DNA of 64,000 bases from IMG/VR virus record IMGVR_UViG_3300037247_001358, positions 1 to 64,000 of that record, one strand, 5' to 3'. The position numbers and the translations under genes were made by a program. Position 1 is the stretch's first letter. Every line of letters begins with the position of its first letter. This document shows positions 1-64,000 of this stretch, piece after piece. The DNA is from a virus. Below the pieces are notes generated by a model. The model had not been told where the DNA came from and ran no database searches. It saw only the letters and a program-made list of their open reading frames with translations.

Positions 1-80
1 TGGGCCTCTGTGACCTCCGCGTTGCCTGTATCCCGTATGTGAATCTCGATCGAGTCGATAAGATTCTGTACGGTTGTAAT
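1..80 (-). CDS. Partial gene after the 227-aa virion gene; apparent ATT start
   Basis: Reading leftward from 80, an open frame runs off the window edge and encodes (M)TTVQNLIDSIEIHIRDT followed by a few more residues. A GGAGG ribosome site at 87-91 lies six bases before the codon ATT at 80-78, and a TAA (the upstream gene's stop) closes the frame just before it, so no ATG, GTG or TTG is available. The frame reads as ordinary protein, whereas the competing GTG frame gives arginine-rich shadow sequence. Its position after the capsid genes suggests a head-completion or head-tail connector protein, but that is inference from gene order only. Confidence 0.4.
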   Translation of the reverse strand, partial: MTTVQNLIDSIEIHIRDTGNAEVTEA

Positions 81-92
81 CGCACGCCTCCG

Positions 93-776
93 TTAGGCCC
101 CTCTGACCAGCTCCCGCGCCCCCAGCACGGTATCGCCCCCCACCCCGCCGAGCTTCGACATATCCCCGGCCAGCGCCGCATCCACGTCGATGTTCTGCGA
201 GAACGCGGGATCCGAGCGCGAGGTGGCCATCTGCCCCTTCTTAATCTCGAACCAGATCGGGGTCATGGGTTCCTCGACGTCGCGGGCTTCCTCCGGGTGC
301 TTCTCACACCAGGCGATCCTCTCCTTGTCGTCGATGAGGGTCTGCTTGTCGGCAACCGCAGGGTCGGCGCTGTACCAGAGACCCCCCTGGAACCTGATCT
401 TGACATCGCCCTCGCGGAGACTGTCACGCTGGCCGGTCGGCGAGTTCGGATCCTTGATGAACCGAACCTGGCCCACTTTGATCAGCCACTCGGAGTCAGG
501 CTTCTGTGGGCAGGCGAATGCGCGCCGGCGCTGCTCCTTGGGGACGAGCACGGGCACCTCGCCGACAACGGGCGCGGGCGTGGGAGCCTCCTGGAGACGC
601 CCCTCGACCGCCGACAGGCGATCCTCCAGCCGCACCAGAGTGCTCTCAGCCGTCCTAGCGCGCTCCTCAGCAGCCGCCCGGGCCTCTTCGGCTACCTGGA
701 TAGCGGTCTTCTCCTCCGGGGGGCTCTCAGCGGTCTCTGAGGGAACCTCGGCTGTAGCGGATCCTTTTGCTGCCAT
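93..776 (-). CDS. Hypothetical virion-cluster protein, 227 aa
   Basis: Not a family I recognise. The N-terminal 25 residues are Ala/Glu/Pro rich. Residues about 25-65 form a heptad-rich helical segment (EEARAAAEERARTAES) that should be a coiled coil. A more globular C-terminal half follows and contains two cysteines. The start ATG at 776 follows AGAGAGG at good spacing. It is co-directional with the capsid genes, so it is probably a minor head or connector protein. Confidence 0.6.
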   Translation of the reverse strand: MAAKGSATAEVPSETAESPPEEKTAIQVAEEARAAAEERARTAESTLVRLEDRLSAVEGRLQEAPTPAPVVGEVPVLVPKEQRRRAFACPQKPDSEWLIKVGQVRFIKDPNSPTGQRDSLREGDVKIRFQGGLWYSADPAVADKQTLIDDKERIAWCEKHPEEARDVEEPMTPIWFEIKKGQMATSRSDPAFSQNIDVDAALAGDMSKLGGVGGDTVLGARELVRGA

Positions 777-793
777 GTAAACCTCTCTTTCTC

Positions 794-1165
794 CTAGTCA
801 CTACTCTCCGGCAGCGCCTTGAGCACTACCAGGAACTTGCGGTCGGCATCCTCAGTCTCAGAGAACTCTAGCCGCAGCCTAGCTCCAACAAGGGGAGAGA
901 TGCTCTGAGGTGCCTGAAGCCACTGGTCTACGGCGACATTCTCCCACCACGTGATGGCGGCCCCAGCGTTCGTCAGTGGGGTATAGAACGTGCCATTACC
1001 GGGATCGATCTGCGGCGTGACATTGTTCGACGACCCGTCGAGCGCATCGGGAGTGATGATCCCCAGCACCTCGAAGCCTAGGATGTCGACAACTAGGGAG
1101 GTATCGGCATCCTCCGAGATGTCCAGCAGCGCAACCCGCGTGATGAACCGGTTAAGGTAGCCCAT
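794..1165 (-). CDS. Hypothetical virion-cluster protein, 123 aa
   Basis: Encodes a mostly beta-rich protein beginning MGYLNRFITRVALLD. No known domain is recognised. The start follows AGGAG about nine bases upstream. It lies in the late minus-strand operon between a Glu/Pro-rich small protein and the 227-residue protein. A head decoration or connector role fits the position but nothing in the sequence proves it. Confidence 0.6.
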   Translation of the reverse strand: MGYLNRFITRVALLDISEDADTSLVVDILGFEVLGIITPDALDGSSNNVTPQIDPGNGTFYTPLTNAGAAITWWENVAVDQWLQAPQSISPLVGARLRLEFSETEDADRKFLVVLKALPESSD

Positions 1166-1171
1166 ACGCCC

Positions 1172-1369
1172 CTACTCCTTGGCTGATTCGGCGGGCGGCT
1201 CCTCGGCCGGGACCTCTTCCGCGCTCACGGGCTCGGCCTCGTTAGCGAGCGAAGGGGCACCCACATCGCCAACCGGCTCTTCAGAGGACGCTGGCTCGGT
1301 CGCGGGCGGCACTTCCCCTATCTTCTCCGGCTCCGGCGTGTACCCGGCGAGATTCTTTCCGTTTGGCAT
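1172..1369 (-). CDS. Small acidic Pro/Glu/Ala-rich protein, 65 aa
   Basis: The 65-residue product is almost entirely low complexity (runs of Glu, Pro, Ala and Ser) and should be unfolded. GGAGG lies nine bases before the ATG at 1369. Antisense frames are also open here because of the biased composition, but the ribosome site and the operon context favour the minus strand. Function unknown. Confidence 0.5.
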   Translation of the reverse strand: MPNGKNLAGYTPEPEKIGEVPPATEPASSEEPVGDVGAPSLANEAEPVSAEEVPAEEPPAESAKE

Positions 1370-1383
1370 GTCTTAGTTCCTCC

Positions 1384-1671
1384 CTACGGCAGTGGTTGCA
1401 TTTCAATCTTGACGACTGGGCGGAGGAAGAGATGCGGAGTACCAGGCGAAGGATCGGCACCGAGCACCTCCCGCCCCTCCCGGAGAATGAAGGTGACGTC
1501 AGCAATCCGGCAGGGGATCTCTTCCCCAGCAAGGTTGACGTACGTCACGTACATCCCCTCTGCTGGGGCAATGTCGAGGCTGCTGGCAGTCAGAACCAAT
1601 TCCTCGTCGATCCAGAACTCAGCATGGCTCGTTCGCCAGCTTGGAGTTTCTCCTCCCGTAGGCCAGGGCAT
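1384..1671 (-). CDS. Hypothetical virion-cluster protein, 95 aa
   Basis: No family recognised. The product begins MPWPTGGETPSW and is followed by alternating hydrophobic strands, suggesting a small beta domain. I chose the ATG at 1671 because GGGAGCAGGAACG precedes it. A GTG at 1710 in the same frame would add 13 residues but has a poor ribosome site. It sits between the beta-helix gene and the acidic small protein. Confidence 0.55.
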   Translation of the reverse strand: MPWPTGGETPSWRTSHAEFWIDEELVLTASSLDIAPAEGMYVTYVNLAGEEIPCRIADVTFILREGREVLGADPSPGTPHLFLRPVVKIEMQPLP

Positions 1672-1719
1672 CGTTCCTGCTCCCTTGAAACCGTCCAGAG
1701 GCCCGCCCACCTCGACGGC

Positions 1720-2655
1720 TTACGTCTCGATGTAGCTATTCCCTGCAAAGGTCCACCCCGAATTGAGCATGTCGGAGTGGTTCTGGTCGTAGGCGTTGTC
1801 CTTGCTGACCTCGAAGTAGTTCCCGACAACGAGCGCATCACCCGCACCACTATTGGAGTCGATGGCGCTCCCGGCCATGTCCTTGAAGATGTTACCTGGG
1901 CCGATGATGTTGTCCTGCGGGGTCGCCGAACGGACGGCAATCCCGTCCTGACAGTTCGTGAAGAGGCACTCTTCGATGACGTTCCTCACCGGGTTGCTGG
2001 AGAGCGAACCACGGAGGGCGATCCCCGCGCCGCTGTTGGCGATGGCGTCGAACGTGCAGCGCCGGACAGCACACAGGCTCGCGCCCTTCATATCGAAGCC
2101 GTCGTAGCCGATCCCCCATCCAGGGAAGACGCACTCGATCAACTCGGTGTAGAAGGCGTTGTAGCCCAGTGTGCTATCAGTCGTGGCCCTCACTGAGGGG
2201 CCGGTTGTCCAGCGTGAGGCGAACGTCAGCCCGATGATCCGGCAGCCCTGAGTGATCTCCAGAACTGGCCCATCCGTGTAGCCTGCATCGGCGATGATCC
2301 AGTGCTCATCCATGTTCTGCCGGTTCCCGCCATAGTGGTCGGCAACAATGGTGATGCCGCGCTTGTTCACGTCGATGGCTGCGGTGGGAACATGCCCTCC
2401 ACGGGCCACGACGATGATGTCGCCCCTCAGCCTCTCACAGTTATCGATCGCGGCCTGAAGGGTAGACAAAGGACGTCTTGGATCCCTGCCCTCCCCACTC
2501 GTAACCCCGGTCGTTGGGTCAACGAAGAAGATGTGAGGCCGATTCGGCCCAGCATCAATATCCCCGAGATCCGTACCAGAAGCCGGCCCAAGCAGACGGG
2601 CTGTCTGCAAGAAGCGATCCACCTGGCTGGAGAGGAGGGCTATGTTCTCATACAT
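1720..2655 (-). CDS. Parallel beta-helix (pectate-lyase-like) virion protein
   Basis: The 311-residue product has a short helical N-terminus (about 1-25). It then shows the signature of a right-handed beta-helix: an opening DPRRPLSTLQAAIDNC segment, then coils such as GITIVADH, GCRIIGLTF, LIECVFPG, VRRCTFDA, VIEECLFTN and VVGNYFE at intervals of roughly 22-25 residues. Such folds serve as tailspike-like or surface proteins and may bind or cut polysaccharide; no catalytic residues can be assigned. Its place next to capsid genes rather than the fibre genes at the right end suggests a head-associated or connector-proximal spike. Confidence 0.7.
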   Translation of the reverse strand: MYENIALLSSQVDRFLQTARLLGPASGTDLGDIDAGPNRPHIFFVDPTTGVTSGEGRDPRRPLSTLQAAIDNCERLRGDIIVVARGGHVPTAAIDVNKRGITIVADHYGGNRQNMDEHWIIADAGYTDGPVLEITQGCRIIGLTFASRWTTGPSVRATTDSTLGYNAFYTELIECVFPGWGIGYDGFDMKGASLCAVRRCTFDAIANSGAGIALRGSLSSNPVRNVIEECLFTNCQDGIAVRSATPQDNIIGPGNIFKDMAGSAIDSNSGAGDALVVGNYFEVSKDNAYDQNHSDMLNSGWTFAGNSYIET

Positions 2656-2664
2656 GGATTCCTC

Positions 2665-3132
2665 CTAACCCTCCGTCACGTCGTAGTCGACAATGACGAA
2701 GAATTGTCCTGCCGTCAGGGCCGCAGCCCCAATGGTTATCTGCAAGCCCACAGCGGCTGAAAGTTTGATGAAGGTGGTTTCATCACCAGGATCGGGGCCA
2801 GCGTCGGCGTCCTTCGGCCCCGTAGTGCTCCAAGGAGCACCGCTGATCGCGTCCTCGGCGTTGATGTCCGTCGTAGATGCGAAGCCTAGACCAACGGTGG
2901 CGCCACCACCTCCGGCGAGTGCGACCACGGTGTCGATGTAGGCGTCCGTGATGATGGCGTTGTCGGGAAGGACAGGCCCCCGCAGGAGGAAGGTACCGAC
3001 GGCTCCTCCGTCACGCGAGAAGACGTAGTCGTAGACGGCCTGCCGCTTCCGAGCATCCCCACCGGGACGAATCCCGGTGGAGTGCTCGGTGATAATGCTC
3101 TCTTCCCGACCCGTTATCGGGTTCTGACTCAT
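2665..3132 (-). CDS. Virion-associated beta-rich protein, possible capsid decoration
   Basis: The 155-residue product starts MSQNPITGREESII. It contains Gly/Ala-rich strands typical of small jelly-roll-like structural proteins, ending FFVIVDYDVTEG. I use the ATG at 3132, because upstream in-frame codons overlap the capsid gene and lack a ribosome site. The general style (TFLLRGPVLPDNAIITDAYI) resembles the 163-residue protein at 60101-60592, another probable virion protein. Immediately downstream of the major capsid gene, a decoration role is a reasonable inference. Confidence 0.55.
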   Translation of the reverse strand: MSQNPITGREESIITEHSTGIRPGGDARKRQAVYDYVFSRDGGAVGTFLLRGPVLPDNAIITDAYIDTVVALAGGGGATVGLGFASTTDINAEDAISGAPWSTTGPKDADAGPDPGDETTFIKLSAAVGLQITIGAAALTAGQFFVIVDYDVTEG

Positions 3133-3155
3133 GGCCTCACCCCTCAGTTGCCACC

Positions 3156-4370
3156 CTAGGCGGCGATACTGAAGTTGTGCAAGCGGCCCTCTCCCTGGAC
3201 ACCCTTGCACATCATGCTCGAGTCGGAGTAGAAGACTCGGCGGGTGAAGGGGCCGGTGTTGCTAGAGACGACGGCGACCGCCTCCTCCAGGTGCGGGCGA
3301 CCACGCTGACCGTGGTTCCCGATGGTGTTCATCTCCCGGCGGATGAAGTACAGGTCGTCCTTGGCCAGCGCCGTGTGGAGCAGGACGTCCACGTCGCCGA
3401 AGTCGGTACGGAACCGATCGATGGCGACACCGGCGTAGTTGGCGCCGGGGCCGAGGCGCTCGGCGGCGCTGAAGAACGAGGTGACCTTCCGCTTGGCCCA
3501 GGCGCTCACGAGGAGCGTCATGGCCATCTTCCCGGCGCCAACAGTGTAGTACAGGTCCTGGAGCTTGTCGTCGATGTCCTTGCGGGTCAAGGCGGCATCG
3601 CTCAAGTCCGTGACCTGCGCGCCGTTGGCGGCGGTGATGTAGTAGACGAGCCCGCCGAACGAGGCGGGGACGGTAGAGGTACCGGCGAACCGGGGGCCGT
3701 GGATCGCAGCGTCCTCGATCGCCACGAACTGCTCTGCGACCGCGTCGGCCGCCAGCTTGTCGAGGTCGGTGCCCCTGAGACCGTAGAGCGCGGTCTCCTG
3801 GCGCCGGTAGGTGACGTCGATCGCAACGTGCTGCACCTGCGCGAGGTTGTACGGCAGGTTGAAGATCGGCGTGGGCCTAGCGGTCCAGTTGTCGTTCTCG
3901 TGCATCGAGAAGCCCGCGACGATGACCTCGTCGGCCGTCGCCCAGGCCCCCTCGCTGACATCGCCGGTGATGTCGCGGGTGACGATGAGAGTGTCCGAAC
4001 CGTGACCGATCACGCGGACGTACTCCCCAGCGGAGTTCGCCCCATTGAGGTTCTTCAGGATGGTGCCGACCGGGTACCGATGGTTCGTGTTGGCAGCGAG
4101 GGAGAGACTCGTGTCGGAGGCGTTGGACAGCGGGGTCGCCCCCAACGACGGCCGACGGTTCCACGGGTCATCCTCCACCCACTCGACCTTGGTGTTGTTG
4201 AACGCGAACTGGGACGGGCCACCGAGATACTTCAGTAGGTCGGCGTCGCGCTCGCTCATGTTCACCAACAGGTCGTCCACCCAGCGGATCTTGACGCTCG
4301 CGTCGATCTCCGCTGGGTAGCCAGACGGTATACCGGCGACACGCGGCGTGGTGGTGGTACCACTAGCCAT
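3156..4370 (-). CDS. Major capsid protein (SU10/DUF5309-like HK97-fold)
   Basis: The 404-residue product has the length and features of an SU10-type HK97-fold capsid protein. These are an N-terminal arm, a segment on phage-induced beta strands around 100-190, the YRRQETALYGLRGTD region, a long helix (DIDDKLQDLYYTVGAGK), and the C-terminal strand-rich tail RRVFYSDSSMMCKGVQGEG. It lies directly after a probable scaffold gene and before small virion genes, the classic order. Assignment is by eye; a structural search would settle it. The antisense strand is open for over 1 kb but is a composition shadow. Confidence 0.8.
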   Translation of the reverse strand: MASGTTTTPRVAGIPSGYPAEIDASVKIRWVDDLLVNMSERDADLLKYLGGPSQFAFNNTKVEWVEDDPWNRRPSLGATPLSNASDTSLSLAANTNHRYPVGTILKNLNGANSAGEYVRVIGHGSDTLIVTRDITGDVSEGAWATADEVIVAGFSMHENDNWTARPTPIFNLPYNLAQVQHVAIDVTYRRQETALYGLRGTDLDKLAADAVAEQFVAIEDAAIHGPRFAGTSTVPASFGGLVYYITAANGAQVTDLSDAALTRKDIDDKLQDLYYTVGAGKMAMTLLVSAWAKRKVTSFFSAAERLGPGANYAGVAIDRFRTDFGDVDVLLHTALAKDDLYFIRREMNTIGNHGQRGRPHLEEAVAVVSSNTGPFTRRVFYSDSSMMCKGVQGEGRLHNFSIAA

Positions 4371-4390
4371 GCGTGTTTATTCCTTTCGAC

Positions 4391-5392
4391 TTATCCCCGG
4401 CGCGTGACATCGAAAGGAGCGGGCTGCCAAGTCTCGCTCCGGCCGATGTTATCTTTCATTGCGTCGGGACCCTGTTCTGTGTTCGGTTGCGCGGGAGGCT
4501 GTGGGGCACCCCCACCGCCCGTATCGGACGGCGCGTGCGCCCCCGCAGGTACGGGCGCCTGAGGAGCCGGAGGAGGCTGTGCGGGCTGCCCATTGGTTCC
4601 GGGCTGCCCACCGGCCGTCGCCTTGGCCTCCCAATGATCGCCGCGCTTCTGCTCGCAGAATGCTTCGCGCTCGTCGATCGGGACGTCCATCAGCTCCTTC
4701 TCGGTGACCCCAAATGGCCCATAATCGTTAAGGAGGGCGACGATGTCCGTGTCGCTATGGAAGTCTTCGACACGCTTTTGGCGCTCATTGAGTGCCTTCT
4801 CGCGGTCGTCCAACTCCCACGTCTTACGGAGCGCCGCCTGGTCCTCCGGCGAGAGGCCCTGGAGCTTCCCCTCACGCATATCTGTGGTCATCTGGTCGAG
4901 GCGGGCGTTGGACGCCTCCAACTGCTGGTTGACGGTGGCCATCGCCTTGTCTTGACCAGATTGCAGCGCGCGGAACTTCTCCTCGTAGGGGGCGGCTATC
5001 TCCTCCTGGAGTTGAGCTTTGTACTGCTCGTACTCCGTCTCGGTGAGGTCGGGTTCCTCACCCTCCGGTGGAGGTTGGGCCTCTGCCCCAGGCGGCTGTT
5101 GCCCCTCCGGGAGTGCTTCTGGAGGGGGCTGCTGGCCCTCAGCGGCTGGCTGGGGGGCCTGGGGTGCGGGCGGCTCTGCCGGTGGTGACCCTGGGGCGGG
5201 CGGTGTACCCTCTCCCATCGGTGAACCAGCCGGGGCAGCCGGAGCACCAGTGCCTTGTGGCGCTGATGCGGCCTGCTGCTGGGCGGCGGATTGACCAGCG
5301 GAAGATGGGGCTGTGCCGACCGAAGGATCAACTACCGGGGCTGGCGCGCCCGGCTCGCCGAAGTCGGGAAGACGTTCTCCTTCTCCTACCAT
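4391..5392 (-). CDS. Probable capsid scaffolding protein
   Basis: The 333-residue product has a long Pro/Gln/Glu/Ala-rich N-terminal half (about 1-110). A charged helical, coiled-coil region follows (about 115-230), then a Gly/Pro/Gln-rich tail ending QPAPFDVTRRG. This layout, immediately upstream of the major capsid gene, matches phage scaffolds. No protease motif is visible, so cleavage would need another enzyme. AAGGAGG lies eight bases before the ATG at 5392. Confidence 0.6.
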   Translation of the reverse strand: MVGEGERLPDFGEPGAPAPVVDPSVGTAPSSAGQSAAQQQAASAPQGTGAPAAPAGSPMGEGTPPAPGSPPAEPPAPQAPQPAAEGQQPPPEALPEGQQPPGAEAQPPPEGEEPDLTETEYEQYKAQLQEEIAAPYEEKFRALQSGQDKAMATVNQQLEASNARLDQMTTDMREGKLQGLSPEDQAALRKTWELDDREKALNERQKRVEDFHSDTDIVALLNDYGPFGVTEKELMDVPIDEREAFCEQKRGDHWEAKATAGGQPGTNGQPAQPPPAPQAPVPAGAHAPSDTGGGGAPQPPAQPNTEQGPDAMKDNIGRSETWQPAPFDVTRRG

Positions 5393-5440
5393 TCCTGTTC
5401 CTCCTTATCCGAACGATTCTACGCTCTGATCTGCTCCCTG

Positions 5441-5776
5441 TCAAGAGAAGGACAAGAAGGCAGGAGCGGGCACTTCTGCTTTCTCGTCCTTGTGCTCCTC
5501 GATCCACCGAGCAGCCTCTAGGTACTTGTACCGCTCAACGATGTCCTCGTACGGGTCACCTTCGGCCTCGTAGATGCGCCGCCCCTCACCATCGATCTCC
5601 TTGAATAGAAAGGCCCATAGGGTGATCCATTTGGGGGGGTCTTCGGAGAAGGCGGCCCCTACCTTATCGGTGATGTGCTCGCCGAGCGTTATTTCAATAC
5701 GGTCGTGGTGGGGCTCCTCCCGCTCCATAGGCCACTCGAAACCTTTCCAGCGCAGAACAATCCTCGTCACAGTCAT
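5441..5776 (-). CDS. Hypothetical virion-cluster protein, 111 aa
   Basis: Begins MTVTRIVLRWKGFEWPM and contains a conserved-looking acidic segment (GDPYEDIVERYKYLEAARWIEEH) near the C-terminus. Not recognised. The start follows AGGAGAG. It sits between the 1941-residue virion protein and the scaffold, so it is presumably expressed late. Confidence 0.6.
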   Translation of the reverse strand: MTVTRIVLRWKGFEWPMEREEPHHDRIEITLGEHITDKVGAAFSEDPPKWITLWAFLFKEIDGEGRRIYEAEGDPYEDIVERYKYLEAARWIEEHKDEKAEVPAPAFLSFS

Positions 5777-5786
5777 AAGCTCTCTC

Positions 5787-8700
5787 CTACTCCGGCTCAG
5801 GGGTGGGTGCGTCCGCGACCGTGTACGGCTGCAAAAACCTAGAGACGTCGGCGTCGGTCAGGGCGGTGTCGGCCTCGGCCAGGCCAACCTCCGCCATAAG
5901 CTTCTCCAGTTCCTCGCGCTCTTCATCGGTGAGTTGCTCGTCTTCGTCGATGTCCTCCCGCCGGTTGATAGCGGCCATCATCTGGATATGGCTGAAGAGT
6001 GGGTCGCCGCTGGACTCAACGGGGTAGGGTTCGATGTCGATGATTTCCAGTGGGGGCAGACCAAGGAGGGCGTTGGCCTCGTCCAGTTCCGGCTTCATCA
6101 TACGGGCGTAGTCGACCTGCGTCCTGTTGTCCCGAAGAGAGAAGTAGGTACTCCAGAAGTCCTTGCGGCGCATGAGGGCGAAGCGCTGCTCCAGCGAGAG
6201 GTCGTCCAGATCCAACACCTCGACAGGGAAGTATTTCTGGATGACCGGCATACTGCGGAAGTAGGCGCTGATCGCCCCCCGCTCACGGCTGGTGAACGGT
6301 GAGCCCCGGCTGGTCAGGGAGAACCAGAGATCCTTGAGAGCGTCGGCGATCTCGAACTCCTGCTGTGCCTCCGTCTTCGGCCAGGCGAAGGTGGCGAGGA
6401 AGCGCTCAACGTCCCTGCGAGCGATCACCTCGCGGGCCTGCTTGTGCAACTGCTCGAGAGCGGTATCGCGCTCATCGGCGATCCGCTGGGCTTCGTCGAA
6501 GTCGTCCTTCTGGAAGGCGAGGTCGCGCTGGCGGGCGGCGACGATGCGGATCTGCATGAACTGGGTCTCGATCTGCTGCCACATATCCTCGTAGGCGATG
6601 GTGTCGGTAACCGTCGGGAACTGGGAGAGGAACTCCTCACGGCGGAAGAGGAAGGCGTCGAAGTCCTCCCCCTCCCCACGCTCGATGTCGAACCAGGCGT
6701 TGCGGATCTCAGCGAGCGCGCGACCACGCGGGTTGCGGTTGATCGAAATCTCCTTCGCCCGGAAGGGGAAGGCACGGTCAAGCTCCTCCCGCCGCGTCTC
6801 CTGCTCGTCGCGGATCGACCGCAACTCGTCCCGGAGGACGGCGAGTTGGTCACGTACGGGCTGGCTCTGGGTGAGTTCCTGCAACCGGCTGCGCTCGTTC
6901 TCCAGGTCCATGACAGCCTTCTCAAACGGCTTCTCAACGTACTTGTCGATCGACTGCCAGTAGAGTTCGGTGTCAACGGCCTTCTCGCGCTCCTCCGGGT
7001 CGGAGAGGCCGCGCACAGTGGCCGTGCGTAGCTCGAACTCGGGGTACTTCTTGAAGAACTCGTCGAGCTTGCCCCGACGGGAATACTCGCTATAGATGGC
7101 CTTGAGACCGAACCAGATCCTCTCCCCCTCGTTGACACCGACGACGTCGCCGAAGGGGAAGCCGATCCAGTAGGTGAGGCGCCGGAGATTGGTCTCAGCC
7201 TGCGACGCCTTGACCGCCTTCTTCCACTCCGGCCCTGCCTGGGTGTCGAGGGCGATCCAGGCTTTCTCTAGCTGCTCCTCCTTAGAAGCACCAGGGATCA
7301 GCTCGCCCGTCGCCACCAGGGAGGCCATCGCCCGGTCGGCGCGCCAAGTGGTCCACTGATCCTCCTCCAGGCCCAAGAGGTCGCGCAGCCAGCCGGGAGA
7401 GAAGTGGCCCTTCTCCACATAGAGATTCTGCTCATCGGCAGGGATGGCGTCGGTGTCACCAGTGAAGACGAAGCGGGCGGTGGCGCGGGCCAGCGGCGTC
7501 AGCGGTATCCCAAAGGGACCGCCGGACAGCACTGTGCTCCGCCAGGCATCCTTGTCGAGCAGCCCCGCGTGGCGGAAGGCGAACTTCTGGAACGGCCCGA
7601 CGTTGAGCGGAGTGCTGTTCTGGAAGAAGTCCAGCACGCGCCCCGGTAGCGTATTGCGGCGGGCCTCATCATCGAACTGGTCACGCATGAAGGTCATCGG
7701 CCAAATAAAACGCATCGGGTCGATGAAGTAGATCGGCGCGAAGTCCCCACCCTCAAGGAGCTGCCCCACTCCCGGCATCTTCTGCAAGAACTCACCCAGA
7801 CCCGGGAGAGGGATCGGGATGCGGTACTGGAGCCTCTGCGGGTAGCCGTACTGCTCCGTGAACTTCTGCGACTCGAACATGGCGATCATAATCGCCCCGA
7901 AAGCGCCGGGGGCGCGGGCGCCACGGATGGCCCAGTGGGCCACGTCCCGCGTCGGCCAGAACTCGAAGGGGAAGACCGACTGAGCAATGCGGTCAATACC
8001 CCGCTGGTCGAGGTAGTTGAGCATGACGAAATCGGTCGCGGCTCGGGAGTTGGCAATCATGATGTCGCGCACCTCCGACCAGCCACGCTGCACGTCGCTG
8101 ATGGTGGCGCGCATGGCGCGCACGGCCTCGCTCTCGACCTTCAGGTCGCCCCGCAGGAGCTTAGGGATGTCGTCCCGAAGGCTCTGCATGAAGAAGCCCT
8201 TGAACTCGTGGATCTCACTGGCGAGGACGCCGCTGGGATCCATGAACTGCTGGGCAGCGGGGACGTCGTTCACGCCCAGACCGGCGATCTTCGCCTTGCG
8301 CGGCGCGCTCTGCTCATAGAGCTGGCGCACCTTCTCGCCGGCCACACGCCAGGCATCGTCGTCCCCTATCTCCAGGGCCTCGCTGATAATCTTCCGGTGC
8401 TCGGCGAAGGTCTTCTTTACGTGCTCGCCGATCTTGGCGACGATTTCGGCGTGGGCCTCGGAGGACTTGCGGACGGTATCGTCGACGAAGGAGAACATCT
8501 CGTCGAACGAAGCATCACGACGGGTGAGGTAACCATCCCAGACGTCGCCGATCCGCACCGCCTGTACCTTCTTGCCCGTCGGCAGCGTGACCTGGGCCTT
8601 CGCCGGACGCATGTCTTCAGGAAGACGCTTCACTATCCCCGGTGGGACGATCGTATCCCTACTGACCCGCTCAACGCCCGCCTTCGCCAGGTCGTCGTAA

Positions 8701-11612
8701 ACGGCCCGGATCGCGTCCAGCCGCTTGATATTCTCCGTAGTGGCGCTCTCAGCGACACGCGCCCACTGCCTCGAAGCGTACCAGGCGGTCTGCTCCTTGG
8801 GCGACCAGCCGGGCTTGACGATGCCGATGAACCTGTCAAGGAGCTGGACGTTGTCGGCAAGCTCCCTGCGGATGGCCTGGTCAGTGACGCGGAGTGCCCC
8901 AGCGTAGGTCGTCGGACCCCGTATCACCGACGGCTGGCGGGCCATCTGACGGACGATGTCGGAGGGGACGTCGTAGTCTAGGGCGTAGGTCTCCAGCATC
9001 CGATCGATCTTCTTGAGCGCCCCGGCCATCGCCTCCCCCGTCCCAACCTTCTGCGCCTCGTCCAGGACAGGCATCACATCGGAGCTAATGAAGTCCATGA
9101 TCGGCGCTAGGTCGTGGGTGGCGAAAAGCTCGACCTCCTGTCCCTCGTGCTTGAGTACCTCCCTGGCGAACCGGCGGCCATAGTCGTGCGGCGAGAGGAC
9201 ACCGGACGCCACACCCACCTCCATGCGGTCGAGCCGTCCCTGGAGAGCCGGGACGATAACCCCTCCAAGATCATCCATCCCCTCCGGCAGTGCCTTGCTA
9301 CCGAAAAAGTAGAGGCCAATCTCGTCGGCGAAGGCATTCTCGGCAAGACGGATCTCCTTAGCGGTTCGACCAGCCTTCTCCATCACCCCACTCACAGGGG
9401 CGAACAGACCCCGGATCTTGCCGCCGGGGGCGAGGCCCATGTGGTACTGCCGCTGGAGCTGGCTCATAAAGGTCGCCCGGCGGAACGCCTTGTCCACCCT
9501 CCCGGCTATATGGACCGGTGCCATCACAGGATCCCAGAAGCGCCTGCGCTGCCCGATCTCCTTCGCCGGTTGCAGGCGGGCCTTCTGAATAAGCTGGAGG
9601 CTGTCCTCGAAGCCCTCCTGACCCGCCTCAAAGAGCGACCGGCTGAGAATATCGTGGGAGCCGGTAATGCGGGTGACGGTACGCTCGACATCGAGCGGCG
9701 TGATCCCCAAGGGCTTGAGCATCCTCTCCCAGACCTGTGGATAGCGCCCCCCACCCCTCATCACCGTCCCCGTCTCCAACCAGAGCGAACGGGCGGTGGC
9801 AGAGAAGCCCTCACGGGGGTGGAAGGCAGAACTCCACATCAGGCGGATGAAATTGCTCACTACGTTAAGCCAGATGAAGCCTGGGTTGTTGATAGTAACG
9901 GCCGCCGTCACCCCCTTGATCAGGCCAGCCATCGGGAAGTACCACCGGGAGAGGAAGCGGCCGAACTTGGTAGCGTTCCAGAGGTCCCGCTGCGTCATCT
10001 CGGCAAAGGCGCGGGCCTTAGCGACGACGTACTCGGGGATCGCCTGCTCCAGGTCGGCGCGGGCGATCAGCGTCTCACCACGCGCCAGCGCCCCCCGGAC
10101 ATCGTCGACGGTAGCCTCGGCACGATAGAAACCCGCCTCCGCCCAGTCGTCGATCGTCGAACCGATCTCCTTCAGGGCGTCATCGAAGACATCCGATTGC
10201 TTCTCAGCAATGCGGGCACCGAAGTCGAGCATGTCGTCGTTGGTCTCGCGCAGACCAGGCAGATTCTCGCTGACCCAGCGGGTCGGTTTGCCGGTTTTGA
10301 AGGTCTCACCGATCTCGGAGATGCGCGCGGGCTCGCGGGCGAGGGCCGCCTTGATTGGCTTCAGGCGGCGCTCCAGCGTCACCGCCACCGAGTCGGCGAA
10401 GAGGTTGGCGGGCTTCTCGAAGAGGAGGCGTGAGATACCCTTCACCGGCTCCGTCACCCTCTGCGCCGCATAGGACGCCTCTGGCATCCGCGTCAGCGCC
10501 TTGTAGCTCTCCAGCTTGAAGAGTCCTGTGATGCCACTCTTCGAGAAGGCGGCGCGGCGGCCAGTGGGCGTGAAGAGGCGAAGGAACCGGCTAAGAGGCG
10601 CTCCCCCCGTAACCGCCTTCAAGGGCACCGTCACGGGCTTGGCAACCCAGCCAATGGGGACGAAGTTGAGCGGATCCATAGCGACCCAGCCCAGCATATT
10701 AGCCAGGAAACCAGCGCCGCCCAGAGGGTTCTCTTGGAAGTAGCGCTCCAGCTCGGTAGCGGCCGCCTCGCCAGTAAGGCCGTCCGCCATGATGCGCTCG
10801 ACCTCCCGCATTGCGTCGCGCTCATGCTGACGCTCCCAGTCCCAGAAGTTGAAGAGGCTGAAGTCCCACAGCCGCGTAGCGAAGGCTTGACGGAGGTAAG
10901 GATCAGGGATGGCGTTCTGGTAGTAGCCCTGGCCGATCACCTCCTCGATACGCTCGACGGTCTCACCAGTGAAGAGGCCGCTGAACGCATCCCAGGCGGT
11001 GCCAAACGGGTTGCCAACGATGTTGCGGAGGGCACTCTCGTCCTTCCCCATCTTGTTCAGATCACGCTCGACGAGATCCGCCACCAGTGTCTGAGGCTCG
11101 GTCAGCCGCATGTACTGCATGAAGACGGCGGGATCCTCGAGTTGCTCGGCCAGTTGCTGGTCAAGGACGAAGGTCGGGTCGAACGGGAAGTCCCCCACCG
11201 CCAGCCGGGCATCACTGTCTATCGAGAAGGGCAACCCCTGGAGAGGGCGCTGATCGATGGGAACGGCCTCCGGCGTGAGTTCCGCCATAAGCCTAGTAGT
11301 ATAGGCTCCCTGCTCCTTGTAGTAATCGATCGCCTCCGCCCTCTTCCGTGCCACGTCGTCAATGCCAATAATCGCGTCGATGGCGTCGCGCGCCTGCGCG
11401 TCGGTGCGGATCTGAGACAGATCAACGCCCTCCGGCGCGAACGGATCACGACCGGTAAGGTTGAAGATATAGGGAAGGTTGGTAATGAGGTTGCGAAGAC
11501 CTCGGCCGAAACCTCTCGCACGCTCGGGACCAAAGCGCAGCGAGGAGATCTGCTCGACCGCCTCCCCGCCAAAGTCGGTGGCCTTCTCAAAAGCCTTGCG
11601 GAAGAAGGACAT
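5787..11612 (-). CDS. Giant internal virion protein, 1941 aa
   Basis: One open frame of 5.8 kb encodes a mainly helical, charged protein. Around residues 590-640 it carries the segment TINNPGFIWLNVVSNF, a pattern seen in the large polyvalent-protein-associated and internal virion proteins of podovirus-like phages. A second hydrophobic block near 1270-1400 (GARAPGAFGAIMIAMF, IPIPLPGLGEFLQKMP) could insert in membranes. The C-terminal 400 residues are coiled coil. No transglycosylase or protease motif was found. The likely role is ejection with the DNA, inferred from size, composition and position between portal-side genes and the scaffold. The ATG overlaps the upstream stop as TAATG. Confidence 0.7.
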   Translation of the reverse strand: MSFFRKAFEKATDFGGEAVEQISSLRFGPERARGFGRGLRNLITNLPYIFNLTGRDPFAPEGVDLSQIRTDAQARDAIDAIIGIDDVARKRAEAIDYYKEQGAYTTRLMAELTPEAVPIDQRPLQGLPFSIDSDARLAVGDFPFDPTFVLDQQLAEQLEDPAVFMQYMRLTEPQTLVADLVERDLNKMGKDESALRNIVGNPFGTAWDAFSGLFTGETVERIEEVIGQGYYQNAIPDPYLRQAFATRLWDFSLFNFWDWERQHERDAMREVERIMADGLTGEAAATELERYFQENPLGGAGFLANMLGWVAMDPLNFVPIGWVAKPVTVPLKAVTGGAPLSRFLRLFTPTGRRAAFSKSGITGLFKLESYKALTRMPEASYAAQRVTEPVKGISRLLFEKPANLFADSVAVTLERRLKPIKAALAREPARISEIGETFKTGKPTRWVSENLPGLRETNDDMLDFGARIAEKQSDVFDDALKEIGSTIDDWAEAGFYRAEATVDDVRGALARGETLIARADLEQAIPEYVVAKARAFAEMTQRDLWNATKFGRFLSRWYFPMAGLIKGVTAAVTINNPGFIWLNVVSNFIRLMWSSAFHPREGFSATARSLWLETGTVMRGGGRYPQVWERMLKPLGITPLDVERTVTRITGSHDILSRSLFEAGQEGFEDSLQLIQKARLQPAKEIGQRRRFWDPVMAPVHIAGRVDKAFRRATFMSQLQRQYHMGLAPGGKIRGLFAPVSGVMEKAGRTAKEIRLAENAFADEIGLYFFGSKALPEGMDDLGGVIVPALQGRLDRMEVGVASGVLSPHDYGRRFAREVLKHEGQEVELFATHDLAPIMDFISSDVMPVLDEAQKVGTGEAMAGALKKIDRMLETYALDYDVPSDIVRQMARQPSVIRGPTTYAGALRVTDQAIRRELADNVQLLDRFIGIVKPGWSPKEQTAWYASRQWARVAESATTENIKRLDAIRAVYDDLAKAGVERVSRDTIVPPGIVKRLPEDMRPAKAQVTLPTGKKVQAVRIGDVWDGYLTRRDASFDEMFSFVDDTVRKSSEAHAEIVAKIGEHVKKTFAEHRKIISEALEIGDDDAWRVAGEKVRQLYEQSAPRKAKIAGLGVNDVPAAQQFMDPSGVLASEIHEFKGFFMQSLRDDIPKLLRGDLKVESEAVRAMRATISDVQRGWSEVRDIMIANSRAATDFVMLNYLDQRGIDRIAQSVFPFEFWPTRDVAHWAIRGARAPGAFGAIMIAMFESQKFTEQYGYPQRLQYRIPIPLPGLGEFLQKMPGVGQLLEGGDFAPIYFIDPMRFIWPMTFMRDQFDDEARRNTLPGRVLDFFQNSTPLNVGPFQKFAFRHAGLLDKDAWRSTVLSGGPFGIPLTPLARATARFVFTGDTDAIPADEQNLYVEKGHFSPGWLRDLLGLEEDQWTTWRADRAMASLVATGELIPGASKEEQLEKAWIALDTQAGPEWKKAVKASQAETNLRRLTYWIGFPFGDVVGVNEGERIWFGLKAIYSEYSRRGKLDEFFKKYPEFELRTATVRGLSDPEEREKAVDTELYWQSIDKYVEKPFEKAVMDLENERSRLQELTQSQPVRDQLAVLRDELRSIRDEQETRREELDRAFPFRAKEISINRNPRGRALAEIRNAWFDIERGEGEDFDAFLFRREEFLSQFPTVTDTIAYEDMWQQIETQFMQIRIVAARQRDLAFQKDDFDEAQRIADERDTALEQLHKQAREVIARRDVERFLATFAWPKTEAQQEFEIADALKDLWFSLTSRGSPFTSRERGAISAYFRSMPVIQKYFPVEVLDLDDLSLEQRFALMRRKDFWSTYFSLRDNRTQVDYARMMKPELDEANALLGLPPLEIIDIEPYPVESSGDPLFSHIQMMAAINRREDIDEDEQLTDEEREELEKLMAEVGLAEADTALTDADVSRFLQPYTVADAPTPEPE

Positions 11613-12202
11613 TACGCCTCTCCAGGCGTAGTCGGCGCACCTAGCGCTGTCTCCGGGGCAGGGGGCTCAATCGCGGACTGGACAAGCGTCCCCAGCGAGG
11701 CGGTACGCATCATCCACCCCCGCAACTCCCTTTCTGTTGGTGGCCGGTTAAGTTGCCTCTCCACCTCGAGGCGGGCACGGAAGAGGGAGATCTCGCGTGG
11801 GGTGCCCTCACGCCCCGCAAGCCGGAAGAACTGGGTCTCGATTGGGCGCTCGGCGGCACCCAGCCGCTCGATGCGCTCACCAAGACGGTCAGCGGGGCTG
11901 GGACGGGTTGAGACACGCTCCACCGGACGCTCCTGTGGCCGGGGGGCGGCCCCCTGACCGCGCGCCTGCTGCTGTGTGACGAACTCCTGGATCTGTTGCA
12001 GCATCGCAGTGCGGTTCCCCCCACGCTGGGGCTGGGCCGGCTGCTGGGGAGGGGGAACCGGCTGGGGCTGCGTCCGCGTCGGTGCCTGCGGCGCGCCACG
12101 CTCGACGTCCATGCCGAGGTTCTTCCGCGCTGCCAGGAGTTGACGCCGCTGCGCGCCCCGGTGGGCCAAGGTCGAGCCCCCACCACCTCCTCTGATCGTC
12201 AT
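11612..12202 (-). CDS. Gln/Pro/Arg-rich virion-cluster protein, 196 aa
   Basis: A low-complexity N-terminal half (Gln, Pro, Arg rich, about 30-105) precedes a helical C-terminal region with the segment LEVERQLNRPPTERELRGWM, then a Pro/Ala-rich tail. Not recognised. The start codon overlaps the stop of the 53-residue gene as TGATG and the stop abuts the giant virion gene, so translation is probably coupled. Confidence 0.6.
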   Translation of the reverse strand: MTIRGGGGGSTLAHRGAQRRQLLAARKNLGMDVERGAPQAPTRTQPQPVPPPQQPAQPQRGGNRTAMLQQIQEFVTQQQARGQGAAPRPQERPVERVSTRPSPADRLGERIERLGAAERPIETQFFRLAGREGTPREISLFRARLEVERQLNRPPTERELRGWMMRTASLGTLVQSAIEPPAPETALGAPTTPGEA

Positions 12203-12363
12203 CAGATATTCCTCCTAGGTTGATCCAGATCCGCCCGCCGCTTACGCAGGGTGTGGAGCAGCTTGGCCGGATCGGTCTGGGGCTCCTGCTCCGGCGGAGG
12301 CTGTGGCCGGACGAAGATCCGCCGGACGAGGCGGTCGGCGCGGTCTGAAAGCAGTGGTGTCAT
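12202..12363 (-). CDS. Small basic protein, 53 aa, fitted by overlaps at both ends
   Basis: A short frame starting MTPLLSDRADRLVRRIFVRP and ending QPRRNI. Its ATG overlaps the upstream stop (ATGA at 12363-12360) and its TGA overlaps the downstream ATG (TGATG at 12204-12200). This double overlap is the house style of this operon and is good evidence that the gene is real. The C-terminus has a KLLHTLRKRRADLD helix. Its own terminal codons supply the AGGAGG ribosome site for the next gene. Function unknown. Confidence 0.6.
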   Translation of the reverse strand: MTPLLSDRADRLVRRIFVRPQPPPEQEPQTDPAKLLHTLRKRRADLDQPRRNI

Positions 12364-12665
12364 CGCGGCACGTCATGTAGGCTACAGGCCAGGCGGTACG
12401 TGGAAGCGTTGTCACCTTCAGGTGTCACCGCCGCTACGATGGAGGCCCATTCTTCGGCGGGGATGAAGAACTCACTGCAAACCTCCTGTTCGCCGCTTGA
12501 TGTCTTTTGCCCTATGGCAAGTGGGATATGCTCCTTACGGACATAGCGGAGGCGCACACCCCCCAAGAGTTCGTGGTCAAGCTCCGTGACTCGTGCGAAA
12601 TAGAAACCGTTCGCCCAGTGAAACTCCGGCCCCGTCGCCAACGGTCGTCCTGTCTGCTCGACCAT
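12360..12665 (-). CDS. Hypothetical virion-cluster protein, 101 aa
   Basis: Begins MVEQTGRPLATGPEFHW and looks like a small mixed alpha/beta protein. I chose the ATG at 12665 because AGAGGAGGAG precedes it. An in-frame ATG at 12701 would overlap the upstream gene and has no ribosome site. Not recognised. Lies between the portal-side genes and the giant virion protein. Confidence 0.55.
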   Translation of the reverse strand: MVEQTGRPLATGPEFHWANGFYFARVTELDHELLGGVRLRYVRKEHIPLAIGQKTSSGEQEVCSEFFIPAEEWASIVAAVTPEGDNASTYRLACSLHDVPR

Positions 12666-12687
12666 TACTCCTCCTCTGGCTACTGTG

Positions 12688-12876
12688 TCATCCGGCCGCA
12701 CTGAGCCTCTCTACATAGTCGCGGGCGACTCGGATCCGGACATGTCCACCACACGGGCAGTAGAACCAAAGAGCGGTTGGCCCGTAGCCTGCCAGGTACA
12801 GTGGCTCATGCCCGAATAGGCGGTGCCAGAGTTTGCCCTTCTTCGGTTGCTTTGGCTCCTTTTTCTTGTGGCCCAT
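12688..12876 (-). CDS. Small basic Cys/His protein, 62 aa
   Basis: A lysine-rich N-terminus (MGHKKKEPKQPKKGK) is followed by WHRLFGHEPLYLAGYG and FYCPCGGHVRIRV. The CPC-GGH cluster could bind a metal with the upstream histidines, but a full zinc-ribbon pattern is not present. GGAGG lies eight bases before the ATG. Unknown function; possibly DNA- or head-associated given its charge. Confidence 0.5.
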   Translation of the reverse strand: MGHKKKEPKQPKKGKLWHRLFGHEPLYLAGYGPTALWFYCPCGGHVRIRVARDYVERLSAAG

Positions 12877-12899
12877 ACTCCATTCCTCCAGCTACTATA

Positions 12900-13985
12900 T
12901 CATCCTCCAAGCCTTCGTGGTGCGGACGGCAGGACAGCGCGGGTTCCCCCGGCCTGTTGGGGGGGCGCGCGGCCCTCTCCGGCGACGATGTTGGCCAGCG
13001 TCGATGCGGGGAACCTCTCACGCAGGAAATCCAGCGGGGAGGGGTCACTCACGACGCCAAGCCGGGGACGTCCGAAGATCTCTTCGATGGTGATTGTGGT
13101 AGAGAGCGACCGGAACTGCTCGCTCGTCGTCGTCTCCCTATGCTCTCGGAAGACCCTCTCGATCGTCTCGCGGATGTTCTCCGTGATGTCCTGCGGCTCC
13201 CCATCGGCCACGGAGCCCGTCAGGCGCTCGATGGTCGACTCGATCAGCTCGTTCAGCTCAATGTCACTGATCCGCTCCTCCGTACCGACCCGCGTCGTCT
13301 CCTCCGTCACTATGCCGCCAAAGCGCTCACCGAGCCGCTCAACGGCGCCCTCCAGACCAACTACCCTAGACGGAACTTCGCCTTCTCCAGCAATCGCCAG
13401 TTCGGCGAGACGGCCGATCTCGGCGAGATAAGGAGTAAGGAACCGCTCAGGGTTCGCCAGCACGAAGGTATAAGTACCCACACTGATCTCCCCCTCCCGA
13501 AGAGCGGTATCGACCCAGGTCGACACGGCGGTCATAAAGTCGTCCAGCATCTCCTCCGGCGTCGGGATGTCAACAAACTCCGTCACACGGCGGCCGGTAG
13601 TAACGTCCTCCTCACCAGTGACCGTCTCGGTTACGGTGACCTGTTGCTCCTCAGTAGTGGTGCGGTTCTCCGTGATGTTGTTGAGAATGTTACGGGCACG
13701 CCCACTGTCGGCACCGCTCAGAGCGTCGATCAGGCCCTCCGTCAACCCGACAAGGAAGTCATTGACCGCCGAATCGGTTGTAGATCCAAACTCACGCTGC
13801 ACCCCCTCGAAGATGGTCAAGAACGCTAGGGGATCTGCAGCCCGCTCCTCCTCCAGCCGCGCCTCAATCCCTCGAAGACGGTCAGCGGAGACCCCTTCAG
13901 GCTCGAACATGAGGCGGAGCAGTTGCAGGACAGTCTGGCGCCACGCCTCAGTACCCGGATGCGGACGGCCACCCTCATGTGTCAT
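12900..13985 (-). CDS. Hypothetical virion protein, 361 aa, after portal
   Basis: A largely helical acidic protein with a Thr/Glu-rich stretch (ENRTTTEEQQVTVTETVTGEE) near residues 105-130 and regularly spaced amphipathic helices. Not recognised. It begins two bases after the portal stop, so it is co-translated with the portal. A minor capsid, scaffold-like or portal-accessory role is the natural guess, without direct sequence support. Confidence 0.6.
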   Translation of the reverse strand: MTHEGGRPHPGTEAWRQTVLQLLRLMFEPEGVSADRLRGIEARLEEERAADPLAFLTIFEGVQREFGSTTDSAVNDFLVGLTEGLIDALSGADSGRARNILNNITENRTTTEEQQVTVTETVTGEEDVTTGRRVTEFVDIPTPEEMLDDFMTAVSTWVDTALREGEISVGTYTFVLANPERFLTPYLAEIGRLAELAIAGEGEVPSRVVGLEGAVERLGERFGGIVTEETTRVGTEERISDIELNELIESTIERLTGSVADGEPQDITENIRETIERVFREHRETTTSEQFRSLSTTITIEEIFGRPRLGVVSDPSPLDFLRERFPASTLANIVAGEGRAPPQQAGGTRAVLPSAPRRLGG

Positions 13986-13987
13986 CT

Positions 13988-16000
13988 CTACACGCCTGCT
14001 CTCTCGCCCATCGAACCGACCAGCTCCATGCCGCGCTGTCGCTCACCAGCCTGCTCAGCCTCGCCGCGCCGCTGCGTGCTCTCCGGCACACCCGTCTCCG
14101 GCCCCATCCCCGGAGCCGCCCCACCGCCGGGCACAGTACCGGTGATCTGCCGGAACTTGAGATCCTCGATCATGCGGGCGCGCATCCCGCTCTCGCGCAT
14201 CCGGGCCGCCATCTCCTTCTCCCCGAAGCGCTCCAGCGCCTGGGCGATCTGCTCCAGCACCAGGACGGGGTCTTGGTTGGCGAGATCCTCCCAGATGAGG
14301 TCCATCTCACCCTGCGGGTCCTCCTTCTGGAGGATCGTCTCCAGGACAGTCGTGAGGGAGAGGATCGGTCGGCGCGGGTCAAGGGCCAAGCGGGCCATCT
14401 GGATACGGATGTGCATATCGTCGGGCAGCGCCGGCCGGAAGACAGGACGGGCACGGTACTTACGGCCGCTCTCCATGTCGGCGACGGGGTCGAACTCGAT
14501 GCTGAAGAAGGTGTTCTGCTTGAACGGCACCGAGACGCTGAAGGGCCGGAGTTCACGGGCGGCGAGCTGCATCTGGTTGAGCAGCGACGTTCCCATGCGC
14601 TGGCCGAACTGCTTGAGGCCGCTCATGTAAGGCTCCAGGGCGTTCAGGGCGGCGCTCGTCATCTGTGAGAACAAGATGCCTGACGCCAGGTCGCCCCCGC
14701 CCATCGGCATAGAGGCGCGCAGGATCGCCGAAAGGGTCCCCTGCTGCTGTTCTTGCCGAAGGATCTCCATCAGCCGGAAGGCGTCGGCGGTGATCGGTGT
14801 CGGCTCCAACCGCTCCACGCTCTCCTCCGGCCGGAGCGCTACGCGGCCCTCGATGTTCGGCGTGAACTTCGGCAGCTCGCCGGTCGGCGTCTTGAAGACC
14901 CAGGTACCGTAGGTACCGAGCGAGAAGTGCTGGAAAATAGTTGCGACTAGCTCGTTGTACTGGGGGATCTGCTCCTCGACGGCGGACAGGATAGAGCGGC
15001 CGCTCTCGGCGACCCAGGTGTTCCTCCCCTGCCAAAATCTGGTCTGCACACCGAGCAGGTCGGCGCGCTGCTGGAACTGGTAGGAGATGGGGTCGGGGAT
15101 GGGAGGCTTGTACTTGATCGCCACGCCGTTGACCGGCACGCCGATGATCGGCAGGGACTGCGGATCGTAGCCGTGCTTGTGGGCCGGGATCAGCCAGCGC
15201 GCGTCGGACAGGTTACCTCCCGTTTCGGGCGGCATGTAGTAGGTCGAGCCCGCCGGGTCCGGCGAGACCACCGCCAGGACACCGGTGATGCCTGGGCGGT
15301 CGCCGCGCTGGTTGGACCAGAACTCGATCTTCTCCGCCGGTTTGTTCGGGTCGAAGTTCCGCATGTCGCCGGTCATGTCCGCGTAGACCTCGGGGTAGAT
15401 CGAGGCGAGGTCGCCCAGCGTTGTGAGCTGGCGGATGATGACCGACTCCAAGCCGAAGTTGTCGAAGTGCGGATAGACCGTGCGGGAGTCGTAGATGTCG
15501 GCGATGATCGGCGACTCGCGGTAGTCCAGCGCGGCGGTGGTGACGTGGAACTTGCCCCAGATCCAGCCCCTGAGCAGGGCTTGGTAGGAGATCTGCTTCC
15601 AGAGGGGCAGCTCGCCGCGCATCGAGCACATCTCGTCGACGTCGATGACGACGCCCTGAAGGGTGCGCTCGATCTTCCCGATCTTGTCGCGCTCCTCCTT
15701 GTTCTCCGCCTCCATCTGGTTGAGATCGATGCGCCAAAAGGCGTCGTTGCGGGTCATGATCGAGACGGCGGTGTCGACGGCGGTGCGGGGCTCGTTGGAG
15801 ATGAAGCGCCGGTAGCCCAGCGGCTTCATCTGCTGGATCTGATCGAGCAGGAAGTACAGCGACGCCCAGTAGTCCATCCGCATGTGGAGCGGGCGCCAGT
15901 AGAGGCTGCCGAAGACGATCAGCGTAGAGATGCGCTCCTTCATCGCCGCAGCCTCCAGCGGCGTCAGGAGGGCCTCTTCGCGGATCTGTAGATCAGCCAC
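13988..16000 (-). CDS. Portal protein
   Basis: The 670-residue product has the portal signature: early helices with a TAVDTAVSIMTRND segment, a central clip/stem region including YDPQSLPIIGVPVNGVAIKY, a long helix-rich wing (about 370-560), and a Gly/Gln-rich C-terminal tail beyond about 600. It forms the dodecameric DNA gate of the head and would dock the terminase encoded 1 kb upstream. The start is GTG at 16000 after CGGAGC. Size and gene order (terminase, small genes, portal, accessory, scaffold, capsid) support the call. Confidence 0.85.
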   Translation of the reverse strand: MADLQIREEALLTPLEAAAMKERISTLIVFGSLYWRPLHMRMDYWASLYFLLDQIQQMKPLGYRRFISNEPRTAVDTAVSIMTRNDAFWRIDLNQMEAENKEERDKIGKIERTLQGVVIDVDEMCSMRGELPLWKQISYQALLRGWIWGKFHVTTAALDYRESPIIADIYDSRTVYPHFDNFGLESVIIRQLTTLGDLASIYPEVYADMTGDMRNFDPNKPAEKIEFWSNQRGDRPGITGVLAVVSPDPAGSTYYMPPETGGNLSDARWLIPAHKHGYDPQSLPIIGVPVNGVAIKYKPPIPDPISYQFQQRADLLGVQTRFWQGRNTWVAESGRSILSAVEEQIPQYNELVATIFQHFSLGTYGTWVFKTPTGELPKFTPNIEGRVALRPEESVERLEPTPITADAFRLMEILRQEQQQGTLSAILRASMPMGGGDLASGILFSQMTSAALNALEPYMSGLKQFGQRMGTSLLNQMQLAARELRPFSVSVPFKQNTFFSIEFDPVADMESGRKYRARPVFRPALPDDMHIRIQMARLALDPRRPILSLTTVLETILQKEDPQGEMDLIWEDLANQDPVLVLEQIAQALERFGEKEMAARMRESGMRARMIEDLKFRQITGTVPGGGAAPGMGPETGVPESTQRRGEAEQAGERQRGMELVGSMGERAGV

Positions 16001-16244
16001 GCTTAAGCTCCGTTATCTTGCGGATGGCGGAACGGGGGATGAATGTCGCGCAGCCATAGTCCTTTGAGACGCTGCTCCCACTATTGCCACGGGACTCCAC
16101 CACAACGAGTCCCCGATCATCGTCCTGCGTGACGTAGCCGACACTGCGAATCTGCCAAGCCTGAGTGGGCAGATCGTCGGCGCTGCTCCAGGCGTGCCTA
16201 GTCAACGTGTCCTCCCACTCCACCTCCACGATGCGCTCAGCCAC
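15993..16244 (-). CDS. Hypothetical virion-cluster protein, 83 aa
   Basis: Begins with GTG at 16244 (VAERIVEVEWEDTLTRHAW) three bases after the TAG that closes the frame-corrected upstream gene. Its end overlaps the portal start by eight bases. The sequence alternates short beta strands (RSVGYVTQDDDRGLVVVES). Not recognised. Confidence 0.55.
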   Translation of the reverse strand: MAERIVEVEWEDTLTRHAWSSADDLPTQAWQIRSVGYVTQDDDRGLVVVESRGNSGSSVSKDYGCATFIPRSAIRKITELKRG

Positions 16245-16247
16245 AGT

Positions 16248-17055
16248 CTACACGTCCCTCACGATCAGATCGAATCCCGCGCTCACGTCCATGTTCGCGG
16301 GGGTTCCCCGCCCCATCACCTTGAGGATCGCCGGTCCCGGTATCTTCCAGCAGGGGTTGAAGGGGTGGTGAACGTAGCCCTTGCCTAGACTCTTCAGCCC
16401 GAACGTATGCTTGGTGAGGAAGTTCGTCAGTTCGGCGTCGGGCTCGGGATTCTCCAGGAGGTAGAATGTCGGCTGCCCCCTCCGTCCCCTTGTTCAGGCT
16501 AGCCCAGTAGGCTGTCATGTAGGCGGCTTGCGTGGAGGGGATGCCATAGATCGCCATCTGAGTCTGGCCCTGCCCAGCGTAGATTTCAGCGGTTACCGTT
16601 CCATCTGTTTGAGCCGTGGCCGTGATGTTACCGACGTTGACGCTCGTAGCTCCCTTGGTGAGCACCATCATTCGATGGATGATGACGTAGGCGTTGACGG
16701 TGGGGACGTTGGTCGTGCCGTTCAGAACGATGTCCTCGGACACCTCGGCCGTATCCCAATCCGTCAGGCCAAAGACTCGTAGCGTCCTCGCCCCCACACC
16801 AGCAGGGTCGCCATCGTCGCCAGCGTCGGTAGAGACGATGTCGTGAATCCGCGCCTGTGTAGGAGCGACCCAGAGGGCCTCATCTTGCACCGTGTTCGCC
16901 ATGTCCCAGATGTCTGTAGGGGCAGCGTCCACGTTGTTCGCCCGCCCGAACTTGTTCACCGTCCGGTAGCCGGAGATGTGCCCGTCTACTAGGTGGCATT
17001 GCATCAACTCTTCCAGCCCCCAGAGACGCGGATCAGGATCAAACTCGTGGACCAT
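16248..17055 (-). CDS. Virion protein gene with a one-base frameshift near its middle
   Basis: From ATG at 17055 (overlapping the terminase stop as TGATG) the frame encodes a beta-rich protein. It contains the GARTLRVFGLTDW and EDIVLNGTTNVPT segments typical of a structural family seen in environmental podovirus-like phages. At 16476-16490 (minus strand AAGGGGACGGAGGGGG) the plausible reading shifts by one base. The original frame continues as Arg/Gly/Pro shadow sequence. The other frame reads PTFYLLENPEPDAELTNFLT, then HHPFNPCWKIPGPAILKVMG, and stops at 16248, three bases before the next start. Dropping one G gives a 268-residue protein. A homopolymer error, a mutation or programmed shifting are all possible. 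Confidence 0.7.
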
Positions 17056-18824
17056 CAGCGCAACCACCCGTGCGGCATGTCTTCAACAGGGCCACGGCTG
17101 AGGACGACGCCATGCTCCCCCGTCACGATCACCTCCGGCTGGCGCTGATCCTGCTCCGTCCGGTGACGGGCGAAGCGCTGTGAGAGGAAGGTGGCGCCGG
17201 CGGCGGCGATGACGAGGTCGTCGTACTTCCTCTTCTGGGCCTTCGCCTTGATCTGACCGCCCCGCACCTTCTCCCACGAGAAGCTCCCCATCTCCTTGAC
17301 AAGCTCGGCATCACGGGTCAGGAAGGTGCGCTCGAAGACCGCCTCGCGGAAGACGCGCAGCATCTCGTCACGGCGCGACTGGCTTGGATAGATCCAGGGC
17401 TCCGGTGTCTTGCGGGGCTGGTCGTAGTCGACGTGGTAATAGATGTTCGGGTAGCGCAGGTCGCGGCAACGCTCCAGCGCCGCCGAACCGTATGTCCCAC
17501 GCTCCCCACCGAGCAAGGCACCGTTGTAATACTGAGCGACGGCACACGCCATCGCGCCACACTCCGAGGGGGTCGCCCTGAGCCTCAGCGTTGCGGCGTG
17601 GTGGCGGGTGAAGGCGTTGAGCACAACCAGCGCCGTGTAGTCGTTCTCCCTCCCAACACCACCCTCGGCGCAGTCCATATAGGCAACATAGAGCTGGGCG
17701 GGGTCAGGACGTTCCCAGATGCTCAGGTGGGGGCCGTAGAACGAGATGTTAGCCTCCTTGTAGGGAAGACCGTCGAGACGGAAGGCAGGGTCGGCGACCT
17801 GGCTCTTGAAGTAGGCGAGGTGGTCGACATCCCCTTGCCCCGCAAAGTAGTTACCCTCTCCGGTGAGAAAACTCGTATCGAAATCCTCAACATACTCCTG
17901 GGTGAAGGGCACGCCGGTCTTCAGCAACTCACGCTCGCGCCAGCGGCGCCAGAGGATCTGATCGGTGGTGAGGCCGTGCTGCTCCATCAGGAACTGCTCG
18001 TGGCGGCCGGCCCGGAAGCTCAGGCGGAGGTTCTCCAATTCCCCCGGCGACAGTTGCAGGTCACAGTCCTTCTCACCGAGCAGCCCAGCACGATAACGGG
18101 GCTCGATCCACCACGAGTAGAAATGGAGCCGCCAGCGATTGAGCGGATCGGTCTCGTCGCGGGCGTCGATGCAGTAGTCGTAGAACTCCCCCGCCGCACC
18201 GTTCGGTGTCGACTCCATATCGAACCAGCCGTCCGGCGGACCAGGGACGGCAGGGATAATCCCACCGAGCAGCGCGCCCGCGTTCTCCGGCTTCCAGTGA
18301 GAGGTCTCACTGGCATGGACGATCTGGGCCGAGTATGAGCGCCCTGTGACGCGCTCCTCGGCACTGGCAAAGATGATGTGGTTCTGCATCTCCCACCCAA
18401 TCACCATCTCGTCCTTGTTGTCAGCGGCAAGCGGGTAGTCGAGTCCGTGGTTGCGGAGGTCCTGAAGATGATGGCGGATCCGGTCACGGAAGAGCATAGT
18501 CGTCGGATCGTCCTGTGTGATGATCAGCGCCTTGAGACCGAAACTGGTCGTCAGGCGGCGGAGGTTACGGGCGATGATGAGGGATGAGGCCCTTGTCTGT
18601 CGCCCCTTGATGGTGACGTCGCGGCCGGCGTGCTCGGCGAGCATGAGGCGCTGCTGGGGGTAAAGATTGAAGTCGACGACCACCCCACGCTCATTGGGGA
18701 TCGTCAGCAGAGATTCAATCCACTCACCAGTCTTCGAGGGATCGAAGAGCAAAGTGTGAAGATCCGAATCGGGATCCAGTTCCCGATCGGCGCGCTCCGC
18801 TGGCAGCTTGGTGGGGATCTGCAC
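17055..18824 (-). CDS. terL: Terminase large subunit (ATPase and nuclease)
   Basis: The 589-residue packaging motor has an N-terminal ATPase with a deviant Walker A (IKGRQTRASS, about residues 72-80, lysine at the start of the loop) and the Walker B/catalytic glutamate segment IVHASETSHW (about 168-177). A C-terminal RNase-H-like nuclease follows with AYMDCAEGG, END and KRKYDDLVIAAA acidic motifs. I place the start at GTG 18824, six to eight bases after GGGAGGT. An in-frame GTG at 18863 overlaps the upstream gene by 32 bases and lacks a ribosome site. It works with the portal and with a small subunit that may be encoded far away at 55274. Confidence 0.85.
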   Translation of the reverse strand: MQIPTKLPAERADRELDPDSDLHTLLFDPSKTGEWIESLLTIPNERGVVVDFNLYPQQRLMLAEHAGRDVTIKGRQTRASSLIIARNLRRLTTSFGLKALIITQDDPTTMLFRDRIRHHLQDLRNHGLDYPLAADNKDEMVIGWEMQNHIIFASAEERVTGRSYSAQIVHASETSHWKPENAGALLGGIIPAVPGPPDGWFDMESTPNGAAGEFYDYCIDARDETDPLNRWRLHFYSWWIEPRYRAGLLGEKDCDLQLSPGELENLRLSFRAGRHEQFLMEQHGLTTDQILWRRWRERELLKTGVPFTQEYVEDFDTSFLTGEGNYFAGQGDVDHLAYFKSQVADPAFRLDGLPYKEANISFYGPHLSIWERPDPAQLYVAYMDCAEGGVGRENDYTALVVLNAFTRHHAATLRLRATPSECGAMACAVAQYYNGALLGGERGTYGSAALERCRDLRYPNIYYHVDYDQPRKTPEPWIYPSQSRRDEMLRVFREAVFERTFLTRDAELVKEMGSFSWEKVRGGQIKAKAQKRKYDDLVIAAAGATFLSQRFARHRTEQDQRQPEVIVTGEHGVVLSRGPVEDMPHGWLR

Positions 18825-18831
18825 CAGAGGG

Positions 18832-19299
18832 TTACCTCCCAGCGAAGCCCTTGAAGAACCCACCGGCCCCCTTCAGCAGGCGCTTACGGGCAGCCCGGAT
18901 AGCCTCACTCGTACGTGTCCCGCGAAGACCTGGCACATCAGGGTAGAGGGTAGCCAGAGATTCCATGAGCACCTTCCGCGTTACCGCACCCGCTTGACCG
19001 GCGGAGCCGCGCCCCTTCGCAGATTCCTGCGCTCGAGCCTCCTTGGCTATTTCGCGGAGCCGCACCCCCGCCGCTTGGAACGTGATCCCCTCCTTCGCGG
19101 CGATCCGACGAGCGGCGCTTGCCGTAGCGCGGATACGCTTGGCGGCGATCGGGGCCTTCACGCTCGGAGGCAGGGGTACGAACGTCGGTGCGAAGGCCGC
19201 GCTGAGTTGGCTCAACGTCGGCCCTGGTGCCGCCTGTTGCCGTCGTGCCAACTCCTGGCGGACTTTCCGCCTAAAGGCTTGAGCAGTCTTGACAGCCAT
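18832..19299 (-). CDS. Basic Ala/Arg-rich protein, 155 aa, upstream of terminase
   Basis: The product is strongly basic, alanine-rich and helical (TASAARRIAAKEGITFQAAG, SEAIRAARKRLLKGAGG). TAGGAGGAG precedes the ATG at 19299. It could be a DNA-binding packaging or head protein, and its place just upstream of terL would suit a small terminase. No helix-turn-helix can be pointed to, and the protein at 55274 is an equally good TerS candidate. Confidence 0.5.
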   Translation of the reverse strand: MAVKTAQAFRRKVRQELARRQQAAPGPTLSQLSAAFAPTFVPLPPSVKAPIAAKRIRATASAARRIAAKEGITFQAAGVRLREIAKEARAQESAKGRGSAGQAGAVTRKVLMESLATLYPDVPGLRGTRTSEAIRAARKRLLKGAGGFFKGFAGR

Positions 19300-19311
19300 A
19301 TCGATCTCCTC

Positions 19312-19551
19312 CTAGAGTCCTTGAGTCAACCGCTGGCGCATCTCAGCCAGCCGTCGGCGCATCTCGTCTGTCGGCATCCCCTTCGGCGGGACGGAGATCG
19401 GTGGTAGCGACTGTTGGGGGCGGCGCCGTCTGACCCTACGGATGGGCTGCCGCCTAGGCGAGCCGAAGAACCCAGCGGGGACGCTCTCCCGTCTCCCCGA
19501 CCTACGGATGCGGCGGGCGGGCTGCCCAATGTCGGTAACGAAGAAGGACAT
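19312..19551 (-). CDS. Arg/Pro-rich small protein, 79 aa
   Basis: The middle is arginine-rich and low complexity; the end forms a short amphipathic helix (TDEMRRRLAEMRQRLTQGL). The ATG overlaps the upstream TAA (TAATG). The 18 bases GGCGTAATGTCCTTCTTC around the start are identical to those at the start of the giant virion gene at 11612, so both proteins begin MSFF. Likely a nucleic-acid-binding virion or packaging accessory; unproven. Confidence 0.45.
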   Translation of the reverse strand: MSFFVTDIGQPARRIRRSGRRESVPAGFFGSPRRQPIRRVRRRRPQQSLPPISVPPKGMPTDEMRRRLAEMRQRLTQGL

Positions 19552-19760
19552 TACGCCGCCTTCCTCTGCCGCAACTTGCCCAGCGTGCGGGCCAGGGCGA
19601 TCTGCTTGAGGGTGCGGGTGTCGCCCCGTTTCTTCGCGGCGCGCTCCAGGCTGGCGAGTTTCTCCGCAGAGATCTTGCCGTCACCGCTAGGCTTGAGACC
19701 CGCCTTCTTCCGCAATGCCCCAGGCCTGCGGATTGCCTCCTGGATGAACTTCCTAGCCAT
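19551..19760 (-). CDS. Small conserved phage-type basic protein, 69 aa
   Basis: Begins MARKFIQEAIRRPGALRKKAG. This resembles a small basic protein common in phages near head genes (W/F-IQ-x-AI-xxPGALR pattern), whose function is unknown to me. The rest, KISAEKLASLERAAKKRGD then TLKQIALARTLGK, is helical and basic. The start overlaps the upstream gene by eight bases. Confidence 0.6.
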   Translation of the reverse strand: MARKFIQEAIRRPGALRKKAGLKPSGDGKISAEKLASLERAAKKRGDTRTLKQIALARTLGKLRQRKAA

Positions 19761-19947
19761 GAAGCTCTACCTCCGACTCGGGATCCGACGATGGGATGTC
19801 CAGCCTCTCATCGAAGCGATAAATGTCCGGCTTGACTTGGACTCGCCGACGGCCACCCAACTTCAGAGCAGCATTCAAAGCTTCAAAAATAGTTGTGAAG
19901 TCGCCACTACCATCGGCGGCCACGATGTAGTCATATTTGGTTATCAC
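19753..19947 (-). CDS. 64-aa pectinesterase-like N-terminal segment
   Basis: The product starts from GTG at 19947 (overlapping the upstream TGA as GTGA). It reads VAADGSGDFTTIFEALNAAL, then RVQVKPDIYRFDERLDIPS. This matches the first strand-helix module of pectinesterase/beta-helix proteins (DGSGDF-T-I-EAL followed by a V-KPG-Y-like strand), yet it stops after one module. GAGGAGGG precedes the GTG. It may be a fragment left after deletion of a beta-helix gene, or a domesticated capping module; it is intact as a frame. Confidence 0.55.
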   Translation of the reverse strand: MITKYDYIVAADGSGDFTTIFEALNAALKLGGRRRVQVKPDIYRFDERLDIPSSDPESEVELHG

Positions 19948-20174
19948 GCAGCCCTCCTCTTCACCGGGCGGCCCTCACAGCGGGCGTGCATGAACTTCCG
20001 CTGGCGGTCACTATCGAACTCGCCCTCGCTCACGATCTTGCAGGCTTTGGCCTGGGAGATCACTTTCTTACGGCTCCGGCGGGCTTTCTTCGCTGCACCC
20101 TTAGCGGCCACACTTCGCCTTTTGTTCTTCTCCGGCACCTCACCGGCGGTGAGGAGGTTGCCAGCCATCAGCAT
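19944..20174 (-). CDS. Small Lys/Arg-rich protein, 76 aa
   Basis: A basic, lysine-rich protein (KNKRRSVAAKGAAKKARRSR) with a C-terminal segment SDRQRKFMHARCEGRPVKRR. That segment resembles small phage proteins in which an R-K-F-M-H-A-x-C motif recurs. Start placement is uncertain: ATG codons at 20174 and 20168 are both possible, the first with GGGGG four bases upstream; an ATG at 20204 would overlap the upstream gene more. Function unknown. Confidence 0.45.
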   Translation of the reverse strand: MLMAGNLLTAGEVPEKNKRRSVAAKGAAKKARRSRKKVISQAKACKIVSEGEFDSDRQRKFMHARCEGRPVKRRAA

Positions 20175-20334
20175 AGGCCCCCGTCCAAAAGCGCCAGCTC
20201 TCACACCAACCGTCCCAGGTAAAGATCATCGGCTTCCAGTAGCGCCACGAGGACTGTCCCCAGTGGGGGGTGAGGAGATACCTGAGCCATCCCCACCAAC
20301 CCGCCGTCGCGTAATGGGCACTACCAACCATCAT
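20140..20334 (-). CDS. Tryptophan-rich small protein, 64 aa
   Basis: The product has eleven tryptophans in 64 residues (WWGWLRYLLTPHWGQSSWRY, then WDGWCESWRFW). The ATG at 20334 overlaps the upstream TGA as ATGA, which is why I prefer it to an in-frame ATG at 20376 inside the upstream gene. The aromatic bias suggests a membrane-interface or tightly packed structural peptide. Not recognised. Confidence 0.5.
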   Translation of the reverse strand: MMVGSAHYATAGWWGWLRYLLTPHWGQSSWRYWKPMIFTWDGWCESWRFWTGAYADGWQPPHRR

Positions 20335-20651
20335 ATCCCGCCACGTTGCTCCGAGATGGCCGCCGAGAGCTGGCACTCGCGCTCGTTGAGCTTCCTACGC
20401 TCGACCGCCCGGTCCATCTCCTCCACCGAGGTCCGGCGCTCGCCGATCGGCGTCGGCCGCTGCATCGCCTTGAAGTCCTCGCCCATCATTGCGCTCAGGC
20501 GGTCACGCACCTCGTTCAGGTCGCGGATGAGGCCGTCAAGGACGTCGGTGTTGTCCTGGTCGTGGACTTGAGGATCGACCACCTGCGGTTCAGGCGGGAG
20601 GGCGGTAGTCGGCGTAACGGCGGAACCTCCGCCCCCGTAGTGGTGCGGCAT
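20331..20651 (-). CDS. Hypothetical protein, first gene of the head operon, 106 aa
   Basis: Begins MPHHYGGGGSAVTPTTALPP, then a helical region (LDGLIRDLNEVRDRLSAMMG) and a charged C-terminus. AAGGAGG lies seven bases before the ATG, and a consensus promoter lies about 27 bases further upstream, so this is the promoter-proximal gene of the minus-strand late operon. Not recognised. Confidence 0.6.
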   Translation of the reverse strand: MPHHYGGGGSAVTPTTALPPEPQVVDPQVHDQDNTDVLDGLIRDLNEVRDRLSAMMGEDFKAMQRPTPIGERRTSVEEMDRAVERRKLNERECQLSAAISEQRGGI

Positions 20652-20677
20652 GGCGGCGCCTCCTTCCTAATCCGATC

Positions 20678-20707
20678 ATCTTAGTCCTCGACTACGGCGC
20701 CTGTCAA
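20678..20707 (-). promoter_or_regulatory. Promoter for the minus-strand head/packaging operon
   Basis: On the minus strand, TTGACA (20707-20702) and TAAGAT (20683-20678) are separated by 18 bases, close to the sigma70/sigmaA consensus. The predicted start lies just upstream of the AAGGAGG of the gene at 20651. No operator-type motif overlaps it, unlike the plus-strand promoters of this window. Confidence 0.6.
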
Positions 20708-20715
20708 GTTGTACG

Positions 20716-20832
20716 ATGGGGCCGACGATGGAGGCGTTACGGGAGTTTTGGGAGTTCATGGGCTACCTGGACACCGCCGCCGGTGTGATCGCCTTGGCCT
20801 GGGCAACCTGGCTGTGGAGGAGGGCACCGTGA
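20716..20832 (+). CDS. Tiny single-pass membrane protein, 38 aa
   Basis: Encodes MGPTMEALREFWEFMGYLDT followed by AAGVIALAWATWLWRRAP: one hydrophobic helix ending in a basic cap. The TGA overlaps the GTG of the next gene as GTGA, which supports translation. An internal ATG at 20728 could be the real start. No strong ribosome site is seen. Its 5' part overlaps the minus-strand promoter region, so the two strands may interfere. A holin-like or toxin-like role is possible but unproven. Confidence 0.4.
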   Translation: MGPTMEALREFWEFMGYLDTAAGVIALAWATWLWRRAP

Positions 20833-21089
20833 CGGAAGATCTCTACGGCACGCTCGAGGAGTTCCAGGCGCTCACGACCAAGCAGGAGCGGGACCGCTGG
20901 CGGCCGCTCTACCGGCTGCTGACACGCAAGGAGAAAGCACTCCGCACCGCCAAGGAAGAACTAGCAGACAAGAAAGCCCGCCTGGACGCACGGGCGCAGT
21001 ACGCATTGGTAAAGGAGATGCTGGCGGCGGCTCCTATCCTAGCGCCCACCCCACTGCGGTTGCCAGCAAAACGAAAGCGGGGATCCTAG
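20829..21089 (+). CDS. Charged coiled-coil protein, 86 aa
   Basis: From GTG at 20829 (after GGAGGAGGG) the product is helical and charged (LYGLEEF-like start, then RKEKALRTAKEELADKKARL), ending in a basic PAKRKRGS tail. It is coupled to the 38-residue membrane peptide and converges on the HExxH gene at 21086 with a four-base overlap. A membrane peptide plus coiled-coil partner is reminiscent of lysis accessory pairs, but this is only an analogy. Confidence 0.5.
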   Translation: MTEDLYGTLEEFQALTTKQERDRWRPLYRLLTRKEKALRTAKEELADKKARLDARAQYALVKEMLAAAPILAPTPLRLPAKRKRGS

Positions 21090-21613
21090 CGCCGGGTCTC
21101 CAGCTTGCGCCGAAATCTCTGCAATGCTCGCCGCTTCTCTTTGGTAGCCTTAGTAACGCGAGCGGGCGCCAAACCTGAAACTTTCTTCTGTTTCGCCGGC
21201 TCCTGCGCCGCAATAATCACATGCTCCTGCTTAAACGTGAGCCCTTTCGGGGCTAGTACCTGGTGGGTAATTTCGTGACGGGCTAGTTGTTCCCCCCGAG
21301 TCCCGATAAGCCGAGAATACCCACCCCGCCAATATGATCCAGCTACAAAACCCGTCCTTGCGTGCCTGTACCCCTCCCTAGCCCGAAACGCCGCGCCAGT
21401 CTGGGCTGGGAAGCCCGCAGCCCCAGGCGCCCCGGACACCGGACGAACAATCTGCAAACCAGCAGTAAAGCCCGCCTTCTTTAAGATCGCCCGTTCCGAC
21501 GTTGGGAGGCTCGCAATATGCGCCTTCTGCTTAGCGGCAAACGCCCGACGACGCTGCTCAGGAGTCCCGATCAGTCGGATCTTCGCTTTTTTGGACAACT
21601 GGGGTTTTGCCAT
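21086..21613 (-). CDS. HExxH putative metallopeptidase-like protein, copy 1
   Basis: The 175-residue product is very basic. It contains ARHEITHQVL, an HExxH zincin motif (His113, Glu114, His117), then KQEHVIIAAQ with Glu130 as a possible third ligand. The next gene encodes a paralogue with the same arrangement. The flanks are Lys/Arg-rich and probably bind nucleic acid. Roles as a prohead or DNA-associated protease, or as a protein with a reused zincin fold, are possible; no substrate can be inferred. It starts directly at the previous gene's stop (shared base). Confidence 0.6.
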   Translation of the reverse strand: MAKPQLSKKAKIRLIGTPEQRRRAFAAKQKAHIASLPTSERAILKKAGFTAGLQIVRPVSGAPGAAGFPAQTGAAFRAREGYRHARTGFVAGSYWRGGYSRLIGTRGEQLARHEITHQVLAPKGLTFKQEHVIIAAQEPAKQKKVSGLAPARVTKATKEKRRALQRFRRKLETRR

Positions 21614-22161
21614 TAGCTCCCTCTTCGGATCCCCCGCTTGGCCTCTCGGAGCTGAGCCCGGCGGCGCTTCGTCTCCGACGTACCCCCGAAACGAATGGCG
21701 GCGCGGGTCGGCTCCAGAAGGCGGAAACTCACGCCTTCTTTCCGCGAAACTCGGGCTTTAGCGATGATGGGCTCGTGCTCTTTGGAGGGGACGCCCCGGA
21801 TGTTCATCACCTGATGGGCCAGCTCGTGGCGCACGGTGGCCGGGACGTTCCTGGCTCTCAACGAGATCTTGGCCGCCCGCTCCGGCTTCGCCCCCAGCGC
21901 CCACAGGAGCAGGCGGGCCGGCTTCGGCAGATCCGGTTCTCTGAAGGTCGAAAGGCCTACCCGTGTCTCTGGTTTCCCCATCTTCCCTATCCCCGTCCCA
22001 AGTTGGGAGACCACCCGGACCTGGGGGAGTTTACCGGCGATCTTCTTCTGGCTGGGAGTAAGTTCACGGGGGACGATCTGCTGCTGGAGGGACGTCACCT
22101 CACGCTGGCGCTTTCTCAACGCCTCACGGATCCTCTTCGGCCGGAGCTGGCCTATTGGCAT
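21613..22161 (-). CDS. HExxH putative metallopeptidase-like protein, copy 2
   Basis: The 182-residue product shows the cleaner zincin motif VRHELAHQVMNI (His112, Glu113, His116) followed by SKEHEPIIAKA (Glu128/Glu130). Like its neighbour it has Arg-rich ends. Between the two proteins the order RHE-[IL]-x-HQV … EH … IIA is conserved, so they are tandem duplicates that have diverged strongly. AGAGGA lies six bases before the ATG. They form a short minus-strand unit separate from the head operon, whose promoter lies downstream. Confidence 0.6.
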   Translation of the reverse strand: MPIGQLRPKRIREALRKRQREVTSLQQQIVPRELTPSQKKIAGKLPQVRVVSQLGTGIGKMGKPETRVGLSTFREPDLPKPARLLLWALGAKPERAAKISLRARNVPATVRHELAHQVMNIRGVPSKEHEPIIAKARVSRKEGVSFRLLEPTRAAIRFGGTSETKRRRAQLREAKRGIRRGS

Positions 22162-22239
22162 CGTAATCCTCTACACTATACACCGGCATGAGCAAAATGC
22201 ACAACGAGCGACGGCGAGGAGGACGACGGCGGTCACAGG

Positions 22240-22389
22240 CTACTGCTTGAACATCCTTGGCAGCGGAAGCACGCGAAGACCCCACGTTCTCCCGACCAAG
22301 TACAGTCCGGGGTTTGAAAACCGTGCTGCCCCAGTTGGAGACGCCCACCATAGCGGCCCCCAAAGGTGTGTCATTGGTGTGCTTGCCAT
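22240..22389 (-). CDS. Possible 49-aa leader-proximal protein
   Basis: ATG at 22389 follows GGAGG five bases upstream and encodes MASTPMTHLWGPLWWASPTG with a Trp-rich start, ending PLPRMFKQ. The upstream leader (extended -10, then the AGACA-N4-TGACGCA motif, then ribosome site) matches that of the gene at 23185, which is the main reason to believe it. A different minus-strand frame (start near 22351) is also open over the same bases, so the coding assignment is uncertain. Confidence 0.35.
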   Translation of the reverse strand: MASTPMTHLWGPLWWASPTGAARFSNPGLYLVGRTWGLRVLPLPRMFKQ

Positions 22390-22402
22390 CTCTCCCTCCA
22401 GT

Positions 22403-22435
22403 TGCGTCAGACTTGTCTCCTGTTGTAGTATAACA
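22403..22435 (-). promoter_or_regulatory. Extended -10 promoter plus AGACA-N4-TGACGCA operator
   Basis: On the minus strand TGTTATACT (22435-22427) is an extended -10 element without a clear -35. Eight bases on, the motif AGACAAGTCTGACGCA occupies 22418-22403, at about +1, followed by the ribosome site and ATG of the 49-residue frame. The motif orientation agrees with transcription toward the HExxH genes. Confidence 0.45.
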
Positions 22436-22540
22436 CAGCGGAGCGGTCAGAGTCGGTAACGGGGCCGACTGTGTTCCTTACACTGAGGCTATCCGCCAAA
22501 AGAGGGGGCTCTGCCCGCTCCGCACTCTGGAGTAACGCCG

Positions 22541-22774
22541 TTGAGCAAGACGCACAACTGCCAGATCCCCGGCTGCGAGACGGTCATCCGCGTCCGCTTC
22601 CTTTTCTGTCACGAGCATTGGGAGAAGCTCTCTCACTCCCTCAAGGACGCGGTGAACGACGAGTACCGCCTCTGGCAGGAGGTGGGCCAGGAGCAGCCGA
22701 CGGTCCGTTACAAGGAAGTGGCGCAGGCGGCGATCAACCACGTCGACAAGAGGGAGGAGGCCGAGAAAGCATGA
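22541..22774 (+). CDS. Small conserved phage protein with CxxxxC/CxxH cluster, 77 aa
   Basis: TTG start at 22541 (GGAG eight bases upstream), product MSKTHNCQIPGCETVIRVRF then LFCHEHWEKLSHSLKDAVN. The C-x4-C … C-x2-H arrangement looks like a small treble-clef zinc site, and the style is common in phages as an uncharacterised family. The C-terminus is helical and charged. Alone on the plus strand, it converges on the minus-strand pair at 22815-23185. Confidence 0.6.
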   Translation: MSKTHNCQIPGCETVIRVRFLFCHEHWEKLSHSLKDAVNDEYRLWQEVGQEQPTVRYKEVAQAAINHVDKREEAEKA

Positions 22775-22814
22775 GACCGGGGACGAAGAGGCTCCCACCC
22801 ACCGGCTCCTCCTC

Positions 22815-22994
22815 TCAATTCCGTCCCCGAAACGGCCTCCCGAGCCCGTCCCCCAGCTTGCGCTGCCAGATCCGCCGCATCTCACGCTGGACTTCCTTCC
22901 AGGAGAGCCCCGCCACCTCGGCAAGGCTCCGGTCGCTGATATAAGGACGGACACGAGGATCCAGGAGACGCCTCAGCAGTTTCTCATCCCTCAA
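22815..22994 (-). CDS. Small helix-turn-helix-like protein, 59 aa
   Basis: TTG at 22994 overlaps the upstream stop (TTGA), matching the coupling style of this phage. The product (MRDEKLLRRLLDPRVRPYIS then DRSLAEVAGLSWKEVQREMR) contains a plausible helix-turn-helix, with the turn near AEVAGLSW, and a basic C-terminus. It could be a small DNA-binding regulator of the neighbouring divergent promoters. A longer frame reaching 23222 is open but overlaps the next gene and is not needed. Confidence 0.5.
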   Translation of the reverse strand: MRDEKLLRRLLDPRVRPYISDRSLAEVAGLSWKEVQREMRRIWQRKLGDGLGRPFRGRN

Positions 22995-23185
22995 GCCTGC
23001 TCGTCCTTGTCCAGCAGCGCCTTCGCCCGCTTCAACGCCCCATCCGCGATCTCCCGCGCCAGAGCCCCCGCCTCGTAGGCCGGGGTCGGCTGGTTCTCCA
23101 CAGCCAGCTTGTTGATCTGCACCGCCATCGAGGCAATATGTATCAACTCCACCGCTTTCTCCGTATCCGTCGGTTCTCCGCTCAT
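22991..23185 (-). CDS. Hypothetical small helical protein, 64 aa
   Basis: Begins MSGEPTDTEKAVELIHIASM and continues as an alanine-rich helix pair (GALAREIADGALKRAKALLD). GAGAGGAGGAGACG precedes the ATG. The leader holds an AGACA-N4-TGACGCA motif. Translationally coupled to the helix-turn-helix-like gene downstream. Not recognised. Confidence 0.55.
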   Translation of the reverse strand: MSGEPTDTEKAVELIHIASMAVQINKLAVENQPTPAYEAGALAREIADGALKRAKALLDKDEQA

Positions 23186-23201
23186 CGTCTCCTCCTCTCA
23201 A

Positions 23202-23217
23202 TGCGTCAGACTTGTCT
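23202..23217 (-). promoter_or_regulatory. AGACA-N4-TGACGCA motif in the leader of the 64-aa gene
   Basis: AGACAAGTCTGACGCA on the minus strand, identical over 16 bases to the copy at 22403-22418, sitting 17 bases before the ATG at 23185. A weak extended -10 (TGGTAAGCT) lies seven bases upstream, the same geometry as at 22403. Confidence 0.45.
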
Positions 23218-23227
23218 CCCAATCAGC

Positions 23228-23257
23228 TTACCACAACCCCCGCCAGCGTGCTATAAT
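23228..23257 (+). promoter_or_regulatory. Promoter for the Acb2/Tad1-like gene
   Basis: TTACCA (23228-23233), 18-base spacer, TATAAT (23252-23257) preceded by TGC, i.e. a consensus extended -10. The start of transcription would fall about 30 bases before the AAAGGAGG ribosome site of the gene at 23298. Confidence 0.6.
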
Positions 23258-23297
23258 CCCCGCATCCCGCTGAGGCGTCACACGAAAGGAGGACAAA

Positions 23298-23624
23298 ATG
23301 TCCGAAATCACCTACGACGCAGACCGAGACCTCGGAACCATCAAACTCCTGGATCCCATCCCGGGCACCACGGCCGTCCCCATTCTCCAGGAGATCCAGT
23401 TCCAGCACGGCCCTGTGGGGGAGAACGGCGTCAACGGGGTCCAGAACGAGGACGTCCTGAAGCTGCTCGCCATGAGGCTACGGGGCCTGAACTCGTCCTT
23501 CCCCTGCCGGGAGAACAGCATCGCCATCACGAAGATCGAGGAAGCCCTGCTCTGGCTCGAGCACAGGACAGCCATCCGGGTGGAGCAGGGCGTCGAAGGG
23601 AAGAACGAGGCCCACACCTCGTAG
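23298..23624 (+). CDS. Acb2/Tad1-like protein (candidate cyclic-nucleotide sponge, anti-defence)
   Basis: The 108-residue product has a beta-rich N-terminal part with GVNGVQNEDVLKLL (about 45-58), then the helical hairpin signature CRENSIAITKIEEALLWL (about 70-87) and HRTAIRVEQGVEG. That R-E-N-S-x-A-x-T-K-x-E-E-A-x-x-W pattern is what I associate with phage proteins of the Acb2/Tad1 hairpin family, which sequester signalling nucleotides of CBASS or Thoeris defence. The gene has its own extended -10 promoter, AAAGGAGG ribosome site and terminator, so it is an independent early cassette. Family call is by eye; nucleotide binding is inference. Confidence 0.6.
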   Translation: MSEITYDADRDLGTIKLLDPIPGTTAVPILQEIQFQHGPVGENGVNGVQNEDVLKLLAMRLRGLNSSFPCRENSIAITKIEEALLWLEHRTAIRVEQGVEGKNEAHTS

Positions 23625-23650
23625 CACGCGAGCAGCCTCAGCGGGCACCT

Positions 23651-23685
23651 GCCGACGCTTCTCACGGGGCGTCGGCTCTCTTTTC
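23651..23685 (+). terminator. Intrinsic terminator after the Acb2/Tad1-like gene
   Basis: Stem GCCGACGC (23651-23658) pairs with GCGTCGGC (23669-23676) around a ten-base loop and is followed by TCTCTTTTC. It ends two bases before the next promoter element. Confidence 0.7.
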
Positions 23686-23686
23686 G

Positions 23687-23695
23687 TGCTATAAT
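23687..23695 (+). promoter_or_regulatory. Extended -10 promoter for the 89-aa gene
   Basis: TGCTATAAT at 23687-23695, in the same GTGCTATAATCCCC context as the promoter at 23252. No good -35 is visible upstream because the terminator stem occupies that space. Confidence 0.5.
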
Positions 23696-23744
23696 CCCCC
23701 TCGGGCCTGGAGCCACCGAGCCCGGAGCCACGAAAGGAGCCAAC

Positions 23745-24014
23745 ATGGAACCAAAGCACTTCCTCCTCCGTGTCTGGTCGGTAAAGCAAGACCGCGCAGG
23801 GCCAGACGTACACGAACCAGTCCCTCCAACATGGGAAGTTCGAGCCGATACCGGTCCGGGATTGGAGCAGGCGTCCCTTTTCTACCATGAGAGCGACCCA
23901 CGCAACCTTCCCAAGCCCGGCTACCTTATCCATATAACCGTCGATGAGTGTCTTGTTCGATCAGATGGTCGGCCGACCGTCGAAGATGCCCCTCTAACGG
24001 AACCCGAGTCGTAG
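23745..24014 (+). CDS. Hypothetical protein in an insulated cassette, 89 aa
   Basis: Begins MEPKHFLLRVWSVKQDRAGP; a mixed alpha/beta protein with no family I recognise. AAAGGAGCCAAC precedes the ATG. Like the preceding Acb2/Tad1-like gene it has a private promoter and a hairpin at its end, and it lies next to it, so it may be another small host-takeover or anti-defence factor. That is inference from neighbourhood only. Confidence 0.6.
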   Translation: MEPKHFLLRVWSVKQDRAGPDVHEPVPPTWEVRADTGPGLEQASLFYHESDPRNLPKPGYLIHITVDECLVRSDGRPTVEDAPLTEPES

Positions 24015-24040
24015 GGCTTCGCCGGCTCCAGGCCCTACTT
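24011..24040 (+). terminator. Terminator-like hairpin overlapping the stop of the 89-aa gene
   Basis: GTAGGGC (24011-24017) pairs with GCCCTAC (24032-24038) across a 14-base loop; the run after it (TTCTCC) is only moderately T-rich. Confidence 0.45.
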
Positions 24041-24364
24041 CTCCTCCCTACTTGACAATAAGAGACCTGCTTACATCTACGGTTTTAATGAACCCCGGGG
24101 ATTTTGGCTCTTCCCGACCCGTTTTCTTTACATAACGATACCCTTTTTCCAATTTTTCCTCTTGCCACGAGAGGGTTCAAAGCAGGGATCCGTGGTGTGT
24201 CGTAGGGAACGTCGCCGTTGCGTAAGGATGGTAGCGGGGTAAGGTACGGGTAAGGTGGCGCTCCGCTTCGCTCCGCGCTGCATCGTTCCGCTCCGCTGCG
24301 CTCCGCTCTCGGTTGAAAGGATAGTAACGTATGTATGTGCCCGCGTGTGCGCGTACTGAGCGGG
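24041..24364. other. Non-coding, repeat-bearing region between converging units
   Basis: No convincing gene is seen here. The left part (about 24050-24180) is clearly more AT-rich than the rest of the window, with ACGGTTTTAATG and CCCTTTTTCCAATTTTTCC. The right part has GGGTAAGGT-type repeats near 24236-24256 and a phased 10-base repeat at 24259-24308. It is bounded by hairpins facing inward from both sides. An AT-rich stretch beside iteron-like repeats is what a replication origin or partition site could look like, but a structured RNA is also possible. Confidence 0.4.
24259..24308. repeat. Five phased 10-bp repeats (CGCTCCGCNN)
   Basis: Units start at 24259, 24269, 24279, 24289 and 24299. 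Four contain CGCTCCGC exactly; the middle one (TGCATCGTTC) has diverged. The exact 10-base period places every unit on the same face of the helix, as protein-binding iterons would be. Confidence 0.6.
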
Positions 24365-24394
24365 GGCAAAGAGATGACCCCTACGCAGTAGGGG
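24365..24394 (-). terminator. Terminator for the minus-strand unit 24426-24811
   Basis: TAGGGG and CCCCTA (24389-24394 and 24378-24383) form a stem with a five-base loop; on the minus strand it is followed by TCATCTCTTTG. Confidence 0.5.
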
Positions 24395-24425
24395 CCTCTC
24401 GGGTTCGCGGCGGTTGTCGTCGATG

Positions 24426-24626
24426 TCAGCGGCGCTGAGGGACACCCACCTCATGCTGCGCCCTCAGCTCGGCGTCGTGTAGGTTGTCCACCGGGTCATG
24501 CGAGGGCCGGAACATCGGGCACTCGGGGTTGTGGGCGCCGCACCGGATGACGTACCGATCCTCTTCGGGCTGTAGCCGCACCCAACACCGACAACCGACG
24601 ACCTCCATCCCACCATAACCCTTCAT
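24426..24626 (-). CDS. Cysteine-rich small protein, 66 aa
   Basis: Begins MKGYGGMEVVGCRCWVRLQP and has five cysteines (C-x-C … RCGAHNPEC) plus several histidines, suggesting a metal site. GGAGGAGGGGCG precedes the ATG at 24626, which overlaps the upstream stop as ATGA. It is the second gene of the leftward unit driven by the divergent promoter at 24921-24949. Confidence 0.55.
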   Translation of the reverse strand: MKGYGGMEVVGCRCWVRLQPEEDRYVIRCGAHNPECPMFRPSHDPVDNLHDAELRAQHEVGVPQRR

Positions 24627-24811
24627 CGCCCCTCCTCCTCCAGCTGGGAGTGCTCCCGGCACCCACCGTCCCGGTAGCAGTCGATGCAGACCACCGGCGC
24701 CGGTTCACTGACCGCCGGCGCCGGTTCACTGACCGCCGGCGGTTGCAGCACCTCCAACAACAGCTTCTCGAGGCTCTCCGGGTCCAACGTTCCCCGTTCT
24801 AGGATCCTCAT
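24623..24811 (-). CDS. Small protein with tandem AVSEPAP repeat and Cys cluster, 62 aa
   Basis: Begins MRILERGTLDPESLEKLLLE, then two exact copies of AVSEPAP encoded by a 21-bp tandem repeat, then CIDCYRDGGCREH, a probable zinc site. GAGGAGGG precedes the ATG at 24811. As first gene of the leftward early unit it could be a regulator. The perfect DNA repeat indicates recent slippage or duplication. Confidence 0.55.
   Translation of the reverse strand: MRILERGTLDPESLEKLLLEVLQPPAVSEPAPAVSEPAPVVCIDCYRDGGCREHSQLEEEGR
24694..24735. repeat. Perfect 21-bp tandem repeat inside the 62-aa gene
   Basis: CCGGCGCCGGTTCACTGACCG occurs at 24694-24714 and again at 24715-24735, giving the in-frame heptapeptide duplication. 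Confidence 0.8.
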
Positions 24812-24883
24812 GTGCGTCCCTCCTCTCACTCTTAGTATCGGCCGGCCGGTCGAAAACTGAACCCCTCTAGACAGAAGAATCTC

Positions 24884-24905
24884 CCCTCCCCCCGTAGGGG
24901 GAGGG
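24884..24905 (-). promoter_or_regulatory. Strong leader hairpin between divergent promoter and first leftward gene
   Basis: CCCTCCCCC (24884-24892) pairs with GGGGGAGGG (24897-24905) around a four-base CGTA loop, a nine-pair GC stem within the first nucleotides of the leftward transcript. It is followed by GGAGATTCTTCTG rather than a pure T run, so it may attenuate, stabilise the 5' end, or stop antisense transcription. Confidence 0.4.
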
Positions 24906-24920
24906 CTGCTCCACATCTAC

Positions 24921-24989
24921 ATCATAGCATCATCTGGCCCATATGTCAAGTCACAGTGACTTGACATTCAGCCCCAGTTGTGGTACGCT
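24921..24989. promoter_or_regulatory. Divergent early promoters sharing a 25-bp palindromic operator
   Basis: The 25-mer at 24943-24967 is a perfect palindrome about one central base: ATGTCAAGTCAC, A, GTGACTTGACAT. Each arm contains a perfect TTGACA -35. Leftward: TTGACA (24949-24944), 17 bases, TATGAT (24926-24921). Rightward: TTGACA (24961-24966), 17 bases, TACGCT (24984-24989). A dimeric regulator bound to the palindrome would cover both -35 boxes, so both early units can be switched together. The XRE-type protein at 28278 and the small helix-turn-helix-like protein at 22815 are candidate binders. Confidence 0.75.
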
Positions 24990-25094
24990 GGTATTGTCGG
25001 AAGGTATTCATCCGGCGATCTGAGGTAGGAATTGGGTAGGATTGCAGAACCCTCAGATTCAGGAGCCGGAGATCCAGATTCGGAGGAGCGAGAC

Positions 25095-25298
25095 ATGGTC
25101 AATCCAAACCTCTACATCACGGACGATGGCACAATGGATACCGTCGTCGCCTGCGCCGCGTGCGACTGGGAAGGGCGATACAACCCCGATCCTGGTTATC
25201 CCAATGACGAGCCGGACGAGGGGTGGCGTGTCCGTGCGGCACTAGAAATGGCAGAAGAGGATCACGATTGCGGCCCTAGCGATGGGCCGCTCAACTGA
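25095..25298 (+). CDS. Small acidic Cys protein, 67 aa
   Basis: First gene of the rightward early array. Product MVNPNLYITDDGTMDTVVAC then AACDWEGRYNPDP, ending in EEDHDCGPSDGPLN. C-x2-C plus DHDC could bind zinc. CGGAGGAGCGAGAC precedes the ATG. Not recognised. Confidence 0.6.
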   Translation: MVNPNLYITDDGTMDTVVACAACDWEGRYNPDPGYPNDEPDEGWRVRAALEMAEEDHDCGPSDGPLN

Positions 25299-25315
25299 TA
25301 GGAAGGCGGGAGCAC

Positions 25316-25426
25316 ATGGACTGCATGGCGTGTAGCGGGCCGCTGCTACTCCTAGGAGCGTTGGGCCGCATCGTCTGGTACCGCTGCCAGGACTGCGGGC
25401 TCGACCAGTGGAGGAAGGCTAGGTGA
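25316..25426 (+). CDS. Tiny zinc-ribbon protein, 36 aa
   Basis: Encodes MDCMACSGPLLLLGALGRIV then WYRCQDCGLDQWRKAR. Two CxxC knuckles separated by 18 residues make a minimal zinc ribbon. GGAAGGCGGG precedes the ATG. The next gene starts five bases after its stop. Function unknown; one of many CxxC mini-proteins in this array. Confidence 0.6.
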   Translation: MDCMACSGPLLLLGALGRIVWYRCQDCGLDQWRKAR

Positions 25427-25430
25427 GCGT

Positions 25431-25763
25431 ATGAGGCGAAGATACCGGCGCTCGCGCACTGACTACCCGGCGGGTGTGCTGGCCGTGTACGACAACGGGG
25501 GGCGGACGGCCGACCGCTACACCGTGGTCTACACGCCTGAGCGCACAGTTACCAGAGGCTACCCTACCCGCGACGTGTTCCCCTACGTACACATGAGCAG
25601 CGACCCCTTCTGGCCGCAAGGCGTCTGCCAGCACGGGGAGCTGGGGTTCCGGCCTACAGCAGAGTGGGGGCGGGAGAAGGTGATCGCGTTTGAGGAGTTG
25701 CCGCCCGACTGCCAGCGGGCAGTGCGACAGGACTTAGCGGAAGAGGAGGCGACCTATGACTAG
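25431..25763 (+). CDS. Conserved-type early phage protein, 110 aa
   Basis: Begins MRRRYRRSRTDYPAGVLAVY and contains DRYTVVYTPE, RDVFPYVHMSSDPFWPQGVC and REKVIAFEELPPDC. This pattern is familiar from uncharacterised small phage proteins where a short beta barrel is predicted. The following gene starts inside its last codons. Confidence 0.6.
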   Translation: MRRRYRRSRTDYPAGVLAVYDNGGRTADRYTVVYTPERTVTRGYPTRDVFPYVHMSSDPFWPQGVCQHGELGFRPTAEWGREKVIAFEELPPDCQRAVRQDLAEEEATYD

Positions 25764-26091
25764 GATCATAGTCGAGACGATTGACGACATGCCAGGCTCC
25801 CCCGGCAATAGGGGCGGCCTGCCATTGGGCTGCGTGCTGGAGACGGACGGGCCTACGGTGCTTGCCCACGGAGAGGGCGCCACGTTCAGCTCGGAGGGAT
25901 TGGAGAGGATCGCCCAGGACATGCAGACCTTTACCGCCATCTGGCGGGACATTCCAGATAACGAAGGCCAGACCATAGAGGTGCGAGCCCTAGACCTCCA
26001 AGCTGCCTTGCAGTGGCTCGCCCGGCACTACCACGGGCCGTTCGAGTTGTGGGTTGACGCGGCGCCCGTCTACCTCGGCGAGTTTGAGTAG
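25756..26091 (+). CDS. Hypothetical early protein, 111 aa
   Basis: Begins MTRIIVETIDDMPGSPGNRG and ends GPFELWVDAAPVYLGEFE; mixed alpha/beta, not recognised. Starts eight bases before the previous stop, so probably coupled. A 67-base gap to the next small frame holds only its ribosome site and leader. Confidence 0.6.
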   Translation: MTRIIVETIDDMPGSPGNRGGLPLGCVLETDGPTVLAHGEGATFSSEGLERIAQDMQTFTAIWRDIPDNEGQTIEVRALDLQAALQWLARHYHGPFELWVDAAPVYLGEFE

Positions 26092-26158
26092 GGCGGTAGA
26101 CCAGACGGCAATCAAGGCAGTGAGAAGGGCGCTAGCCTAGCGAGAGGAGACGACTGGA

Positions 26159-26248
26159 ATGCTTCGACGCTGGATACTGAGATGGCTGGGGGCAGCACCC
26201 GCAGCGCATGACCACCACTACTGCAACCCGCGCTGCGATTGCCAATAG
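26159..26248 (+). CDS. Tiny Cys/His-rich peptide, 29 aa
   Basis: ATG at 26159 is preceded by GAGAGGAGACGACTGGA, the recurrent leader of this gene array. It encodes MLRRWILRWLGAAPAAHDHH then YCNPRCDCQ: a short hydrophobic/basic helix followed by an HDHH-Y-C-x3-C-x-C cluster that could bind a metal. Short length keeps confidence low, but the leader match argues for translation. Confidence 0.45.
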   Translation: MLRRWILRWLGAAPAAHDHHYCNPRCDCQ

Positions 26249-26276
26249 CCAGCACCACGAGAGGAGACAACCGAAG

Positions 26277-26654
26277 ATGGCGACGGACACAGAACGGGAG
26301 ACGCTACAGGGCCGCATTTACCTGGCCCTCGAAGAGCTGGACGACCATATCGAGAGGTTGGAAGGCGACGAGCTGGCCTCGTTCCTCGATAGTCCCGACT
26401 ACAGCGGGACCCTGCATGAGATAGCCGACGGGTGCGTTCCGGTCTACAACGCGGACATTCTCGACGTGGCGGCGAGCGACCATAACGTCTCGCTACGAGA
26501 GCCTGAGTGCGGGCCGGCGTTCGACGGCACGCCTACGCCCGTGAACATCGCAGCGGCCAACATCTACGAGCTGATCAGCGAGGCGCTGTACGCCGACATT
26601 GAGAGACGTAAGGAAGAGTTGGAGGTCGATAGCGAAGAAGGGGCGGCCGAATGA
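26277..26654 (+). CDS. Hypothetical acidic early protein, 125 aa
   Basis: Begins MATDTERETLQGRIYLALEE and is acidic and helical, ending EELEVDSEEGAAE. The start follows GAGAGGAGACAACCGAAG. Overlaps the next start as ATGA. Acidic small early proteins often bind host enzymes or mimic DNA, but no specific match is seen. Confidence 0.6.
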   Translation: MATDTERETLQGRIYLALEELDDHIERLEGDELASFLDSPDYSGTLHEIADGCVPVYNADILDVAASDHNVSLREPECGPAFDGTPTPVNIAAANIYELISEALYADIERRKEELEVDSEEGAAE

Positions 26655-26842
26655 AGCTCACGATCGCCTTTGACCTCCGGCAGAAGGAACGGCGGGCGAT
26701 TACGGATTGGTATCGGCGACATGGGCACTGGGTCTATGTGCCGGAAGCGGGCGATAGCGATTGCATCAGCTTCATAGCGATGGCAGTCGGGGATGCAATC
26801 GCAGGCAAGACGGAGCGGAAGGGAAGGGAGACGACCGAATGA
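26651..26842 (+). CDS. Hypothetical early protein, 63 aa
   Basis: Begins MKLTIAFDLRQKERRAITDW; small alpha/beta protein, ending in a charged tail. Its last codons form the leader GGAGACGACCGAATG of the next gene. Not recognised. Confidence 0.6.
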   Translation: MKLTIAFDLRQKERRAITDWYRRHGHWVYVPEAGDSDCISFIAMAVGDAIAGKTERKGRETTE

Positions 26843-27015
26843 GCAGGCGCTACGGCGGCGACCTCTTCACCACGGACTGCGCGAACGGGCGGCACGCCTG
26901 GCGCCCAACCTTCGGGGCCAACGGCTGCCTCGGACCGCCCGTTACGTGCAAGTGGTGCGGGATCAACAGGAGGACCTGGCGCCGGCGGATAGCGAGAGAG
27001 GAGACGACCGAATGA
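26839..27015 (+). CDS. Small zinc-binding early protein, 58 aa
   Basis: Begins MSRRYGGDLFTTDCANGRHA with C14, H19, then TCKWCGINRRTWRRR: a C…H…C-x2-C arrangement consistent with one zinc. Starts and stops overlap both neighbours as ATGA. Function unknown. Confidence 0.6.
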   Translation: MSRRYGGDLFTTDCANGRHAWRPTFGANGCLGPPVTCKWCGINRRTWRRRIAREETTE

Positions 27016-27245
27016 GCTACAAGATCGTGAGGTTCCGGCGGAAGAGCGGCAGCCGGCCACGGGTCATCAGGCAGGGGCTCACGCTCGAAGAGGCGCGGAC
27101 GCACTGCTCGAGGGGGGACACGCGCGGTCCCAGGGTAGAGTGTGGGGTGTGCGGTCTCCGCCAAAAGGCTGGCCCGTCCGAGCGGTGTTCGGCGTGCGGC
27201 GGATTCATGGTGAGCGACTGGTTCGACGGGTACGAGGAAGCGTAG
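27012..27245 (+). CDS. Conserved phage protein ending in WFDGY, with inserted zinc ribbon, 77 aa
   Basis: Begins MSYKIVRFRRKSGSRPRVIR, then QGLTLEEARTHCSRGDTRG, and ends MVSDWFDGYEEA. The I-V-R-F … GLTLEEA-x-HCSR-x-DT-x-G … WFDGY pattern is that of a very common uncharacterised phage protein. This copy carries two extra CxxC pairs (CGVCGLRQ, CSACGG) between the DT and the WFDGY, giving it a zinc-ribbon insertion. Confidence 0.65.
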   Translation: MSYKIVRFRRKSGSRPRVIRQGLTLEEARTHCSRGDTRGPRVECGVCGLRQKAGPSERCSACGGFMVSDWFDGYEEA

Positions 27246-27262
27246 AGAAAGGGGACGACCGA

Positions 27263-27490
27263 ATGACACACCCAGAGAATATGACGATTGTTACCTGGTT
27301 TGGGACAGTGGCGGTGCTCGTCGCCCTCCCCATCGTTATCCTACTGGCGATTGGACAGGTCGAGGACAAGCTAGAGGTGGCGGAGATCGCCGGCACGAGG
27401 GTGCCGCCGGTGTCCTGCCAGGAGGACGAGGTGATCTGGTGGACGGGACCCGACACGCTGGGATGCGTCCACTTCGAGGAGGTGCGCTAG
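27263..27490 (+). CDS. Single-pass membrane protein, 75 aa
   Basis: Residues about 8-32 (IVTWFGTVAVLVALPIVILL) form a transmembrane helix. The remainder is a soluble acidic domain with two cysteines (VSCQEDE, LGCVHFEE). GGGGACGACCGA precedes the ATG. With no signal cleavage site it should be an N-terminally anchored protein. Role unknown; membrane-linked early proteins can act in superinfection exclusion. Confidence 0.6.
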   Translation: MTHPENMTIVTWFGTVAVLVALPIVILLAIGQVEDKLEVAEIAGTRVPPVSCQEDEVIWWTGPDTLGCVHFEEVR

Positions 27491-27699
27491 TGGCGAACGT
27501 CAACTGCCTGGAGGGGATGGCCTGTCCCAAGTGCGGGTCAGAGGAGCCGTTCTACATCTCAGCAACGGCCACGTTCCTTGTCTATGACGACGGCACGGTG
27601 AGCCACGCGGAAGTGGAGTGGGAGCAGGAGGCATCGATCAAGTGCGACTCCTGTGGACACCTCGGCGTCGTGGCCGACTTTCAGAAGGAGGTGCGGTAG
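27490..27699 (+). CDS. Zinc-ribbon early protein, 69 aa
   Basis: GTG start shares a base with the upstream TAG. Product MANVNCLEGMACPKCGSEEP then FYISATATFLVYDDGT, with a second knuckle IKCDSCGHLGVV. CPKC and CDSC about 40 residues apart define a zinc ribbon with a beta-hairpin between. This layout recurs in many phages as an uncharacterised protein. Confidence 0.7.
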   Translation: MANVNCLEGMACPKCGSEEPFYISATATFLVYDDGTVSHAEVEWEQEASIKCDSCGHLGVVADFQKEVR

Positions 27700-27978
27700 A
27701 TGTTCGCAGTGGTGAGAGTCGAGAGCGGTATCCTCGAAGGCGTGACGCTGTTCGAAGACCGAAAGAAGGCGTTGGAGTGTGGCCGGGATGAGTTCGAGAG
27801 AATGACGGGCGGCTTTATCTCGATGGCAATGGTGCAGGACTGTGGCGCTGGCGAGATGCTAGAGACCGAGCCAGACTACGACGAGGAGTGGGGCGGCGTC
27901 GCCCGTGGCCACGTCATGCACTGGTTGACGGACGACGTTGACGTGTGGGTGATGGAGCCGGGAGAGGAGGTGCGGTAA
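27700..27978 (+). CDS. Hypothetical early protein, 92 aa
   Basis: Begins MFAVVRVESGILEGVTLFED; alpha/beta with an acidic C-terminus, starting at the base after the preceding stop. Not recognised. Confidence 0.6.
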   Translation: MFAVVRVESGILEGVTLFEDRKKALECGRDEFERMTGGFISMAMVQDCGAGEMLETEPDYDEEWGGVARGHVMHWLTDDVDVWVMEPGEEVR

Positions 27979-28281
27979 ATGACAGCAAGCGAGCACTACA
28001 TTCTGAAGGGTCACAAGGCCGTGCCCGCAGACCTGATGACGTGGGCACGATGGTTAGAGACCACCAGCCGACGGGTAGCCGAGACAAAAGTAGGGGCTGC
28101 GCGTGTCTCCACCGTCTTTCTCGGCCTGGATCACAGCTTCGGTGACGGGCCACCGTTGCTGTTCGAGACGATGGTGTTCGGTGGTCCGCTGGATGACGAG
28201 ATGGAACGCTACACCACCTGGGATGAGGCCGAGCAGGGCCACGCCAGGATGGTTGAGCGCGTGAGAGAGGAGGACGAATGA
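27979..28281 (+). CDS. Conserved-type early phage protein, 100 aa
   Basis: Contains YILKGHKAVPADLMTWARWL, STVFLGLDHSFGDGPPLLFE and TMVFGG … YTTWDEAEQGH. This matches a frequent uncharacterised phage family in which an F-LG-DH-F-G-GPP-LFETM-FGG core is followed by R-T-W-EA-GH. Overlaps the XRE gene start as ATGA. Confidence 0.7.
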   Translation: MTASEHYILKGHKAVPADLMTWARWLETTSRRVAETKVGAARVSTVFLGLDHSFGDGPPLLFETMVFGGPLDDEMERYTTWDEAEQGHARMVERVREEDE

Positions 28282-28463
28282 CAGCAGCCCAATTCAAGGA
28301 AGCCCGTAAGAAATTGGGGGTGTCTCAAGAGGCGCTCGCGCACATGCTGGGGATCTCGGTCCGGTCCGTGGCCCGGTACGAGAGGGGCAGCCACCCGGTT
28401 CCGAAGACCGTCGAGCTGGCGCTGCACTATCTGGTGGGCACAAGGAGGAAGCATCGTGGCTAA
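28278..28463 (+). CDS. XRE-family helix-turn-helix regulator, 61 aa
   Basis: The whole protein is one HTH domain: FKEARKKLGVSQEALAHMLG then ISVRSVARYERG, the standard Cro/C1-type signature with recognition helix SVRSVARYE. Length equals a minimal Cro-like repressor. It is in the rightward early unit, so it could feed back on the palindromic divergent promoter at 24943-24967. Preceded by GAGAGGAGGACGA. DNA target is inference. Confidence 0.8.
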   Translation: MTAAQFKEARKKLGVSQEALAHMLGISVRSVARYERGSHPVPKTVELALHYLVGTRRKHRG

Positions 28464-28866
28464 AAAGATGGGAGCCTACGGCGAGCCGTGGAGCGCAGAG
28501 GAAGGCGATGGCTATGTTCGCAGCCTCACAGCACCACCCTCCGGCTCGCGCATCTGTCAAGTCGTCCGCAATAGGGAAGCCTACGCCCGCCGGATCGTCG
28601 CCTGCGTGAACGCGGCGGCAGGGATACCAACGCCGATTCTGGAAGTGCTGACACCTGAAGGCTCATGGGCGGACCGCTTCACAAAGGCATGGATAGCAAA
28701 GTACGACACGCTGCTAGAGGCGCTGCCAGACATCGAGCTGCTGGCCCGCGTCGCTGAAGCCCTGGCCTATCGTGGGATAGAGCCAGCGTCCGACGTAGAG
28801 AAATTGCGCGTCGCAGCCGGGCGAATCCGTGCCACCATCGCAGAGGTGGAGCGCAGACAGACTTGA
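28456..28866 (+). CDS. Hypothetical early protein, 136 aa
   Basis: GTG start inside the end of the regulator gene. Contains NREAYARRIVACVNAAAGIP, reminiscent of phage proteins in which a N-x-x-N-A-R-R-I-V-x-C-V-N-A motif is common; the C-terminal half is helical. Its final codons carry the promoter motif of the next unit (28855-28870). Confidence 0.6.
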   Translation: MAKKMGAYGEPWSAEEGDGYVRSLTAPPSGSRICQVVRNREAYARRIVACVNAAAGIPTPILEVLTPEGSWADRFTKAWIAKYDTLLEALPDIELLARVAEALAYRGIEPASDVEKLRVAAGRIRATIAEVERRQT

Positions 28867-28891
28867 CGCACACAGCCCGCCCCGCTATAAT
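28855..28891 (+). promoter_or_regulatory. Promoter with AGACA-N4-TGACGCA operator
   Basis: The motif at 28855-28870 includes the -35 TTGACG (28863-28868); after 17 bases comes TATAAT (28886-28891). The promoter reads from the last codons of the upstream gene into the 29013 unit. A second, one-mismatch motif (AGACAGACCTGACGCA) lies in the leader at 28981-28996. Confidence 0.75.
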
Positions 28892-28980
28892 TTCGGTAGA
28901 CACCCAGGGCACCCCGCCGCACCTAGCGAGAGACGTGAGCGTGTGCGTTCAGCCGCAACCGACAGAACCTAGACAACCTA

Positions 28981-28996
28981 AGACAGACCTGACGCA
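28981..28996 (+). promoter_or_regulatory. AGACA-N4-TGACGCA motif in leader of the 68-aa gene
   Basis: AGACAGACCTGACGCA lies directly upstream of the AGAGGAGG ribosome site of the gene at 29013, about 90 bases downstream of the predicted transcription start. It differs by one base from the copy in the promoter at 28855. Confidence 0.5.
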
Positions 28997-29012
28997 CAGA
29001 GGAGGCGAGGAC

Positions 29013-29219
29013 ATGGCACTGGTTCTAACGCTAACCGGAGGGGCCGAGGATTACATCCTGATCAGCCACGGCGGCGAGTCGATCCGCATCCAGGTGCATA
29101 AGGCGGACAGGTCGAATCGCCCTGTCGTGGCCTTCCTCGCCGACGTTGCCAGCGGTGGCGCACCGCCGGCGAGTTGGCAGTTCGTACGCAAGGCGGTCAG
29201 AGAGCGAGAAGGTGGTTGA
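29013..29219 (+). CDS. Small beta-rich protein, possibly CsrA-like, 68 aa
   Basis: Begins MALVLTLTGGAEDYILISHG then GESIRIQVHKADRS, ending WQFVRKAVREREGG. An LVLT start, an E-S-I-x-I strand and a C-terminal R-K-x-V-R-E segment are reminiscent of CsrA-type RNA-binding regulators, but the middle is diverged. If right, it would act on mRNA leaders, which are stereotyped in this region. AGAGGAGG precedes the ATG. Confidence 0.5.
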   Translation: MALVLTLTGGAEDYILISHGGESIRIQVHKADRSNRPVVAFLADVASGGAPPASWQFVRKAVREREGG

Positions 29220-29358
29220 GTCTGAGCTAAAGCTCGATGCGTGCAGCGGGTGTGGGGCCTTCCGTGTCGTCTACCGCTACGGTGACAAGTGGTTGTGCAA
29301 GGGACCCAACCGCTGCTGGCAGCGCCGTAGAACCGGGCGTGTGAACAGGAGGAAGTGA
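29212..29358 (+). CDS. Small zinc-ribbon protein, 48 aa
   Basis: GTG start overlapping the previous gene. Product VVESELKLDACSGCGAFRVV then YRYGDKWLCKGPNRCWQRRR: CxxC at the start and C-x5-C later form a zinc knuckle, with an Arg-rich tail that may bind nucleic acid. Shares a base with the following ATG (TGATG). Confidence 0.5.
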   Translation: MVESELKLDACSGCGAFRVVYRYGDKWLCKGPNRCWQRRRTGRVNRRK

Positions 29359-29528
29359 TGGAACCTAAGAGTGGCTATCAGAAGATGCTTCACCAGAACT
29401 ACCACATCGCCCAGAAGTTGGGGCCTGCGCCGAAGTGTCCTTACTGTCCTCAGAAGAAGGTTCCCTGCGTTCGCCGCCTGCTTGGGGTGCTCCTTAGGAG
29501 GAAGCCACGCCAAAGCGCGTCTCAGTAG
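29358..29528 (+). CDS. Small basic CxxC protein, 56 aa
   Basis: Encodes MEPKSGYQKMLHQNYHIAQK then KCPYCPQKKVPCVRRLLGVL. CPYC plus a third cysteine and a basic tail. AGGAGGAAGTG precedes the ATG. Its end overlaps the following winged-helix gene by 22 bases and supplies that gene's AGGAGG. Confidence 0.5.
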   Translation: MEPKSGYQKMLHQNYHIAQKLGPAPKCPYCPQKKVPCVRRLLGVLLRRKPRQSASQ

Positions 29529-29689
29529 AGGCAAGCAGGTTGCTACGGTTCGTCAAGGAGAACGCCAACGGAGCGTGCGGCCTCGAGGAGCTGGCCGGCG
29601 ACCTGCGGATGAGCCGGGCGGCGGTCGCCCGTGCCATCAAGGAGCTGGAGGCTGCGGGCATCATCAGCCTGCACGTAGAGGAGGATTGA
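29507..29689 (+). CDS. Winged-helix DNA-binding protein, 60 aa, apparent ACG start
   Basis: Reads (M)PKRVSVEASRLLRFVKENAN then GLEELAGDLRMSRAAVARAI and KELEAAGIISLHVEED, a complete winged helix of MarR/GntR-like type with recognition helix SRAAVARAIKELE. There is no ATG, GTG or early TTG. AGGAGG (29496-29501) lies five bases before ACG (29507-29509), the first possible codon after an in-frame TAG. A TTG 11 codons later would delete the first helix start. Either ACG is used or a T was lost in the sequence. Probable transcription regulator of the early/middle switch. Confidence 0.55.
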   Translation, partial: TPKRVSVEASRLLRFVKENANGACGLEELAGDLRMSRAAVARAIKELEAAGIISLHVEED

Positions 29690-29690
29690 G

Positions 29691-30044
29691 ATGAAGAAGT
29701 GCGCTGATTGGTGCGGGGGCGGCTGTACTCAGGAACAGTATGCCCAAGCTGTCCAAGCTGCCGACAAACTGGTCCAGCAACTAGGTGAGGGGTGGAGGCC
29801 CGAAGTGTATGAGAACCTTGGCTGGCATTTCGGTGCCGCATCGCCCTGCGACAGAGTACGGGTGTCTGTCCGCAAAGGGGACAACTATCTAGCGTTGATT
29901 GGTGAGGCCGGCTCCCATGCGGGGCAGTGGGCAGGAGTCGGAGACACCGCGAAGGCAGCGGTGGGTGCCGTCCTGGCACGGACCAAGGCCGAGAGAGACA
30001 AGCTGACCGCGTGGCTAGAGGACTTTGATGCTCGTCGTCGATAA
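29691..30044 (+). CDS. Hypothetical protein, 117 aa
   Basis: N-terminal cysteine cluster (MKKCADWCGGGCTQEQYAQA), then an alpha/beta domain with WHFGAA and VRVSVRKGDNYLALIGEAGS that resembles a small ssDNA/RNA-handling fold only loosely. Not recognised. Overlaps the helicase start by 17 bases. Confidence 0.6.
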   Translation: MKKCADWCGGGCTQEQYAQAVQAADKLVQQLGEGWRPEVYENLGWHFGAASPCDRVRVSVRKGDNYLALIGEAGSHAGQWAGVGDTAKAAVGAVLARTKAERDKLTAWLEDFDARRR

Positions 30045-31443
30045 TGTCTTCGCCCGGATCGAGTTGGGCCGTGAGCGCACCCTGATCGGCGGGATGCTCC
30101 GCTATAGGAGCAAGGGCTACCGCTTCACGGAGGCATACAAGCGGGGACGGTGGGATGGATGGAGGAGTATGCTCGACCGCTTCGGCCGCTTCCCTGCGGG
30201 GCTCGTGCCGTTCGTCACCCAGAGGCTCTCAGCCGCCGGTCACAGCATCGAGATCGAGGACACCCGTGTACGTCCCCCGCCGCACCCGGCCATCGCCCCA
30301 GCGTCGCTCTCAGCCACGCTGATGCCACATCAGGAGGCCGCCGTCACCGCCGGATATGAGGCCGGCCGGGGATTGATCCACCACCCCGTCGGCGCCGGGA
30401 AGACGCTGGTCCTGGTCGAGCTGGTACGACGGTGCGCCGTACCCGCCCTGGTTCTCACGCACCGGAAGGACCTGCTCTACCAACTTCACGGTGAGTTCAC
30501 CAAGCACCTCAACATCCCCGGCCTGATCGGGGTGATGGGGGACGGGCGATGGCAGGACAACTTCATCGTCATCGGCACCTTCCAGACGATCAACGCCGCC
30601 CTCAAGAACTACCCCACCCAAGCGAAGGAGTTCCTAGAGAGCAGGCAGGCTGTACTGGTGGACGAGGTGCATCACCTACGAGCCCCCACCTATGAGGCGG
30701 TGATGAAGGCGGCGACCAACGCCTTCTATCGGTTCGGTTGCTCGGCCACACCCTTCCGTGAGGGCGACCCCGAGACGCGCTTCAAAGTGGAGGGTTGGAC
30801 GGGGCCGGTTGTCTCGCACGAGGAGTTTGTTGCGGAGAGGCAGGTGCCAGCGGACGTCTTCGTCGTCCACTACGACGCGCCGAAGACGGACTTCCCCTGG
30901 CCCCAGGACTACGAGGTGGGTGTCTGTGGGAGCAACGAGCGCAACAAGCTCGTTGCCGAGTTGGTCTCGCTGGCGCCGAAGCCCGTGCTGGTGCTGATCG
31001 AGCGCATCGAGCACGGCCGGCAGCTCGCCCGGATGCTGGACAACTGGGGCCAAAAGGCGGTCTTCATCTACGGCGGAGACAAGACAGCGGCCAGGAAGCA
31101 GGCGCTCCAGGGTTTCAGAGATAACCTCTGCGACGTGCTGGTCTCGTCGGTAATACTCGATGAAGGTGTGGACCTGCCCAACATCCGCACCCTGGTTCTC
31201 GCTGGCGGGGGGAGGGCGCCACACCGCACCATCCAGCGGGTGGGCCGGGGGCAGCGGAGGACAGAACTGAAGCAGCGGCTTCTGGTTTTCGATTTTTGGG
31301 ATCGAGGGAAGTACACCGGCCGCCACGCCAAGCAGCGGTTGAAGACGTACAAGGGGCAGGCGGCCTACGACACGTTCCAGATCGGGAGGGAAGACGTGCT
31401 CCACGCCCTGCGAGCGGGCTTGGTTCAGGAGGGGTTGATATGA
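30028..31443 (+). CDS. SF2 DNA helicase (UvsW/DEAD-like)
   Basis: The 471-residue product has a short N-terminal accessory domain (about 1-95) and both RecA-like lobes: HHPVGAGKTLVLVEL (Walker A), VLVDEVHHL (motif II), FGCSATPF (motif III), DVLVSSVILDEGVDLPNI (motif V) and HRTIQRVGRGQRR (motif VI). This layout matches UvsW-type phage helicases that unwind D-loops and R-loops and help switch from origin- to recombination-driven replication. A TTG at 30025 precedes the chosen ATG. Confidence 0.85.
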   Translation: MLVVDNVFARIELGRERTLIGGMLRYRSKGYRFTEAYKRGRWDGWRSMLDRFGRFPAGLVPFVTQRLSAAGHSIEIEDTRVRPPPHPAIAPASLSATLMPHQEAAVTAGYEAGRGLIHHPVGAGKTLVLVELVRRCAVPALVLTHRKDLLYQLHGEFTKHLNIPGLIGVMGDGRWQDNFIVIGTFQTINAALKNYPTQAKEFLESRQAVLVDEVHHLRAPTYEAVMKAATNAFYRFGCSATPFREGDPETRFKVEGWTGPVVSHEEFVAERQVPADVFVVHYDAPKTDFPWPQDYEVGVCGSNERNKLVAELVSLAPKPVLVLIERIEHGRQLARMLDNWGQKAVFIYGGDKTAARKQALQGFRDNLCDVLVSSVILDEGVDLPNIRTLVLAGGGRAPHRTIQRVGRGQRRTELKQRLLVFDFWDRGKYTGRHAKQRLKTYKGQAAYDTFQIGREDVLHALRAGLVQEGLI

Positions 31444-31694
31444 GGTTTGAGAACAGGAAGAACACCGTTGCCAACGTCATAAGGGAGGTTCGAGATCACA
31501 TCCAGCAGGGAGGGGAACCAAACCGGCCAAGGGGGACGATGGTCGACTACAATGACCTCGAATACTACTTCGACATCCTCGACGTGCAGCTTGCCCCCAC
31601 TCTGAGGGACGGTAGGCCAGTCACAATCACCCCAGACAGCACGGTCGGGCGGAACATCGTCCACCTCACACGGAGCCAGGAGGAGGCGCGTTGA
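31440..31694 (+). CDS. Hypothetical protein, 84 aa
   Basis: ATGA-coupled to the helicase. Begins MRFENRKNTVANVIREVRDH and contains DYNDLEYYFDILDVQLAPTL; helical with a strand-rich end. Not recognised. Confidence 0.6.
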   Translation: MRFENRKNTVANVIREVRDHIQQGGEPNRPRGTMVDYNDLEYYFDILDVQLAPTLRDGRPVTITPDSTVGRNIVHLTRSQEEAR

Positions 31695-31695
31695 C

Positions 31696-32097
31696 ATGAA
31701 GTGCTACAAGGTCGTACGACAGCGAGGCGGCAGGCTGTACTCGGCAGTCATCGAGCGGAGCCTTTACGAGGTCGAGTACCTACCCGGCAAGTGGGTGAAG
31801 GGTCTCCACGGCACACCACTCCTCGTCTTCGAGACCAGGCCGGAGGCCCAGCACTTCCAACACGTACGTCACGCCTACGACCTGGAGGTTTGGGAGTGCG
31901 AGGCGACCAGAACCCGCCCAGTGAACTTGCTGCCCCCATACCGGGATACTCGGACCTTCTTCCGCTTCTGGGGAAGGTTCTCTTGGTTCCGGCTACCCAA
32001 GGCGGAGCGTCCAAAGACGGCTGTCCCGACGGGCGGCGCCCCAGATGGGACTCTGGCGGCGGCGCGTGTCAAGCTGACTAGGAGGATTGAGACATGA
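31696..32097 (+). CDS. Conserved-type phage protein (KxYKVV), 133 aa
   Basis: Begins MKCYKVVRQRGGRLYSAVIE then VEYLPGKWVKGLHGTPLLVF and HAYDLEVWECEATR. This VEY-x-PG-KW … GTPL-VF … VWECE pattern is a widespread uncharacterised phage family. The C-terminal 50 residues are Arg/Pro-rich and less ordered. Confidence 0.7.
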   Translation: MKCYKVVRQRGGRLYSAVIERSLYEVEYLPGKWVKGLHGTPLLVFETRPEAQHFQHVRHAYDLEVWECEATRTRPVNLLPPYRDTRTFFRFWGRFSWFRLPKAERPKTAVPTGGAPDGTLAAARVKLTRRIET

Positions 32098-32390
32098 TAT
32101 TAGAAGCGCTCCGCTCAGCACACCAGCGCTACCCGAACTGTCGGATCGCCAACTGTGAATGCGACAGCAAGGGGGATGAGTGGGTTCGGGGGTGCGGCTG
32201 CCTCTGCCACCTGCTCCAGCTACAGGAGAGGACGGGTCTCGACATCAGCCTCGTCGACTTCGGTGAATATCGGGAACTGGACGAGGACGGCCGAGAGGGC
32301 TGGTTAGATGACAGGCGCCCCTGTGCGGCCTGTAGCGGCACCGACTTCGACGACGCCGGCTTCTGCAAGCGCTGCGGGCAAGAGCGATGA
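32094..32390 (+). CDS. Cys-rich protein with two zinc sites, 98 aa
   Basis: N-terminal cluster C-x4-C-x-C … GCGCLCH and a C-terminal ribbon RPCAACSGTDFDDAGFCKRC flank a central acidic helix. Two separate zinc-binding modules are likely. ATGA-type overlaps at both ends. Function unknown. Confidence 0.65.
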   Translation: MILEALRSAHQRYPNCRIANCECDSKGDEWVRGCGCLCHLLQLQERTGLDISLVDFGEYRELDEDGREGWLDDRRPCAACSGTDFDDAGFCKRCGQER

Positions 32391-32629
32391 AGCCGACAGC
32401 TTGGGTTCATATCCAGTTCTACTCCGGCGCCAACGTCCGCTGCGAGCGTTGCGGCGAGTCTACGGAGGGTGTGGGCTACAGCGAGGGCCAGTCGTGGACG
32501 GAGAAGGGCGGGAAGAGCCCGAAGCAGAAGCTGTGCATCCCGTGCCTGTCCAGGCTCATCGCCCCGGTCATGATCATCCTGTCCCAACCACCACCATCCC
32601 CCGGCAGGATGCACCCGGAGAGGAACTAG
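32387..32629 (+). CDS. Zinc-ribbon protein, 80 aa
   Basis: Contains VRCERCGESTEGVGYSEGQS then KLCIPCLSRLIAPVMII: two CxxC knuckles about 30 residues apart, followed by a short hydrophobic segment and a Pro-rich tail. Not recognised beyond the ribbon. Confidence 0.65.
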   Translation: MKPTAWVHIQFYSGANVRCERCGESTEGVGYSEGQSWTEKGGKSPKQKLCIPCLSRLIAPVMIILSQPPPSPGRMHPERN

Positions 32630-32632
32630 CGA

Positions 32633-33190
32633 ATGCCCAAAGGCTCCAGCTACATCCAGGCCGCCCAAAGCACAGACCAGCAGACTCCTAGAGACCTCTT
32701 CGACGCCTTGTGGGAGGCGTTCGGTGGCTTCGACCTCGACCCCTGCTGCACGCCAGATCAGTATACGGCCCGGAAGGTGCTCAAGAACGGTGGACACATC
32801 CACGTTCCGCCGGATTTTGGCAACGTCGCCGGATGTGAGCAGTCCCAGAAGGCAACGGGACGCATCCACCTCGACGGGCTCGACCAGCGGTGGTATGGAA
32901 AGGCTTTTATGAACTCACCTTATGGCCCCGCGCTTCGCAAGTGGGTGCCGAAGGCCGTGCATGAGGTAGAGTGTGACAACGCCGAGCTGGTGGTGGCGCT
33001 GGTCCCGGCCAAGACGGACACCCAATGGTGGCAGCGGTATGTGCTCGCGCAGGTCACTGAGGAGGGCTACGAGTGCGACAACTGCCTAACCAAACCAACG
33101 GAGATCCGCTTCATCCGGGGCCGACTGACGTTCGAGGGCTTCCCCGCTCCGGCGGGCCACGCCTCGGCGATCGTAGTTTGGAGGAGATGA
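32633..33190 (+). CDS. Phage-type DNA N6-adenine methyltransferase (Dam)
   Basis: The 185-residue product fits the small phage N6-adenine methyltransferase family: TPRDLFDALWEAF, GGFDLDPCCTP (SAM pocket), the catalytic FMNSPYGPALRKWV (N-x-PY), VALVPAKTDTQWWQRY and IRFIRGRLTFEG. It would methylate adenines in phage DNA, most simply as protection against host restriction. It lies in the early unit, before replication genes, consistent with a need to modify DNA as soon as it is made. Confidence 0.85.
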   Translation: MPKGSSYIQAAQSTDQQTPRDLFDALWEAFGGFDLDPCCTPDQYTARKVLKNGGHIHVPPDFGNVAGCEQSQKATGRIHLDGLDQRWYGKAFMNSPYGPALRKWVPKAVHEVECDNAELVVALVPAKTDTQWWQRYVLAQVTEEGYECDNCLTKPTEIRFIRGRLTFEGFPAPAGHASAIVVWRR

Positions 33191-33208
33191 TGGATAAGGA
33201 GGAACAAC

Positions 33209-33718
33209 ATGGGACGTGAAGCGAGACGAGTGCGACTGGGGCTGGAGGAACCCCAAGACGAGACGTTCTGGGGCTATCTGCTGGACCCCATACCCTGCCG
33301 CTCATGTAACGAGACGGGTAAGAACGCGAACGGTGATTGGTGCTGCATCTGCGAAGGTGAGGGCAACGTCCACCCAAAGGTGAGCCTACCCGCGTATCCG
33401 GTGGACGCACTGCCGTCATGGTTTCGTGTCCCCGAACTGGTCAAGGACTTTGGTTGGCAGATGTGGGAGACGACCAGTGAGGGCTCGCCCATGTCACCTA
33501 TCTTCAAGACACCAGAAGAGTTGGCCGCTTGGCTAGCGGAAACAGGTGCGTCGGCTTTTGCCAGGATGACGGCCACCCGTGAAGAGTGGCTTGGTATGAT
33601 TCTCCATCACGGCAGCGCCTCGAGTGCTGTTCTCCATGTTGGCTCTGATGGACGAGGACAGATGGAATCCGGCGTAGCAGCCCTCAGCAAAGAGCCGACA
33701 CGGGATACTGAGACCTAA
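33209..33718 (+). CDS. Conserved-type phage protein with double CxxC, 169 aa
   Basis: N-terminal zinc-binding part IPCRSCNETGKNANGDWCCI then CEGEGNVHPKVSLPAYP resembles DnaJ-like CxxC-G repeats. The second half (WQMWETTSEGSPMSPIFKTP then EELAAWLAETGASAFA) is a pattern common in uncharacterised phage proteins. GATAAGGAGG precedes the ATG. Converges with the initiator gene on the other strand with a four-base overlap. Confidence 0.65.
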   Translation: MGREARRVRLGLEEPQDETFWGYLLDPIPCRSCNETGKNANGDWCCICEGEGNVHPKVSLPAYPVDALPSWFRVPELVKDFGWQMWETTSEGSPMSPIFKTPEELAAWLAETGASAFARMTATREEWLGMILHHGSASSAVLHVGSDGRGQMESGVAALSKEPTRDTET

Positions 33719-34608
33719 CCCAGGCTCTCGGACTGCTGGCGCAGCGCCTCGGCGAACAGGTCGGGGCGCTTCCCTATCCGCTCCAGCACGTCGGAGCCGG
33801 ACAGCTCGGGCGGGTCCACCCCGTCATGGCCACAGAACTCGTAGAGGGCGAGCCGGAGGAACTTCGCTGGCAGGCTGTACCGCTGCACGGGCTCCAGGCA
33901 GGCCGCTAGGCCGGGCAGGGAGGCCGGCCCGGGGAAGGTGACGATCTTGTGGTCCGGGTAGCCGACGTTGACGGCGGCGTGGATCTCTTCGGCGAACTCC
34001 CAGCAGGCGTCCAGGTCTGAGACCGGCAGGCTACCGTTCTGACGCAGTGTTTGGAAGTAGGGGCCGGGTGCCCGCACTGACGAGACGAAGTGTGGGGAGG
34101 CCGGAAGGCGGGAGGAATAGAAGGATGCAACCCGATTCAGGAAATCCTCTTCCTCCTCAGCCGAGGAGGAGGATCCTTCTTCAGAAGGATCCTCCGAAGA
34201 GTCTGGTTCAGAGACCCTCTGGTTATCTAGGACACCCGTGTCCTTAGGGGTTAGGACACGGGTGTCACTAGGTAGGGACATACCAGGTATCTGACGGATG
34301 ACAGTGTAGAGGTTTGTGTCCAGCTCCTTTGTAGCTTCCCCGGAGTCATCTTCCTTCCAACGGTGCTCCACCCACAGCGCGCCAACCTCTTTAAGTTCTA
34401 TAAGGGCGCGGGCGATGTGCCGCACGGAACACTGGCAACGCTTCGCTAGGTAGGCCCGGCTAGAGAAAGAGGTGCGTGTCTTTCTGTCGGCCATCGTTGC
34501 CAGCACGCAGTAGAGGCGTATCGCTGTGGGGCTGATCTTCTGGTCCAGAACCCACTCTGGGAGTATGGCGAAGGGTCCGGTGTCGCTCTGTACGTCTATC
34601 TTCGGCAT
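33715..34608 (-). CDS. Replication-initiator-like protein with N-terminal winged helix
   Basis: The 297-residue product begins MPKIDVQSDTGPFAILPEWV, then TAIRLYCVLATMADRKTRTS and LAKRCQCSVRHIARALIELK, a winged-helix domain like those of phage replication proteins (helix_turn_helix_36-type). Residues about 110-160 are an acidic Ser/Glu linker (SSEDPSEEGSSSSAEEEED). The C-terminal domain is helical. This architecture resembles lambda O. The DNA encoding the linker carries two perfect inverted repeats. AGAGGAGAAAACG precedes the ATG at 34608. It is the only minus-strand gene in a long plus-strand stretch, so it is separately regulated. Confidence 0.7.
   Translation of the reverse strand: MPKIDVQSDTGPFAILPEWVLDQKISPTAIRLYCVLATMADRKTRTSFSSRAYLAKRCQCSVRHIARALIELKEVGALWVEHRWKEDDSGEATKELDTNLYTVIRQIPGMSLPSDTRVLTPKDTGVLDNQRVSEPDSSEDPSEEGSSSSAEEEEDFLNRVASFYSSRLPASPHFVSSVRAPGPYFQTLRQNGSLPVSDLDACWEFAEEIHAAVNVGYPDHKIVTFPGPASLPGLAACLEPVQRYSLPAKFLRLALYEFCGHDGVDPPELSGSDVLERIGKRPDLFAEALRQQSESLG
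34168..34266. other. Candidate replication origin: inverted repeats inside the initiator gene
   Basis: Two perfect inverted repeats lie 35 bases apart. The first is GGAGGATCCTTCT (34168-34180) with AGAAGGATCCTCC (34183-34195). The second is GACACCCGTGTCCT (34231-34244) with AGGACACGGGTGTC (34253-34266). They fall in the low-complexity linker of the initiator-like protein, exactly where lambda-like phages place their origin. No strong AT-rich element is adjacent, which weakens the case. Confidence 0.4.
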
Positions 34609-34693
34609 CGTTTTCTCCTCTTGACTTAGAGGCACCGCCCTGTTAGAGTGGGGGTACCGACGTATCAGGCCGCGATCATCATCGCACACCTCA

Positions 34694-34725
34694 CCCCTGC
34701 CCGCAAGGCGGGGGCTCGGTGTTTC
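34694..34725 (+). terminator. Bulged hairpin with T-rich tail
   Basis: CCCCTGCC pairs with GGCGGGG with one bulged base, followed by GCTCGGTGTTTCTT. It precedes the promoter at 34734 and may end transcripts that read through antisense to the initiator gene. Confidence 0.35.
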
Positions 34726-34733
34726 TTGGGGGC

Positions 34734-34762
34734 TTGACATTAGTGCGACAGACTTGTATGCT
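34734..34762 (+). promoter_or_regulatory. Promoter 1 of the structured-RNA region
   Basis: TTGACA (34734-34739), 17 bases, TATGCT (34757-34762). The spacer contains CGACAGACTTG, a partial copy of the phage operator motif. No open reading frame with a ribosome site follows before the hairpin at 34847. Confidence 0.6.
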
Positions 34763-34768
34763 GAAGAC

Positions 34769-34895
34769 GGACGGCCAGCTTCCTCCGCACGGAGGCGGCG
34801 CAGGGAGGCAGCAAGTTGATAAGGACATCTCGTAGGGAAAGGGAGTGGGAGCAGGGGGATCCCCCGCCACCGGACACCCCCCTGCTCCCAGGCCG
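34769..34895 (+). ncRNA. Candidate structured RNA 1
   Basis: From the predicted start near 34769 the transcript would contain a CCTCC/GGAGG hairpin near 34781-34795. It then has a perfect 12-base stem, GGGAGCAGGGGG (34847-34858) with CCCCCTGCTCCC (34878-34889), followed by a weak T run. No protein-like frame is seen. The stem could be its terminator or a functional fold. Confidence 0.35.
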
Positions 34896-34901
34896 CTCCT
34901 C

Positions 34902-34931
34902 TTGACACACAGGTCTGATTCCATGTAGATT
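34902..34931 (+). promoter_or_regulatory. Promoter 2 of the structured-RNA region
   Basis: TTGACA (34902-34907), 18 bases, TAGATT (34926-34931), starting seven bases after the end of candidate RNA 1. Confidence 0.5.
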
Positions 34932-34935
34932 GAGG

Positions 34936-35029
34936 GCGGAGGTGCCACCTCAGCCCTCCATAGGTCGTCGAGAGTTCCCCGCCGGGCAGTCCCACCCCGC
35001 CACCAGCAACCGGCGGGGGCTCTCTCCCA
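34936..35029 (+). ncRNA. Candidate structured RNA 2
   Basis: Two nested or stacked stems fill this stretch. One is GAGGGC (34932-34937, at the predicted start) with GCCCTC (34953-34958), enclosing GAGG/CCTC. The other is a 13-pair stem, GAGAG plus CCCCGCCG (34970-34984) with CGGCGGGG plus CTCTC (35011-35024). It ends directly before the next promoter motif. No ribosome site or coding frame is apparent. Confidence 0.35.
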
Positions 35030-35030
35030 C

Positions 35031-35068
35031 AGACAGACTTGACGCACACCCCCAAGCCCTGCTACGCT
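35031..35068 (+). promoter_or_regulatory. Promoter 3 with AGACA-N4-TGACGCA operator
   Basis: Motif at 35031-35046 containing TTGACG (35039-35044), then 18 bases and TACGCT (35063-35068), the same -10 as the rightward divergent promoter at 24984. Confidence 0.65.
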
Positions 35069-35074
35069 ATTCAT

Positions 35075-35158
35075 GGGGCACCGAGCCCCTCGCGGTAGCC
35101 GGTTGGTCCTTCCCCCTGGTATACTGTTCGGAGCCAAGCTCGGTGCCCCGCTTTCTTG
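35075..35158 (+). ncRNA. Candidate structured RNA 3 / leader of the 35180 operon
   Basis: GGGGCACCGAGC begins at the predicted transcription start (35075-35086) and pairs perfectly with GCTCGGTGCCCC (35138-35149). This closes a 75-base RNA, and GCTTTCTTGG follows. The stem could terminate the RNA or hold a leader whose loop contains a further extended -10 (TGGTATACT, 35117-35125). It lies just before the ribosome site AAGGAGG of the next gene, so riboregulation of that gene is possible. Confidence 0.35.
35117..35125 (+). promoter_or_regulatory. Extended -10 promoter for the 35180 operon
   Basis: TGGTATACT at 35117-35125. A transcript from here would begin inside the 51-base loop of candidate RNA 3 and so escape its 5' arm, which would free the downstream ribosome site. 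Confidence 0.4.
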
Positions 35159-35179
35159 GAAGGAGGAAAGCTGATAAAG

Positions 35180-35359
35180 ATGCCTGAAGACTACCCGTTA
35201 TGGTGCCTATCCTGCCGCCGGGAAGTCCCCGTGTGCCCTGCTGAGATGGGGCCGCCACCAATCGACATGTACTGCCCCGACTGCGGTCACCTACTATGTG
35301 AACTGCGGGAGGATCACGACCGAGCCGCTTTGGCGGGGGCGAGGAAAGTGAGGGAATAG
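35180..35359 (+). CDS. Zinc-ribbon protein, 59 aa
   Basis: Product MPEDYPLWCLSCRREVPVCP then DMYCPDCGHLLCELREDHDR: CLSC and CPDC knuckles with two extra cysteines define a zinc ribbon. AAGGAGG lies 13 bases before this ATG. A TTG at 35156 in frame would overlap that site, so ATG 35180 is preferred, though spacing is long. First gene of the middle operon. Confidence 0.55.
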   Translation: MPEDYPLWCLSCRREVPVCPAEMGPPPIDMYCPDCGHLLCELREDHDRAALAGARKVRE

Positions 35360-35932
35360 ATAGGTCGATGGGCAGGTGTCCTCTCCGCCCTGGCGGTGAC
35401 TTGGGCGATGGGGACCGGCCTGCTGCTGGGTCATGCGTATGATTCCCCCGATCCCGACCGTCCTGAACCTAGTGTTGCTCGCGTTCGCGTTGCGTCTCCT
35501 GTGGAGCGCGGCTTCCAGGCGATGGCGTACGTGGAGGCGGCCGAGCAGGCTGCTCGCAACGCCTTGGTTCAACAGACGAGACCGGCACCCACCCCAACGC
35601 TGGGTGTTGGAGGGGCTGTCGAACTCCCCGTTTCCACAAAACTTCCCCCGCTCCGACCAGCCTTCGTCGAAGCCTTCGGAGACCGGTGGCAGTACGCCTT
35701 CGAGGTAGCTCGCTGTGAAACGGGAGGATTTCGCCCTGACGTTATCTACGGCCCAACGAGAGGGAGTGCGGGTGAGCGAGGCTTGTTTCAACTTTTGTCA
35801 CCTAGCGGGGTTGGGGACGCTTTTCTAGCAGCGGGTTATGCGGACTTCTTCGACCCCTACCAGCAGATCGAGTTCGTCGCCGCCTACACGGCGGAGAACG
35901 GATGGTTAGCATGGCGCGGCTGCCTGCCGTAG
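35360..35932 (+). CDS. Membrane-anchored lytic-transglycosylase-like protein
   Basis: After a hydrophobic N-terminus (WAGVLSALAVTWAMGTGLLL) and an Ala/Pro linker, residues about 105-190 read RWQYAFEVARCETGGFRPDV then SAGERGLFQLL and FDPYQQIEFVAAYTAENGWL, ending WRGCLP. This is the goose-lysozyme/SLT/Rpf-like fold with catalytic Glu in RCETGGF and a Cys pair. It would cleave peptidoglycan at the membrane. The frame opens right after the previous stop. ATA at 35360 (GAGG six bases upstream) gives a sensible signal anchor, while the first standard start is GTG at 35396, without a ribosome site. It is in the early/middle operon, not with the holins. Confidence 0.65.
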   Translation: MGRWAGVLSALAVTWAMGTGLLLGHAYDSPDPDRPEPSVARVRVASPVERGFQAMAYVEAAEQAARNALVQQTRPAPTPTLGVGGAVELPVSTKLPPLRPAFVEAFGDRWQYAFEVARCETGGFRPDVIYGPTRGSAGERGLFQLLSPSGVGDAFLAAGYADFFDPYQQIEFVAAYTAENGWLAWRGCLP

Positions 35933-36168
35933 ACCTGGAGGCGGCGGCCTGCACCCTATCGCCGACGGGGGCGCACCATTGGGTGCTGCGCTACACAGCA
36001 TCGCAGGGACATTGCCGTCACTGTGGGGAGGCCCGCAGGTTTCAGACGACCTACCAGCCGGGGCGGGGACGGGCTGGCCACATCGTCCGCTCTCGAGAGG
36101 GTAGCGATCCTGCTCCAGCACGGAAGATGCGCCAGGATCTAGAAAAGCAATCAGCGGAAGAGGGGTGA
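35911..36168 (+). CDS. Small CxxC protein of a common phage type, 85 aa
   Basis: Begins MARLPAVDLEAAACTLSPTG then GHCRHCGEARRFQTTYQPGR. The C-x2-C-G-x-x-R-x-F pattern recurs in many small phage proteins, with Cys14 and His-containing GAHHW possibly completing a zinc site. ATG codons at 35902 and 35911 are both possible. Overlaps the preceding gene. Confidence 0.55.
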   Translation: MARLPAVDLEAAACTLSPTGAHHWVLRYTASQGHCRHCGEARRFQTTYQPGRGRAGHIVRSREGSDPAPARKMRQDLEKQSAEEG

Positions 36169-36175
36169 AACACCT

Positions 36176-36388
36176 TTGGCTGTAGACAAGGAGACGGCTA
36201 CCCTGCTCCGGGATCTGTATGTCATCACCCACATGCAGGCCCAGCTCGATAAGGAAGGGCGTACGTTGGTCGTAAAGTGGGCTGCTCTACGCCTGCGGCT
36301 GGAGGATGCACTGATACGGAATGGTGTGGAGATTCCACACCGGCCGGAAATAGGATCCGTAGAGGAGGAGTTTGATGCCAAGACCTAG
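36176..36388 (+). CDS. Hypothetical helical protein, 70 aa
   Basis: TTG start (GAGGGG ten bases upstream), product MAVDKETATLLRDLYVITHM, a helical charged protein ending EEFDAKT. Overlaps the dCMP deaminase start. Not recognised. Confidence 0.5.
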   Translation: MAVDKETATLLRDLYVITHMQAQLDKEGRTLVVKWAALRLRLEDALIRNGVEIPHRPEIGSVEEEFDAKT

Positions 36389-36797
36389 CTGGCCCAGTCG
36401 GATGCTGCTGCTCGCCGAACTGTGGTCCCAATTCTCTACCTGCGTCCGGCGGAAGGTGGGCGCCGTCGTCTACGACCCGAAGACGTACGCCATCCTGGGC
36501 GTGGGCTATAACGACACGCCCTTCGGTGAGACGGACTGTGGGGATGGTGGCTGCCCCGCTTGCGCCGAGGGCTCGGTGCGTGACCGAACGGACTGCCGTG
36601 ACGTCCACGCCGAGATGAACGCCATCCTCCTCTCCAGGGCGGACGTGCGGGGCGCCCACCTCGCCATCTGGAGCGTCAAGGACGGGGAGGTCGTCGTCGA
36701 TCCGCCCTGCGTGAGCTGCCACAAGAACCGCATCCAGGCGGGCATCGACATGGTGCTCATTGGGGACGGTGACCGCCTCGAGTACGTCGAGCCGTAG
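36375..36797 (+). CDS. dCMP/cytidine deaminase-family enzyme
   Basis: The 140-residue product carries the zinc-dependent deaminase signature. His78 and Glu80 lie in DVHAEMNAIL and Cys112 and Cys115 in DPPCVSCHK, preceded by the RRKVGAVVYD substrate strand and an extra cysteine-rich loop (ETDCGDGGCPACAEG) as in dCMP deaminases. It would convert dCMP to dUMP to supply thymidylate synthesis. GAGGAG precedes the ATG at 36375 (TTG at 36372 is also in frame). The phage also encodes a uracil-DNA-glycosylase domain, consistent with managing uracil. Confidence 0.85.
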   Translation: MPRPSWPSRMLLLAELWSQFSTCVRRKVGAVVYDPKTYAILGVGYNDTPFGETDCGDGGCPACAEGSVRDRTDCRDVHAEMNAILLSRADVRGAHLAIWSVKDGEVVVDPPCVSCHKNRIQAGIDMVLIGDGDRLEYVEP

Positions 36798-36803
36798 TGA
36801 CAG

Positions 36804-36938
36804 ATGGCCTGCTTAGATTGTCGGCATCAACACCTGTCCTATGGGCGTTGTCCTCTTTGTGGCTGCCGGGCACATCGTCTTTACCCGACGCTAGGAGAAA
36901 TCCGCCACACCGAGAAGCTGGGCAAGGGGCGTCCATGA
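36804..36938 (+). CDS. Tiny double-CxxC zinc protein, 44 aa
   Basis: Encodes MACLDCRHQHLSYGRCPLCG then CRAHRLYPTLGEIRHTEKLG. CLDC and CPLC twelve residues apart form a compact zinc ribbon; the tail is basic. Its TGA overlaps the next ATG as ATGA (36935-36938), supporting the frame. Too short for most gene callers. Confidence 0.6.
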   Translation: MACLDCRHQHLSYGRCPLCGCRAHRLYPTLGEIRHTEKLGKGRP

Positions 36939-37330
36939 GAATCTACCTCGCCCCACGGTATTCCCGACGCGAGGAAATGGTGAGGTACAAGGCTGACCTG
37001 GAGGCGCTAGGCCACACGGTCTACGGCAACTGGATCGAGGATCCCTACCCAGCTAGTGAGGAATACATACTTGCCCACTCAGCTATCGCTGCCGACCTAG
37101 CACTAGACGATCTTCGTGAGATCGACAAGGTAGATACATTGATCGCCTTCACAGAGCTTCCGACTAGTCGTCCATATCGAGGTGGTCGTCACGTCGAAAT
37201 GGGCTACGCCCTAGGGCGTGACAAGACCATCATCGTCGTGGGGCCGCGAGAAAACGTCTTTCACTGTCTTGGGATGTCCGTCTATCCGGACTGGCTGGCC
37301 GCTCTCAGGGCGATTGAGGCGCTGCGGTGA
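36935..37330 (+). CDS. Nucleoside 2-deoxyribosyltransferase-like protein
   Basis: The 131-residue product has the Rossmann-like fold signature of the family: MRIYLAPRYSRREEM at the start, an ASEEYILAHSAIAADLALDD helix, DKVDTLIAFTELP, then GRHVEMGYALG with the catalytic-type Glu, and KTIIVVGPREN. Such proteins cleave or exchange nucleobases, or hydrolyse unusual nucleotides in phage pools. Clustered with dCMP deaminase. The ATG is coupled to the 44-residue gene. Confidence 0.7.
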   Translation: MRIYLAPRYSRREEMVRYKADLEALGHTVYGNWIEDPYPASEEYILAHSAIAADLALDDLREIDKVDTLIAFTELPTSRPYRGGRHVEMGYALGRDKTIIVVGPRENVFHCLGMSVYPDWLAALRAIEALR

Positions 37331-37352
37331 CCGCTACGAGAACGCTGCGTCT

Positions 37353-37709
37353 ATGATCATCCACGACAAGGGCACTACTATCGTCGTCACGGTCACCGAC
37401 CACGGGCCGGTTGAGGTGGCGACGGACGAGAACCAGGGACAGGTGTTCCTCGACTGGTGGAAGGAGCGGGCGCGGGACTACCGAGCGCCCCGCTACCGGC
37501 CAACCGGCGCCGACCGCCGGATAGCCGCCCGGCTCGTCAGCAGGTACGGACTTGACAGACTAAAACGGGTTGGATTATCATTCTGGCGCCGGTACTCCGA
37601 CCCGCTCATCTCGGGGGAGTACCGCCATCACATGATCCTGTTTCAGCGCCACTTCGCTGAGGCAGAACGAGACGACCAGGAAATCGAGACGACCGAGATT
37701 TCTGACTAG
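37353..37709 (+). CDS. Hypothetical protein upstream of helicase, possible helicase loader
   Basis: The 118-residue product begins MIIHDKGTTIVVTVTDHGPV and has a helical second half (DRRIAARLVSRYGLDRLKRV then YRHHMILFQRHFAEAE) resembling the C-terminal part of DnaD/DnaT-like loaders. The assignment rests mainly on position directly before the DnaB-like gene. The ATG at 37353 has no clear ribosome site and may be coupled through a short overlapping frame from GTG 37327. Confidence 0.5.
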   Translation: MIIHDKGTTIVVTVTDHGPVEVATDENQGQVFLDWWKERARDYRAPRYRPTGADRRIAARLVSRYGLDRLKRVGLSFWRRYSDPLISGEYRHHMILFQRHFAEAERDDQEIETTEISD

Positions 37710-37735
37710 GGGTCCGTAGCCAGGGAGAACGTGCG

Positions 37736-39037
37736 GTGGAGAGCGCCTCCAGCGACATCATGTTCTTTGCGGTCAATTTGTTGTTGCACGATCTCAGATT
37801 CGTGCAGGCTCATGGCGGCCGCTTTCCCCGCACGCTCTTCCCTAAAGGCCCCCTCCAGGCTCTTGCCGCTCTCGCGCTCGAGCAGGCCCAGCGCTACCGC
37901 AGGACGGTGAGCCCGACCGTCCTCGCCGTCTGCCTCCAAGGTGGTTGGGGTCCCCCCGACTTCTACGGCACGACGGACGAGGAGATGCGGGCCATCTACC
38001 ACGACCTCGACCAGTTCGCCGTCGATGACGACGCCCGCCCCCGTGTCGTCGAACTCGTCCTCGCTTGGTCCCGCCAGCGGCAGATGGGCATGGCCCTCGA
38101 TGAGTCGGCCCAGGCCCTCGCCAAGGGTGATGAAGAGGCGGCGGCCGCTGCCCTCTCCTCAGCCAGAAGGCCATTTGCCAGCGAAGAGGAGCCACTACGA
38201 CTCGACCGAGACTTTCGCCGTGCGTTGACCCCCCTGCCAGAGAACGCCATCCCCACTGGGTTCACCAAGGTCGACAGCGCCTGGGTCGGCGGCATCCGAC
38301 CGAGGGAGTTGGGTGTCGTCCTGGCAGCGACGAATGTGGGAAAGACTTCTGCGCTGTGCTTCTTCGCTGCCACGGCCTACAAGAAGAACTACCGGGTTCT
38401 CTACTACACCTTCGAGTTAGCCCCCCGGCAGGTGCTCCGGCGGATCGTCTCCGCCGTGCTCCGCCGGCCAGCGGGCAACGTGCCAGTCGAGGAGGGGCCG
38501 GAGCTTCTAGAGCAGATCAGGCGCAACCGGCACCTAAACGGCGCCGACATCGAGATCAGGGGCGGGACGAAGAGCGTAGGTGACCTCATGCTCGACCTAG
38601 AGGAGCTAGACCAGGAGGGGCGGAAGCCACACATTATCCTGCTGGACTCCGGCGATGACTTGATCCCCCGCCTCACCTACCAGACCCTGTACATGACGCA
38701 GGGTGAGCTGTACGCCGACCTCCGCAAGCTGGCGATGGCGGTGGAGGTGGCCATCTGGTCGTCCACACAGGCCACAAGGGAGGCGATCGACAAGGCCCGT
38801 ATCAGCCTCAAGCACATGGGAGACAGCTTCTGGAAAGCGCGGCGGGGGCACTATGTTCTGGGCTTCGCCCAAACAGAGCAGGAGCGCAACGAGCCGTTCG
38901 GTCCCTACATGTCGCTGCATATCATCAAAGACTCGGAGCACGGGTCGGCTGGCCGCAGCTTCCAGCTCCGGCCGCAGTTCGGCCGGGGTGGGGACGGTTG
39001 GCCGGGTTTTGAGGAGGTAGACCGACCTGATGATTGA
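37736..39037 (+). CDS. DnaB-like replicative helicase
   Basis: The 433-residue product has a helical N-terminal domain (about 1-150) and a RecA-type ATPase core with Walker A AATNVGKTSA (about 197-206), YTFELAPRQVLRRI (motif H1a-like), PHIILLDSGDDL (Walker B) and WSSTQATREA (H3-like), ending in an arginine-rich SF4-type tail. It would form the hexameric fork helicase with the primase encoded 3 kb downstream. GTG start after GGGAGAACG. The canonical DnaB Walker B acid pair is replaced by LDSGDD, as in some phage SF4 helicases. Confidence 0.8.
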   Translation: MESASSDIMFFAVNLLLHDLRFVQAHGGRFPRTLFPKGPLQALAALALEQAQRYRRTVSPTVLAVCLQGGWGPPDFYGTTDEEMRAIYHDLDQFAVDDDARPRVVELVLAWSRQRQMGMALDESAQALAKGDEEAAAAALSSARRPFASEEEPLRLDRDFRRALTPLPENAIPTGFTKVDSAWVGGIRPRELGVVLAATNVGKTSALCFFAATAYKKNYRVLYYTFELAPRQVLRRIVSAVLRRPAGNVPVEEGPELLEQIRRNRHLNGADIEIRGGTKSVGDLMLDLEELDQEGRKPHIILLDSGDDLIPRLTYQTLYMTQGELYADLRKLAMAVEVAIWSSTQATREAIDKARISLKHMGDSFWKARRGHYVLGFAQTEQERNEPFGPYMSLHIIKDSEHGSAGRSFQLRPQFGRGGDGWPGFEEVDRPDD

Positions 39038-39653
39038 GCCGACAGCGGTGACACCCAGCGTGACTGCGCAGATAACCGCCGCTGCTGTGACGTGGCTCTC
39101 CAAGCCGTTCTCCGTGATGGTGGTCACCGAGTTGACGGAGCGCAGCTACTGGAGCGACCGCCTAGATGTCGTGGCCGTGATGCCGAACACGAAGCATATC
39201 GTGGTCGTTGAAGTCAAGGCATCTCGCGCCGACTTCCTGCGTGGGCGCGACAAGGTCGAGAAGCGCGGCAAGACCCAGTTCGAGAAGTACCTGGCCTTCT
39301 GCAACCAGCTCTACATCGCTGCGCCCAAAGGCATGGTCGAGAAGTCGGAGGTGCCTGCGGGCATTGGCCTGATCAACGTCTATGAGTCGGGGAAAGCGCG
39401 GCTGTCAAAGCGGGCGGCAAGGCGTGATGTCGAGCCCACCACCTACCTGATGGTGCTGGAGCGCGTGATGCAGAAGCTCATTGTCGAGGGCCACCGTTGG
39501 AGCCAGGAGACCACATGGCGGAAGCAGCGAGAGGAGTGGGAGCCCCGCCGAGCCTTCCGTGACTGGCTACGTGCTCATGAGAATGGGGGCAGGTGGCCCC
39601 CACTGCCGCGATCAGTACGCCTCCCTGCCAGAAGGACTGGCCGCTGTGACTAA
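39030..39653 (+). CDS. MmcB-like PD-(D/E)XK DNA repair nuclease
   Basis: The 207-residue protein contains VVTELTERSYWSDRLDVVAV (Asp of the nuclease core), HIVVVEVKASRADFLRGRDK (E-x-K) and FCNQLYIAAPKGMV followed by PAGIGLINVYESG. These are the conserved blocks of MmcB-type proteins in the PD-(D/E)XK fold. The C-terminus is Arg/Trp-rich and may bind DNA. ATG overlaps the helicase end by eight bases. A repair or recombination role fits neighbours. Confidence 0.7.
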   Translation: MIEPTAVTPSVTAQITAAAVTWLSKPFSVMVVTELTERSYWSDRLDVVAVMPNTKHIVVVEVKASRADFLRGRDKVEKRGKTQFEKYLAFCNQLYIAAPKGMVEKSEVPAGIGLINVYESGKARLSKRAARRDVEPTTYLMVLERVMQKLIVEGHRWSQETTWRKQREEWEPRRAFRDWLRAHENGGRWPPLPRSVRLPARRTGRCD

Positions 39654-40035
39654 ACGCTGGGCCGCTGAGCGTGAGATGCTACCCGACGTGCGGCCGTCGA
39701 TCACCCACAAGTTCCAGATCCACTCGGGTCAGGGCAGCCACTCCTGCTACATGACGGTCGGCTTCTTCGACCAGGGGCGGAAACGGCCGGGCGAGGTCTT
39801 CATCCGCATGGGCAAGCAGGGCTCGACGCTCAACGGCCTGCTCGACACCGTGGGCATCCTCATCAGCTACGGGCTCCAGTACGGCGTGCCCCTGGCCGAC
39901 CTCTGCGGGAAGCTCAAGGGGATAACCTTCGAGCCGGGGGGTGGGACGAGCAACCCCGACCTCCCGAAGTGCAGCTCGATCATCGACTACGTGTTCGCAT
40001 GGTTGGAGCAGGAGTACGTTGATGCGCCTTCTTGA
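39646..40035 (+). CDS. Stand-alone TSCPD-domain protein
   Basis: From GTG at 39646: VTKRWAAEREMLPDVRPSIT, THKFQIHSG, CYMTVGFFDQGRKRPGEVFI, GSTLNGLLDTVGILISYGLQ and GVPLADLCGKLKGITFEPGG … SIIDYVFAWLEQE. This is the domain found at the C-terminus of B12-dependent ribonucleotide reductases, here as a separate 129-residue protein with no reductase in the window. Family members are zinc-linked and poorly understood. An upstream in-frame ATG (about 39583) could extend it. It overlaps the methyltransferase start. Confidence 0.7.
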   Translation: MTKRWAAEREMLPDVRPSITHKFQIHSGQGSHSCYMTVGFFDQGRKRPGEVFIRMGKQGSTLNGLLDTVGILISYGLQYGVPLADLCGKLKGITFEPGGGTSNPDLPKCSSIIDYVFAWLEQEYVDAPS

Positions 40036-40675
40036 TCTGTTCTGTGGTGCTGGCGGTGCGGCAAGGGGCTACCACGATGCGGGCTTCGAGGAGATCGTGG
40101 GTGTGGATACTAACCCGAAGATGCTGCGGTCATACCCATTTGAGTGTCACGAGGCGGACGCAATGACGTTCCCGCTGGATGGCTTCGACGTGATTCACGC
40201 CAGTCCGCCCTGCCAAGGCTACTCTGCGACTCGCCACTTTACTAGACGGCACTACCCAAAGCTCATTCCTGCTGTACGAGCGCGGCTGGAGCAGAATGGG
40301 GCATTATGGGTCATCGAAAATGTTGTTGGTGCGCCCCTGGTCGATCCAATCGTGCTCTGCGGATCGTCGTTCGGCCTTGGCCTGCCGGGGGAGGAATTGC
40401 GCCGTCATCGACTGTTTGAGTCCTCTGTGTCATTGGTTGCACCCCCATGTGGCCACCGTCTGCGCGTGGTTGGCGTTTATGGTCATGGACGCCAGGGTTG
40501 TCGGGATCGTGCGAATTGCGAAGATCATTGTAGAGGACATGGCTTGGGAGCAGACGAGGCCCGCCTTGCAATGGCTATCGACTGGATGAATCGGGATCAG
40601 CTTCGGGAGGCTATCCCACCAGCCTACACAGAATGGATCGGGAGACAACTAATCGCCTACTGGGAGGATCCATGA
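40022..40675 (+). CDS. DNA cytosine-5 methyltransferase
   Basis: The 217-residue product has motif I MRLLDLFCGAGGAARGYHDA, motif IV HASPPCQGYS with the catalytic Cys64, motif VI WVIENVVGA, motif VIII RHRLFES and motif X PPAYTEWIGRQLIAY. It is short for the family, with a small target-recognition region that contains a cysteine cluster (QGCRDRANCEDHC). It would methylate phage DNA at C5, probably against restriction, or pre-modify it. ATGA-coupled to the primase. Confidence 0.85.
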   Translation: MRLLDLFCGAGGAARGYHDAGFEEIVGVDTNPKMLRSYPFECHEADAMTFPLDGFDVIHASPPCQGYSATRHFTRRHYPKLIPAVRARLEQNGALWVIENVVGAPLVDPIVLCGSSFGLGLPGEELRRHRLFESSVSLVAPPCGHRLRVVGVYGHGRQGCRDRANCEDHCRGHGLGADEARLAMAIDWMNRDQLREAIPPAYTEWIGRQLIAYWEDP

Positions 40676-41634
40676 CCTACCTCGACGTCCTCGCTGAGCA
40701 CGGCCTTGATCCGCTCGAGACATCGGGCGGGCGGGAGCTGACCATCTGCTGCCCCCTCTGCCAGAGCAACAACAGGAAGCTCTACGTCAACGCCAAGACG
40801 GGCCAGTGGATCTGCTTCGTCTGTGAAGAGCGGGGCAATCCCTACCGCCTCCTCCGTGAGGTGCTGGAGATCGAGCACTTCCAGGCCATGCGCCTGCTCG
40901 ACAAGATCCAGAAGCAGGAGAGTGGCCCACGCCCGCTGTACGTCCCAGACCGTAAGGTCGAGGATGTCCGGCAGGAAGTAGAGACGCCGAGAGAGATGCA
41001 CCTCCTGACCGATCCCTCCCATCCCGGGCAGGGGGTGTTCTGGCGCTATCTGGCTCAGCGGGAGGTCTCCCCCGGTGACGTGCTCCGGCACCGGATGGGC
41101 TTCGCCCTGCATGGCCGCTATGCCTACCGGATCCTGATCCCGGTCTACAGCGAGGGGACGATGTGGACCTTCGCCGCCCGTACCATCCTCCCCGACGTCG
41201 AGCCGAGAGTCCTCTACGCGGAAGGTTCACATCCCAGCCGCGCGCTCTTCAACATCGACAACGTCACGACACCCGACGTCTTCCTGGTGGAGGGTGTCTT
41301 CGACGCACTCCGACTCCGCAGCAATGCCGTCGCCTCACTTGGCACCAACCTCTCGGCCCACCAACGAGACCTGCTCAGGCGGAAAGGCGTGAAGACTATC
41401 ATCATTCTCTGGGACGGCGACCCGCCAGGCCGAGCGGGGGCTGCCCGTGTCGCCGAGCAACTCCACGCTGCCCGCTTTCACGTCCGCCTGGCCCTCCTCC
41501 CCAACGGTAAGGATCCGGCGTCGGCTACCTGGCAGGAACTCCACACCGCCATCTTCCAGGCGGACGATGTGTCCTATCCGTATCTATCGACCCGGCTCAG
41601 CGCAGACAGACTTGACGCACAGATTCCAAAGTAG
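40672..41634 (+). CDS. DNA primase (zinc finger plus TOPRIM)
   Basis: The 320-residue product starts with a zinc-binding domain (Cys27/Cys30 in CCPLC, Cys48/Cys51 in ICFVC). It continues into a DnaG-like core (VSPGDVLRHRMGFAL, YRILIPVYSEG, ALFNIDNV) and a TOPRIM fold with FLVEGVFDALRL (catalytic Glu) and IIILWDGDPPG (D-x-D). It is shorter than DnaG and lacks a helicase-binding tail, as is usual for phage primases. ATG overlaps the methyltransferase stop as ATGA. Its last codons contain a phage promoter motif. Confidence 0.85.
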   Translation: MTYLDVLAEHGLDPLETSGGRELTICCPLCQSNNRKLYVNAKTGQWICFVCEERGNPYRLLREVLEIEHFQAMRLLDKIQKQESGPRPLYVPDRKVEDVRQEVETPREMHLLTDPSHPGQGVFWRYLAQREVSPGDVLRHRMGFALHGRYAYRILIPVYSEGTMWTFAARTILPDVEPRVLYAEGSHPSRALFNIDNVTTPDVFLVEGVFDALRLRSNAVASLGTNLSAHQRDLLRRKGVKTIIILWDGDPPGRAGAARVAEQLHAARFHVRLALLPNGKDPASATWQELHTAIFQADDVSYPYLSTRLSADRLDAQIPK

Positions 41635-41640
41635 TACCAT
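41604..41640 (+). promoter_or_regulatory. Promoter with AGACA-N4-TGACGCA operator for the SSB-recombinase unit
   Basis: Motif at 41604-41619 with TTGACG (41612-41617), 17 bases, TACCAT (41635-41640). It lies in the last codons of the primase gene and gives a separate transcript start for the highly needed ssDNA-binding protein. Confidence 0.65.
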
Positions 41641-41679
41641 CTGATCAGAAGGTAGAAAGGTCGAAAGGAGAAAGGAAGA

Positions 41680-42552
41680 ATGGGCAGCAGCAACATCGGG
41701 CAGACAGACATGGCAAAGTCTCGCAAGATGCGGGAGCAGATGGAGGACACGTTCTGGTTCCGCGCGCCGAGCGGGCAGGGCAAAACATGGGGGAAAAGCT
41801 ACGTTCGGATCCTACCAGCCCACACCAACATGGATGGTGTCTTCTACTGGGGCGTGCCGATCCATTTCCGCATAGGCCCCGGCCAGCAGATCCTTCCTTG
41901 TCCCCGCAAGGCGTTCAACCAGCCCTGCCCTATCTGTCAGGCGGGCTTCACTAAGAGGACAGAAGGTAAAGAGGAAGAGTTCCGAAGCCTAATGCCCTCC
42001 TGGCAGGCGTACATGAACGTCGTCGTCCTCAACGAGGACGGTACGCCCGCCGAGGATCCCCCGCGCGTGCGGGTGTGGACGTTGAGCAGGAAGTGGCTTG
42101 ACCAGATCCTCGACGAGGCCGACGAGGTTGAAGGCTTTACCGACCTCGACACCGGCCGGGACGTGGCGATCCGACGACGTGGCGAGGAGTTTTCGACCGA
42201 GTATCGCATCAAGCTGGCCTCCGAGCCGAGCAAGTTCGACAACCCTGTAGCCGAAGAACTCCGGGATCTCCAGACCATCTCTCCCTACGTCGACCAGGCC
42301 ACGCTCGCTCTAGCCCTAGAAGCGCCGGCGGGTGGCGGGGACCCGTGGGCTGGCGAGCAACTACCTGCGGGCGGTGCGCGTGAGCCGGATCAGATCACGC
42401 AGGGTTCCGGCAGCCGCTTCGGCCCCGACGAGCCGGAAGAGCCTACGGAGGAGCCCCAGGCTACGGGTGAAGCCCCCAGTGAGGACCAGCAAAGCGTGGC
42501 CCGTGAGCGCCTTCAGAGGGCGGCGGCTCAGAAGCCCGCCGACGACAAGTAG
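41680..42552 (+). CDS. Single-stranded DNA-binding protein, T4 gp32-like
   Basis: The 290-residue product has the gp32-type core: KSYVRILPAHTNMDGVFYWG, PIHFRIGPGQ, LPCPRKAFNQPCPICQAGF (zinc-binding C-x8-C-x2-C) and VVLNEDGTPAEDPPRVRVWT. A long acidic tail rich in Glu/Pro/Gln (about 215-290) follows, as SSBs use to recruit partners. AAAGGAGAAAGG precedes the ATG. It has its own promoter and is followed by a RecA-like recombinase, the usual recombination partner. Confidence 0.8.
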   Translation: MGSSNIGQTDMAKSRKMREQMEDTFWFRAPSGQGKTWGKSYVRILPAHTNMDGVFYWGVPIHFRIGPGQQILPCPRKAFNQPCPICQAGFTKRTEGKEEEFRSLMPSWQAYMNVVVLNEDGTPAEDPPRVRVWTLSRKWLDQILDEADEVEGFTDLDTGRDVAIRRRGEEFSTEYRIKLASEPSKFDNPVAEELRDLQTISPYVDQATLALALEAPAGGGDPWAGEQLPAGGAREPDQITQGSGSRFGPDEPEEPTEEPQATGEAPSEDQQSVARERLQRAAAQKPADDK

Positions 42553-42559
42553 GTAGACC

Positions 42560-43582
42560 GTGGCGAAGAGCACAAGCCCCGTTGAGGGGAGGCTCCTCGC
42601 TGCTGTCCAGGCAAAGCAGGAGGGGAAGATACAGTCCCAGCTTGCTAACCGGCCGCTCGACTCCGACGTCGTCGACTGGGTGGACACGCAGGCGGCGAGC
42701 CTGAACTACGCGATCGGCAGGCCGGGCATCCCACAGGGGCGCCTGACCGTCCTCGTGGGCAAGGAGAAGGCGGGCAAGAGCACGGTGGCCTATCACCTTC
42801 TTCAGGAGACGCAGCGGAGAGGAGGCGTCGCCATCCTAGTCGACGCCGAACGCCGGTACAGCAGAGATCGCGCGGAGCGGATCGGCATCGATCACGACCG
42901 TCTGATCTACATGCCCGGTGAGACCGTCCAGTCGACCTTCCAGGAACTCTACACCTATGTCGAGGTCGTTCGAGACGAGCTACCCGACCAGCTCGTCACC
43001 ATCGCCTGGGACAGCCTGGCCGGCACGCCCACGGAGGCAAACCTAAAGGGGGAGATCCGCCCGGCTGAGCACGCCAGGCTGGTCGGCCACTGGTTCCGCG
43101 TGCTACTCCCGCTCGTCGCCCGCAAGCGGATCACCTTCGTCATGGTCAACCAGCTCCGCACCAAGATGGACATGGGGGGCGGTACATACTTCAGTGGTGG
43201 GAGTTCGGACGCGATGATCGCCGAGCGGGCGCTGGACTACCACTGCTCACTCAAGGTCCACTTCACCCAGGTCGACAAACTAGGGGACAAGAAGAAGCCG
43301 ACGGGAATCACGACGAGAGCGGACGTGAGATGGAACACCGTCGCCCCTCCCTTCCGCAAGGCGTTGGTGCACATCAACTTCCTCGACGGCATCGACCGTG
43401 ATGCCTGCGCCTTCGAGGCGGCGAAGGATGCGGGGCTGGTAAAGCAAAGTACGAGCTGGTGGGAGTACCCCGGCTACCCGAAGTTTCAGGGTGGCCACAC
43501 GAAGAAGTGGTCCGAGATCCTCGGCGGAGACGAGGAGTTGCGGCGTCTGATCGCCGCCGCTCCGTTGGACTGGCTACCATGA
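42560..43582 (+). CDS. RecA/UvsX-like recombinase
   Basis: The 340-residue ATPase has an N-terminal helix, Walker A VGKEKAGKSTVA (about 66-77), AILVDAERRYSRDRAERIGI (RecA-type Glu strand), TIAWDSLAGTPTE (Walker B) and FVMVNQLRTKMDMGGG (L2-like region). Its C-terminus is shorter than bacterial RecA. It should form filaments on SSB-coated ssDNA for recombination-dependent replication and repair with the RuvC-like resolvase at 48418. GTG start seven bases after the SSB stop; ribosome site weak. Confidence 0.8.
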   Translation: MAKSTSPVEGRLLAAVQAKQEGKIQSQLANRPLDSDVVDWVDTQAASLNYAIGRPGIPQGRLTVLVGKEKAGKSTVAYHLLQETQRRGGVAILVDAERRYSRDRAERIGIDHDRLIYMPGETVQSTFQELYTYVEVVRDELPDQLVTIAWDSLAGTPTEANLKGEIRPAEHARLVGHWFRVLLPLVARKRITFVMVNQLRTKMDMGGGTYFSGGSSDAMIAERALDYHCSLKVHFTQVDKLGDKKKPTGITTRADVRWNTVAPPFRKALVHINFLDGIDRDACAFEAAKDAGLVKQSTSWWEYPGYPKFQGGHTKKWSEILGGDEELRRLIAAAPLDWLP

Positions 43583-43788
43583 GAAAACACACCGTAGATA
43601 TGAATGGCGTAGAGTTCGCAACGGCCGATCTGCTTGACATGGTCGTCACCTTCTTACGAACCAACATCGAGGTGATGCGCTTCGTAAACGTCGGCGGGCG
43701 TGGTTTCACCATCGAGATCGGGGCAGAGAATGCACTGCTTGCCCGTCCGGTACCGCCGGACAGCATCGTTCGCCAGGAGGATCAGTAG
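43579..43788 (+). CDS. Hypothetical protein, 69 aa
   Basis: ATGA-coupled to the recombinase. Begins MRKHTVDMNGVEFATADLLD and continues as an alpha/beta protein. Not recognised. Confidence 0.6.
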   Translation: MRKHTVDMNGVEFATADLLDMVVTFLRTNIEVMRFVNVGGRGFTIEIGAENALLARPVPPDSIVRQEDQ

Positions 43789-43790
43789 CC

Positions 43791-44018
43791 ATGAGCGAAG
43801 AGAACGACGTCATCAAGGTATCGGTCAGCGTCAGCCAGAAGGTGAACCTCGGCAACTACGAAAGCGCCGACGTCTTCACTGCTCTCTCCAACATCCCTAC
43901 GGGGGCGACGGAGGAACAGATCGAGGCGGCGCTGGAAACAGGGGAGCTGGTCTTCAACTATGTCAAGGCGGTCATCAGCAGCCGGGTCGAGGAAATCCGG
44001 CGGAACATCGGACGTTGA
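43791..44018 (+). CDS. Conserved-type small phage protein, 75 aa
   Basis: Contains VSVSVSQKVNLGNYESADVF then GATEEQIEAALETGELVFNY. The QK-x-N-L-G-N-Y-E-S-A-x-V segment is a recurrent one in phage proteins near recombination genes, probably a small ssDNA-associated beta barrel. Its role is unknown to me. Confidence 0.65.
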   Translation: MSEENDVIKVSVSVSQKVNLGNYESADVFTALSNIPTGATEEQIEAALETGELVFNYVKAVISSRVEEIRRNIGR

Positions 44019-44031
44019 TAGGAGGTTCATC

Positions 44032-44481
44032 GTGAAGCGTATACTAGCTGTCATAGTGGTACTTGGCGCGCTGTTAGGGCTGGCCCTGCTGGCCACGCCC
44101 GCACAAGCTACTGACCCAGACTACGAATGCGAAGTGGGCATTAACTACAAGACGGGCCAGCCCTGCGGTGGCTCGACCGTCCCCCCACCACCACCAGAGC
44201 CTTGCAACATAACACCTGACGGCTGCGTGGATGTAGCCCCCTTCGACCCGGTGACATGTGGAAGCTGCAATACGCCTGTGCTCTGTGCTACATCCGTATG
44301 GTGGGGCGGGGCGTTTGGCTCTTGGCTGTTGGTGGTGGGCGTCATGGGTGGGATAGGCTTGCCGCTCTGGCGCCACCGTAAGAAGGGCAGGCTGCCTGTA
44401 GACCTGCTGCGGCAACGGATGGAGATAGAAGCGAAGGAGCGAGCGCGGCGGTTCCGTGAGGCCGAGAAGCCCCAGCCATGA
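44032..44481 (+). CDS. Secreted/type I membrane protein with signal peptide, 149 aa
   Basis: GTG start after ATAGGAGG. Residues 1-26 form a signal peptide (MKRILAVIVVLGALLGLALL then ATPAQA, an AxA cleavage site). A Cys- and Pro-rich outer segment follows (about 27-85, eight cysteines). A transmembrane helix (GSWLLVVGVMGGIGLPLW) and a basic cytoplasmic tail come next. It would display a small disulphide-rich domain on the cell surface, which fits superinfection exclusion or surface remodelling. That function is inference. Confidence 0.65.
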   Translation: MKRILAVIVVLGALLGLALLATPAQATDPDYECEVGINYKTGQPCGGSTVPPPPPEPCNITPDGCVDVAPFDPVTCGSCNTPVLCATSVWWGGAFGSWLLVVGVMGGIGLPLWRHRKKGRLPVDLLRQRMEIEAKERARRFREAEKPQP

Positions 44482-44639
44482 CCGCCCGCGAAAAGCTACT
44501 GGAGAAGGCGCTGAAACACGTATGGCCCCGCTATCACGACGCCTTGCACTGGCGTCTACAGAGAGGGCGTTGCGAGGACGGCATGTGTCCGACGATTAAA
44601 AAGCTGGTAGGAAAGGCCCCCAGCCATGACCGCCCGCGA
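44470..44639. repeat. 22-bp direct repeat spanning two start codons
   Basis: CCCCAGCCATGACCGCCCGC plus two bases is repeated exactly at 44470-44491 and 44618-44639, so that two consecutive genes begin MTAR. The spacing equals the length of the first small gene, suggesting a duplication of the start region. Confidence 0.7.
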
Positions 44640-44642
44640 TGA
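44478..44642 (+). CDS. Small basic protein, 54 aa
   Basis: ATG overlaps the previous stop (ATGA). Product MTAREKLLEKALKHVWPRYH then CEDGMCPTIKKLVG. A basic helix plus a C-x4-C pair. Its final codons are the duplicated copy of its own start region. Not recognised. Confidence 0.5.
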   Translation: MTAREKLLEKALKHVWPRYHDALHWRLQRGRCEDGMCPTIKKLVGKAPSHDRPR

Positions 44643-45027
44643 CCAGGCCCTAGAGGCGCTGAGGGAGCTGGACGCGGCGGCGAGTCCGGGGCCGTGGCGT
44701 CCAATGCAGAACCTAGCTGCTGGCCAACACACGACCTTGGTGGTGGCGGCTGGTGGCCCAAGCATCGGGGAAATGGATACGCCACCTGATGCCCGCCTCG
44801 CCGCACTCTCCAAGGGCCACCTGCTGCGGGTGATGGAGGCGCTGGAGATGCAAGAGGAAGTGGACGCTCATTGGGGGCATTGCGACGGCAGCGGTAAGCA
44901 ACCAAGCCATTCTGACCATTGGAGGGAGTGGACAGCTATGTTCCACAGGGCTGTTGAGCTTCGCAAAGAAGCCCTCGCCGCCCTAGCCGACGCCATCCTG
45001 GAACCGGAGGAGGAAGCCCATGCCTGA
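44626..45027 (+). CDS. Hypothetical protein, 133 aa
   Basis: Begins MTARDDQALEALRELDAAAS then PGPWRPMQNLAAGQHTTLVV, ending in an acidic helical tail. The A-x-PGPW motif is frequent in phage Ead/Ea22-like proteins of unknown function. Starts inside the end of the 54-residue gene. Confidence 0.55.
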   Translation: MTARDDQALEALRELDAAASPGPWRPMQNLAAGQHTTLVVAAGGPSIGEMDTPPDARLAALSKGHLLRVMEALEMQEEVDAHWGHCDGSGKQPSHSDHWREWTAMFHRAVELRKEALAALADAILEPEEEAHA

Positions 45028-45337
45028 GCACAGCCCGCTGCCGATGCTCAAGTGTGCCCAAACAGAGTCTGGTGATTGGTGGCTATACGGCAAGGGTGAG
45101 GATGGCGTAACTCACGCCTTCGCCACTGCGCCAGATGAGGGAACGGCCAGGGCTCTCGTCTCCGCCGTGAACCAGGCCCCGCTGCTGGGGGAGCTGGAGG
45201 AGGCGCTGCGCTCCCTGAGCCCTGTATGGCATCGCGTGCGCCACAAGGGAGACTACGCCTCGTGTAATCTCCGTCTCTGCCGAGGTCGCCGCGACCTCCT
45301 CCTCCGCGTCCGCCAGGCCAGGGAAGGGGCACCGTGA
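45020..45337 (+). CDS. Hypothetical protein, 105 aa
   Basis: Contains WWLYGKGEDGVTHAFATAPD and DEGTARALVSAVNQAPLLGE, again in the style of Ead-type phage proteins, with two cysteines in the Arg-rich C-terminus. Overlaps both neighbours. Not recognised further. Confidence 0.55.
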   Translation: MPEHSPLPMLKCAQTESGDWWLYGKGEDGVTHAFATAPDEGTARALVSAVNQAPLLGELEEALRSLSPVWHRVRHKGDYASCNLRLCRGRRDLLLRVRQAREGAP

Positions 45338-45945
45338 TGTTGACCTTCGACCCTGCTACCCACTCGTTCACGCTGGATGGTCTGTCTATCCCCAGCGTCA
45401 CCCATGTCCTGGCTCCGCTCTCGGACAGCGATTTCACCTACCAGCAATACATGGAGGCGGCCCGGCGCCGTGGCGTAGCTGTCCATGAGGCGACAGAGCG
45501 ATACGACCGGATGCGGGGGGCGAACAAGGTGTGGAATCCTAGCGACGACGAGGAGATCGTAGTGCCCTACCTTGCCGCCTGGCAGAAGTTCCTAGACGAC
45601 ACGGGCTTCGAGGTCCACACGATCGAGGAGATAGTGTCCTCGAAGCGCCATCGGTACGCGGGCATCCTAGACCGTCTTGGTGTGTTGAACGGCCGGCGGG
45701 CAGTCATCGACATCAAGACGACCGTGGCCATCAAACCCGTGATGGGGGTTCAGCTCGCCGCGTATCAAGCAGCCTACAACGAAGGCAGGCGGAAAGCCGA
45801 GCAGTACCCACAGCGGTTCGTCTGCCAGCTCCGTAAAGATGGGAACTACCGGCTGGAGGAGTTTCGTGACCGGGCCGATCTGACTGTGTTTCTGGCGTTG
45901 CTCACGATCTGGAATTGGAAGGAGTTGCATCATGGCAAAGAATGA
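45334..45945 (+). CDS. PD-(D/E)XK exonuclease-like protein (RecB/Cas4 type)
   Basis: The 203-residue product shows RGVA-VHEATERYDRM (His of the RecB motif), YAGILDRLGVLNGRRAVIDI (Asp … D-I-K), KTTVAIKPVMGVQLAAYQAA (Q-x-x-x-Y helix) and a C-terminal strand. These are the ordered motifs of PD-(D/E)XK nucleases related to phage recombination exonucleases. It likely resects double-strand ends for the RecA-like recombinase. GTG 45334 overlaps the previous stop; ATG 45337 is also possible. Confidence 0.75.
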   Translation: MMLTFDPATHSFTLDGLSIPSVTHVLAPLSDSDFTYQQYMEAARRRGVAVHEATERYDRMRGANKVWNPSDDEEIVVPYLAAWQKFLDDTGFEVHTIEEIVSSKRHRYAGILDRLGVLNGRRAVIDIKTTVAIKPVMGVQLAAYQAAYNEGRRKAEQYPQRFVCQLRKDGNYRLEEFRDRADLTVFLALLTIWNWKELHHGKE

Positions 45946-46234
45946 GGAGGGGATGATGGAAGCTCCACTGAGTCATGGTGTCCTTAGAGAGCGCCGTTTC
46001 GTTGTTGTGCTCAGCGCAACAGGTGCAAACCTCAAAGTCCGCTATGTCGGAGATCTCTGGGAGAACGCCTTTCCACCTGGAATCGAGGGCAGCGACGAGG
46101 AGTTCATCGAGAAGCTCATCGCAGGTTTCAAGGCCGATGGTCTTCCAGAGAAAGGGCGGCTCCGGCTTTACCAAGCTGACTACACCAAAGTCTGGGACTC
46201 GGAGGAGGAAGAAGACAATGCCGAAGGACACTAA
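45932..46234 (+). CDS. Hypothetical protein, 100 aa
   Basis: Begins MAKNEEGMMEAPLSHGVLRE with a beta-rich centre (RRFVVVLSATGANLKVRYVG) and an acidic tail. Not recognised. Overlaps the nuclease end and the next start, so all three are probably co-translated. Confidence 0.6.
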   Translation: MAKNEEGMMEAPLSHGVLRERRFVVVLSATGANLKVRYVGDLWENAFPPGIEGSDEEFIEKLIAGFKADGLPEKGRLRLYQADYTKVWDSEEEEDNAEGH

Positions 46235-46931
46235 AGGGCCAACAATCCTCGTCGACGAAGCAGCGACGGAGGCTCAGGGGATGGAGGAGGTCACGGCGGC
46301 CGTCCTTGCCCAGGCCGAGCAGTTCGAGATCGTGACTCAGGAGCACTACGTCGGGAGCGCGGATCTCCTGAAGCAGATCAAGTCCAAGCAGAAGGAGTTG
46401 GACGACCTACGGCGTAGCATGACCCGGCCATTGGACGACGCCAAGTCTCGGATCATGAAGCTGTTCGGACCGGCAGCGGAGCGGTTGGATCAGGCCGAAA
46501 TTGTGCTCAAGCACGCCATGATCGACTTCACGCGGGAGCAAGAGCATCTTCGCCAGGAGGCCGAACGGGTTGCGCGGGAGGCCGCCGAGAAGGAGGCCGA
46601 GAGGCTCCGCCAGCGGGCGGAGAGGGCGCGGGCTAAGGGTAAGGACGACAAGGCGGAGGACCTGGAGGAGCAGGCCGAGACCATACCGGTTCCCATCGTC
46701 CCGTCCTCGGTACCCACCACCTCCGGCGTAGCGTTTCGGACGACGTGGCGCGCAGAGGTCTACGACCCGAAGGCGCTAGTGATTGCCTGCGCCAAGGGCC
46801 AGGCCCCTCTCGCCCTCTTGCAGCCCAACATGACCGTCCTAAACCAGCAGGCCCGCTCCCTGAAGAAGGAACTCCAAATACCGGGAGTTCGGGCCGTTTC
46901 CGACGAGGGTGTAGCGGCGAGAGGAGCATGA
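46218..46931 (+). CDS. Coiled-coil recombination-cluster protein, 237 aa
   Basis: Residues about 45-155 are continuous charged helix (LLKQIKSKQKELDDLRRSMT, EHLRQEAERVAREAAEKEAE), then a short globular end with VAFRTTWRAEVYDPKALVIA and VLNQQARSLKKELQIPGVRA. Proteins of this shape are frequent next to phage exonuclease/annealase genes; their function is not established. GGAGGAGGAAG precedes the ATG. Confidence 0.6.
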   Translation: MPKDTKGPTILVDEAATEAQGMEEVTAAVLAQAEQFEIVTQEHYVGSADLLKQIKSKQKELDDLRRSMTRPLDDAKSRIMKLFGPAAERLDQAEIVLKHAMIDFTREQEHLRQEAERVAREAAEKEAERLRQRAERARAKGKDDKAEDLEEQAETIPVPIVPSSVPTTSGVAFRTTWRAEVYDPKALVIACAKGQAPLALLQPNMTVLNQQARSLKKELQIPGVRAVSDEGVAARGA

Positions 46932-46963
46932 TAGCGGCTCCGCTCAGCCAGGGAGGTTGACAT

Positions 46964-47137
46964 ATGAAACCCCTAACGCCGCAGCAGTGCAAGGAGCAGG
47001 GAGGCCACTGTTGGCCCTTTGCGAACTTCACGACCTTCATCGCTAGCGATGAGGTGAGAGAGGAAAGGTGCAGGCACTGTGCTGCCCTCCGCCGATTCAT
47101 TCCTAGCCGGGAGGAGTTGATCGAGGACGCGCCATGA
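46964..47137 (+). CDS. Small Cys/His protein, 57 aa
   Basis: AGGGAGG lies seven bases before the ATG. Product MKPLTPQQCKEQGGHCWPFA then EERCRHCAALRRFIPSREEL: C9, H15, C16, C37, H39, C40 could bind one zinc. TGA overlaps the next ATG as ATGA. Confidence 0.6.
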   Translation: MKPLTPQQCKEQGGHCWPFANFTTFIASDEVREERCRHCAALRRFIPSREELIEDAP

Positions 47138-47379
47138 CCGCCCTGCCTCCAGGAGTTCGCCCAGTAAGGCTTAGGGCTGGGATCGTCGCCTACGTCCTGA
47201 GACCCGAGACAGCGATATGCCCGCAGTGGTGGGATGGCGACCGCTTGGTTGTTCGCCTGCTACATGGCTGGTGGTGCCGGCGCTGCAAACAGAACACCCG
47301 CGAACATCGCGCGCATGGTAAGTGGCTGAAAGAAGCCGCGATGGCGAGCCTTAGAGAAACAGAGGAAGAGAGAGCATGA
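47134..47379 (+). CDS. Small CxxC protein, 81 aa
   Basis: Contains VLRPETAICPQWWDGDRLVV and GWWCRRCKQNTREHRAHGKW. The CRRC knuckle with nearby histidines suggests a zinc site; the C-terminus is helical and charged. Coupled at both ends by ATGA overlaps. Confidence 0.6.
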   Translation: MTALPPGVRPVRLRAGIVAYVLRPETAICPQWWDGDRLVVRLLHGWWCRRCKQNTREHRAHGKWLKEAAMASLRETEEERA

Positions 47380-48014
47380 CCAATGCCGTCATCGCCGTTC
47401 CCGCCTGGCGCTCCATCGAAGTCCTCACCTGCCTGAGCCTGCTGGAGGCCAGCAGGCTCGGATATGGGATCATGCTCCAGTGGAACGACGCCCTTGTCCA
47501 GCGCTCCCGCGCGCGGCTCGTCACCCGCTTCCTCCGGGAGTACCCAGTGGCAGACACGATGGTCTTCCTCGACAGCGACATCGTCTTCGACATCCGCCAC
47601 CTCATCGAGCTGATCCGGGAGAGCCTGCAACGGAAAACGGTTGTCGGCGCCCCCGTGGCGCTCAGGGTGCAGGGCCGGACGAACGTCACGGCGTTGCCCG
47701 GACATCCCGTCCGCTTTGGGCCGGAGGAGAAACCCGTCGAGGTCAAGGCGATCGGCACCGCCTTCATGGCCATCCCCCGTCATGTGCTGGAGGCCCTCGT
47801 GAAGCAGCATGGTCTCTGCAACGAGACGACGGATGACATCCCCTTCTCGCCGATCTTCGACCCGATACGTGAGGGCGGCACCTGGACCGCTGAGGACCAC
47901 TCCTTCTGCAATCGGGTTCGGGAGGCGGGCTTCGAGATCTGGGCGCTGCCGGACATCCAGGTGGGGCACATCGGGACGCAGGAGTTCCGCATCAGCAAGG
48001 AGGACAAGGCTTAA
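47376..48014 (+). CDS. GT-A-fold glycosyltransferase
   Basis: The 212-residue product has the family 2-like core: MTNAVIAVPAWRSIEVLTCL, ARLVTRFLREYPVADTMVFL followed by DSDIVFD (the metal-binding D-x-D), VVGAPVALRVQGR, KAIGTAFMAIPRHVLEAL and EDHSFCNRVREAGFEIWALP. It should transfer a sugar from an NDP-sugar. The acceptor could be modified DNA bases, or virion or host surface molecules; it sits among replication and recombination genes, which favours DNA. That is inference. Confidence 0.75.
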   Translation: MTNAVIAVPAWRSIEVLTCLSLLEASRLGYGIMLQWNDALVQRSRARLVTRFLREYPVADTMVFLDSDIVFDIRHLIELIRESLQRKTVVGAPVALRVQGRTNVTALPGHPVRFGPEEKPVEVKAIGTAFMAIPRHVLEALVKQHGLCNETTDDIPFSPIFDPIREGGTWTAEDHSFCNRVREAGFEIWALPDIQVGHIGTQEFRISKEDKA

Positions 48015-48421
48015 TGATGGATATAAACCGTCTCAACCGTCTCCTGGTGGCCATAGAGGCATGGTGGCGTAGGCTCCTCTCTTCAGCCCTCCAACAGGAC
48101 GAAAAGGTGAGCGATCTCCACAGGCTTCCGCAGTGGCGCGGGTGGGCCGGCCCTATCATAACGCGAGGGGACAAGGTCGCCCAGCTCTTCACAGACAAGG
48201 AGGGGACGGTCTATGAGGTCGTTGAGCCGGGTGCGCGCGGCGACCCCTTCACAGTGCTCCTTCGCAGGGAGCATTCCTACGAGGCGATGTTCTACTACTT
48301 CAGCCAAGCCCTAGCGGCCCTAAAAGAGGGCGATTACGAACGGGTCGAGTCCGGCCTAATACAAGCTAGAGGGAAGGCCGTTGACGCGCATCACTTCCAG
48401 ATAGAGGACAAGGCGCAATGA
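48014..48421 (+). CDS. Hypothetical protein, 135 aa
   Basis: Starts MMDINRLNRLLVAIEAWWRR, then a beta-rich segment (PIITRGDKVAQLFTDKEGTV) and a helix. Not recognised. Start shares a base with the upstream TAA; stop overlaps the resolvase ATG. Confidence 0.6.
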   Translation: MMDINRLNRLLVAIEAWWRRLLSSALQQDEKVSDLHRLPQWRGWAGPIITRGDKVAQLFTDKEGTVYEVVEPGARGDPFTVLLRREHSYEAMFYYFSQALAALKEGDYERVESGLIQARGKAVDAHHFQIEDKAQ

Positions 48422-48939
48422 AGGTGTGGGGAGGCATCGATCCGGGGAATGCTGGCTGCCTCGCTCTCATCTTCGAGATCGGTCTCGAAATCGAGTTTCA
48501 CGACGCCCCTACGGCCGTCGTCAAGTCCGGCAAGCGCAACCGCACCGTCCTCGTCCCACAGGAGATGGCACACAGGCTCCTCGATATTGATCTCAATGAG
48601 GACTACCCCGGCTTCCACGTCTACGTCGAACAGGTCTCGGCCATGCCCAAGCAAGGGGTCTCATCGTCGTTCAACTTCGGGATGGGCTACGGCATGTGGA
48701 TAGGGATACTTGCCGCCCTCCGAATACCCTACACGCTCGTCACCCCGAACCGCTGGAAGAAGGAGATGATGGCGGGGATGGGCAAGGAGAAGGAGGCGTC
48801 CTGTGTCAGGGCGGCGCAGCTCTTCCCCGGTGCTAGCGAACGGCTCCAACGCCCAAAGCGTGGTGGAGGTGTCGTCTACTTAGACGGTAGGGGGGACGCC
48901 CTCCTCCTCGCTGCCCTTTGCAGGAAGGAACAGCCATGA
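48418..48939 (+). CDS. RuvC-like Holliday-junction resolvase
   Basis: The 173-residue product has the RNase-H/RuvC acidic motifs: MKVWGGIDPGNAGCLAL (Asp8), FHVYVEQVSAMPKQG (Glu71), a helix with TLVTPNRWKKEMM, and a C-terminal DGRGDALLLAALC acid pair. It would cut branched intermediates from recombination and replication so that DNA can be packaged. It overlaps the HerA-like gene as ATGA. Confidence 0.85.
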   Translation: MKVWGGIDPGNAGCLALIFEIGLEIEFHDAPTAVVKSGKRNRTVLVPQEMAHRLLDIDLNEDYPGFHVYVEQVSAMPKQGVSSSFNFGMGYGMWIGILAALRIPYTLVTPNRWKKEMMAGMGKEKEASCVRAAQLFPGASERLQRPKRGGGVVYLDGRGDALLLAALCRKEQP

Positions 48940-50492
48940 AGTTTGAGCTAGGTACAGGCATCGAGTGCGACCTCGACATCCTCCTGCGATCGCGGCTGCT
49001 GATCCAGGCAATGTCCGGCGCGGGCAAGTCGTGGCTGATCCGACGCATCCTCGAGCAGACATTCCCCTCGGTTCAGCACCTCGTCTTTGACTCGGAGGGG
49101 GACTTCAAGACGCTACGCGAGGAGTTCCCCTACCTCCTGGTAGCCAACGATGGTGGCGACATCCCCGCATCCGCCGAGACAGCAGGGCTGCTGGCCGAGA
49201 AGCTGCTGGAGCTGAGTGTCCCTGCTATCCTCGACATCTCTGGGCTGCCGAGCGGGGACGATGGCGGTGAGCGGGCGCTCTTCGTCGCCAACTTCCTCCG
49301 TGGCCTGCTCGACGCACCGCAGCGGTTCTGGCACGACGCCCTCGTCGTCCTCGATGAGGCGCAGCTCTTCGCTCCACAGACGTACAACGTCGTTAGTCGC
49401 AAGACCGTCAACGACGCCGCCGGGCTGGTACGCAAGCGTGGTCTTGGCCTTGTGCTAGCAACGAACCGTCTGTCCGAGCTACACAAGACGGCAAGCGCCC
49501 ACCTTGCCAACAAGCTGATCGGCTGCTCGATGGGGATCGATGCCGATAGCGCCGCTCGTCAGCTTGGGATGAGGCGGCAAGAGGCGACAGCTCTTCAGAC
49601 GTTGGAGGAAGGAGACTTCTTCGCCTTCGGTCCCTCCATCAGCAAGCAGGTTGTCCGGCTACACGTCGGCCCCGTACGCACCACGCACCCATCGCCCGGC
49701 GGTAACCGCAGCGTACCGACCCCATCGACGCCGGAACAGATCAAGTCGATCGTTGCAGAACTAGCAGCTCTCCAGCCTCCCCCGGAGGACACACCTGATC
49801 CGGCGACTCCATCGAAGCAGATCCCTTGTGACCACCAGCAGGAGATCGACAAGCTCAAGGAGCAGGTTGGGCACAACCACGACCTCATGCGGCAGTCGAA
49901 TGAGGTGGTAGCAGCGATGCGAGAGCGGGAAGAGGAGGTGAAACGCTTCCAAGAAGCCTTCCGCAAGTTCTTCAAGGACTTCGCCCCCATGTACCAGATG
50001 ACACGAGACGATGACGGAAACGAGAACATCGAACAGATCGCCCCGGCGGTAGACGAGGAGGCCATCGTCCAGAAGATCCTCGCCCGCCTACCTGCCGACG
50101 GCCATACTCCAGTTCAGGTGACGCCGCCCGAAGCCCTCCGCAAGAAGTACCTCAACGAGGCCGTCGACCGCACCTACGAAAAGATTGCGGCTGTTGGTGA
50201 CAAGCCACGCCGGGCGATGGAGGTGCTCCTCTCGAACCCTGTCTTCTGGTCCACGGGATCGATAACGAAGGCCGTAGGCGCGGGATCCGGGGGCACGCAG
50301 ATGCAGAATTGGCGTGAGGCCCTCAAGGAACTCCTGGCCCTTGGCCTCGTCAAGAAGGGTGGGAACGGTGGGACCGAATACAAGGCGGACGTCGAGGGGT
50401 TCGTCCGTGCCGAACTCTCCGTTCACAGCGTCACCGACCAGGAGGTCGAGGATGTCGCTAACCACGTCCTGGCGAAGGTGGCCGCCGCATGA
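48936..50492 (+). CDS. HerA/FtsK-like ATPase with C-terminal winged helix
   Basis: The 518-residue product has Walker A AMSGAGKSWLIRRI (about 25-38), VQHLVFDSEGDFKTL, Walker B ALVVLDEAQLFAPQ and the sensor KRGLGLVLATNRLSELHKTA, the ordered motifs of HerA-type hexameric ATPases. Residues about 300-350 are coiled coil. The last 100 residues form a winged-helix-like domain (RRAMEVLLSNPVFWSTGSIT). HerA pairs with NurA nuclease in end resection; no NurA is seen, but the PD-(D/E)XK protein at 45334 might substitute. Confidence 0.75.
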   Translation: MKFELGTGIECDLDILLRSRLLIQAMSGAGKSWLIRRILEQTFPSVQHLVFDSEGDFKTLREEFPYLLVANDGGDIPASAETAGLLAEKLLELSVPAILDISGLPSGDDGGERALFVANFLRGLLDAPQRFWHDALVVLDEAQLFAPQTYNVVSRKTVNDAAGLVRKRGLGLVLATNRLSELHKTASAHLANKLIGCSMGIDADSAARQLGMRRQEATALQTLEEGDFFAFGPSISKQVVRLHVGPVRTTHPSPGGNRSVPTPSTPEQIKSIVAELAALQPPPEDTPDPATPSKQIPCDHQQEIDKLKEQVGHNHDLMRQSNEVVAAMREREEEVKRFQEAFRKFFKDFAPMYQMTRDDDGNENIEQIAPAVDEEAIVQKILARLPADGHTPVQVTPPEALRKKYLNEAVDRTYEKIAAVGDKPRRAMEVLLSNPVFWSTGSITKAVGAGSGGTQMQNWREALKELLALGLVKKGGNGGTEYKADVEGFVRAELSVHSVTDQEVEDVANHVLAKVAAA

Positions 50493-50716
50493 CCGATCTT
50501 GAGCAGGCCGAGCGAGAGCTAAACGAGGCCGTCTACATCCTCGTAGCGATCGTTGCGAGAGAGGATTCGCTACGCCGGGGTGGTGCTCTTGAGTATTACG
50601 CGGAGAAGCGGCGGGCCTACGGCGCAGCCTGCCACACGATCAAGTGCGACCTCTGCCGTAGCGTCAGGCACGCGGACGAGTGCTGGGAGCGGAAGCTCAT
50701 CCTGGGAGAGGTGTGA
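50489..50716 (+). CDS. Hypothetical small protein with CxxC, 75 aa
   Basis: Begins MTDLEQAERELNEAVYILVA, a helix, then TIKCDLCRSVRHADECWERK with C-x2-C … H-x3-C zinc-like spacing. Overlaps both neighbours. Not recognised. Confidence 0.6.
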   Translation: MTDLEQAERELNEAVYILVAIVAREDSLRRGGALEYYAEKRRAYGAACHTIKCDLCRSVRHADECWERKLILGEV

Positions 50717-51057
50717 TGGCTACTCAAGAGCCCTGCTTAGTCCACGGGCCACAGCCCATTCCTCCCCATCGAGCAGGGCGGTTCCTCAAGCTAATCTGTT
50801 GCGTCCACCTCGATCAGCAGTCGGTCGTCCTCTATCGACAGTTCCCTCCTTGGGGGGACACTATACACCGATACCCTTGGAGCTTGCGGTGGGAACTACC
50901 TTATCCTCCCCCAGACGAGGACAAGTTACGTGAGAGCTACCACATTGAGTTTGCTGACGAGCGAATAGCGCAGGCCATCTTCGAGCACTGTCGACGGGAG
51001 ATGCTGAGCGACGCCACACCCAACTCCGCTAGGAACTGGACGGCGTTGCTAATATGA
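50716..51057 (+). CDS. Hypothetical protein, 113 aa
   Basis: Begins MATQEPCLVHGPQPIPPHRA and is Pro/Trp rich in the middle, with a helical end (ADERIAQAIFEHCRREML). Not recognised. Its stop overlaps the polymerase ATG as ATGA. Confidence 0.6.
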   Translation: MATQEPCLVHGPQPIPPHRAGRFLKLICCVHLDQQSVVLYRQFPPWGDTIHRYPWSLRWELPYPPPDEDKLRESYHIEFADERIAQAIFEHCRREMLSDATPNSARNWTALLI

Positions 51058-54000
51058 CGGCACCAAAGGACTGCGATCGCTGTCCTGCCCTGGTCAAGTG
51101 CCGGAAGACGGTGGTAAATGGTTGGGGCAACCCGGATGCCCGCTTCGCGTTCGTAGGACAGAACCCCGGAGAATCTGAAGACGCTCAGGGCCGGCCCTTC
51201 ATCGGACGGGCCGGCCGCGTCCTCGCCACCATGATCCGGTCGGCTGACATCAACGTCGACGACGTCTTCCTCACCAACGCCGTCCGCTGCCTCACCCCGG
51301 CGATTAGGAAGCCTCGCAAGGATGAGTGGTCCGCCTGCCGGGAGTTCTTGCTGGAGGAGCTAGGGCGGGTCAAGCCGGACGTCATCGTCGCTCTTGGCGA
51401 GGTGGCCGCCCACACCCTCTACGGCCGTACGTCGCTCGACTCTGTGCTCGGGCAGACCCTCGTGCAGGAGGAGCTGGGCATCCAACTCATCGTCACGTAT
51501 CACCCGGCCTTCGTATTGCGTGGTCAGTGGAACGCCGTCCCGCTCATCCTCTCCCACTTCGAGAAGGCCAAGCGCATCGTCGCCGGGACACAGACGCTCG
51601 GGGAGCTGGGCGACTACGCACCGATCCTCACTATCGAGAACCTCAAGCTCCTACGGGACTACCTGCTGTCGGCTCCGCTTATCCACCTTGATTCCGAAAC
51701 AACCGGCAAAGAGTGGAAGGACGATGAGCTGCTTTGCATCTCCTTTGCTACCGAGCCGGGTGAGGGCTACGTCGTCCCCATCCTCCAGCGGGGAGGGGGT
51801 CGCTTCTGGGCCGACACTGAGCAAGCGGAGGCGATGATGATCATAGGTGAGATCCTCGCTTCGCCAGTACCCAAGGCTCTCCAGGGTGGGGCCTTCGACA
51901 TCAGGTTCTTCGAGCGGGAGCGTTCTTACCACATCACCGCACGGACGGCGTTCGGTTGGAGGTTGTTCAACCTCCAGCAGGACACCATGCTCATGCACCG
52001 GCTAACCCACGAGTACCTACCCAAGGAATCGACGCCGAACGAACTCCCCCACCTTCTCAGCTCCTATTCGGACATGCCTGTCTACGGGGACGAGGTGCGC
52101 AAGCAGTCGAAGAACAAGCTCCACATGGATGAGGTGGAGAACCGCTACCTCTGGGAATTGGCGGCCGCCGATGCGGACGCCGTCGCCCGCCTCGTCCCTA
52201 TCCTGGGACAGCAGCTAGACGAGGACGGCGACAGCCGCTGGATCTACGAGAACGTCAGCATCCCGATGGTTCGCTGCTGCCAGGAGATGACCCGGCGGGG
52301 GATGCTCGTCGACCAGGACTACTTCACCAGCCTGTGCGAGCACTACGAGCAGAAGGCCAGAGAGCTAGAGAAGCAGGCGTTTGAGATCGCAGGGCGGGAG
52401 TTCAACCCGAACTCGACGAAGCAAGTCCAGGACGTGCTGTTCCGCGAGCTGGCCCTCCCCAAGTCCGGTCGCAAGACCGGGGCCGCTACCGAGTGTGACG
52501 CCTGCGAGAAGGGTGCCTGCGAAAAGCACGATCAGGTCTCGGAGGACGCGCTGCTCGACATCAAGGGGCAGGTTGACCACCCCATCCTCGATGTCCTAAT
52601 GGAGATCCGCAGTGTCTCTAAGCTACGGGGCACCTATCTCGCGGGCACCGGCGGAGACAGCCAGGGCTTCCTGGGCCACATCCGGCGAGACGGCCGCATC
52701 CACCCGGAGTTCAAGGGCGGGTTTGCGGAAACTGGAAGAGCCGCATCCCAGAATCCGAACGCCCAAAACATCCCCAAAGGTGTCGAGATCGAGGAGCTAG
52801 GTACGAAGAACGCCTTCCGCCGTACCTTCATTGCTCCCCCCGGTCACGTCCTCATGGAAGCAGACTGGTCCCAGGCAGAGGTCTGGGTGACGGCCTACGG
52901 GCTGGCCGAGCAGTTCGGCGACCGGACCCTACTAGAGATCCTCGAGTCGGGGCGCGACGTCCACTGCGTCACACCGGAGACCCGGATTTTGACGGCGGAT
53001 CTCCTTTGGAAGGAGGCCGGACAGATCGTAGTTGGGGAGAAAATCCTTGGCTTCGATGAGGATCGGGCCAAAGGCAAGACACGGCACTACCGGGCCGCAA
53101 CTATCGTAGCCGCAAACAGGCAGAAGGCCCGTGTGTACGAACTACGCCTATCGGACGGGACGCGCCTACGCTCTACCGGAGACCATCGATGGCTGGTGAA
53201 GACGCGGGGTAAAGTAGACCGGGATACCAGAATGTACGCTTGGGTTCGCACCGATGAACTGGCCCAGCGTTGCAAGAGCCCTTGGAAGAAGCGCGGGCCT
53301 GTCCTGCCACGATACTTCCAACCGTGGGAGAGTGGGCAAGACTATGATAGTGGCTTCTTGGCGGGGGCATTTGATGGTGAGGGTTCCTTGTCAGGCTACG
53401 CGGGGCGTTACCGAGCACGGCTGGCATTCGTGCAGAACGACAACGCTCTCCTACGCGACGTCGAGATCGTCCTAAAGCAGAAGGGACACACCTACGGACG
53501 ACATGAGCGGAGCACCTCAACATCGCCTCGGACAGGGCTACCTACAGGTAATACAGTCGTACAGCTCGAACTGAACAACGGATTTGCTGGAACGCTCCGC
53601 TTCCTGGGCGAGATGCGCCCACCACGCCTTCTCGAGAAATGGCAGGAGATGTTCGAGAAGGATGAGTTTCTGGAGATGCGTGCCATCGATCAGGTCGTCG
53701 TTGAGGAGGTCATCGACCTGGGGGAGCAAACCATCATGGCGCTCCAATCCAATTGCCAAACCTACTTCGCCGAAGGGTTTGGGGCACACAACACCGCTGT
53801 CGGCCGCGCCATCTGGCCCGTCGACCTAGAGCTGGATGAGTTCGAGTGGGCTAAGGAGCACGACGACCTCCGCACCGACGCCAAGGTCTTCACCTTCGGG
53901 ATCACCTTCGGCCTCACCGTTGAGGGGATCATGGAGCGGCTACACTGCTCGAAAGAAGACGCTCAGCGCTACCTGGTGGCCTACCTGGAGATGGCACCGG

Positions 54001-54524
54001 GCCTGCGAGACTACAAGGACTACGTCCAGAACACCATACTGGCGGGAGAGCCTCTCACCAACAAGTTTGGGAGGCAGTGGCACTTCCCTCAAGTGGAAGT
54101 CATGAAGCTGTGCAACGCCAGGTTCGACCTCGAAGAACTGTTCCGTGAGGGAGTTAACCGGGGTATTCAAGGCGGGGCGTCCGACCTCCACTCACTAGCC
54201 CACGTCGACACGGAGTCCAACCCGAAGATGCGTGAGGTCTTCCGCATCATCGACGCCGTCCATGACTCCTGCCTCGCCGAGGTCCCGGCACCGGATCTCG
54301 CCACCGTGCTCGAGACGGCCTGGATGGTGAAGCACCTCTGGCAGGAGATCGCGCTCAACACCGTGCTGGCCGATGGCTCGAAGCTCGGCTGGCAGATCCC
54401 GGTAGAGGTGAGTTGGGGCCGGAACTGGGGGGATATGCCGTACGTCCTAACCGCCCGTGGTGGCCTCCTCTACAAAGGCCAGCCGGTGCAGACGGATATG
54501 ACGGCAGCACTTCCCATAGCTTAG
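51054..54524 (+). CDS. Uracil-DNA glycosylase / DNA polymerase A fusion containing an intein
   Basis: The 1156-residue precursor begins with a family-4-type UDG: 4Fe-4S cysteines 7, 10, 79 and 95, GQNPGESED (35-43) and TYHPAF (His150). Next comes a proofreading exonuclease with LDSET (Asp213, Glu215) and GGAFDIRFF. The polymerase motif A, DWSQAEVWV, begins at Asp604. A 276-residue intein interrupts at Cys638. The fingers motif KVFTFGITFG and motif C HDSCLAEVP follow. After splicing, a roughly 880-residue replicase remains. UDG domains on phage family A polymerases are, to my knowledge, rare (SPO1-type). The fusion would scan template or product for uracil. ATGA-coupled to the upstream gene. 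Confidence 0.9.
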   Translation: MTAPKDCDRCPALVKCRKTVVNGWGNPDARFAFVGQNPGESEDAQGRPFIGRAGRVLATMIRSADINVDDVFLTNAVRCLTPAIRKPRKDEWSACREFLLEELGRVKPDVIVALGEVAAHTLYGRTSLDSVLGQTLVQEELGIQLIVTYHPAFVLRGQWNAVPLILSHFEKAKRIVAGTQTLGELGDYAPILTIENLKLLRDYLLSAPLIHLDSETTGKEWKDDELLCISFATEPGEGYVVPILQRGGGRFWADTEQAEAMMIIGEILASPVPKALQGGAFDIRFFERERSYHITARTAFGWRLFNLQQDTMLMHRLTHEYLPKESTPNELPHLLSSYSDMPVYGDEVRKQSKNKLHMDEVENRYLWELAAADADAVARLVPILGQQLDEDGDSRWIYENVSIPMVRCCQEMTRRGMLVDQDYFTSLCEHYEQKARELEKQAFEIAGREFNPNSTKQVQDVLFRELALPKSGRKTGAATECDACEKGACEKHDQVSEDALLDIKGQVDHPILDVLMEIRSVSKLRGTYLAGTGGDSQGFLGHIRRDGRIHPEFKGGFAETGRAASQNPNAQNIPKGVEIEELGTKNAFRRTFIAPPGHVLMEADWSQAEVWVTAYGLAEQFGDRTLLEILESGRDVHCVTPETRILTADLLWKEAGQIVVGEKILGFDEDRAKGKTRHYRAATIVAANRQKARVYELRLSDGTRLRSTGDHRWLVKTRGKVDRDTRMYAWVRTDELAQRCKSPWKKRGPVLPRYFQPWESGQDYDSGFLAGAFDGEGSLSGYAGRYRARLAFVQNDNALLRDVEIVLKQKGHTYGRHERSTSTSPRTGLPTGNTVVQLELNNGFAGTLRFLGEMRPPRLLEKWQEMFEKDEFLEMRAIDQVVVEEVIDLGEQTIMALQSNCQTYFAEGFGAHNTAVGRAIWPVDLELDEFEWAKEHDDLRTDAKVFTFGITFGLTVEGIMERLHCSKEDAQRYLVAYLEMAPGLRDYKDYVQNTILAGEPLTNKFGRQWHFPQVEVMKLCNARFDLEELFREGVNRGIQGGASDLHSLAHVDTESNPKMREVFRIIDAVHDSCLAEVPAPDLATVLETAWMVKHLWQEIALNTVLADGSKLGWQIPVEVSWGRNWGDMPYVLTARGGLLYKGQPVQTDMTAALPIA
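52965..53792 (+). mobile_element. Intein with LAGLIDADG homing endonuclease in the DNA polymerase
   Basis: Residues 638-913 of the precursor. It starts with Cys638 in CVTPETRILTADLLWKEAGQ, block B is RLRSTGDHRWLVKT with the conserved T-x-x-H pattern, and it ends FAEGFGAHN followed by Thr914. A LAGLIDADG motif is present as SGFLAGAFDGEGSL (about 766-779), with a degenerate second copy near GFAGTLRFLGEM. Flanking exteins join as ESGRDVH and TAVGRAIW, which is continuous polymerase sequence just after motif A. All splice-site residues are intact, so it should be active for splicing. The insertion point in a catalytic motif is typical of inteins. Confidence 0.9.
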
Positions 54525-54528
54525 TCGC

Positions 54529-54566
54529 AGACAGACTTGACGCAGGCCCTTCCTGTCGCTTAGACT
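54529..54566 (+). promoter_or_regulatory. Promoter with AGACA-N4-TGACGCA operator for the endolysin unit
   Basis: Motif at 54529-54544 with TTGACG (54537-54542), 18 bases, TAGACT (54561-54566), directly after the polymerase stop and just before the amidase gene. Confidence 0.6.
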
Positions 54567-54575
54567 AAGGGGGAG

Positions 54576-55277
54576 ATGGTCTACACACAGACCCCCTTCC
54601 CACCTGACTATCCCAGTATCGTCGTGCCCGCGCATCCGGGGAACGTCGACGAGCGACAGCCCAACGCCCCCAGAGCGCTCATGTTGCACACGCCGGAGGA
54701 ACCCGTCGATGACTACGAGTCGACTCCCGTTTACTTCTCCAGCGATAGGGGAGCAGCTACCCACTATTACTCTGATTCCGATGGGGACTGGTACCAGATG
54801 GTTCCTGAAGCCGTCGGTGCGATCGCCAACGGGCGCCGCAACAAGCCCCGCCCGACCTGGGCTGTGCCTGGGATCTCTCTAAACCTGCAAACGATCAGTG
54901 TTGAGATTGAGGGGTATGCCGCCGCTATGCACCGGACGATGCCTCGTGGCGGACGACAGTGGAACGCCGTCGTCCGCTGGGTAGAGAACCGCAGCAGGCA
55001 GCACCTCATCCCCCTCGACCGCGCTCACATCATGGGCCACTACGAGGTGGCCGACAATCGCAGCGACCCAGGCACCTTGAACATCGACCTAATCGTTGAA
55101 GATGCGCGCAAACTCAGGGAGGCACACATGACCCCCAACAAGGTAGACGTCATCGAGGCCACCAACGATTTCGCCGGCACGTTCGCGGAGGCCCAGGGCT
55201 ACATGCTCCGTCAGGAGAAGCTGCCACGCGGGCTGCGTGACCGGCTCCAGGCGATCCTCAACCTCGCCAACCGATGA
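54576..55277 (+). CDS. Endolysin: N-acetylmuramoyl-L-alanine amidase
   Basis: The 233-residue product has an amidase_2/PGRP-like domain: PRALMLHTPEEP (zinc His38), HYYSDSDGDWYQMVPE, TISVEIEGYA, RAHIMGHYEVADNRSDPG (second zinc His and the D-PG). A helical C-terminal segment (about 190-233) may be a wall-binding or oligomerisation part. It would cleave the stem peptide from the glycan in host peptidoglycan. There is no signal sequence, so it depends on the holins encoded on the minus strand at 58.4-59 kb. Confidence 0.85.
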   Translation: MVYTQTPFPPDYPSIVVPAHPGNVDERQPNAPRALMLHTPEEPVDDYESTPVYFSSDRGAATHYYSDSDGDWYQMVPEAVGAIANGRRNKPRPTWAVPGISLNLQTISVEIEGYAAAMHRTMPRGGRQWNAVVRWVENRSRQHLIPLDRAHIMGHYEVADNRSDPGTLNIDLIVEDARKLREAHMTPNKVDVIEATNDFAGTFAEAQGYMLRQEKLPRGLRDRLQAILNLANR

Positions 55278-55936
55278 CCAAGAACGCTAGTCGGCAGCTC
55301 CAGGCTAGGGACGCGGACGGCCTCACGCTCATGCAGCGCCGCGCCCTCCAGGCGCTAGCCCTCACGGACGACTGGCGCGACGCCTGTACGGAAGCCCAGG
55401 TCTCACCCAATTCGGTCATGCACTGGCTCTCCAACAACGAAGCCTTCCGCGCCGCCTACAACGATATTCTCCGCCCGAACATCTCCATCATCCGCGACAT
55501 GATGGAGACGACGGCTCTCAAGGCCACCGGAATGTACGATGAAGCAGTCACGGCCGTCAAGATGGTTGAGTTGGAGATCGTGTGCCCAAGCTGTGCGCAC
55601 AAGTTCTCCCTCACCAATCCCCAGCCAGACTGGTCCACCCGCCTCCGGGCGGGAGACACAGCGATGCGGGTGGCCAAGGTCCTCAAGGACGTGAAGGAGA
55701 TCGAGGGCACCATCACCCATCTCAACATGGAGGAGAGCTTGGCCCTTGCCAGCGCGCGATACGCCATTCGCCGTGGGCAGACCCCTACCATCCCGCCCCA
55801 GATGATGGCGAAGCTGCGATCCTACTTACCAGAGGAGGCACCGAATGAGGCTAGTTCCGGTCCAATCGTCGATGCTCGCGTCGATGGGATTCGACCCGTC
55901 GACGGAGACCTTGGTGATCCAGTTTCAGAACGGTAA
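55274..55936 (+). CDS. Candidate terminase small subunit
   Basis: The 220-residue product begins with a helix-turn-helix-like region: RALQALALTDDWRDACTEAQ then VSPNSVMHWLSNNEAFRAAY. A helical oligomerisation segment and a CPSCAHKF knuckle follow. The D-x-x-x-A-C-x-x-A-x-V-S-x-x-x-V-x-x-W-L-x-x-x-x-x-F pattern is that of many phage TerS/phBC6A51-like proteins. The large subunit is 37 kb away on the other strand, which is unusual but not unknown. The C-terminal 30 codons overlap the KTSC gene. Confidence 0.6.
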   Translation: MTKNASRQLQARDADGLTLMQRRALQALALTDDWRDACTEAQVSPNSVMHWLSNNEAFRAAYNDILRPNISIIRDMMETTALKATGMYDEAVTAVKMVELEIVCPSCAHKFSLTNPQPDWSTRLRAGDTAMRVAKVLKDVKEIEGTITHLNMEESLALASARYAIRRGQTPTIPPQMMAKLRSYLPEEAPNEASSGPIVDARVDGIRPVDGDLGDPVSER

Positions 55937-56084
55937 GCTCTACCGCTACTCTGGCGTGCCCTCTGAGACCTTCGTCGCCCTCATTACGGCCAAAGAGAGC
56001 CACGGGAAGGCTTTCGCTGAACTGATCAAGAGTCGGGCTTTTCCCTACACAAAGGTCGAGCCCGACGAAGTTCTTGGGCTATAG
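55845..56084 (+). CDS. KTSC-domain protein
   Basis: The 79-residue product matches the KTSC domain: VQSSMLASMGFDPSTETLVI, FQNGKLYRYSGVPSETFVAL, AKESHGKAFAELIKS and FPYTKVEPDEV. Such proteins occur in phages and bacteria, sometimes fused to nucleic-acid enzymes; biochemical function is unclear. It overlaps the upstream gene by 92 bases, long for this genome, but the domain match supports this start. Confidence 0.75.
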   Translation: MRLVPVQSSMLASMGFDPSTETLVIQFQNGKLYRYSGVPSETFVALITAKESHGKAFAELIKSRAFPYTKVEPDEVLGL

Positions 56085-56091
56085 ATGACAC

Positions 56092-56352
56092 GTGGCAGAA
56101 AACGTACCCGCCACAAGAACAAAGACCGCCGTACAGCGCCGCGCCGACCAGATGGGAGCGGCGCTACGGTACTTCCGAGGACCCCAGTGGACGGAGCACC
56201 CGGACCGGATCGTGATGAAGGCAGGGCGGATAGCCATCCGTCTCCTAGCGGTGAACCAGGTGCTCAAGGAGACCGAAGGGTCAGTCCTGCTCGCACCATC
56301 GACCGAGTCCGCCCTCGAGCAACTCATCCACTCGGACCAGCGCGTCCAATAG
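56092..56352 (+). CDS. Hypothetical protein, 86 aa
   Basis: GTG start; product MAENVPATRTKTAVQRRADQ then MGAALRYFRGPQWTEHPDRI and RLLAVNQVLKETEG. Not recognised. The overlapping frame upstream of the polymerase-like protein is Arg/Pro-rich shadow here, so this is the coding frame. Its TAG overlaps ATA of the next frame (ATAG). Confidence 0.6.
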   Translation: MAENVPATRTKTAVQRRADQMGAALRYFRGPQWTEHPDRIVMKAGRIAIRLLAVNQVLKETEGSVLLAPSTESALEQLIHSDQRVQ

Positions 56353-57533
56353 TCCGCCCATACCGCCTTCGCTCGGCCACCGACGCACCGTCGGCGATAG
56401 ATTTCGCCCAGTGGTTCCAGCAGCAGCGCCAAGAGGCGCTCGGTGTCGCCCTACGCTATCAGATGGGCCTCGCCCGCGATCGGACGCTCGGCTTCGCCAA
56501 TGCTGAGGAGGGCTGGCAGGTGGACATGGGGCGCAACGACATCGTGGATGACGCCGTCAACAACGCCCTCAAGAGTCTCACTGGCCCCGATGCCCCCTCT
56601 CTCATCTTCCAGGACGCTACACGAACCGTCCCCATTCTCGTCGAGCAACTCGGCGAAAAGGGTATAGGCATCGACCTGAAGGGGTTGCTCAAGCTCATGG
56701 TGGGGGATCTCCAGGTGCTCCAGGACTGTGTCGGGCGCCGGATAGAGCAAGGATCGTTTCAGAGCCCCGCAGATGAGGCTTACGCGGCCTTCACGGCAGA
56801 ACAGCACTGGGGGGCGAGTGCTCCTGCTTTCTACCGCTCAGTGGGCCTCCCGTGGCTCTCACAGCGGATCTACGTGGCCTCCTCTCCCCCGGAAGGGGTG
56901 CCCTGGAGGATCTCCTACAGCGACCTCTTCCTCCGCGTCCTCGCCCACTTCACCCGGGAGCCTCTCCTGGTCGCCGCCTTTGTCGATGGACGTGATCCAG
57001 TCGCAGAGCTTGGCCCCCGTCTTGGCATGGATGACGAGAACCAGATCATCGCCGTCATGTTCTGGGCGGCGACCAGCTTCGACGCCGTCTATCTCTCTGA
57101 GCACCACCCCAAGGTCTATGAGTTGCTACCGGACGGGCTGGCCGATCTCCGCCAGGCCGTCGAGCGGCAGTTCTCCACGCTCTGCCTAGCCGTCATCCAC
57201 CTACGGGAGGACTACACCCAGAACCGCCAGCTCCAGACACTCTACGGTCGCTGGCTCCTTTGGGGCCTGCCGCTGCCGGAGGCGTTGTCCCAGATGTGGC
57301 TAGGGAGTGTTCAGGACATCCTGGACGTGGTCTCGGTATCCATCGCCTCCTTCTGGGGGGAGGAGCCGCTGCCGGTCTGGCCGGTGGCCGAGGAACTGCT
57401 GGAGCGCGTCATCCGCGTCCGGGGCTGCGCCCCCAACGACCGGGGAGAGTGGCTCCCGATCCTGGAAGGGGTCCCGCAGGCGAGCTGGCCCCTGTCGGTG
57501 CCTGGGGCACCCGTGGTGATCTGGGGGGAGTAA
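56349..57533 (+). CDS. Catalytically dead family-A-polymerase-like protein
   Basis: About 394 residues if read from ATA at 56349; the first ATG is 56461. Coding-like sequence (IDFAQWFQQQRQEALGVALR) precedes that ATG, so the start is unresolved. Residues about 189-225 read SYSDLFLRVLAHFTREPLLV then AAFVDGRDPVAELGPRLGM, an unmistakable copy of polymerase A motif A (D-Y-S-Q-I-E-L-R-V-L-A-H). The catalytic Asp is replaced by Ser and the steric-gate Glu by Phe. YTQNRQLQTLYGRWL matches the later T-x-x-GR segment. No H-D motif C is found. The fold probably remains but without catalysis: a structural or regulatory partner of the replicase, or a terminal-stage DNA-binding protein. Confidence 0.65.
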   Translation: MVRPYRLRSATDAPSAIDFAQWFQQQRQEALGVALRYQMGLARDRTLGFANAEEGWQVDMGRNDIVDDAVNNALKSLTGPDAPSLIFQDATRTVPILVEQLGEKGIGIDLKGLLKLMVGDLQVLQDCVGRRIEQGSFQSPADEAYAAFTAEQHWGASAPAFYRSVGLPWLSQRIYVASSPPEGVPWRISYSDLFLRVLAHFTREPLLVAAFVDGRDPVAELGPRLGMDDENQIIAVMFWAATSFDAVYLSEHHPKVYELLPDGLADLRQAVERQFSTLCLAVIHLREDYTQNRQLQTLYGRWLLWGLPLPEALSQMWLGSVQDILDVVSVSIASFWGEEPLPVWPVAEELLERVIRVRGCAPNDRGEWLPILEGVPQASWPLSVPGAPVVIWGE

Positions 57534-57548
57534 AGCGAAGGAGGAGCG

Positions 57549-57968
57549 ATGCGAGTAGTGATCAATCCAGGATCAGGCCCCATAGATGGCGGTACGGCAG
57601 AGTTGGCTGAGGAGAACATGCGGCACCTCATCGCCGATGTAGAGGCGGGAGAGGCTGAGGCCGCACTGCGGCACCTCGAAGAGGGAGGCTACCCCCTCGG
57701 CCAATGGAAGTTCGTGCCGGTAGAACCGGAGGACTACGGTGATGGGCGCTTCGCCTTCTTGATCTGGCGAGGGAACAAGTGCCACCTGATCCAGATGCCT
57801 GGTCTATCGCTGGAGAAGGTGCGGTATGTGGGCGAGCACCAAAACATCTGGGACTACCCACGCCTGTACGTAGACGACGGCAGTTGGGTGTGGCGCTTCG
57901 CAATCAACATCATCGTGAAGGGAACGGGTGAAGAAGAGGCTGAGCCCTCGACCGAGGCGCGTAGCTAG
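57549..57968 (+). CDS. Hypothetical protein, 139 aa
   Basis: AAGGAGGAGCG precedes the ATG. Product MRVVINPGSGPIDGGTAELA, then helical, then a beta-rich part with WRGNKCHLIQMPGLSLEKVR and WVWRFAINIIVKGTGEE. Not recognised. Last plus-strand gene; converges with the minus-strand lysis unit by a four-base overlap. Confidence 0.6.
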   Translation: MRVVINPGSGPIDGGTAELAEENMRHLIADVEAGEAEAALRHLEEGGYPLGQWKFVPVEPEDYGDGRFAFLIWRGNKCHLIQMPGLSLEKVRYVGEHQNIWDYPRLYVDDGSWVWRFAINIIVKGTGEEEAEPSTEARS

Positions 57969-58432
57969 GGAAGGATTAGGCTCGTCCGCCGAGGTAGAGC
58001 ATCCGAGCGCATCTGAACCACATGGCTAGGGAGCCCCGTAGGGCAGGCCAGGATGCAGATGCCGACGTCGCCCTTGACGACCACCCGCCTCTCCTCATTG
58101 CCCTCTAGGTAGTTCAAGATGTCGCCAGGCTGAAACTCCTGGATGATGCGGAGCCGGTGTGAGCAGCCCTCGACCAAGCAGTCCATCCCTGAGTCGGGAC
58201 CGCCGGTGCCGGTGATGGCCGGACCGGCTGGTGGCGGGGCGACTACCTCGTAGCCCCTGTTGGCGTAGAGCCAGCCGGAGTCCGGGTGGGCATCGGGGTC
58301 GTCGGGACGCTCGTTCGGGGGGAACCTGTGGTGGCGGTCGATCTCGCGCGGGAGCCTGCCCTGCCGCTCCTTCTCCGCCCGCTCCTCACGGAGTTCCCGG
58401 AGCTGCTCCTCTAGGGGCTTCTGTGGAGTCAT
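57965..58432 (-). CDS. Hypothetical protein at the end of the lysis unit, 155 aa
   Basis: Begins MTPQKPLEEQLRELREERAE with a charged coiled coil, a Pro/Asp-rich linker, then a beta-rich domain with CLVEGCSHRLRIIQEFQPGD and GDVGICILACPTG holding four cysteines. Not recognised. Its ATG overlaps the stop of the 20-residue membrane peptide (ATGA), so it is translationally coupled to the holin genes. Confidence 0.55.
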   Translation of the reverse strand: MTPQKPLEEQLRELREERAEKERQGRLPREIDRHHRFPPNERPDDPDAHPDSGWLYANRGYEVVAPPPAGPAITGTGGPDSGMDCLVEGCSHRLRIIQEFQPGDILNYLEGNEERRVVVKGDVGICILACPTGLPSHVVQMRSDALPRRTSLILP

Positions 58433-58491
58433 CCCAAGACCAGATCCCAGAAGTTGAAGCAAAGCCAGACGAGAGTGAAGAGGAGGATCAC
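58429..58491 (-). CDS. Possible 20-aa membrane micro-protein in the lysis cassette
   Basis: From GTG at 58491, which overlaps the holin stop (GTGA), the frame encodes MILLFTLVWLCFNFWDLVLG. It stops at TGA overlapping the next ATG (ATGA). The entire product is one hydrophobic helix. The two four-base overlaps and fully hydrophobic content make chance unlikely, but at 20 codons only peptide or ribosome data could prove it. It might modulate the holin, like an antiholin or pinholin. Confidence 0.4.
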   Translation of the reverse strand: MILLFTLVWLCFNFWDLVLG

Positions 58492-58676
58492 CGTCTCGCC
58501 GCCAGGACCGCACCGGCGAAGGCTCGGAGGGCGCCTGCCAGGGCCGCTACGAAGTAGGTGCGCCAGTCTTGGATAACGGCCTCTGGATCCAGCTCGGCTA
58601 GTAGCTGCAAGACAAAGACGCCGGCGGCCACCCCACCAACCCAGATCAGCTCCTGTACGTGTTTGAAATCGTACAT
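58488..58676 (-). CDS. Holin, two transmembrane segments, 62 aa
   Basis: Product MYDFKHVQELIWVGGVAAGV then FVLQLLAEL as helix one. A short acidic loop DPEAVIQDW and a second helix YFVAALAGALRAFAGAVLAA follow, with a basic end ARR. Size, two helices and charged tail fit class II holins. GGAGGTTGAG precedes the ATG at 58676. It would permeabilise the membrane to release the amidase encoded at 54576. Confidence 0.7.
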   Translation of the reverse strand: MYDFKHVQELIWVGGVAAGVFVLQLLAELDPEAVIQDWRTYFVAALAGALRAFAGAVLAARR

Positions 58677-58677
58677 C

Positions 58678-58968
58678 TCAACCTCCTCTGACCAAGTAGC
58701 CCAGAACAATCCCGGTGATGATGACACCGATTCCGGCCAGCGGGACGAGGACGTAGCCGATCATCCACTTCAGCATCCCGAACGCCCCCTCCTGACGGAG
58801 CTGGTCCTCCTTGATGTCGGCAACCTGGCCGTTCTGAGTCTTGATGTGCTCCTCGATCCGTCCCACGATCTCGGCGGTGACGGCGATCTTCGAGTGCATC
58901 TCGACATCCCGCTGGAGATGCTTCTGGAAGTCCTGCCGTAGGGCACTGATGTCGGCCTCTACACTCAA
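58678..58968 (-). CDS. XhlA-like haemolysin/holin-associated protein, 96 aa
   Basis: A coiled-coil N-terminal part (MSVEADISALRQDFQKHLQR, EIVGRIEEHIKTQNGQVADI) is followed by one C-terminal transmembrane helix (MIGYVLVPLAGIGVIITGIV) and a basic end. This is the layout of XhlA-type proteins that work beside a holin. I place the start at TTG 58968 (GGAGG seven bases upstream); a TTG at 58983 is also in frame. No ATG is available. It lies one base from the holin gene. Confidence 0.65.
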   Translation of the reverse strand: MSVEADISALRQDFQKHLQRDVEMHSKIAVTAEIVGRIEEHIKTQNGQVADIKEDQLRQEGAFGMLKWMIGYVLVPLAGIGVIITGIVLGYLVRGG

Positions 58969-58990
58969 ACCACCATCCTCCAATCCGGCT

Positions 58991-59019
58991 AGTCTAGCAC
59001 AAAGGGATCTTGTTGCCTA
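58991..59019 (-). promoter_or_regulatory. Possible extended -10 promoter for the lysis cassette
   Basis: On the minus strand TAGGCA (59019-59014), 17 bases, TGC then TAGACT (58996-58991). It overlaps the stop of the upstream gene and would give lysis genes a start separate from the tail operon. Confidence 0.4.
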
Positions 59020-59379
59020 CTTCTGGTCCTTCCTGCGTCGGTCAGCACGGTTGCCCTCCTGGGGCTTGACGATCTCTTGAAGCCTCTCGGCATTCAGGCC
59101 GAAGACCTTGGGGGCGTGGGCCTCTACCATCCGCACGAGCCAGGAATGATCCGCATCCTCCAGTTTGATCTCGGGCTCGTTGCGCTGCTCCTTGACCTTT
59201 TCCAGGATGCGGACCCCGTGGTGGACATCCTGCATATTCCCAACGGGCATCTGAACCATGAGCAGATAGATCATGTCTGCCGGGTATCCCGGGCGGGGTT
59301 CGGCTCCGTCGATAGCGACCGTGAAGTCTCTGTCGGTGCCAACTGCTTTGACGATGTCGGTATTGGCGATTGTCTTCAT
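59017..59379 (-). CDS. Hypothetical tail-region protein, 120 aa
   Basis: Begins MKTIANTDIVKAVGTDRDFT, with VGNMQDVHHGVRILEKVKEQ in the middle, and a basic C-terminus NRADRRRKDQK. TAAGGAGGTGAGT precedes the ATG. Small proteins of this style lie between tail and lysis genes in many phages; function unknown. Confidence 0.6.
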   Translation of the reverse strand: MKTIANTDIVKAVGTDRDFTVAIDGAEPRPGYPADMIYLLMVQMPVGNMQDVHHGVRILEKVKEQRNEPEIKLEDADHSWLVRMVEAHAPKVFGLNAERLQEIVKPQEGNRADRRRKDQK

Positions 59380-59389
59380 ACTCACCTCC

Positions 59390-60100
59390 TTAGATTGTCT
59401 GCGCTCCGACCCGCCGCCGGTGGGCGGCCGACGGTGGCGGTGCTGTACTAATGTGTGGAGCGGCAGGTAGAAATATCTTTGGCGGGTGCTCGGCAACCAC
59501 CGTCCCAGTAGCGGTGAAGCCAAGGCCCCCGACCACGTCCTGAATGGTTCGCACCAACGGAACATAGACAACAAGATTCTCCGGCTTCACCAGTAGTGGC
59601 GAGAAGCCTGCTGCCAAGGAAGCCACTTCCTCATCAGACAGTGCCGCGTTCCAGATTGCTACCTCCGCCAGCAGCCCGTCCATGTAGGCAGCAGGATTCA
59701 GCCGTCCAAGCCGTCCTATGGATATGCGGTCGATTCCTACCGTTGTGTTCACAGTGCCGTTTGTGCCCTTGCTACCTCCATCAATATAGGCAGCCCGTGA
59801 ACTGGCGGATACCCACACACCCGCTGCGTGGTGCCATACGCCTGTCGAATACGTCGTTGTTGTCCGTGCGATCCCTTCGGCGCCATTACGCGACGTGGCT
59901 TCGACCTTGTCCCCGCCACCGTTGCAGCGCAGGTCATGGTAGTTGGTATTGCTCCCACTATTGACGAGCGCAATCATAAACTGGTTAGCCGCCGCGTTCT
60001 CACTCTTGAACCAACAGGCCATCGAGAGAGGGGGAGCTGTCAGGACGGCACTGTCAACCTCGATATATTCGGAGGATGATAGCTCGAAATCGCGGGCCAT
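59390..60100 (-). CDS. LamG/concanavalin-like lectin-fold tail protein
   Basis: The 236-residue product shows a LamG-type fold: SSEYIEVDSAVLTAPPLSMA then CWFKSENA, VWHHAAGVWVSASSRAAYID, and RISIGRLGRLNPAAYMDGLL with AEVAIWNAALSDEEVASLAA, the classic last strands. A Pro/Arg-rich tail follows. Such domains bind glycans, so it is a likely receptor-binding or fibre-tip protein acting with the adjacent fibre. Confidence 0.75.
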   Translation of the reverse strand: MARDFELSSSEYIEVDSAVLTAPPLSMACWFKSENAAANQFMIALVNSGSNTNYHDLRCNGGGDKVEATSRNGAEGIARTTTTYSTGVWHHAAGVWVSASSRAAYIDGGSKGTNGTVNTTVGIDRISIGRLGRLNPAAYMDGLLAEVAIWNAALSDEEVASLAAGFSPLLVKPENLVVYVPLVRTIQDVVGGLGFTATGTVVAEHPPKIFLPAAPHISTAPPPSAAHRRRVGAQTI

Positions 60101-60592
60101 CTATGTCTCCCTAATCTCTACCTTGAGCAATTCGGCGTCCCCAGCAGCGGTATCGCTAGCGGCATCCCGTGTCACCTTCAGCCGGAAGGACTCGCCCACA
60201 GCGATGCTATCCATATCCGCCCCATCGGCGAAGGCCACGCTTACGATATCTACGAGTCCTGATGTTGCAGGAACCGTAATATTGTCCACGCTGTTGCGCG
60301 CTGCGAAGCCGTCGCTGTCGATGTCCTGTTGCTGGTCGCCGATGCGCTCGAATGCAACATCCCAGTCGATGTCACCACTGGTAGCTGAGGACATCGCATA
60401 GTGAAGGTAGACGGTCACACCCCCGCCGGCGTAGTGCTGCGGCATGACGCCAGAGAATACAGCACTTTCGTCGGTCGTGGCGTCGAAGTCCAGGCATGGG
60501 TGTTGGTTCCTCGTATCTAGTGTGGCCGCAGCGCTGCTCGGCGGTTCGTTATGCAGCGGCGTGAAAACTACGAGGGTGTCTCCAGATGCCAT
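60101..60592 (-). CDS. Virion beta-sandwich protein, probable fibre-associated
   Basis: The 163-residue product (TLVVFTPLHNEPPSSAAATL, MPQHYAGGGVTVYLHYAMSS, GDIDWDVAFERIG) is a jelly-roll-like protein of a type common in environmental phages near fibre genes. It ends in LLKVEIRET. The gene follows the tail fibre and a 36-residue frame with minimal spacing. A capsid or fibre head-binding role is possible. Confidence 0.65.
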   Translation of the reverse strand: MASGDTLVVFTPLHNEPPSSAAATLDTRNQHPCLDFDATTDESAVFSGVMPQHYAGGGVTVYLHYAMSSATSGDIDWDVAFERIGDQQQDIDSDGFAARNSVDNITVPATSGLVDIVSVAFADGADMDSIAVGESFRLKVTRDAASDTAAGDAELLKVEIRET

Positions 60593-60703
60593 CTAGTACC
60601 ATCCTCTCCAGTAGTCTAGCTCCGAGAGGCGCTTTCGGATAAGCACCACATCGGGGCCACCATCCCTAGCGTCGGGGTCGTAGGCTGCGCGGCGGATGGT
60701 CAT
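60593..60703 (-). CDS. Small protein, 36 aa, between fibre and sandwich protein
   Basis: ATG at 60703 overlaps the fibre stop (TAATG). Product MTIRRAAYDPDARDGGPDVV then LIRKRLSELDYWRGWY; TAG ends just before the next ATG. Short but fully fitted between neighbours. Not recognised. Confidence 0.5.
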   Translation of the reverse strand: MTIRRAAYDPDARDGGPDVVLIRKRLSELDYWRGWY

Positions 60704-63700
60704 TAGAATGCCTCCGCCCTTTCCTTGAAGTAGAAGAACACGTTGACATCCTTGGGTGCTGTCCCCCCGACCGCCGAACAGCGGGCGCGAATGAAGATGT
60801 TGTCGCCCACCCAGGAGTTGTCCAGCACCGTGTCGTCTACCTCGGTACTCGTGTCCAGGGCCAGGGTGTAGAGCACCGACGGGCTGGAGAAGGCGGGGTT
60901 GTCGTCGGCCTCGATTAGGATCGTCGTCGTACCAGTACCCGCCGTTCCTGCGATGGCCTTTGCCCGAATAGCGGTGAAGGCACCGTGCTCACCCGACTCG
61001 CCGACGCACTTACCAGGGCGGCCACCCATGACTCCTATTACCAGGTTTTCGGCCAGGGCTGGGAACTCAGCGATGTGGATGGTGAAGATCTCCTCGAAGA
61101 CCGGGGCCGCGCTTACTCCGGCTGCCACGAGTACCGTGGCGTCCGCTCCCAGCGCCAGCTCCTGCTCGTCGCCGGAGCCGTCCGTGTAGAGCACCTTCCA
61201 GTTGGCGTGCTCGGTGTGAGCAGCGATGCCGTGGACCGCGTTGTGGGTGACGCCGTGATTGGTGTGGGCATGGAGGGCATCGGCGTCGGATGTGTCAGTC
61301 AGCGTCTCTAATTCAGCGGCGGTCGCGCCCTGGCCAGTGTGGCTCTCAGGAGCGTGGGCCTCGGCGTGGTCACGGGCCGCAATGTCCACGCCGTCCACGG
61401 TACCCGACACGAGGATGTTGCCTGCCACATCCAGCGGCGCGGCAGGCGAGGAGTCCGCCCCAAGCTTCACGTTCCCCACGAAGCGGGACTCCGACAGGTT
61501 GCGGATGCCGATGTTGGTGGCCGCTGCGGTCAGGGCCCCGATGTCTATGCCATACTGGGTGGTGATAGCCCCCAACGATCCCGTCGGGTCGAAGATGCGG
61601 ATGTCCGTTAGGGTTGTAATGATAGGGGCAGAAATCCCAACGAAGTATGGCGACCAGGCCACGACATCTACAAATGTCCCCGTACCCCCACCAGGAGCGG
61701 ATAGCCCGAACCCAGACTGAAGACCGGTTTGAGTCCCAGAGAGGGTCTCACCCGAAACAACCTGGATAATAGAACCGAGGAGTGTCCCAACGTGGCTCCT
61801 CGTCACCGAGCTAGTGTGAGTGATGACACTCGCCGTTCTTAGGTCGAATCCCAGAAGGCTACCCGCCGGGTCAGTCCTGTCCTCCCGTAGGCGCAGCACC
61901 TCGTCGGCCTGAAGCGCCGCATCGGCACCAATCGCCATGTGGCCCTCGACGAATAGGCTGTCAGGTGTCCGCCACTCACCGGAACCATCTTGGTAGAGCT
62001 GTACGTCCCCGACAAGAATCCCGCCGCCAGAACCTGCTGTCGGTAGCTTGAGTTGTCCCGTTGTCTCATCCAGCTCGAACTTAGAGGATGACCCCAGGAA
62101 GACGGAGCCTTTAGTGGCGTGGGCCGTAGAGACGAGAGTGAGATCCTCGCCAGAGGCGATCCCGCCCTGGAGCGTCTGCCCGCCAGATCGCCCGGCGAGC
62201 AGCGCGTACTGTGCATGATCGTCACCCCCAAGCCCAGCTAGGTCTGCTCCATGATCTATCGTTCCATCCGGCTGCGACGTCAGCGCGATGATCCCGCTTG
62301 CATCCGGTGCCGTCAGCGTCCGTGTATTGCCCGACGCGATTCCGGAGAGCTGGAACTCTAGGAGCTTAGTGACGTCGCTCTCGTCGAACAGCTTGAAGGC
62401 ATTGTCCGCGAACTCCGTCGTGATGGCTGACGTGCCCCCACCCGCAACAAGGTTCGGGATCAGCCCCCGGAGGTCTGTCTCTTGCTCGGAAGTCCAAGTG
62501 CCTCCCGAAGCCGCCTGATGACGCAGGGTGAGCCGTGAGATCAGGAAGGCCGTGCCCTTGAAGTCGTCCGGGATGGTGAAGTCGGTGAAGCCGGAGACGT
62601 CGTCTATCGCATCGCCCAATTTGTTGTAGGAGCCGGACGGAAGGTTGATGAAGAGATGCGTCTCGTCTGTCTCCTCGCTCACGCTGGCCCAGATGACGAG
62701 GTTGAAATACTTCCCCGACATGGAGCCGCCCGCCGAGTCGGTGAGGAGATCGGCGAGGTCCGTGACCGGCGTGTAGGGGGACACGCTGTCGTTGACGACA
62801 TGGACGTTCGTCCCCGTCGCTGTGTCGAATGCGGGCACCGTATGGAGGTGCATCTGGTAGACCTCACCCGCCGTCGTGGCGAAGTCCACATTATCCGGGG
62901 CACCGGCATTCGTCGTGATCGTGAGGGTCTGCGCGACGCCGCTCTCGTAGGTGGCGGAATGCTGCCGGATCCACCGACCGAGATGCGAGTAGTGCCCCTG
63001 CTCATCGCTTCCCTGAACATGGTCATGCCACACATGGACGACAAGCGCGTTCTCGGTCTGTGTGGTCGCGGCCGATTGCAGGATCACGATGGCAATCGGA
63101 GCGTGTTCTTCGCTGGGCCAGCCCGACGTGCTGACGGTTAGGGTCTTGTTCGACTGGAGGATATAGACGTAGTTGGTCTGCGGAGACGTATCGCTGCCGG
63201 CGGTCAGAGAAACGGTGACCGCAGGCGTCGTGTCGAACGTAGAGAACCCATCGGAGAAGACGAGGGTGAGGTCCCCACCTCCCGCCTGATCCAGGGCCAG
63301 CGTGACTGTTGTCCCGTTGGATGAGACGACCATTCGTGTCGTCTCCAAGATGGAGCCGTTGAAGAAGTCGAGCTGGGAAGTCCCACCTACACGGAAGTGT
63401 TCTGTGCTAGAGATCGTTGCGCGTAGAATGTTGTCACTGCCTACGCGCCAGTGGGTGTCCCGGTCGGTGTCGATGATCTCGGTAGAGCTGTGGGCACCAC
63501 CAACGTAGACGTTGGATCCGTCGGGTGAGAAGGCCCACACGAAATCGTGAGCGTCGTCCAGGGCGATATCGTCGTTTCCGATGCACTCGATGTTGCCCGT
63601 GCCGTGCTTGAAGACCACCGTGCGCGCGTCGTGCGCCGGGTAGAAGAAGTAGAGCTGATTCGCAACGAGGCCGTTGATAGTGTCGAGGTCGTCCGTCGCC

Positions 63701-64000
63701 GCATCGCCCTCGGTGTCGATAGTGTGGTGACTCTGGGTGACGGTGATGGCGCCGGAGGAGATGGTCAGTTCGGTGTCGGCCCCCCAGCGGAAATCACCAA
63801 CGGGGGGGCCAGAGGTGGCGTAGCCCGTTGTACAGTTGTCCCAGTCACGGCAGGCGTTGAGAACCACACAGTCCTCATTCGCAATGTCGAAGTCGACAGC
63901 TATGTGAGCTTCCGCGCCACCCGGCCCCTGGAGGGAGTTGCCTACAATGGAGATATTCTTAGCGGTGCCCGCACCCCCAGTCACCTTGACTGCGCGGGTG
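60703..64000 (-). CDS. Large tail fibre/tailspike protein, 5' end outside the window
   Basis: More than 1090 residues are visible and the frame is still open at the right edge, so the true start lies beyond 64000. Repetitive beta-rich segments are typical of trimeric fibres. Examples are SGAITVTQSHHTIDTEGD, TIDHGADLAGLGGDDHAQYA (the G-L-x-D-D-D-H-x-Q-Y motif seen in many phage fibres), HTGQGATAAELETLTDTSDA, and a C-terminal domain VYFxK-like ending NVFFYFKERAEAF. No chaperone-cleavage signature is recognised. It should mediate host attachment with the LamG protein downstream. Confidence 0.75.
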   Translation of the reverse strand, partial: TRAVKVTGGAGTAKNISIVGNSLQGPGGAEAHIAVDFDIANEDCVVLNACRDWDNCTTGYATSGPPVGDFRWGADTELTISSGAITVTQSHHTIDTEGDAATDDLDTINGLVANQLYFFYPAHDARTVVFKHGTGNIECIGNDDIALDDAHDFVWAFSPDGSNVYVGGAHSSTEIIDTDRDTHWRVGSDNILRATISSTEHFRVGGTSQLDFFNGSILETTRMVVSSNGTTVTLALDQAGGGDLTLVFSDGFSTFDTTPAVTVSLTAGSDTSPQTNYVYILQSNKTLTVSTSGWPSEEHAPIAIVILQSAATTQTENALVVHVWHDHVQGSDEQGHYSHLGRWIRQHSATYESGVAQTLTITTNAGAPDNVDFATTAGEVYQMHLHTVPAFDTATGTNVHVVNDSVSPYTPVTDLADLLTDSAGGSMSGKYFNLVIWASVSEETDETHLFINLPSGSYNKLGDAIDDVSGFTDFTIPDDFKGTAFLISRLTLRHQAASGGTWTSEQETDLRGLIPNLVAGGGTSAITTEFADNAFKLFDESDVTKLLEFQLSGIASGNTRTLTAPDASGIIALTSQPDGTIDHGADLAGLGGDDHAQYALLAGRSGGQTLQGGIASGEDLTLVSTAHATKGSVFLGSSSKFELDETTGQLKLPTAGSGGGILVGDVQLYQDGSGEWRTPDSLFVEGHMAIGADAALQADEVLRLREDRTDPAGSLLGFDLRTASVITHTSSVTRSHVGTLLGSIIQVVSGETLSGTQTGLQSGFGLSAPGGGTGTFVDVVAWSPYFVGISAPIITTLTDIRIFDPTGSLGAITTQYGIDIGALTAAATNIGIRNLSESRFVGNVKLGADSSPAAPLDVAGNILVSGTVDGVDIAARDHAEAHAPESHTGQGATAAELETLTDTSDADALHAHTNHGVTHNAVHGIAAHTEHANWKVLYTDGSGDEQELALGADATVLVAAGVSAAPVFEEIFTIHIAEFPALAENLVIGVMGGRPGKCVGESGEHGAFTAIRAKAIAGTAGTGTTTILIEADDNPAFSSPSVLYTLALDTSTEVDDTVLDNSWVGDNIFIRARCSAVGGTAPKDVNVFFYFKERAEAF

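Follow-up and report, generated by a model that had tools for sequence, protein, structure and literature searches.

Does the motif AGACA-N4-TGACGCA, which recurs at scattered places in the genome of an uncultivated phage, mark the sites of a single regulator, and are these sites stoperators of the actinophage kind, as the initial annotation had proposed? The window analysed is a 64,000-nucleotide stretch of a 69,343-bp record, whose 127-bp direct terminal repeat gives a circle of 69,216 bp. All seven copies listed in that annotation were recovered from the window with no mismatch to AGACANNNNTGACGCA, five on the plus strand and two on the minus strand; no exact copy is expected by chance, and a reversed-pattern control gave no match. 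Extending the scan to the whole 69,343-bp record, as had been suggested, revealed no exact copy beyond the seven. The element was also the largest repeat family in the genome in an unbiased all-against-all 16-mer search. Four copies (28855, 35031, 41604 and 54529), here termed class A, are identical over CAGACAGACTTGACGCA, which at up to three mismatches was observed six times against about 0.26 expected. On a scoring matrix the element copies reached 26-28 bits and the best of ten order-1 shuffles 14.1 bits, although the matrix was trained on these copies and on that of a relative, L028, and the members therefore score high by construction. Equally good copies inside genes, which had been named as evidence against an operator network, were looked for and none was found: a one-mismatch copy at 62657 falls within coding sequence, has no TG at its centre and is roughly what chance would produce.

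The four identical copies overlap the -35 boxes of plus-strand promoters, as first described, and do so in one fixed register on sigma70-type promoters, all four with a -10 box at 17-18 bp. At 28855-28870 (plus strand, AGACAGACTTGACGCA) the -35 TTGACG (28863-28868) is followed after 17 bp by TATAAT (28886-28891), an 11 of 12 match to the consensus, and this promoter drives the unit beginning at 29013. The copy at 35031-35046 (plus strand), which reads AC instead of GC at its left edge, belongs to the final promoter of a tandem region beside the 5' end of the rep-initiator gene (TTGACG at 35039-35044, 18-bp spacer, TACGCT at 35063-35068). The promoter of the copy at 41604-41619 (plus strand; TTGACG at 41612-41617, 17-bp spacer, TACCAT at 41635-41640) drives the genes for a gp32-like SSB (41680) and RecA (42560), and that of the copy at 54529-54544 (plus strand; TTGACG at 54537-54542, 18-bp spacer, TAGACT at 54561-54566) drives an amidase/endolysin gene at 54576. 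The amidase -10 box ends 10 bp before the ATG; if it is right, the mRNA would start about 3 nt upstream and be nearly leaderless. Placement at operon boundaries held, but not the view that the copies are always intergenic, since the 28855 copy shares bases with the 3' end of ORF 28456-28866, and the 41604 copy lies wholly within the 3' end of the primase gene.

A -10 box (TAnnnT) at spacings of 16-18 bp has p = 0.012 for a random position. The motif occurs in 18 viral contigs, one of which (L020) is the same phage, and the other 17 hold chance copies that lack a -10 and were then used as a control. Together with the 17-mer in bacterial genomes (0 of 12), the 16-mer in these other viral contigs (0 of 17) gives no -10 among 29 chance copies, so the hexamer alone does not explain the -10 boxes of class A. 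It is of interest whether the copies simply make a promoter strong, as an extended -35 read by host RNA polymerase, and stay alike because every promoter serves a single host sigma factor. ACTTGAC is indeed common to the element promoters and to others, such as those at 24961 and 37552, but CAGACAG upstream and GCA downstream of the -35 lie outside any -35 hexamer and are missing from the other strong promoters of the phage, the copies at 22403, 23202 and 34744 are away from any -35, and the same positions hold other letters in every copy of the distant relative described below. We regard this explanation as highly improbable.

The remaining exact copies occupy leaders, one on the plus strand and two, identical to each other, on the minus strand, in agreement with the initial annotation. 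The latter two (class B, AGACAAGTCTGACGCA) lie at 22403-22418, 8 bp downstream of the extended -10 TGTTATACT (22427-22435), and at 23202-23217, 7 bp downstream of TGGTAAGCT (23225-23233). The first stands directly before the RBS and the ATG at 22390, at the beginning of the leftward (structural) unit, and the second precedes the RBS of ORF 22991-23185. In both cases TGnTAnnnT lies 7-8 bp ahead of the copy (p about 0.001 for each), and judging from these promoter positions the class B sites would span leftward transcript positions of about +2 to +17. Classes A and B have identical outer letters, while their central eight bases, CAGACTTG and CAAGTCTG, are exact reverse complements; equivalently, the N4 between CA and TG is GACT or AGTC. 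The leftward promoter belonging to the 23202 site overlaps that of a gene at 23298-23624, whose product has a match to the Acb2/Tad1 hairpin domain (E 5.7e-5, below gathering), making it a possible anti-CBASS/anti-Thoeris sponge. The plus-strand leader copy, AGACAGACCTGACGCA at 28981-28996, is just upstream of the RBS and ATG at 29013 and about 110-126 bp downstream of the 28855 copy, 126 bp being 12 turns at 10.5 bp; its -35 is destroyed by its C.

Searching with the 8-mer CAGACTTG, which occurs exactly seven times genome-wide, all on the plus strand and all within the element family, exposed an eighth, degenerate copy at 34744-34759 (ATACAAGTCTGTCGCA on the minus strand with two mismatches, CAGACTTG on the plus strand). 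It lies within the 17-bp spacer of a plus-strand promoter at 34734-34762 (TTGACA at 34734, TATGCT ending at 34762). The claim that each copy points along its own transcript thus stands for all seven exact copies but not for the eighth, which is reversed in a plus-strand promoter. Of the eight sites, seven fall in non-coding sequence or at the edge of a gene, a placement open to about 13% of positions, and seven, all but 28981, lie inside a promoter that can be recognised or in its first ~20 bp.

The three leader copies (22403, 23202 and 28981) are just before RBSs, which raises the question of an RNA element acting on translation. Start-associated sequences (SAS) of Cluster K phages similarly sit by the RBS or start (PMC3203893). 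The SAS is an AGGAG repeat at the RBS of many genes, whereas the present element is upstream of the RBS, contains no AGGAG and has only these three leader copies, half of all copies being upstream of the transcription start, as are those of class A. An Rfam search for an RNA element gave no match, and the leaders fold no better than shuffled sequences; because this is so for the class B leaders, DNA rather than RNA is probably what is read. An RNA element seems scarcely credible.

The eighth copy is part of a 573-bp non-coding region (34608-35180) between the rep-initiator ATG at 34608 on the minus strand and an ATG at 35181 on the plus strand, with tandem plus-strand promoters at 34734, 34902 and 35039. 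A start of the rep-initiator upstream of 34608 was ruled out by codon pattern and RBS. Each tandem promoter is followed by a strong hairpin, for example GGGGCACCGAGC...GCUCGGUGCCCC (z -3.4), and the region is possibly a small-RNA cassette or a replication control region. The same tandem-promoter layout (9916, 10204, 10338) is found in the distant relative G007, where the interval at L042 10050-10195, between two of the promoters, has a tRNA-like fold with a 7-bp acceptor-like stem (UGCGGCG/CGUCGCA) and a T-arm-like CCGG-UUCAAAU-CCGG, although default ARAGORN calls it neither tRNA nor tmRNA.

Relatives were sought with PolA, primase, RecA, helicase, TerL and amidase, and the search returned L020 and L027 (the same phage), L028, L029-L031, G007 and L046; no close relative was found among isolates. 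The phage under study (G000) was compared with L028 and G007, so that two genomes bear on class A and two on one class B site. In the structural region L028 has about 84% DNA identity to G000 and retains the 23202 site in the form AGATAAGTCTGACGGA, placed 8 bp past the extended -10 TGGTAGGGT, while the 22403 site has no counterpart there. In L046, an amidase relative, the upstream region is different and GACTTGAC occurs nowhere in the record. G007 is a distant syntenic phage with about 45-55% protein identity (PolA 45%, DnaB 54%, deaminase 69%), and its comparison covers class A, its contig ending before the class B region. It has an element of its own, GCGAAAA[CG]ACTTGAC, in five copies that are all on the plus strand and all at -35 boxes (TTGACT), each with a hexamer resembling a -10 located 16-18 bp further on. 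Three places are orthologous: 35031 and 10338, at the final promoter in the array next to the rep-initiator gene; 41604 and 15673, before the SSB gene; and 54529 and 30196, before the amidase gene. Within these pairs the flanking 60 bp agree at 7-19 of 60 positions (about 12-32%), and the two elements agree at 12 of 16 letters (GCAGACAGACTTGACG and GCGAAAAGACTTGACT), the differing letters being common to all five G007 copies and to nearly all G000 copies.

These comparisons indicate that the places are conserved between G000 and G007 while the letters have changed in concert, as would be expected if one co-evolving trans-acting protein reads all copies. With one recurrent sequence at start signals in G000 and another spelling at matching promoters of a distant relative, the element is most likely where a single phage-encoded switch protein binds to control the course of infection. 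The proposal that one regulator has dispersed sites at early-to-middle, replication, lysis and leftward promoters draws support from this arrangement and from the -35 overlap. If the phage had instead recruited the binding site of a host regulator, the concerted divergence in G007 would require another host regulator. A search of 84,980 species genomes found the 17-mer as 12 single copies, scattered over unrelated phyla and none with a -10, and recruitment of a host site appears most improbable.

The strand distribution bears on a further explanation, in which a phage nickase reads the core and the copies are sites of site-specific single-strand interruptions, known in phages tf, T5 and phiKMV. 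All seven occurrences of CAGACTTG and all five of the G007 element are on the plus strand, whatever the direction of the transcript, and the core ACTTGAC is loosely like TACT/RTGMC. In phage tf the nick consensus is on the top strand only and near relatives use a variant (PMC3517423), which resembles the short, one-stranded and relative-specific repeat seen here. The sequence is different, however: TACTRTGMC occurs never on the plus strand and once on the minus strand of this phage. Moreover, of the nine sites in LUZ24, which carries the consensus, none comes as close as 400 bp to an annotated promoter and the majority are inside genes, whereas nearly all sites here are at promoters in a fixed relation to the -35 and -10 boxes. 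Nick sites are thus a very unlikely explanation.

We consider it reasonably probable, though far from assured, that one DNA-binding protein of the phage recognises the element and, as a repressor, times or restricts these transcription units by blocking polymerase; this repressor is likely the XRE protein encoded at 28278. The sites, their fixed register on promoters, the orthologous site kept in L028 and the concerted change in G007 are observations, whereas protein binding, repression and the identity of the protein are inferred. Acting on host-type (sigma70-like) promoters, the bound protein would cover the -35 box at replication, lysis and middle promoters (class A), the first transcribed bases at two leftward promoters (class B), and the spacer at 34744; the most economical reading is that it would block RNA polymerase in each case. 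The copies overlap promoters by position as in phage repressor operator sets in general, at the -35 (four), in the spacer (one) and at +2 to +17 (two), and have a genome-specific consensus that co-diverges at three orthologous promoters of G000 and G007.

A repressor is favoured over an activator because of these three geometries around promoters. The fixed class A register on the -35 would be equally expected from an activator, and lambda CII and T4 MotA recruit polymerase near the -35, their sites being phage-specific elements in a fixed register at the -35 of middle or delayed promoters. The present element may likewise be an activator box, with an early phage activator recruiting host RNA polymerase to middle and late promoters and repressing the two leftward ones. 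This reading, which we hold possible but doubtful, would suit the shared -35 register (four of four promoters here, five of five in G007), the -35 boxes that end in G in all four class A promoters and in T in their G007 counterparts, not in the consensus A, the weakness of several -10 boxes (TACCAT, TAGACT, TACGCT) and the absence of the element from early promoters. Unlike MotA and CII sites, however, these promoters retain the full -35 core TTGAC; no homologue of either protein was found, and copies lie in the spacer (34744) and past starts (22403, 23202, 28981), where activation is not expected; the promoter at 28863, matching 11 of 12 consensus positions, should not need an activator.

The early promoters lie apart from this network. 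At 24916-24989 two divergent promoters (TTGACA-17-TATGAT on the minus strand, TTGACA-17-TACGCT on the plus strand) have both -35 boxes within a 25-bp perfect palindrome, ATGTCAAGTCACAGTGACTTGACAT (24943-24967), and no copy of the element. Lacking it, they appear to mark an unregulated or differently regulated early class, and early promoters are without the element in both phages (24944/24961 in G000, about 1530/1545 in G007). A gene of the early operon at 26277-26654 matches the Ocr DNA mimic (Pfam PF08684, above cutoff) and possibly encodes an anti-restriction protein.

Which protein might read the element? The rightward units encode the XRE protein (28278), a UvsW-like helicase, dCMP deaminase, a DnaB-like helicase, primase, gp32-like SSB, RecA, a UDG-PolA fusion with an intein, and amidase, and the leftward unit encodes terminase and the major head protein. 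The fusion (51054-54524) is one 1156-aa protein composed of uracil-DNA glycosylase, 3'-5' exonuclease and family A polymerase with a LAGLIDADG/intein insertion, and it aligns over its full length in G007. Among the proteins scanned there was no integrase, sigma factor, RNA polymerase, parA or two-domain repressor (about 180 aa); the HTH proteins found were small regulators of only 60-61 aa and, as the other, the rep initiator. Of the three regulators named in the initial annotation, the XRE protein is plausible and the winged-helix protein (29507) less so, while the region of the 59-aa protein (22815) was set aside, having no DNA-binding domain match. The XRE/HTH_3 protein (28278-28463, plus strand, 61 aa), a product of the early rightward operon, stands first among the candidates, though unproven, since it has the size of Cro, is made early, adjoins two sites, and is conserved with a partly changed recognition helix: a small XRE gene is in the same place in both phages (divergent G007 orthologue at L042 3908-4105), with ISVRSVARYE in G000 and YSVFTLARRE in G007. 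The G007 gene has no element nearby within three mismatches, so the XRE-linked sites are not conserved. The second candidate is a winged-helix (MarR/HTH_24-like) protein of 60 aa (29507-29689, plus strand; orthologue at L042 4924-5121), and in G007 it is conserved equally with the XRE protein (42% and 39%). Its ORF has no convincing ATG or GTG start, with ACG after the RBS, and the G007 orthologue begins with ATG. The G007 homologue of the gene at 29691-30044 is relocated between PolA and amidase (L043 9848-10192).

In a more far-reaching form of the proposal, the 61-aa early protein alone would run the whole programme of a large phage, activating or timing replication and lysis where the GACT centre is on the -35 and repressing the leftward late promoters where the AGTC centre is past the start, with element and protein co-evolving as a specificity unit that related phages could swap. 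This is a speculative suggestion, and we think it unlikely.

Assignment to the actinophage stoperators did not survive comparison of consensus, site number, placement and repressor type, and on these four grounds the element was not filed under Cluster A. Cluster A mycobacteriophages such as L5 and Bxb1, with a gp71-type repressor, have dispersed asymmetric sites of 13-16 bp for one phage regulator, some in promoters and some just downstream, mostly aligned with transcription and with a phage-specific, co-diverging consensus (PMC6550527, PMC9283540). The element is likewise dispersed, mostly transcript-aligned and phage-specific. Its sites, however, number eight, against 20-30 in Cluster A, and almost every one belongs to a promoter, with none seen deep in operons, whereas most Cluster A sites are away from promoters in the short intergenic spaces of operons. 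The L5 consensus GGTGGMTGTCAAG had no match in the window at zero or one mismatch, a repressor of about 183 aa with an N-terminal HTH and a stoperator domain was not found here, nor were an integrase or parABS; as for orientation, the seven exact copies follow transcription and the 34744 copy does not. The stoperator label appears to hold as an analogy only. Operators of the lambdoid/434 Cro-cI type are pseudo-palindromes of 14-17 bp, read by a Cro-sized HTH protein and placed over the -35, spacer or start. The outward half-sites TGTCT/TGACG around N4 resemble these, but the sites are spread over about 32 kb and not gathered in one switch region, and no cI/cro pair or integrase was recognised.

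Taken as a whole, the copies look like a real and functional regulatory network with good comparative support. For an uncultivated phage group they provide a map of regulatory connections that can be put to the test, in which the element marks promoters of a regulated class serving replication and lysis genes and probably late ones as well. The joint change of letters between G000 and G007 would amount to a natural swap of protein-DNA specificity, useful for mapping residues against bases, and the regulation of promoters may thus be predictable from metagenomic phage genomes alone.
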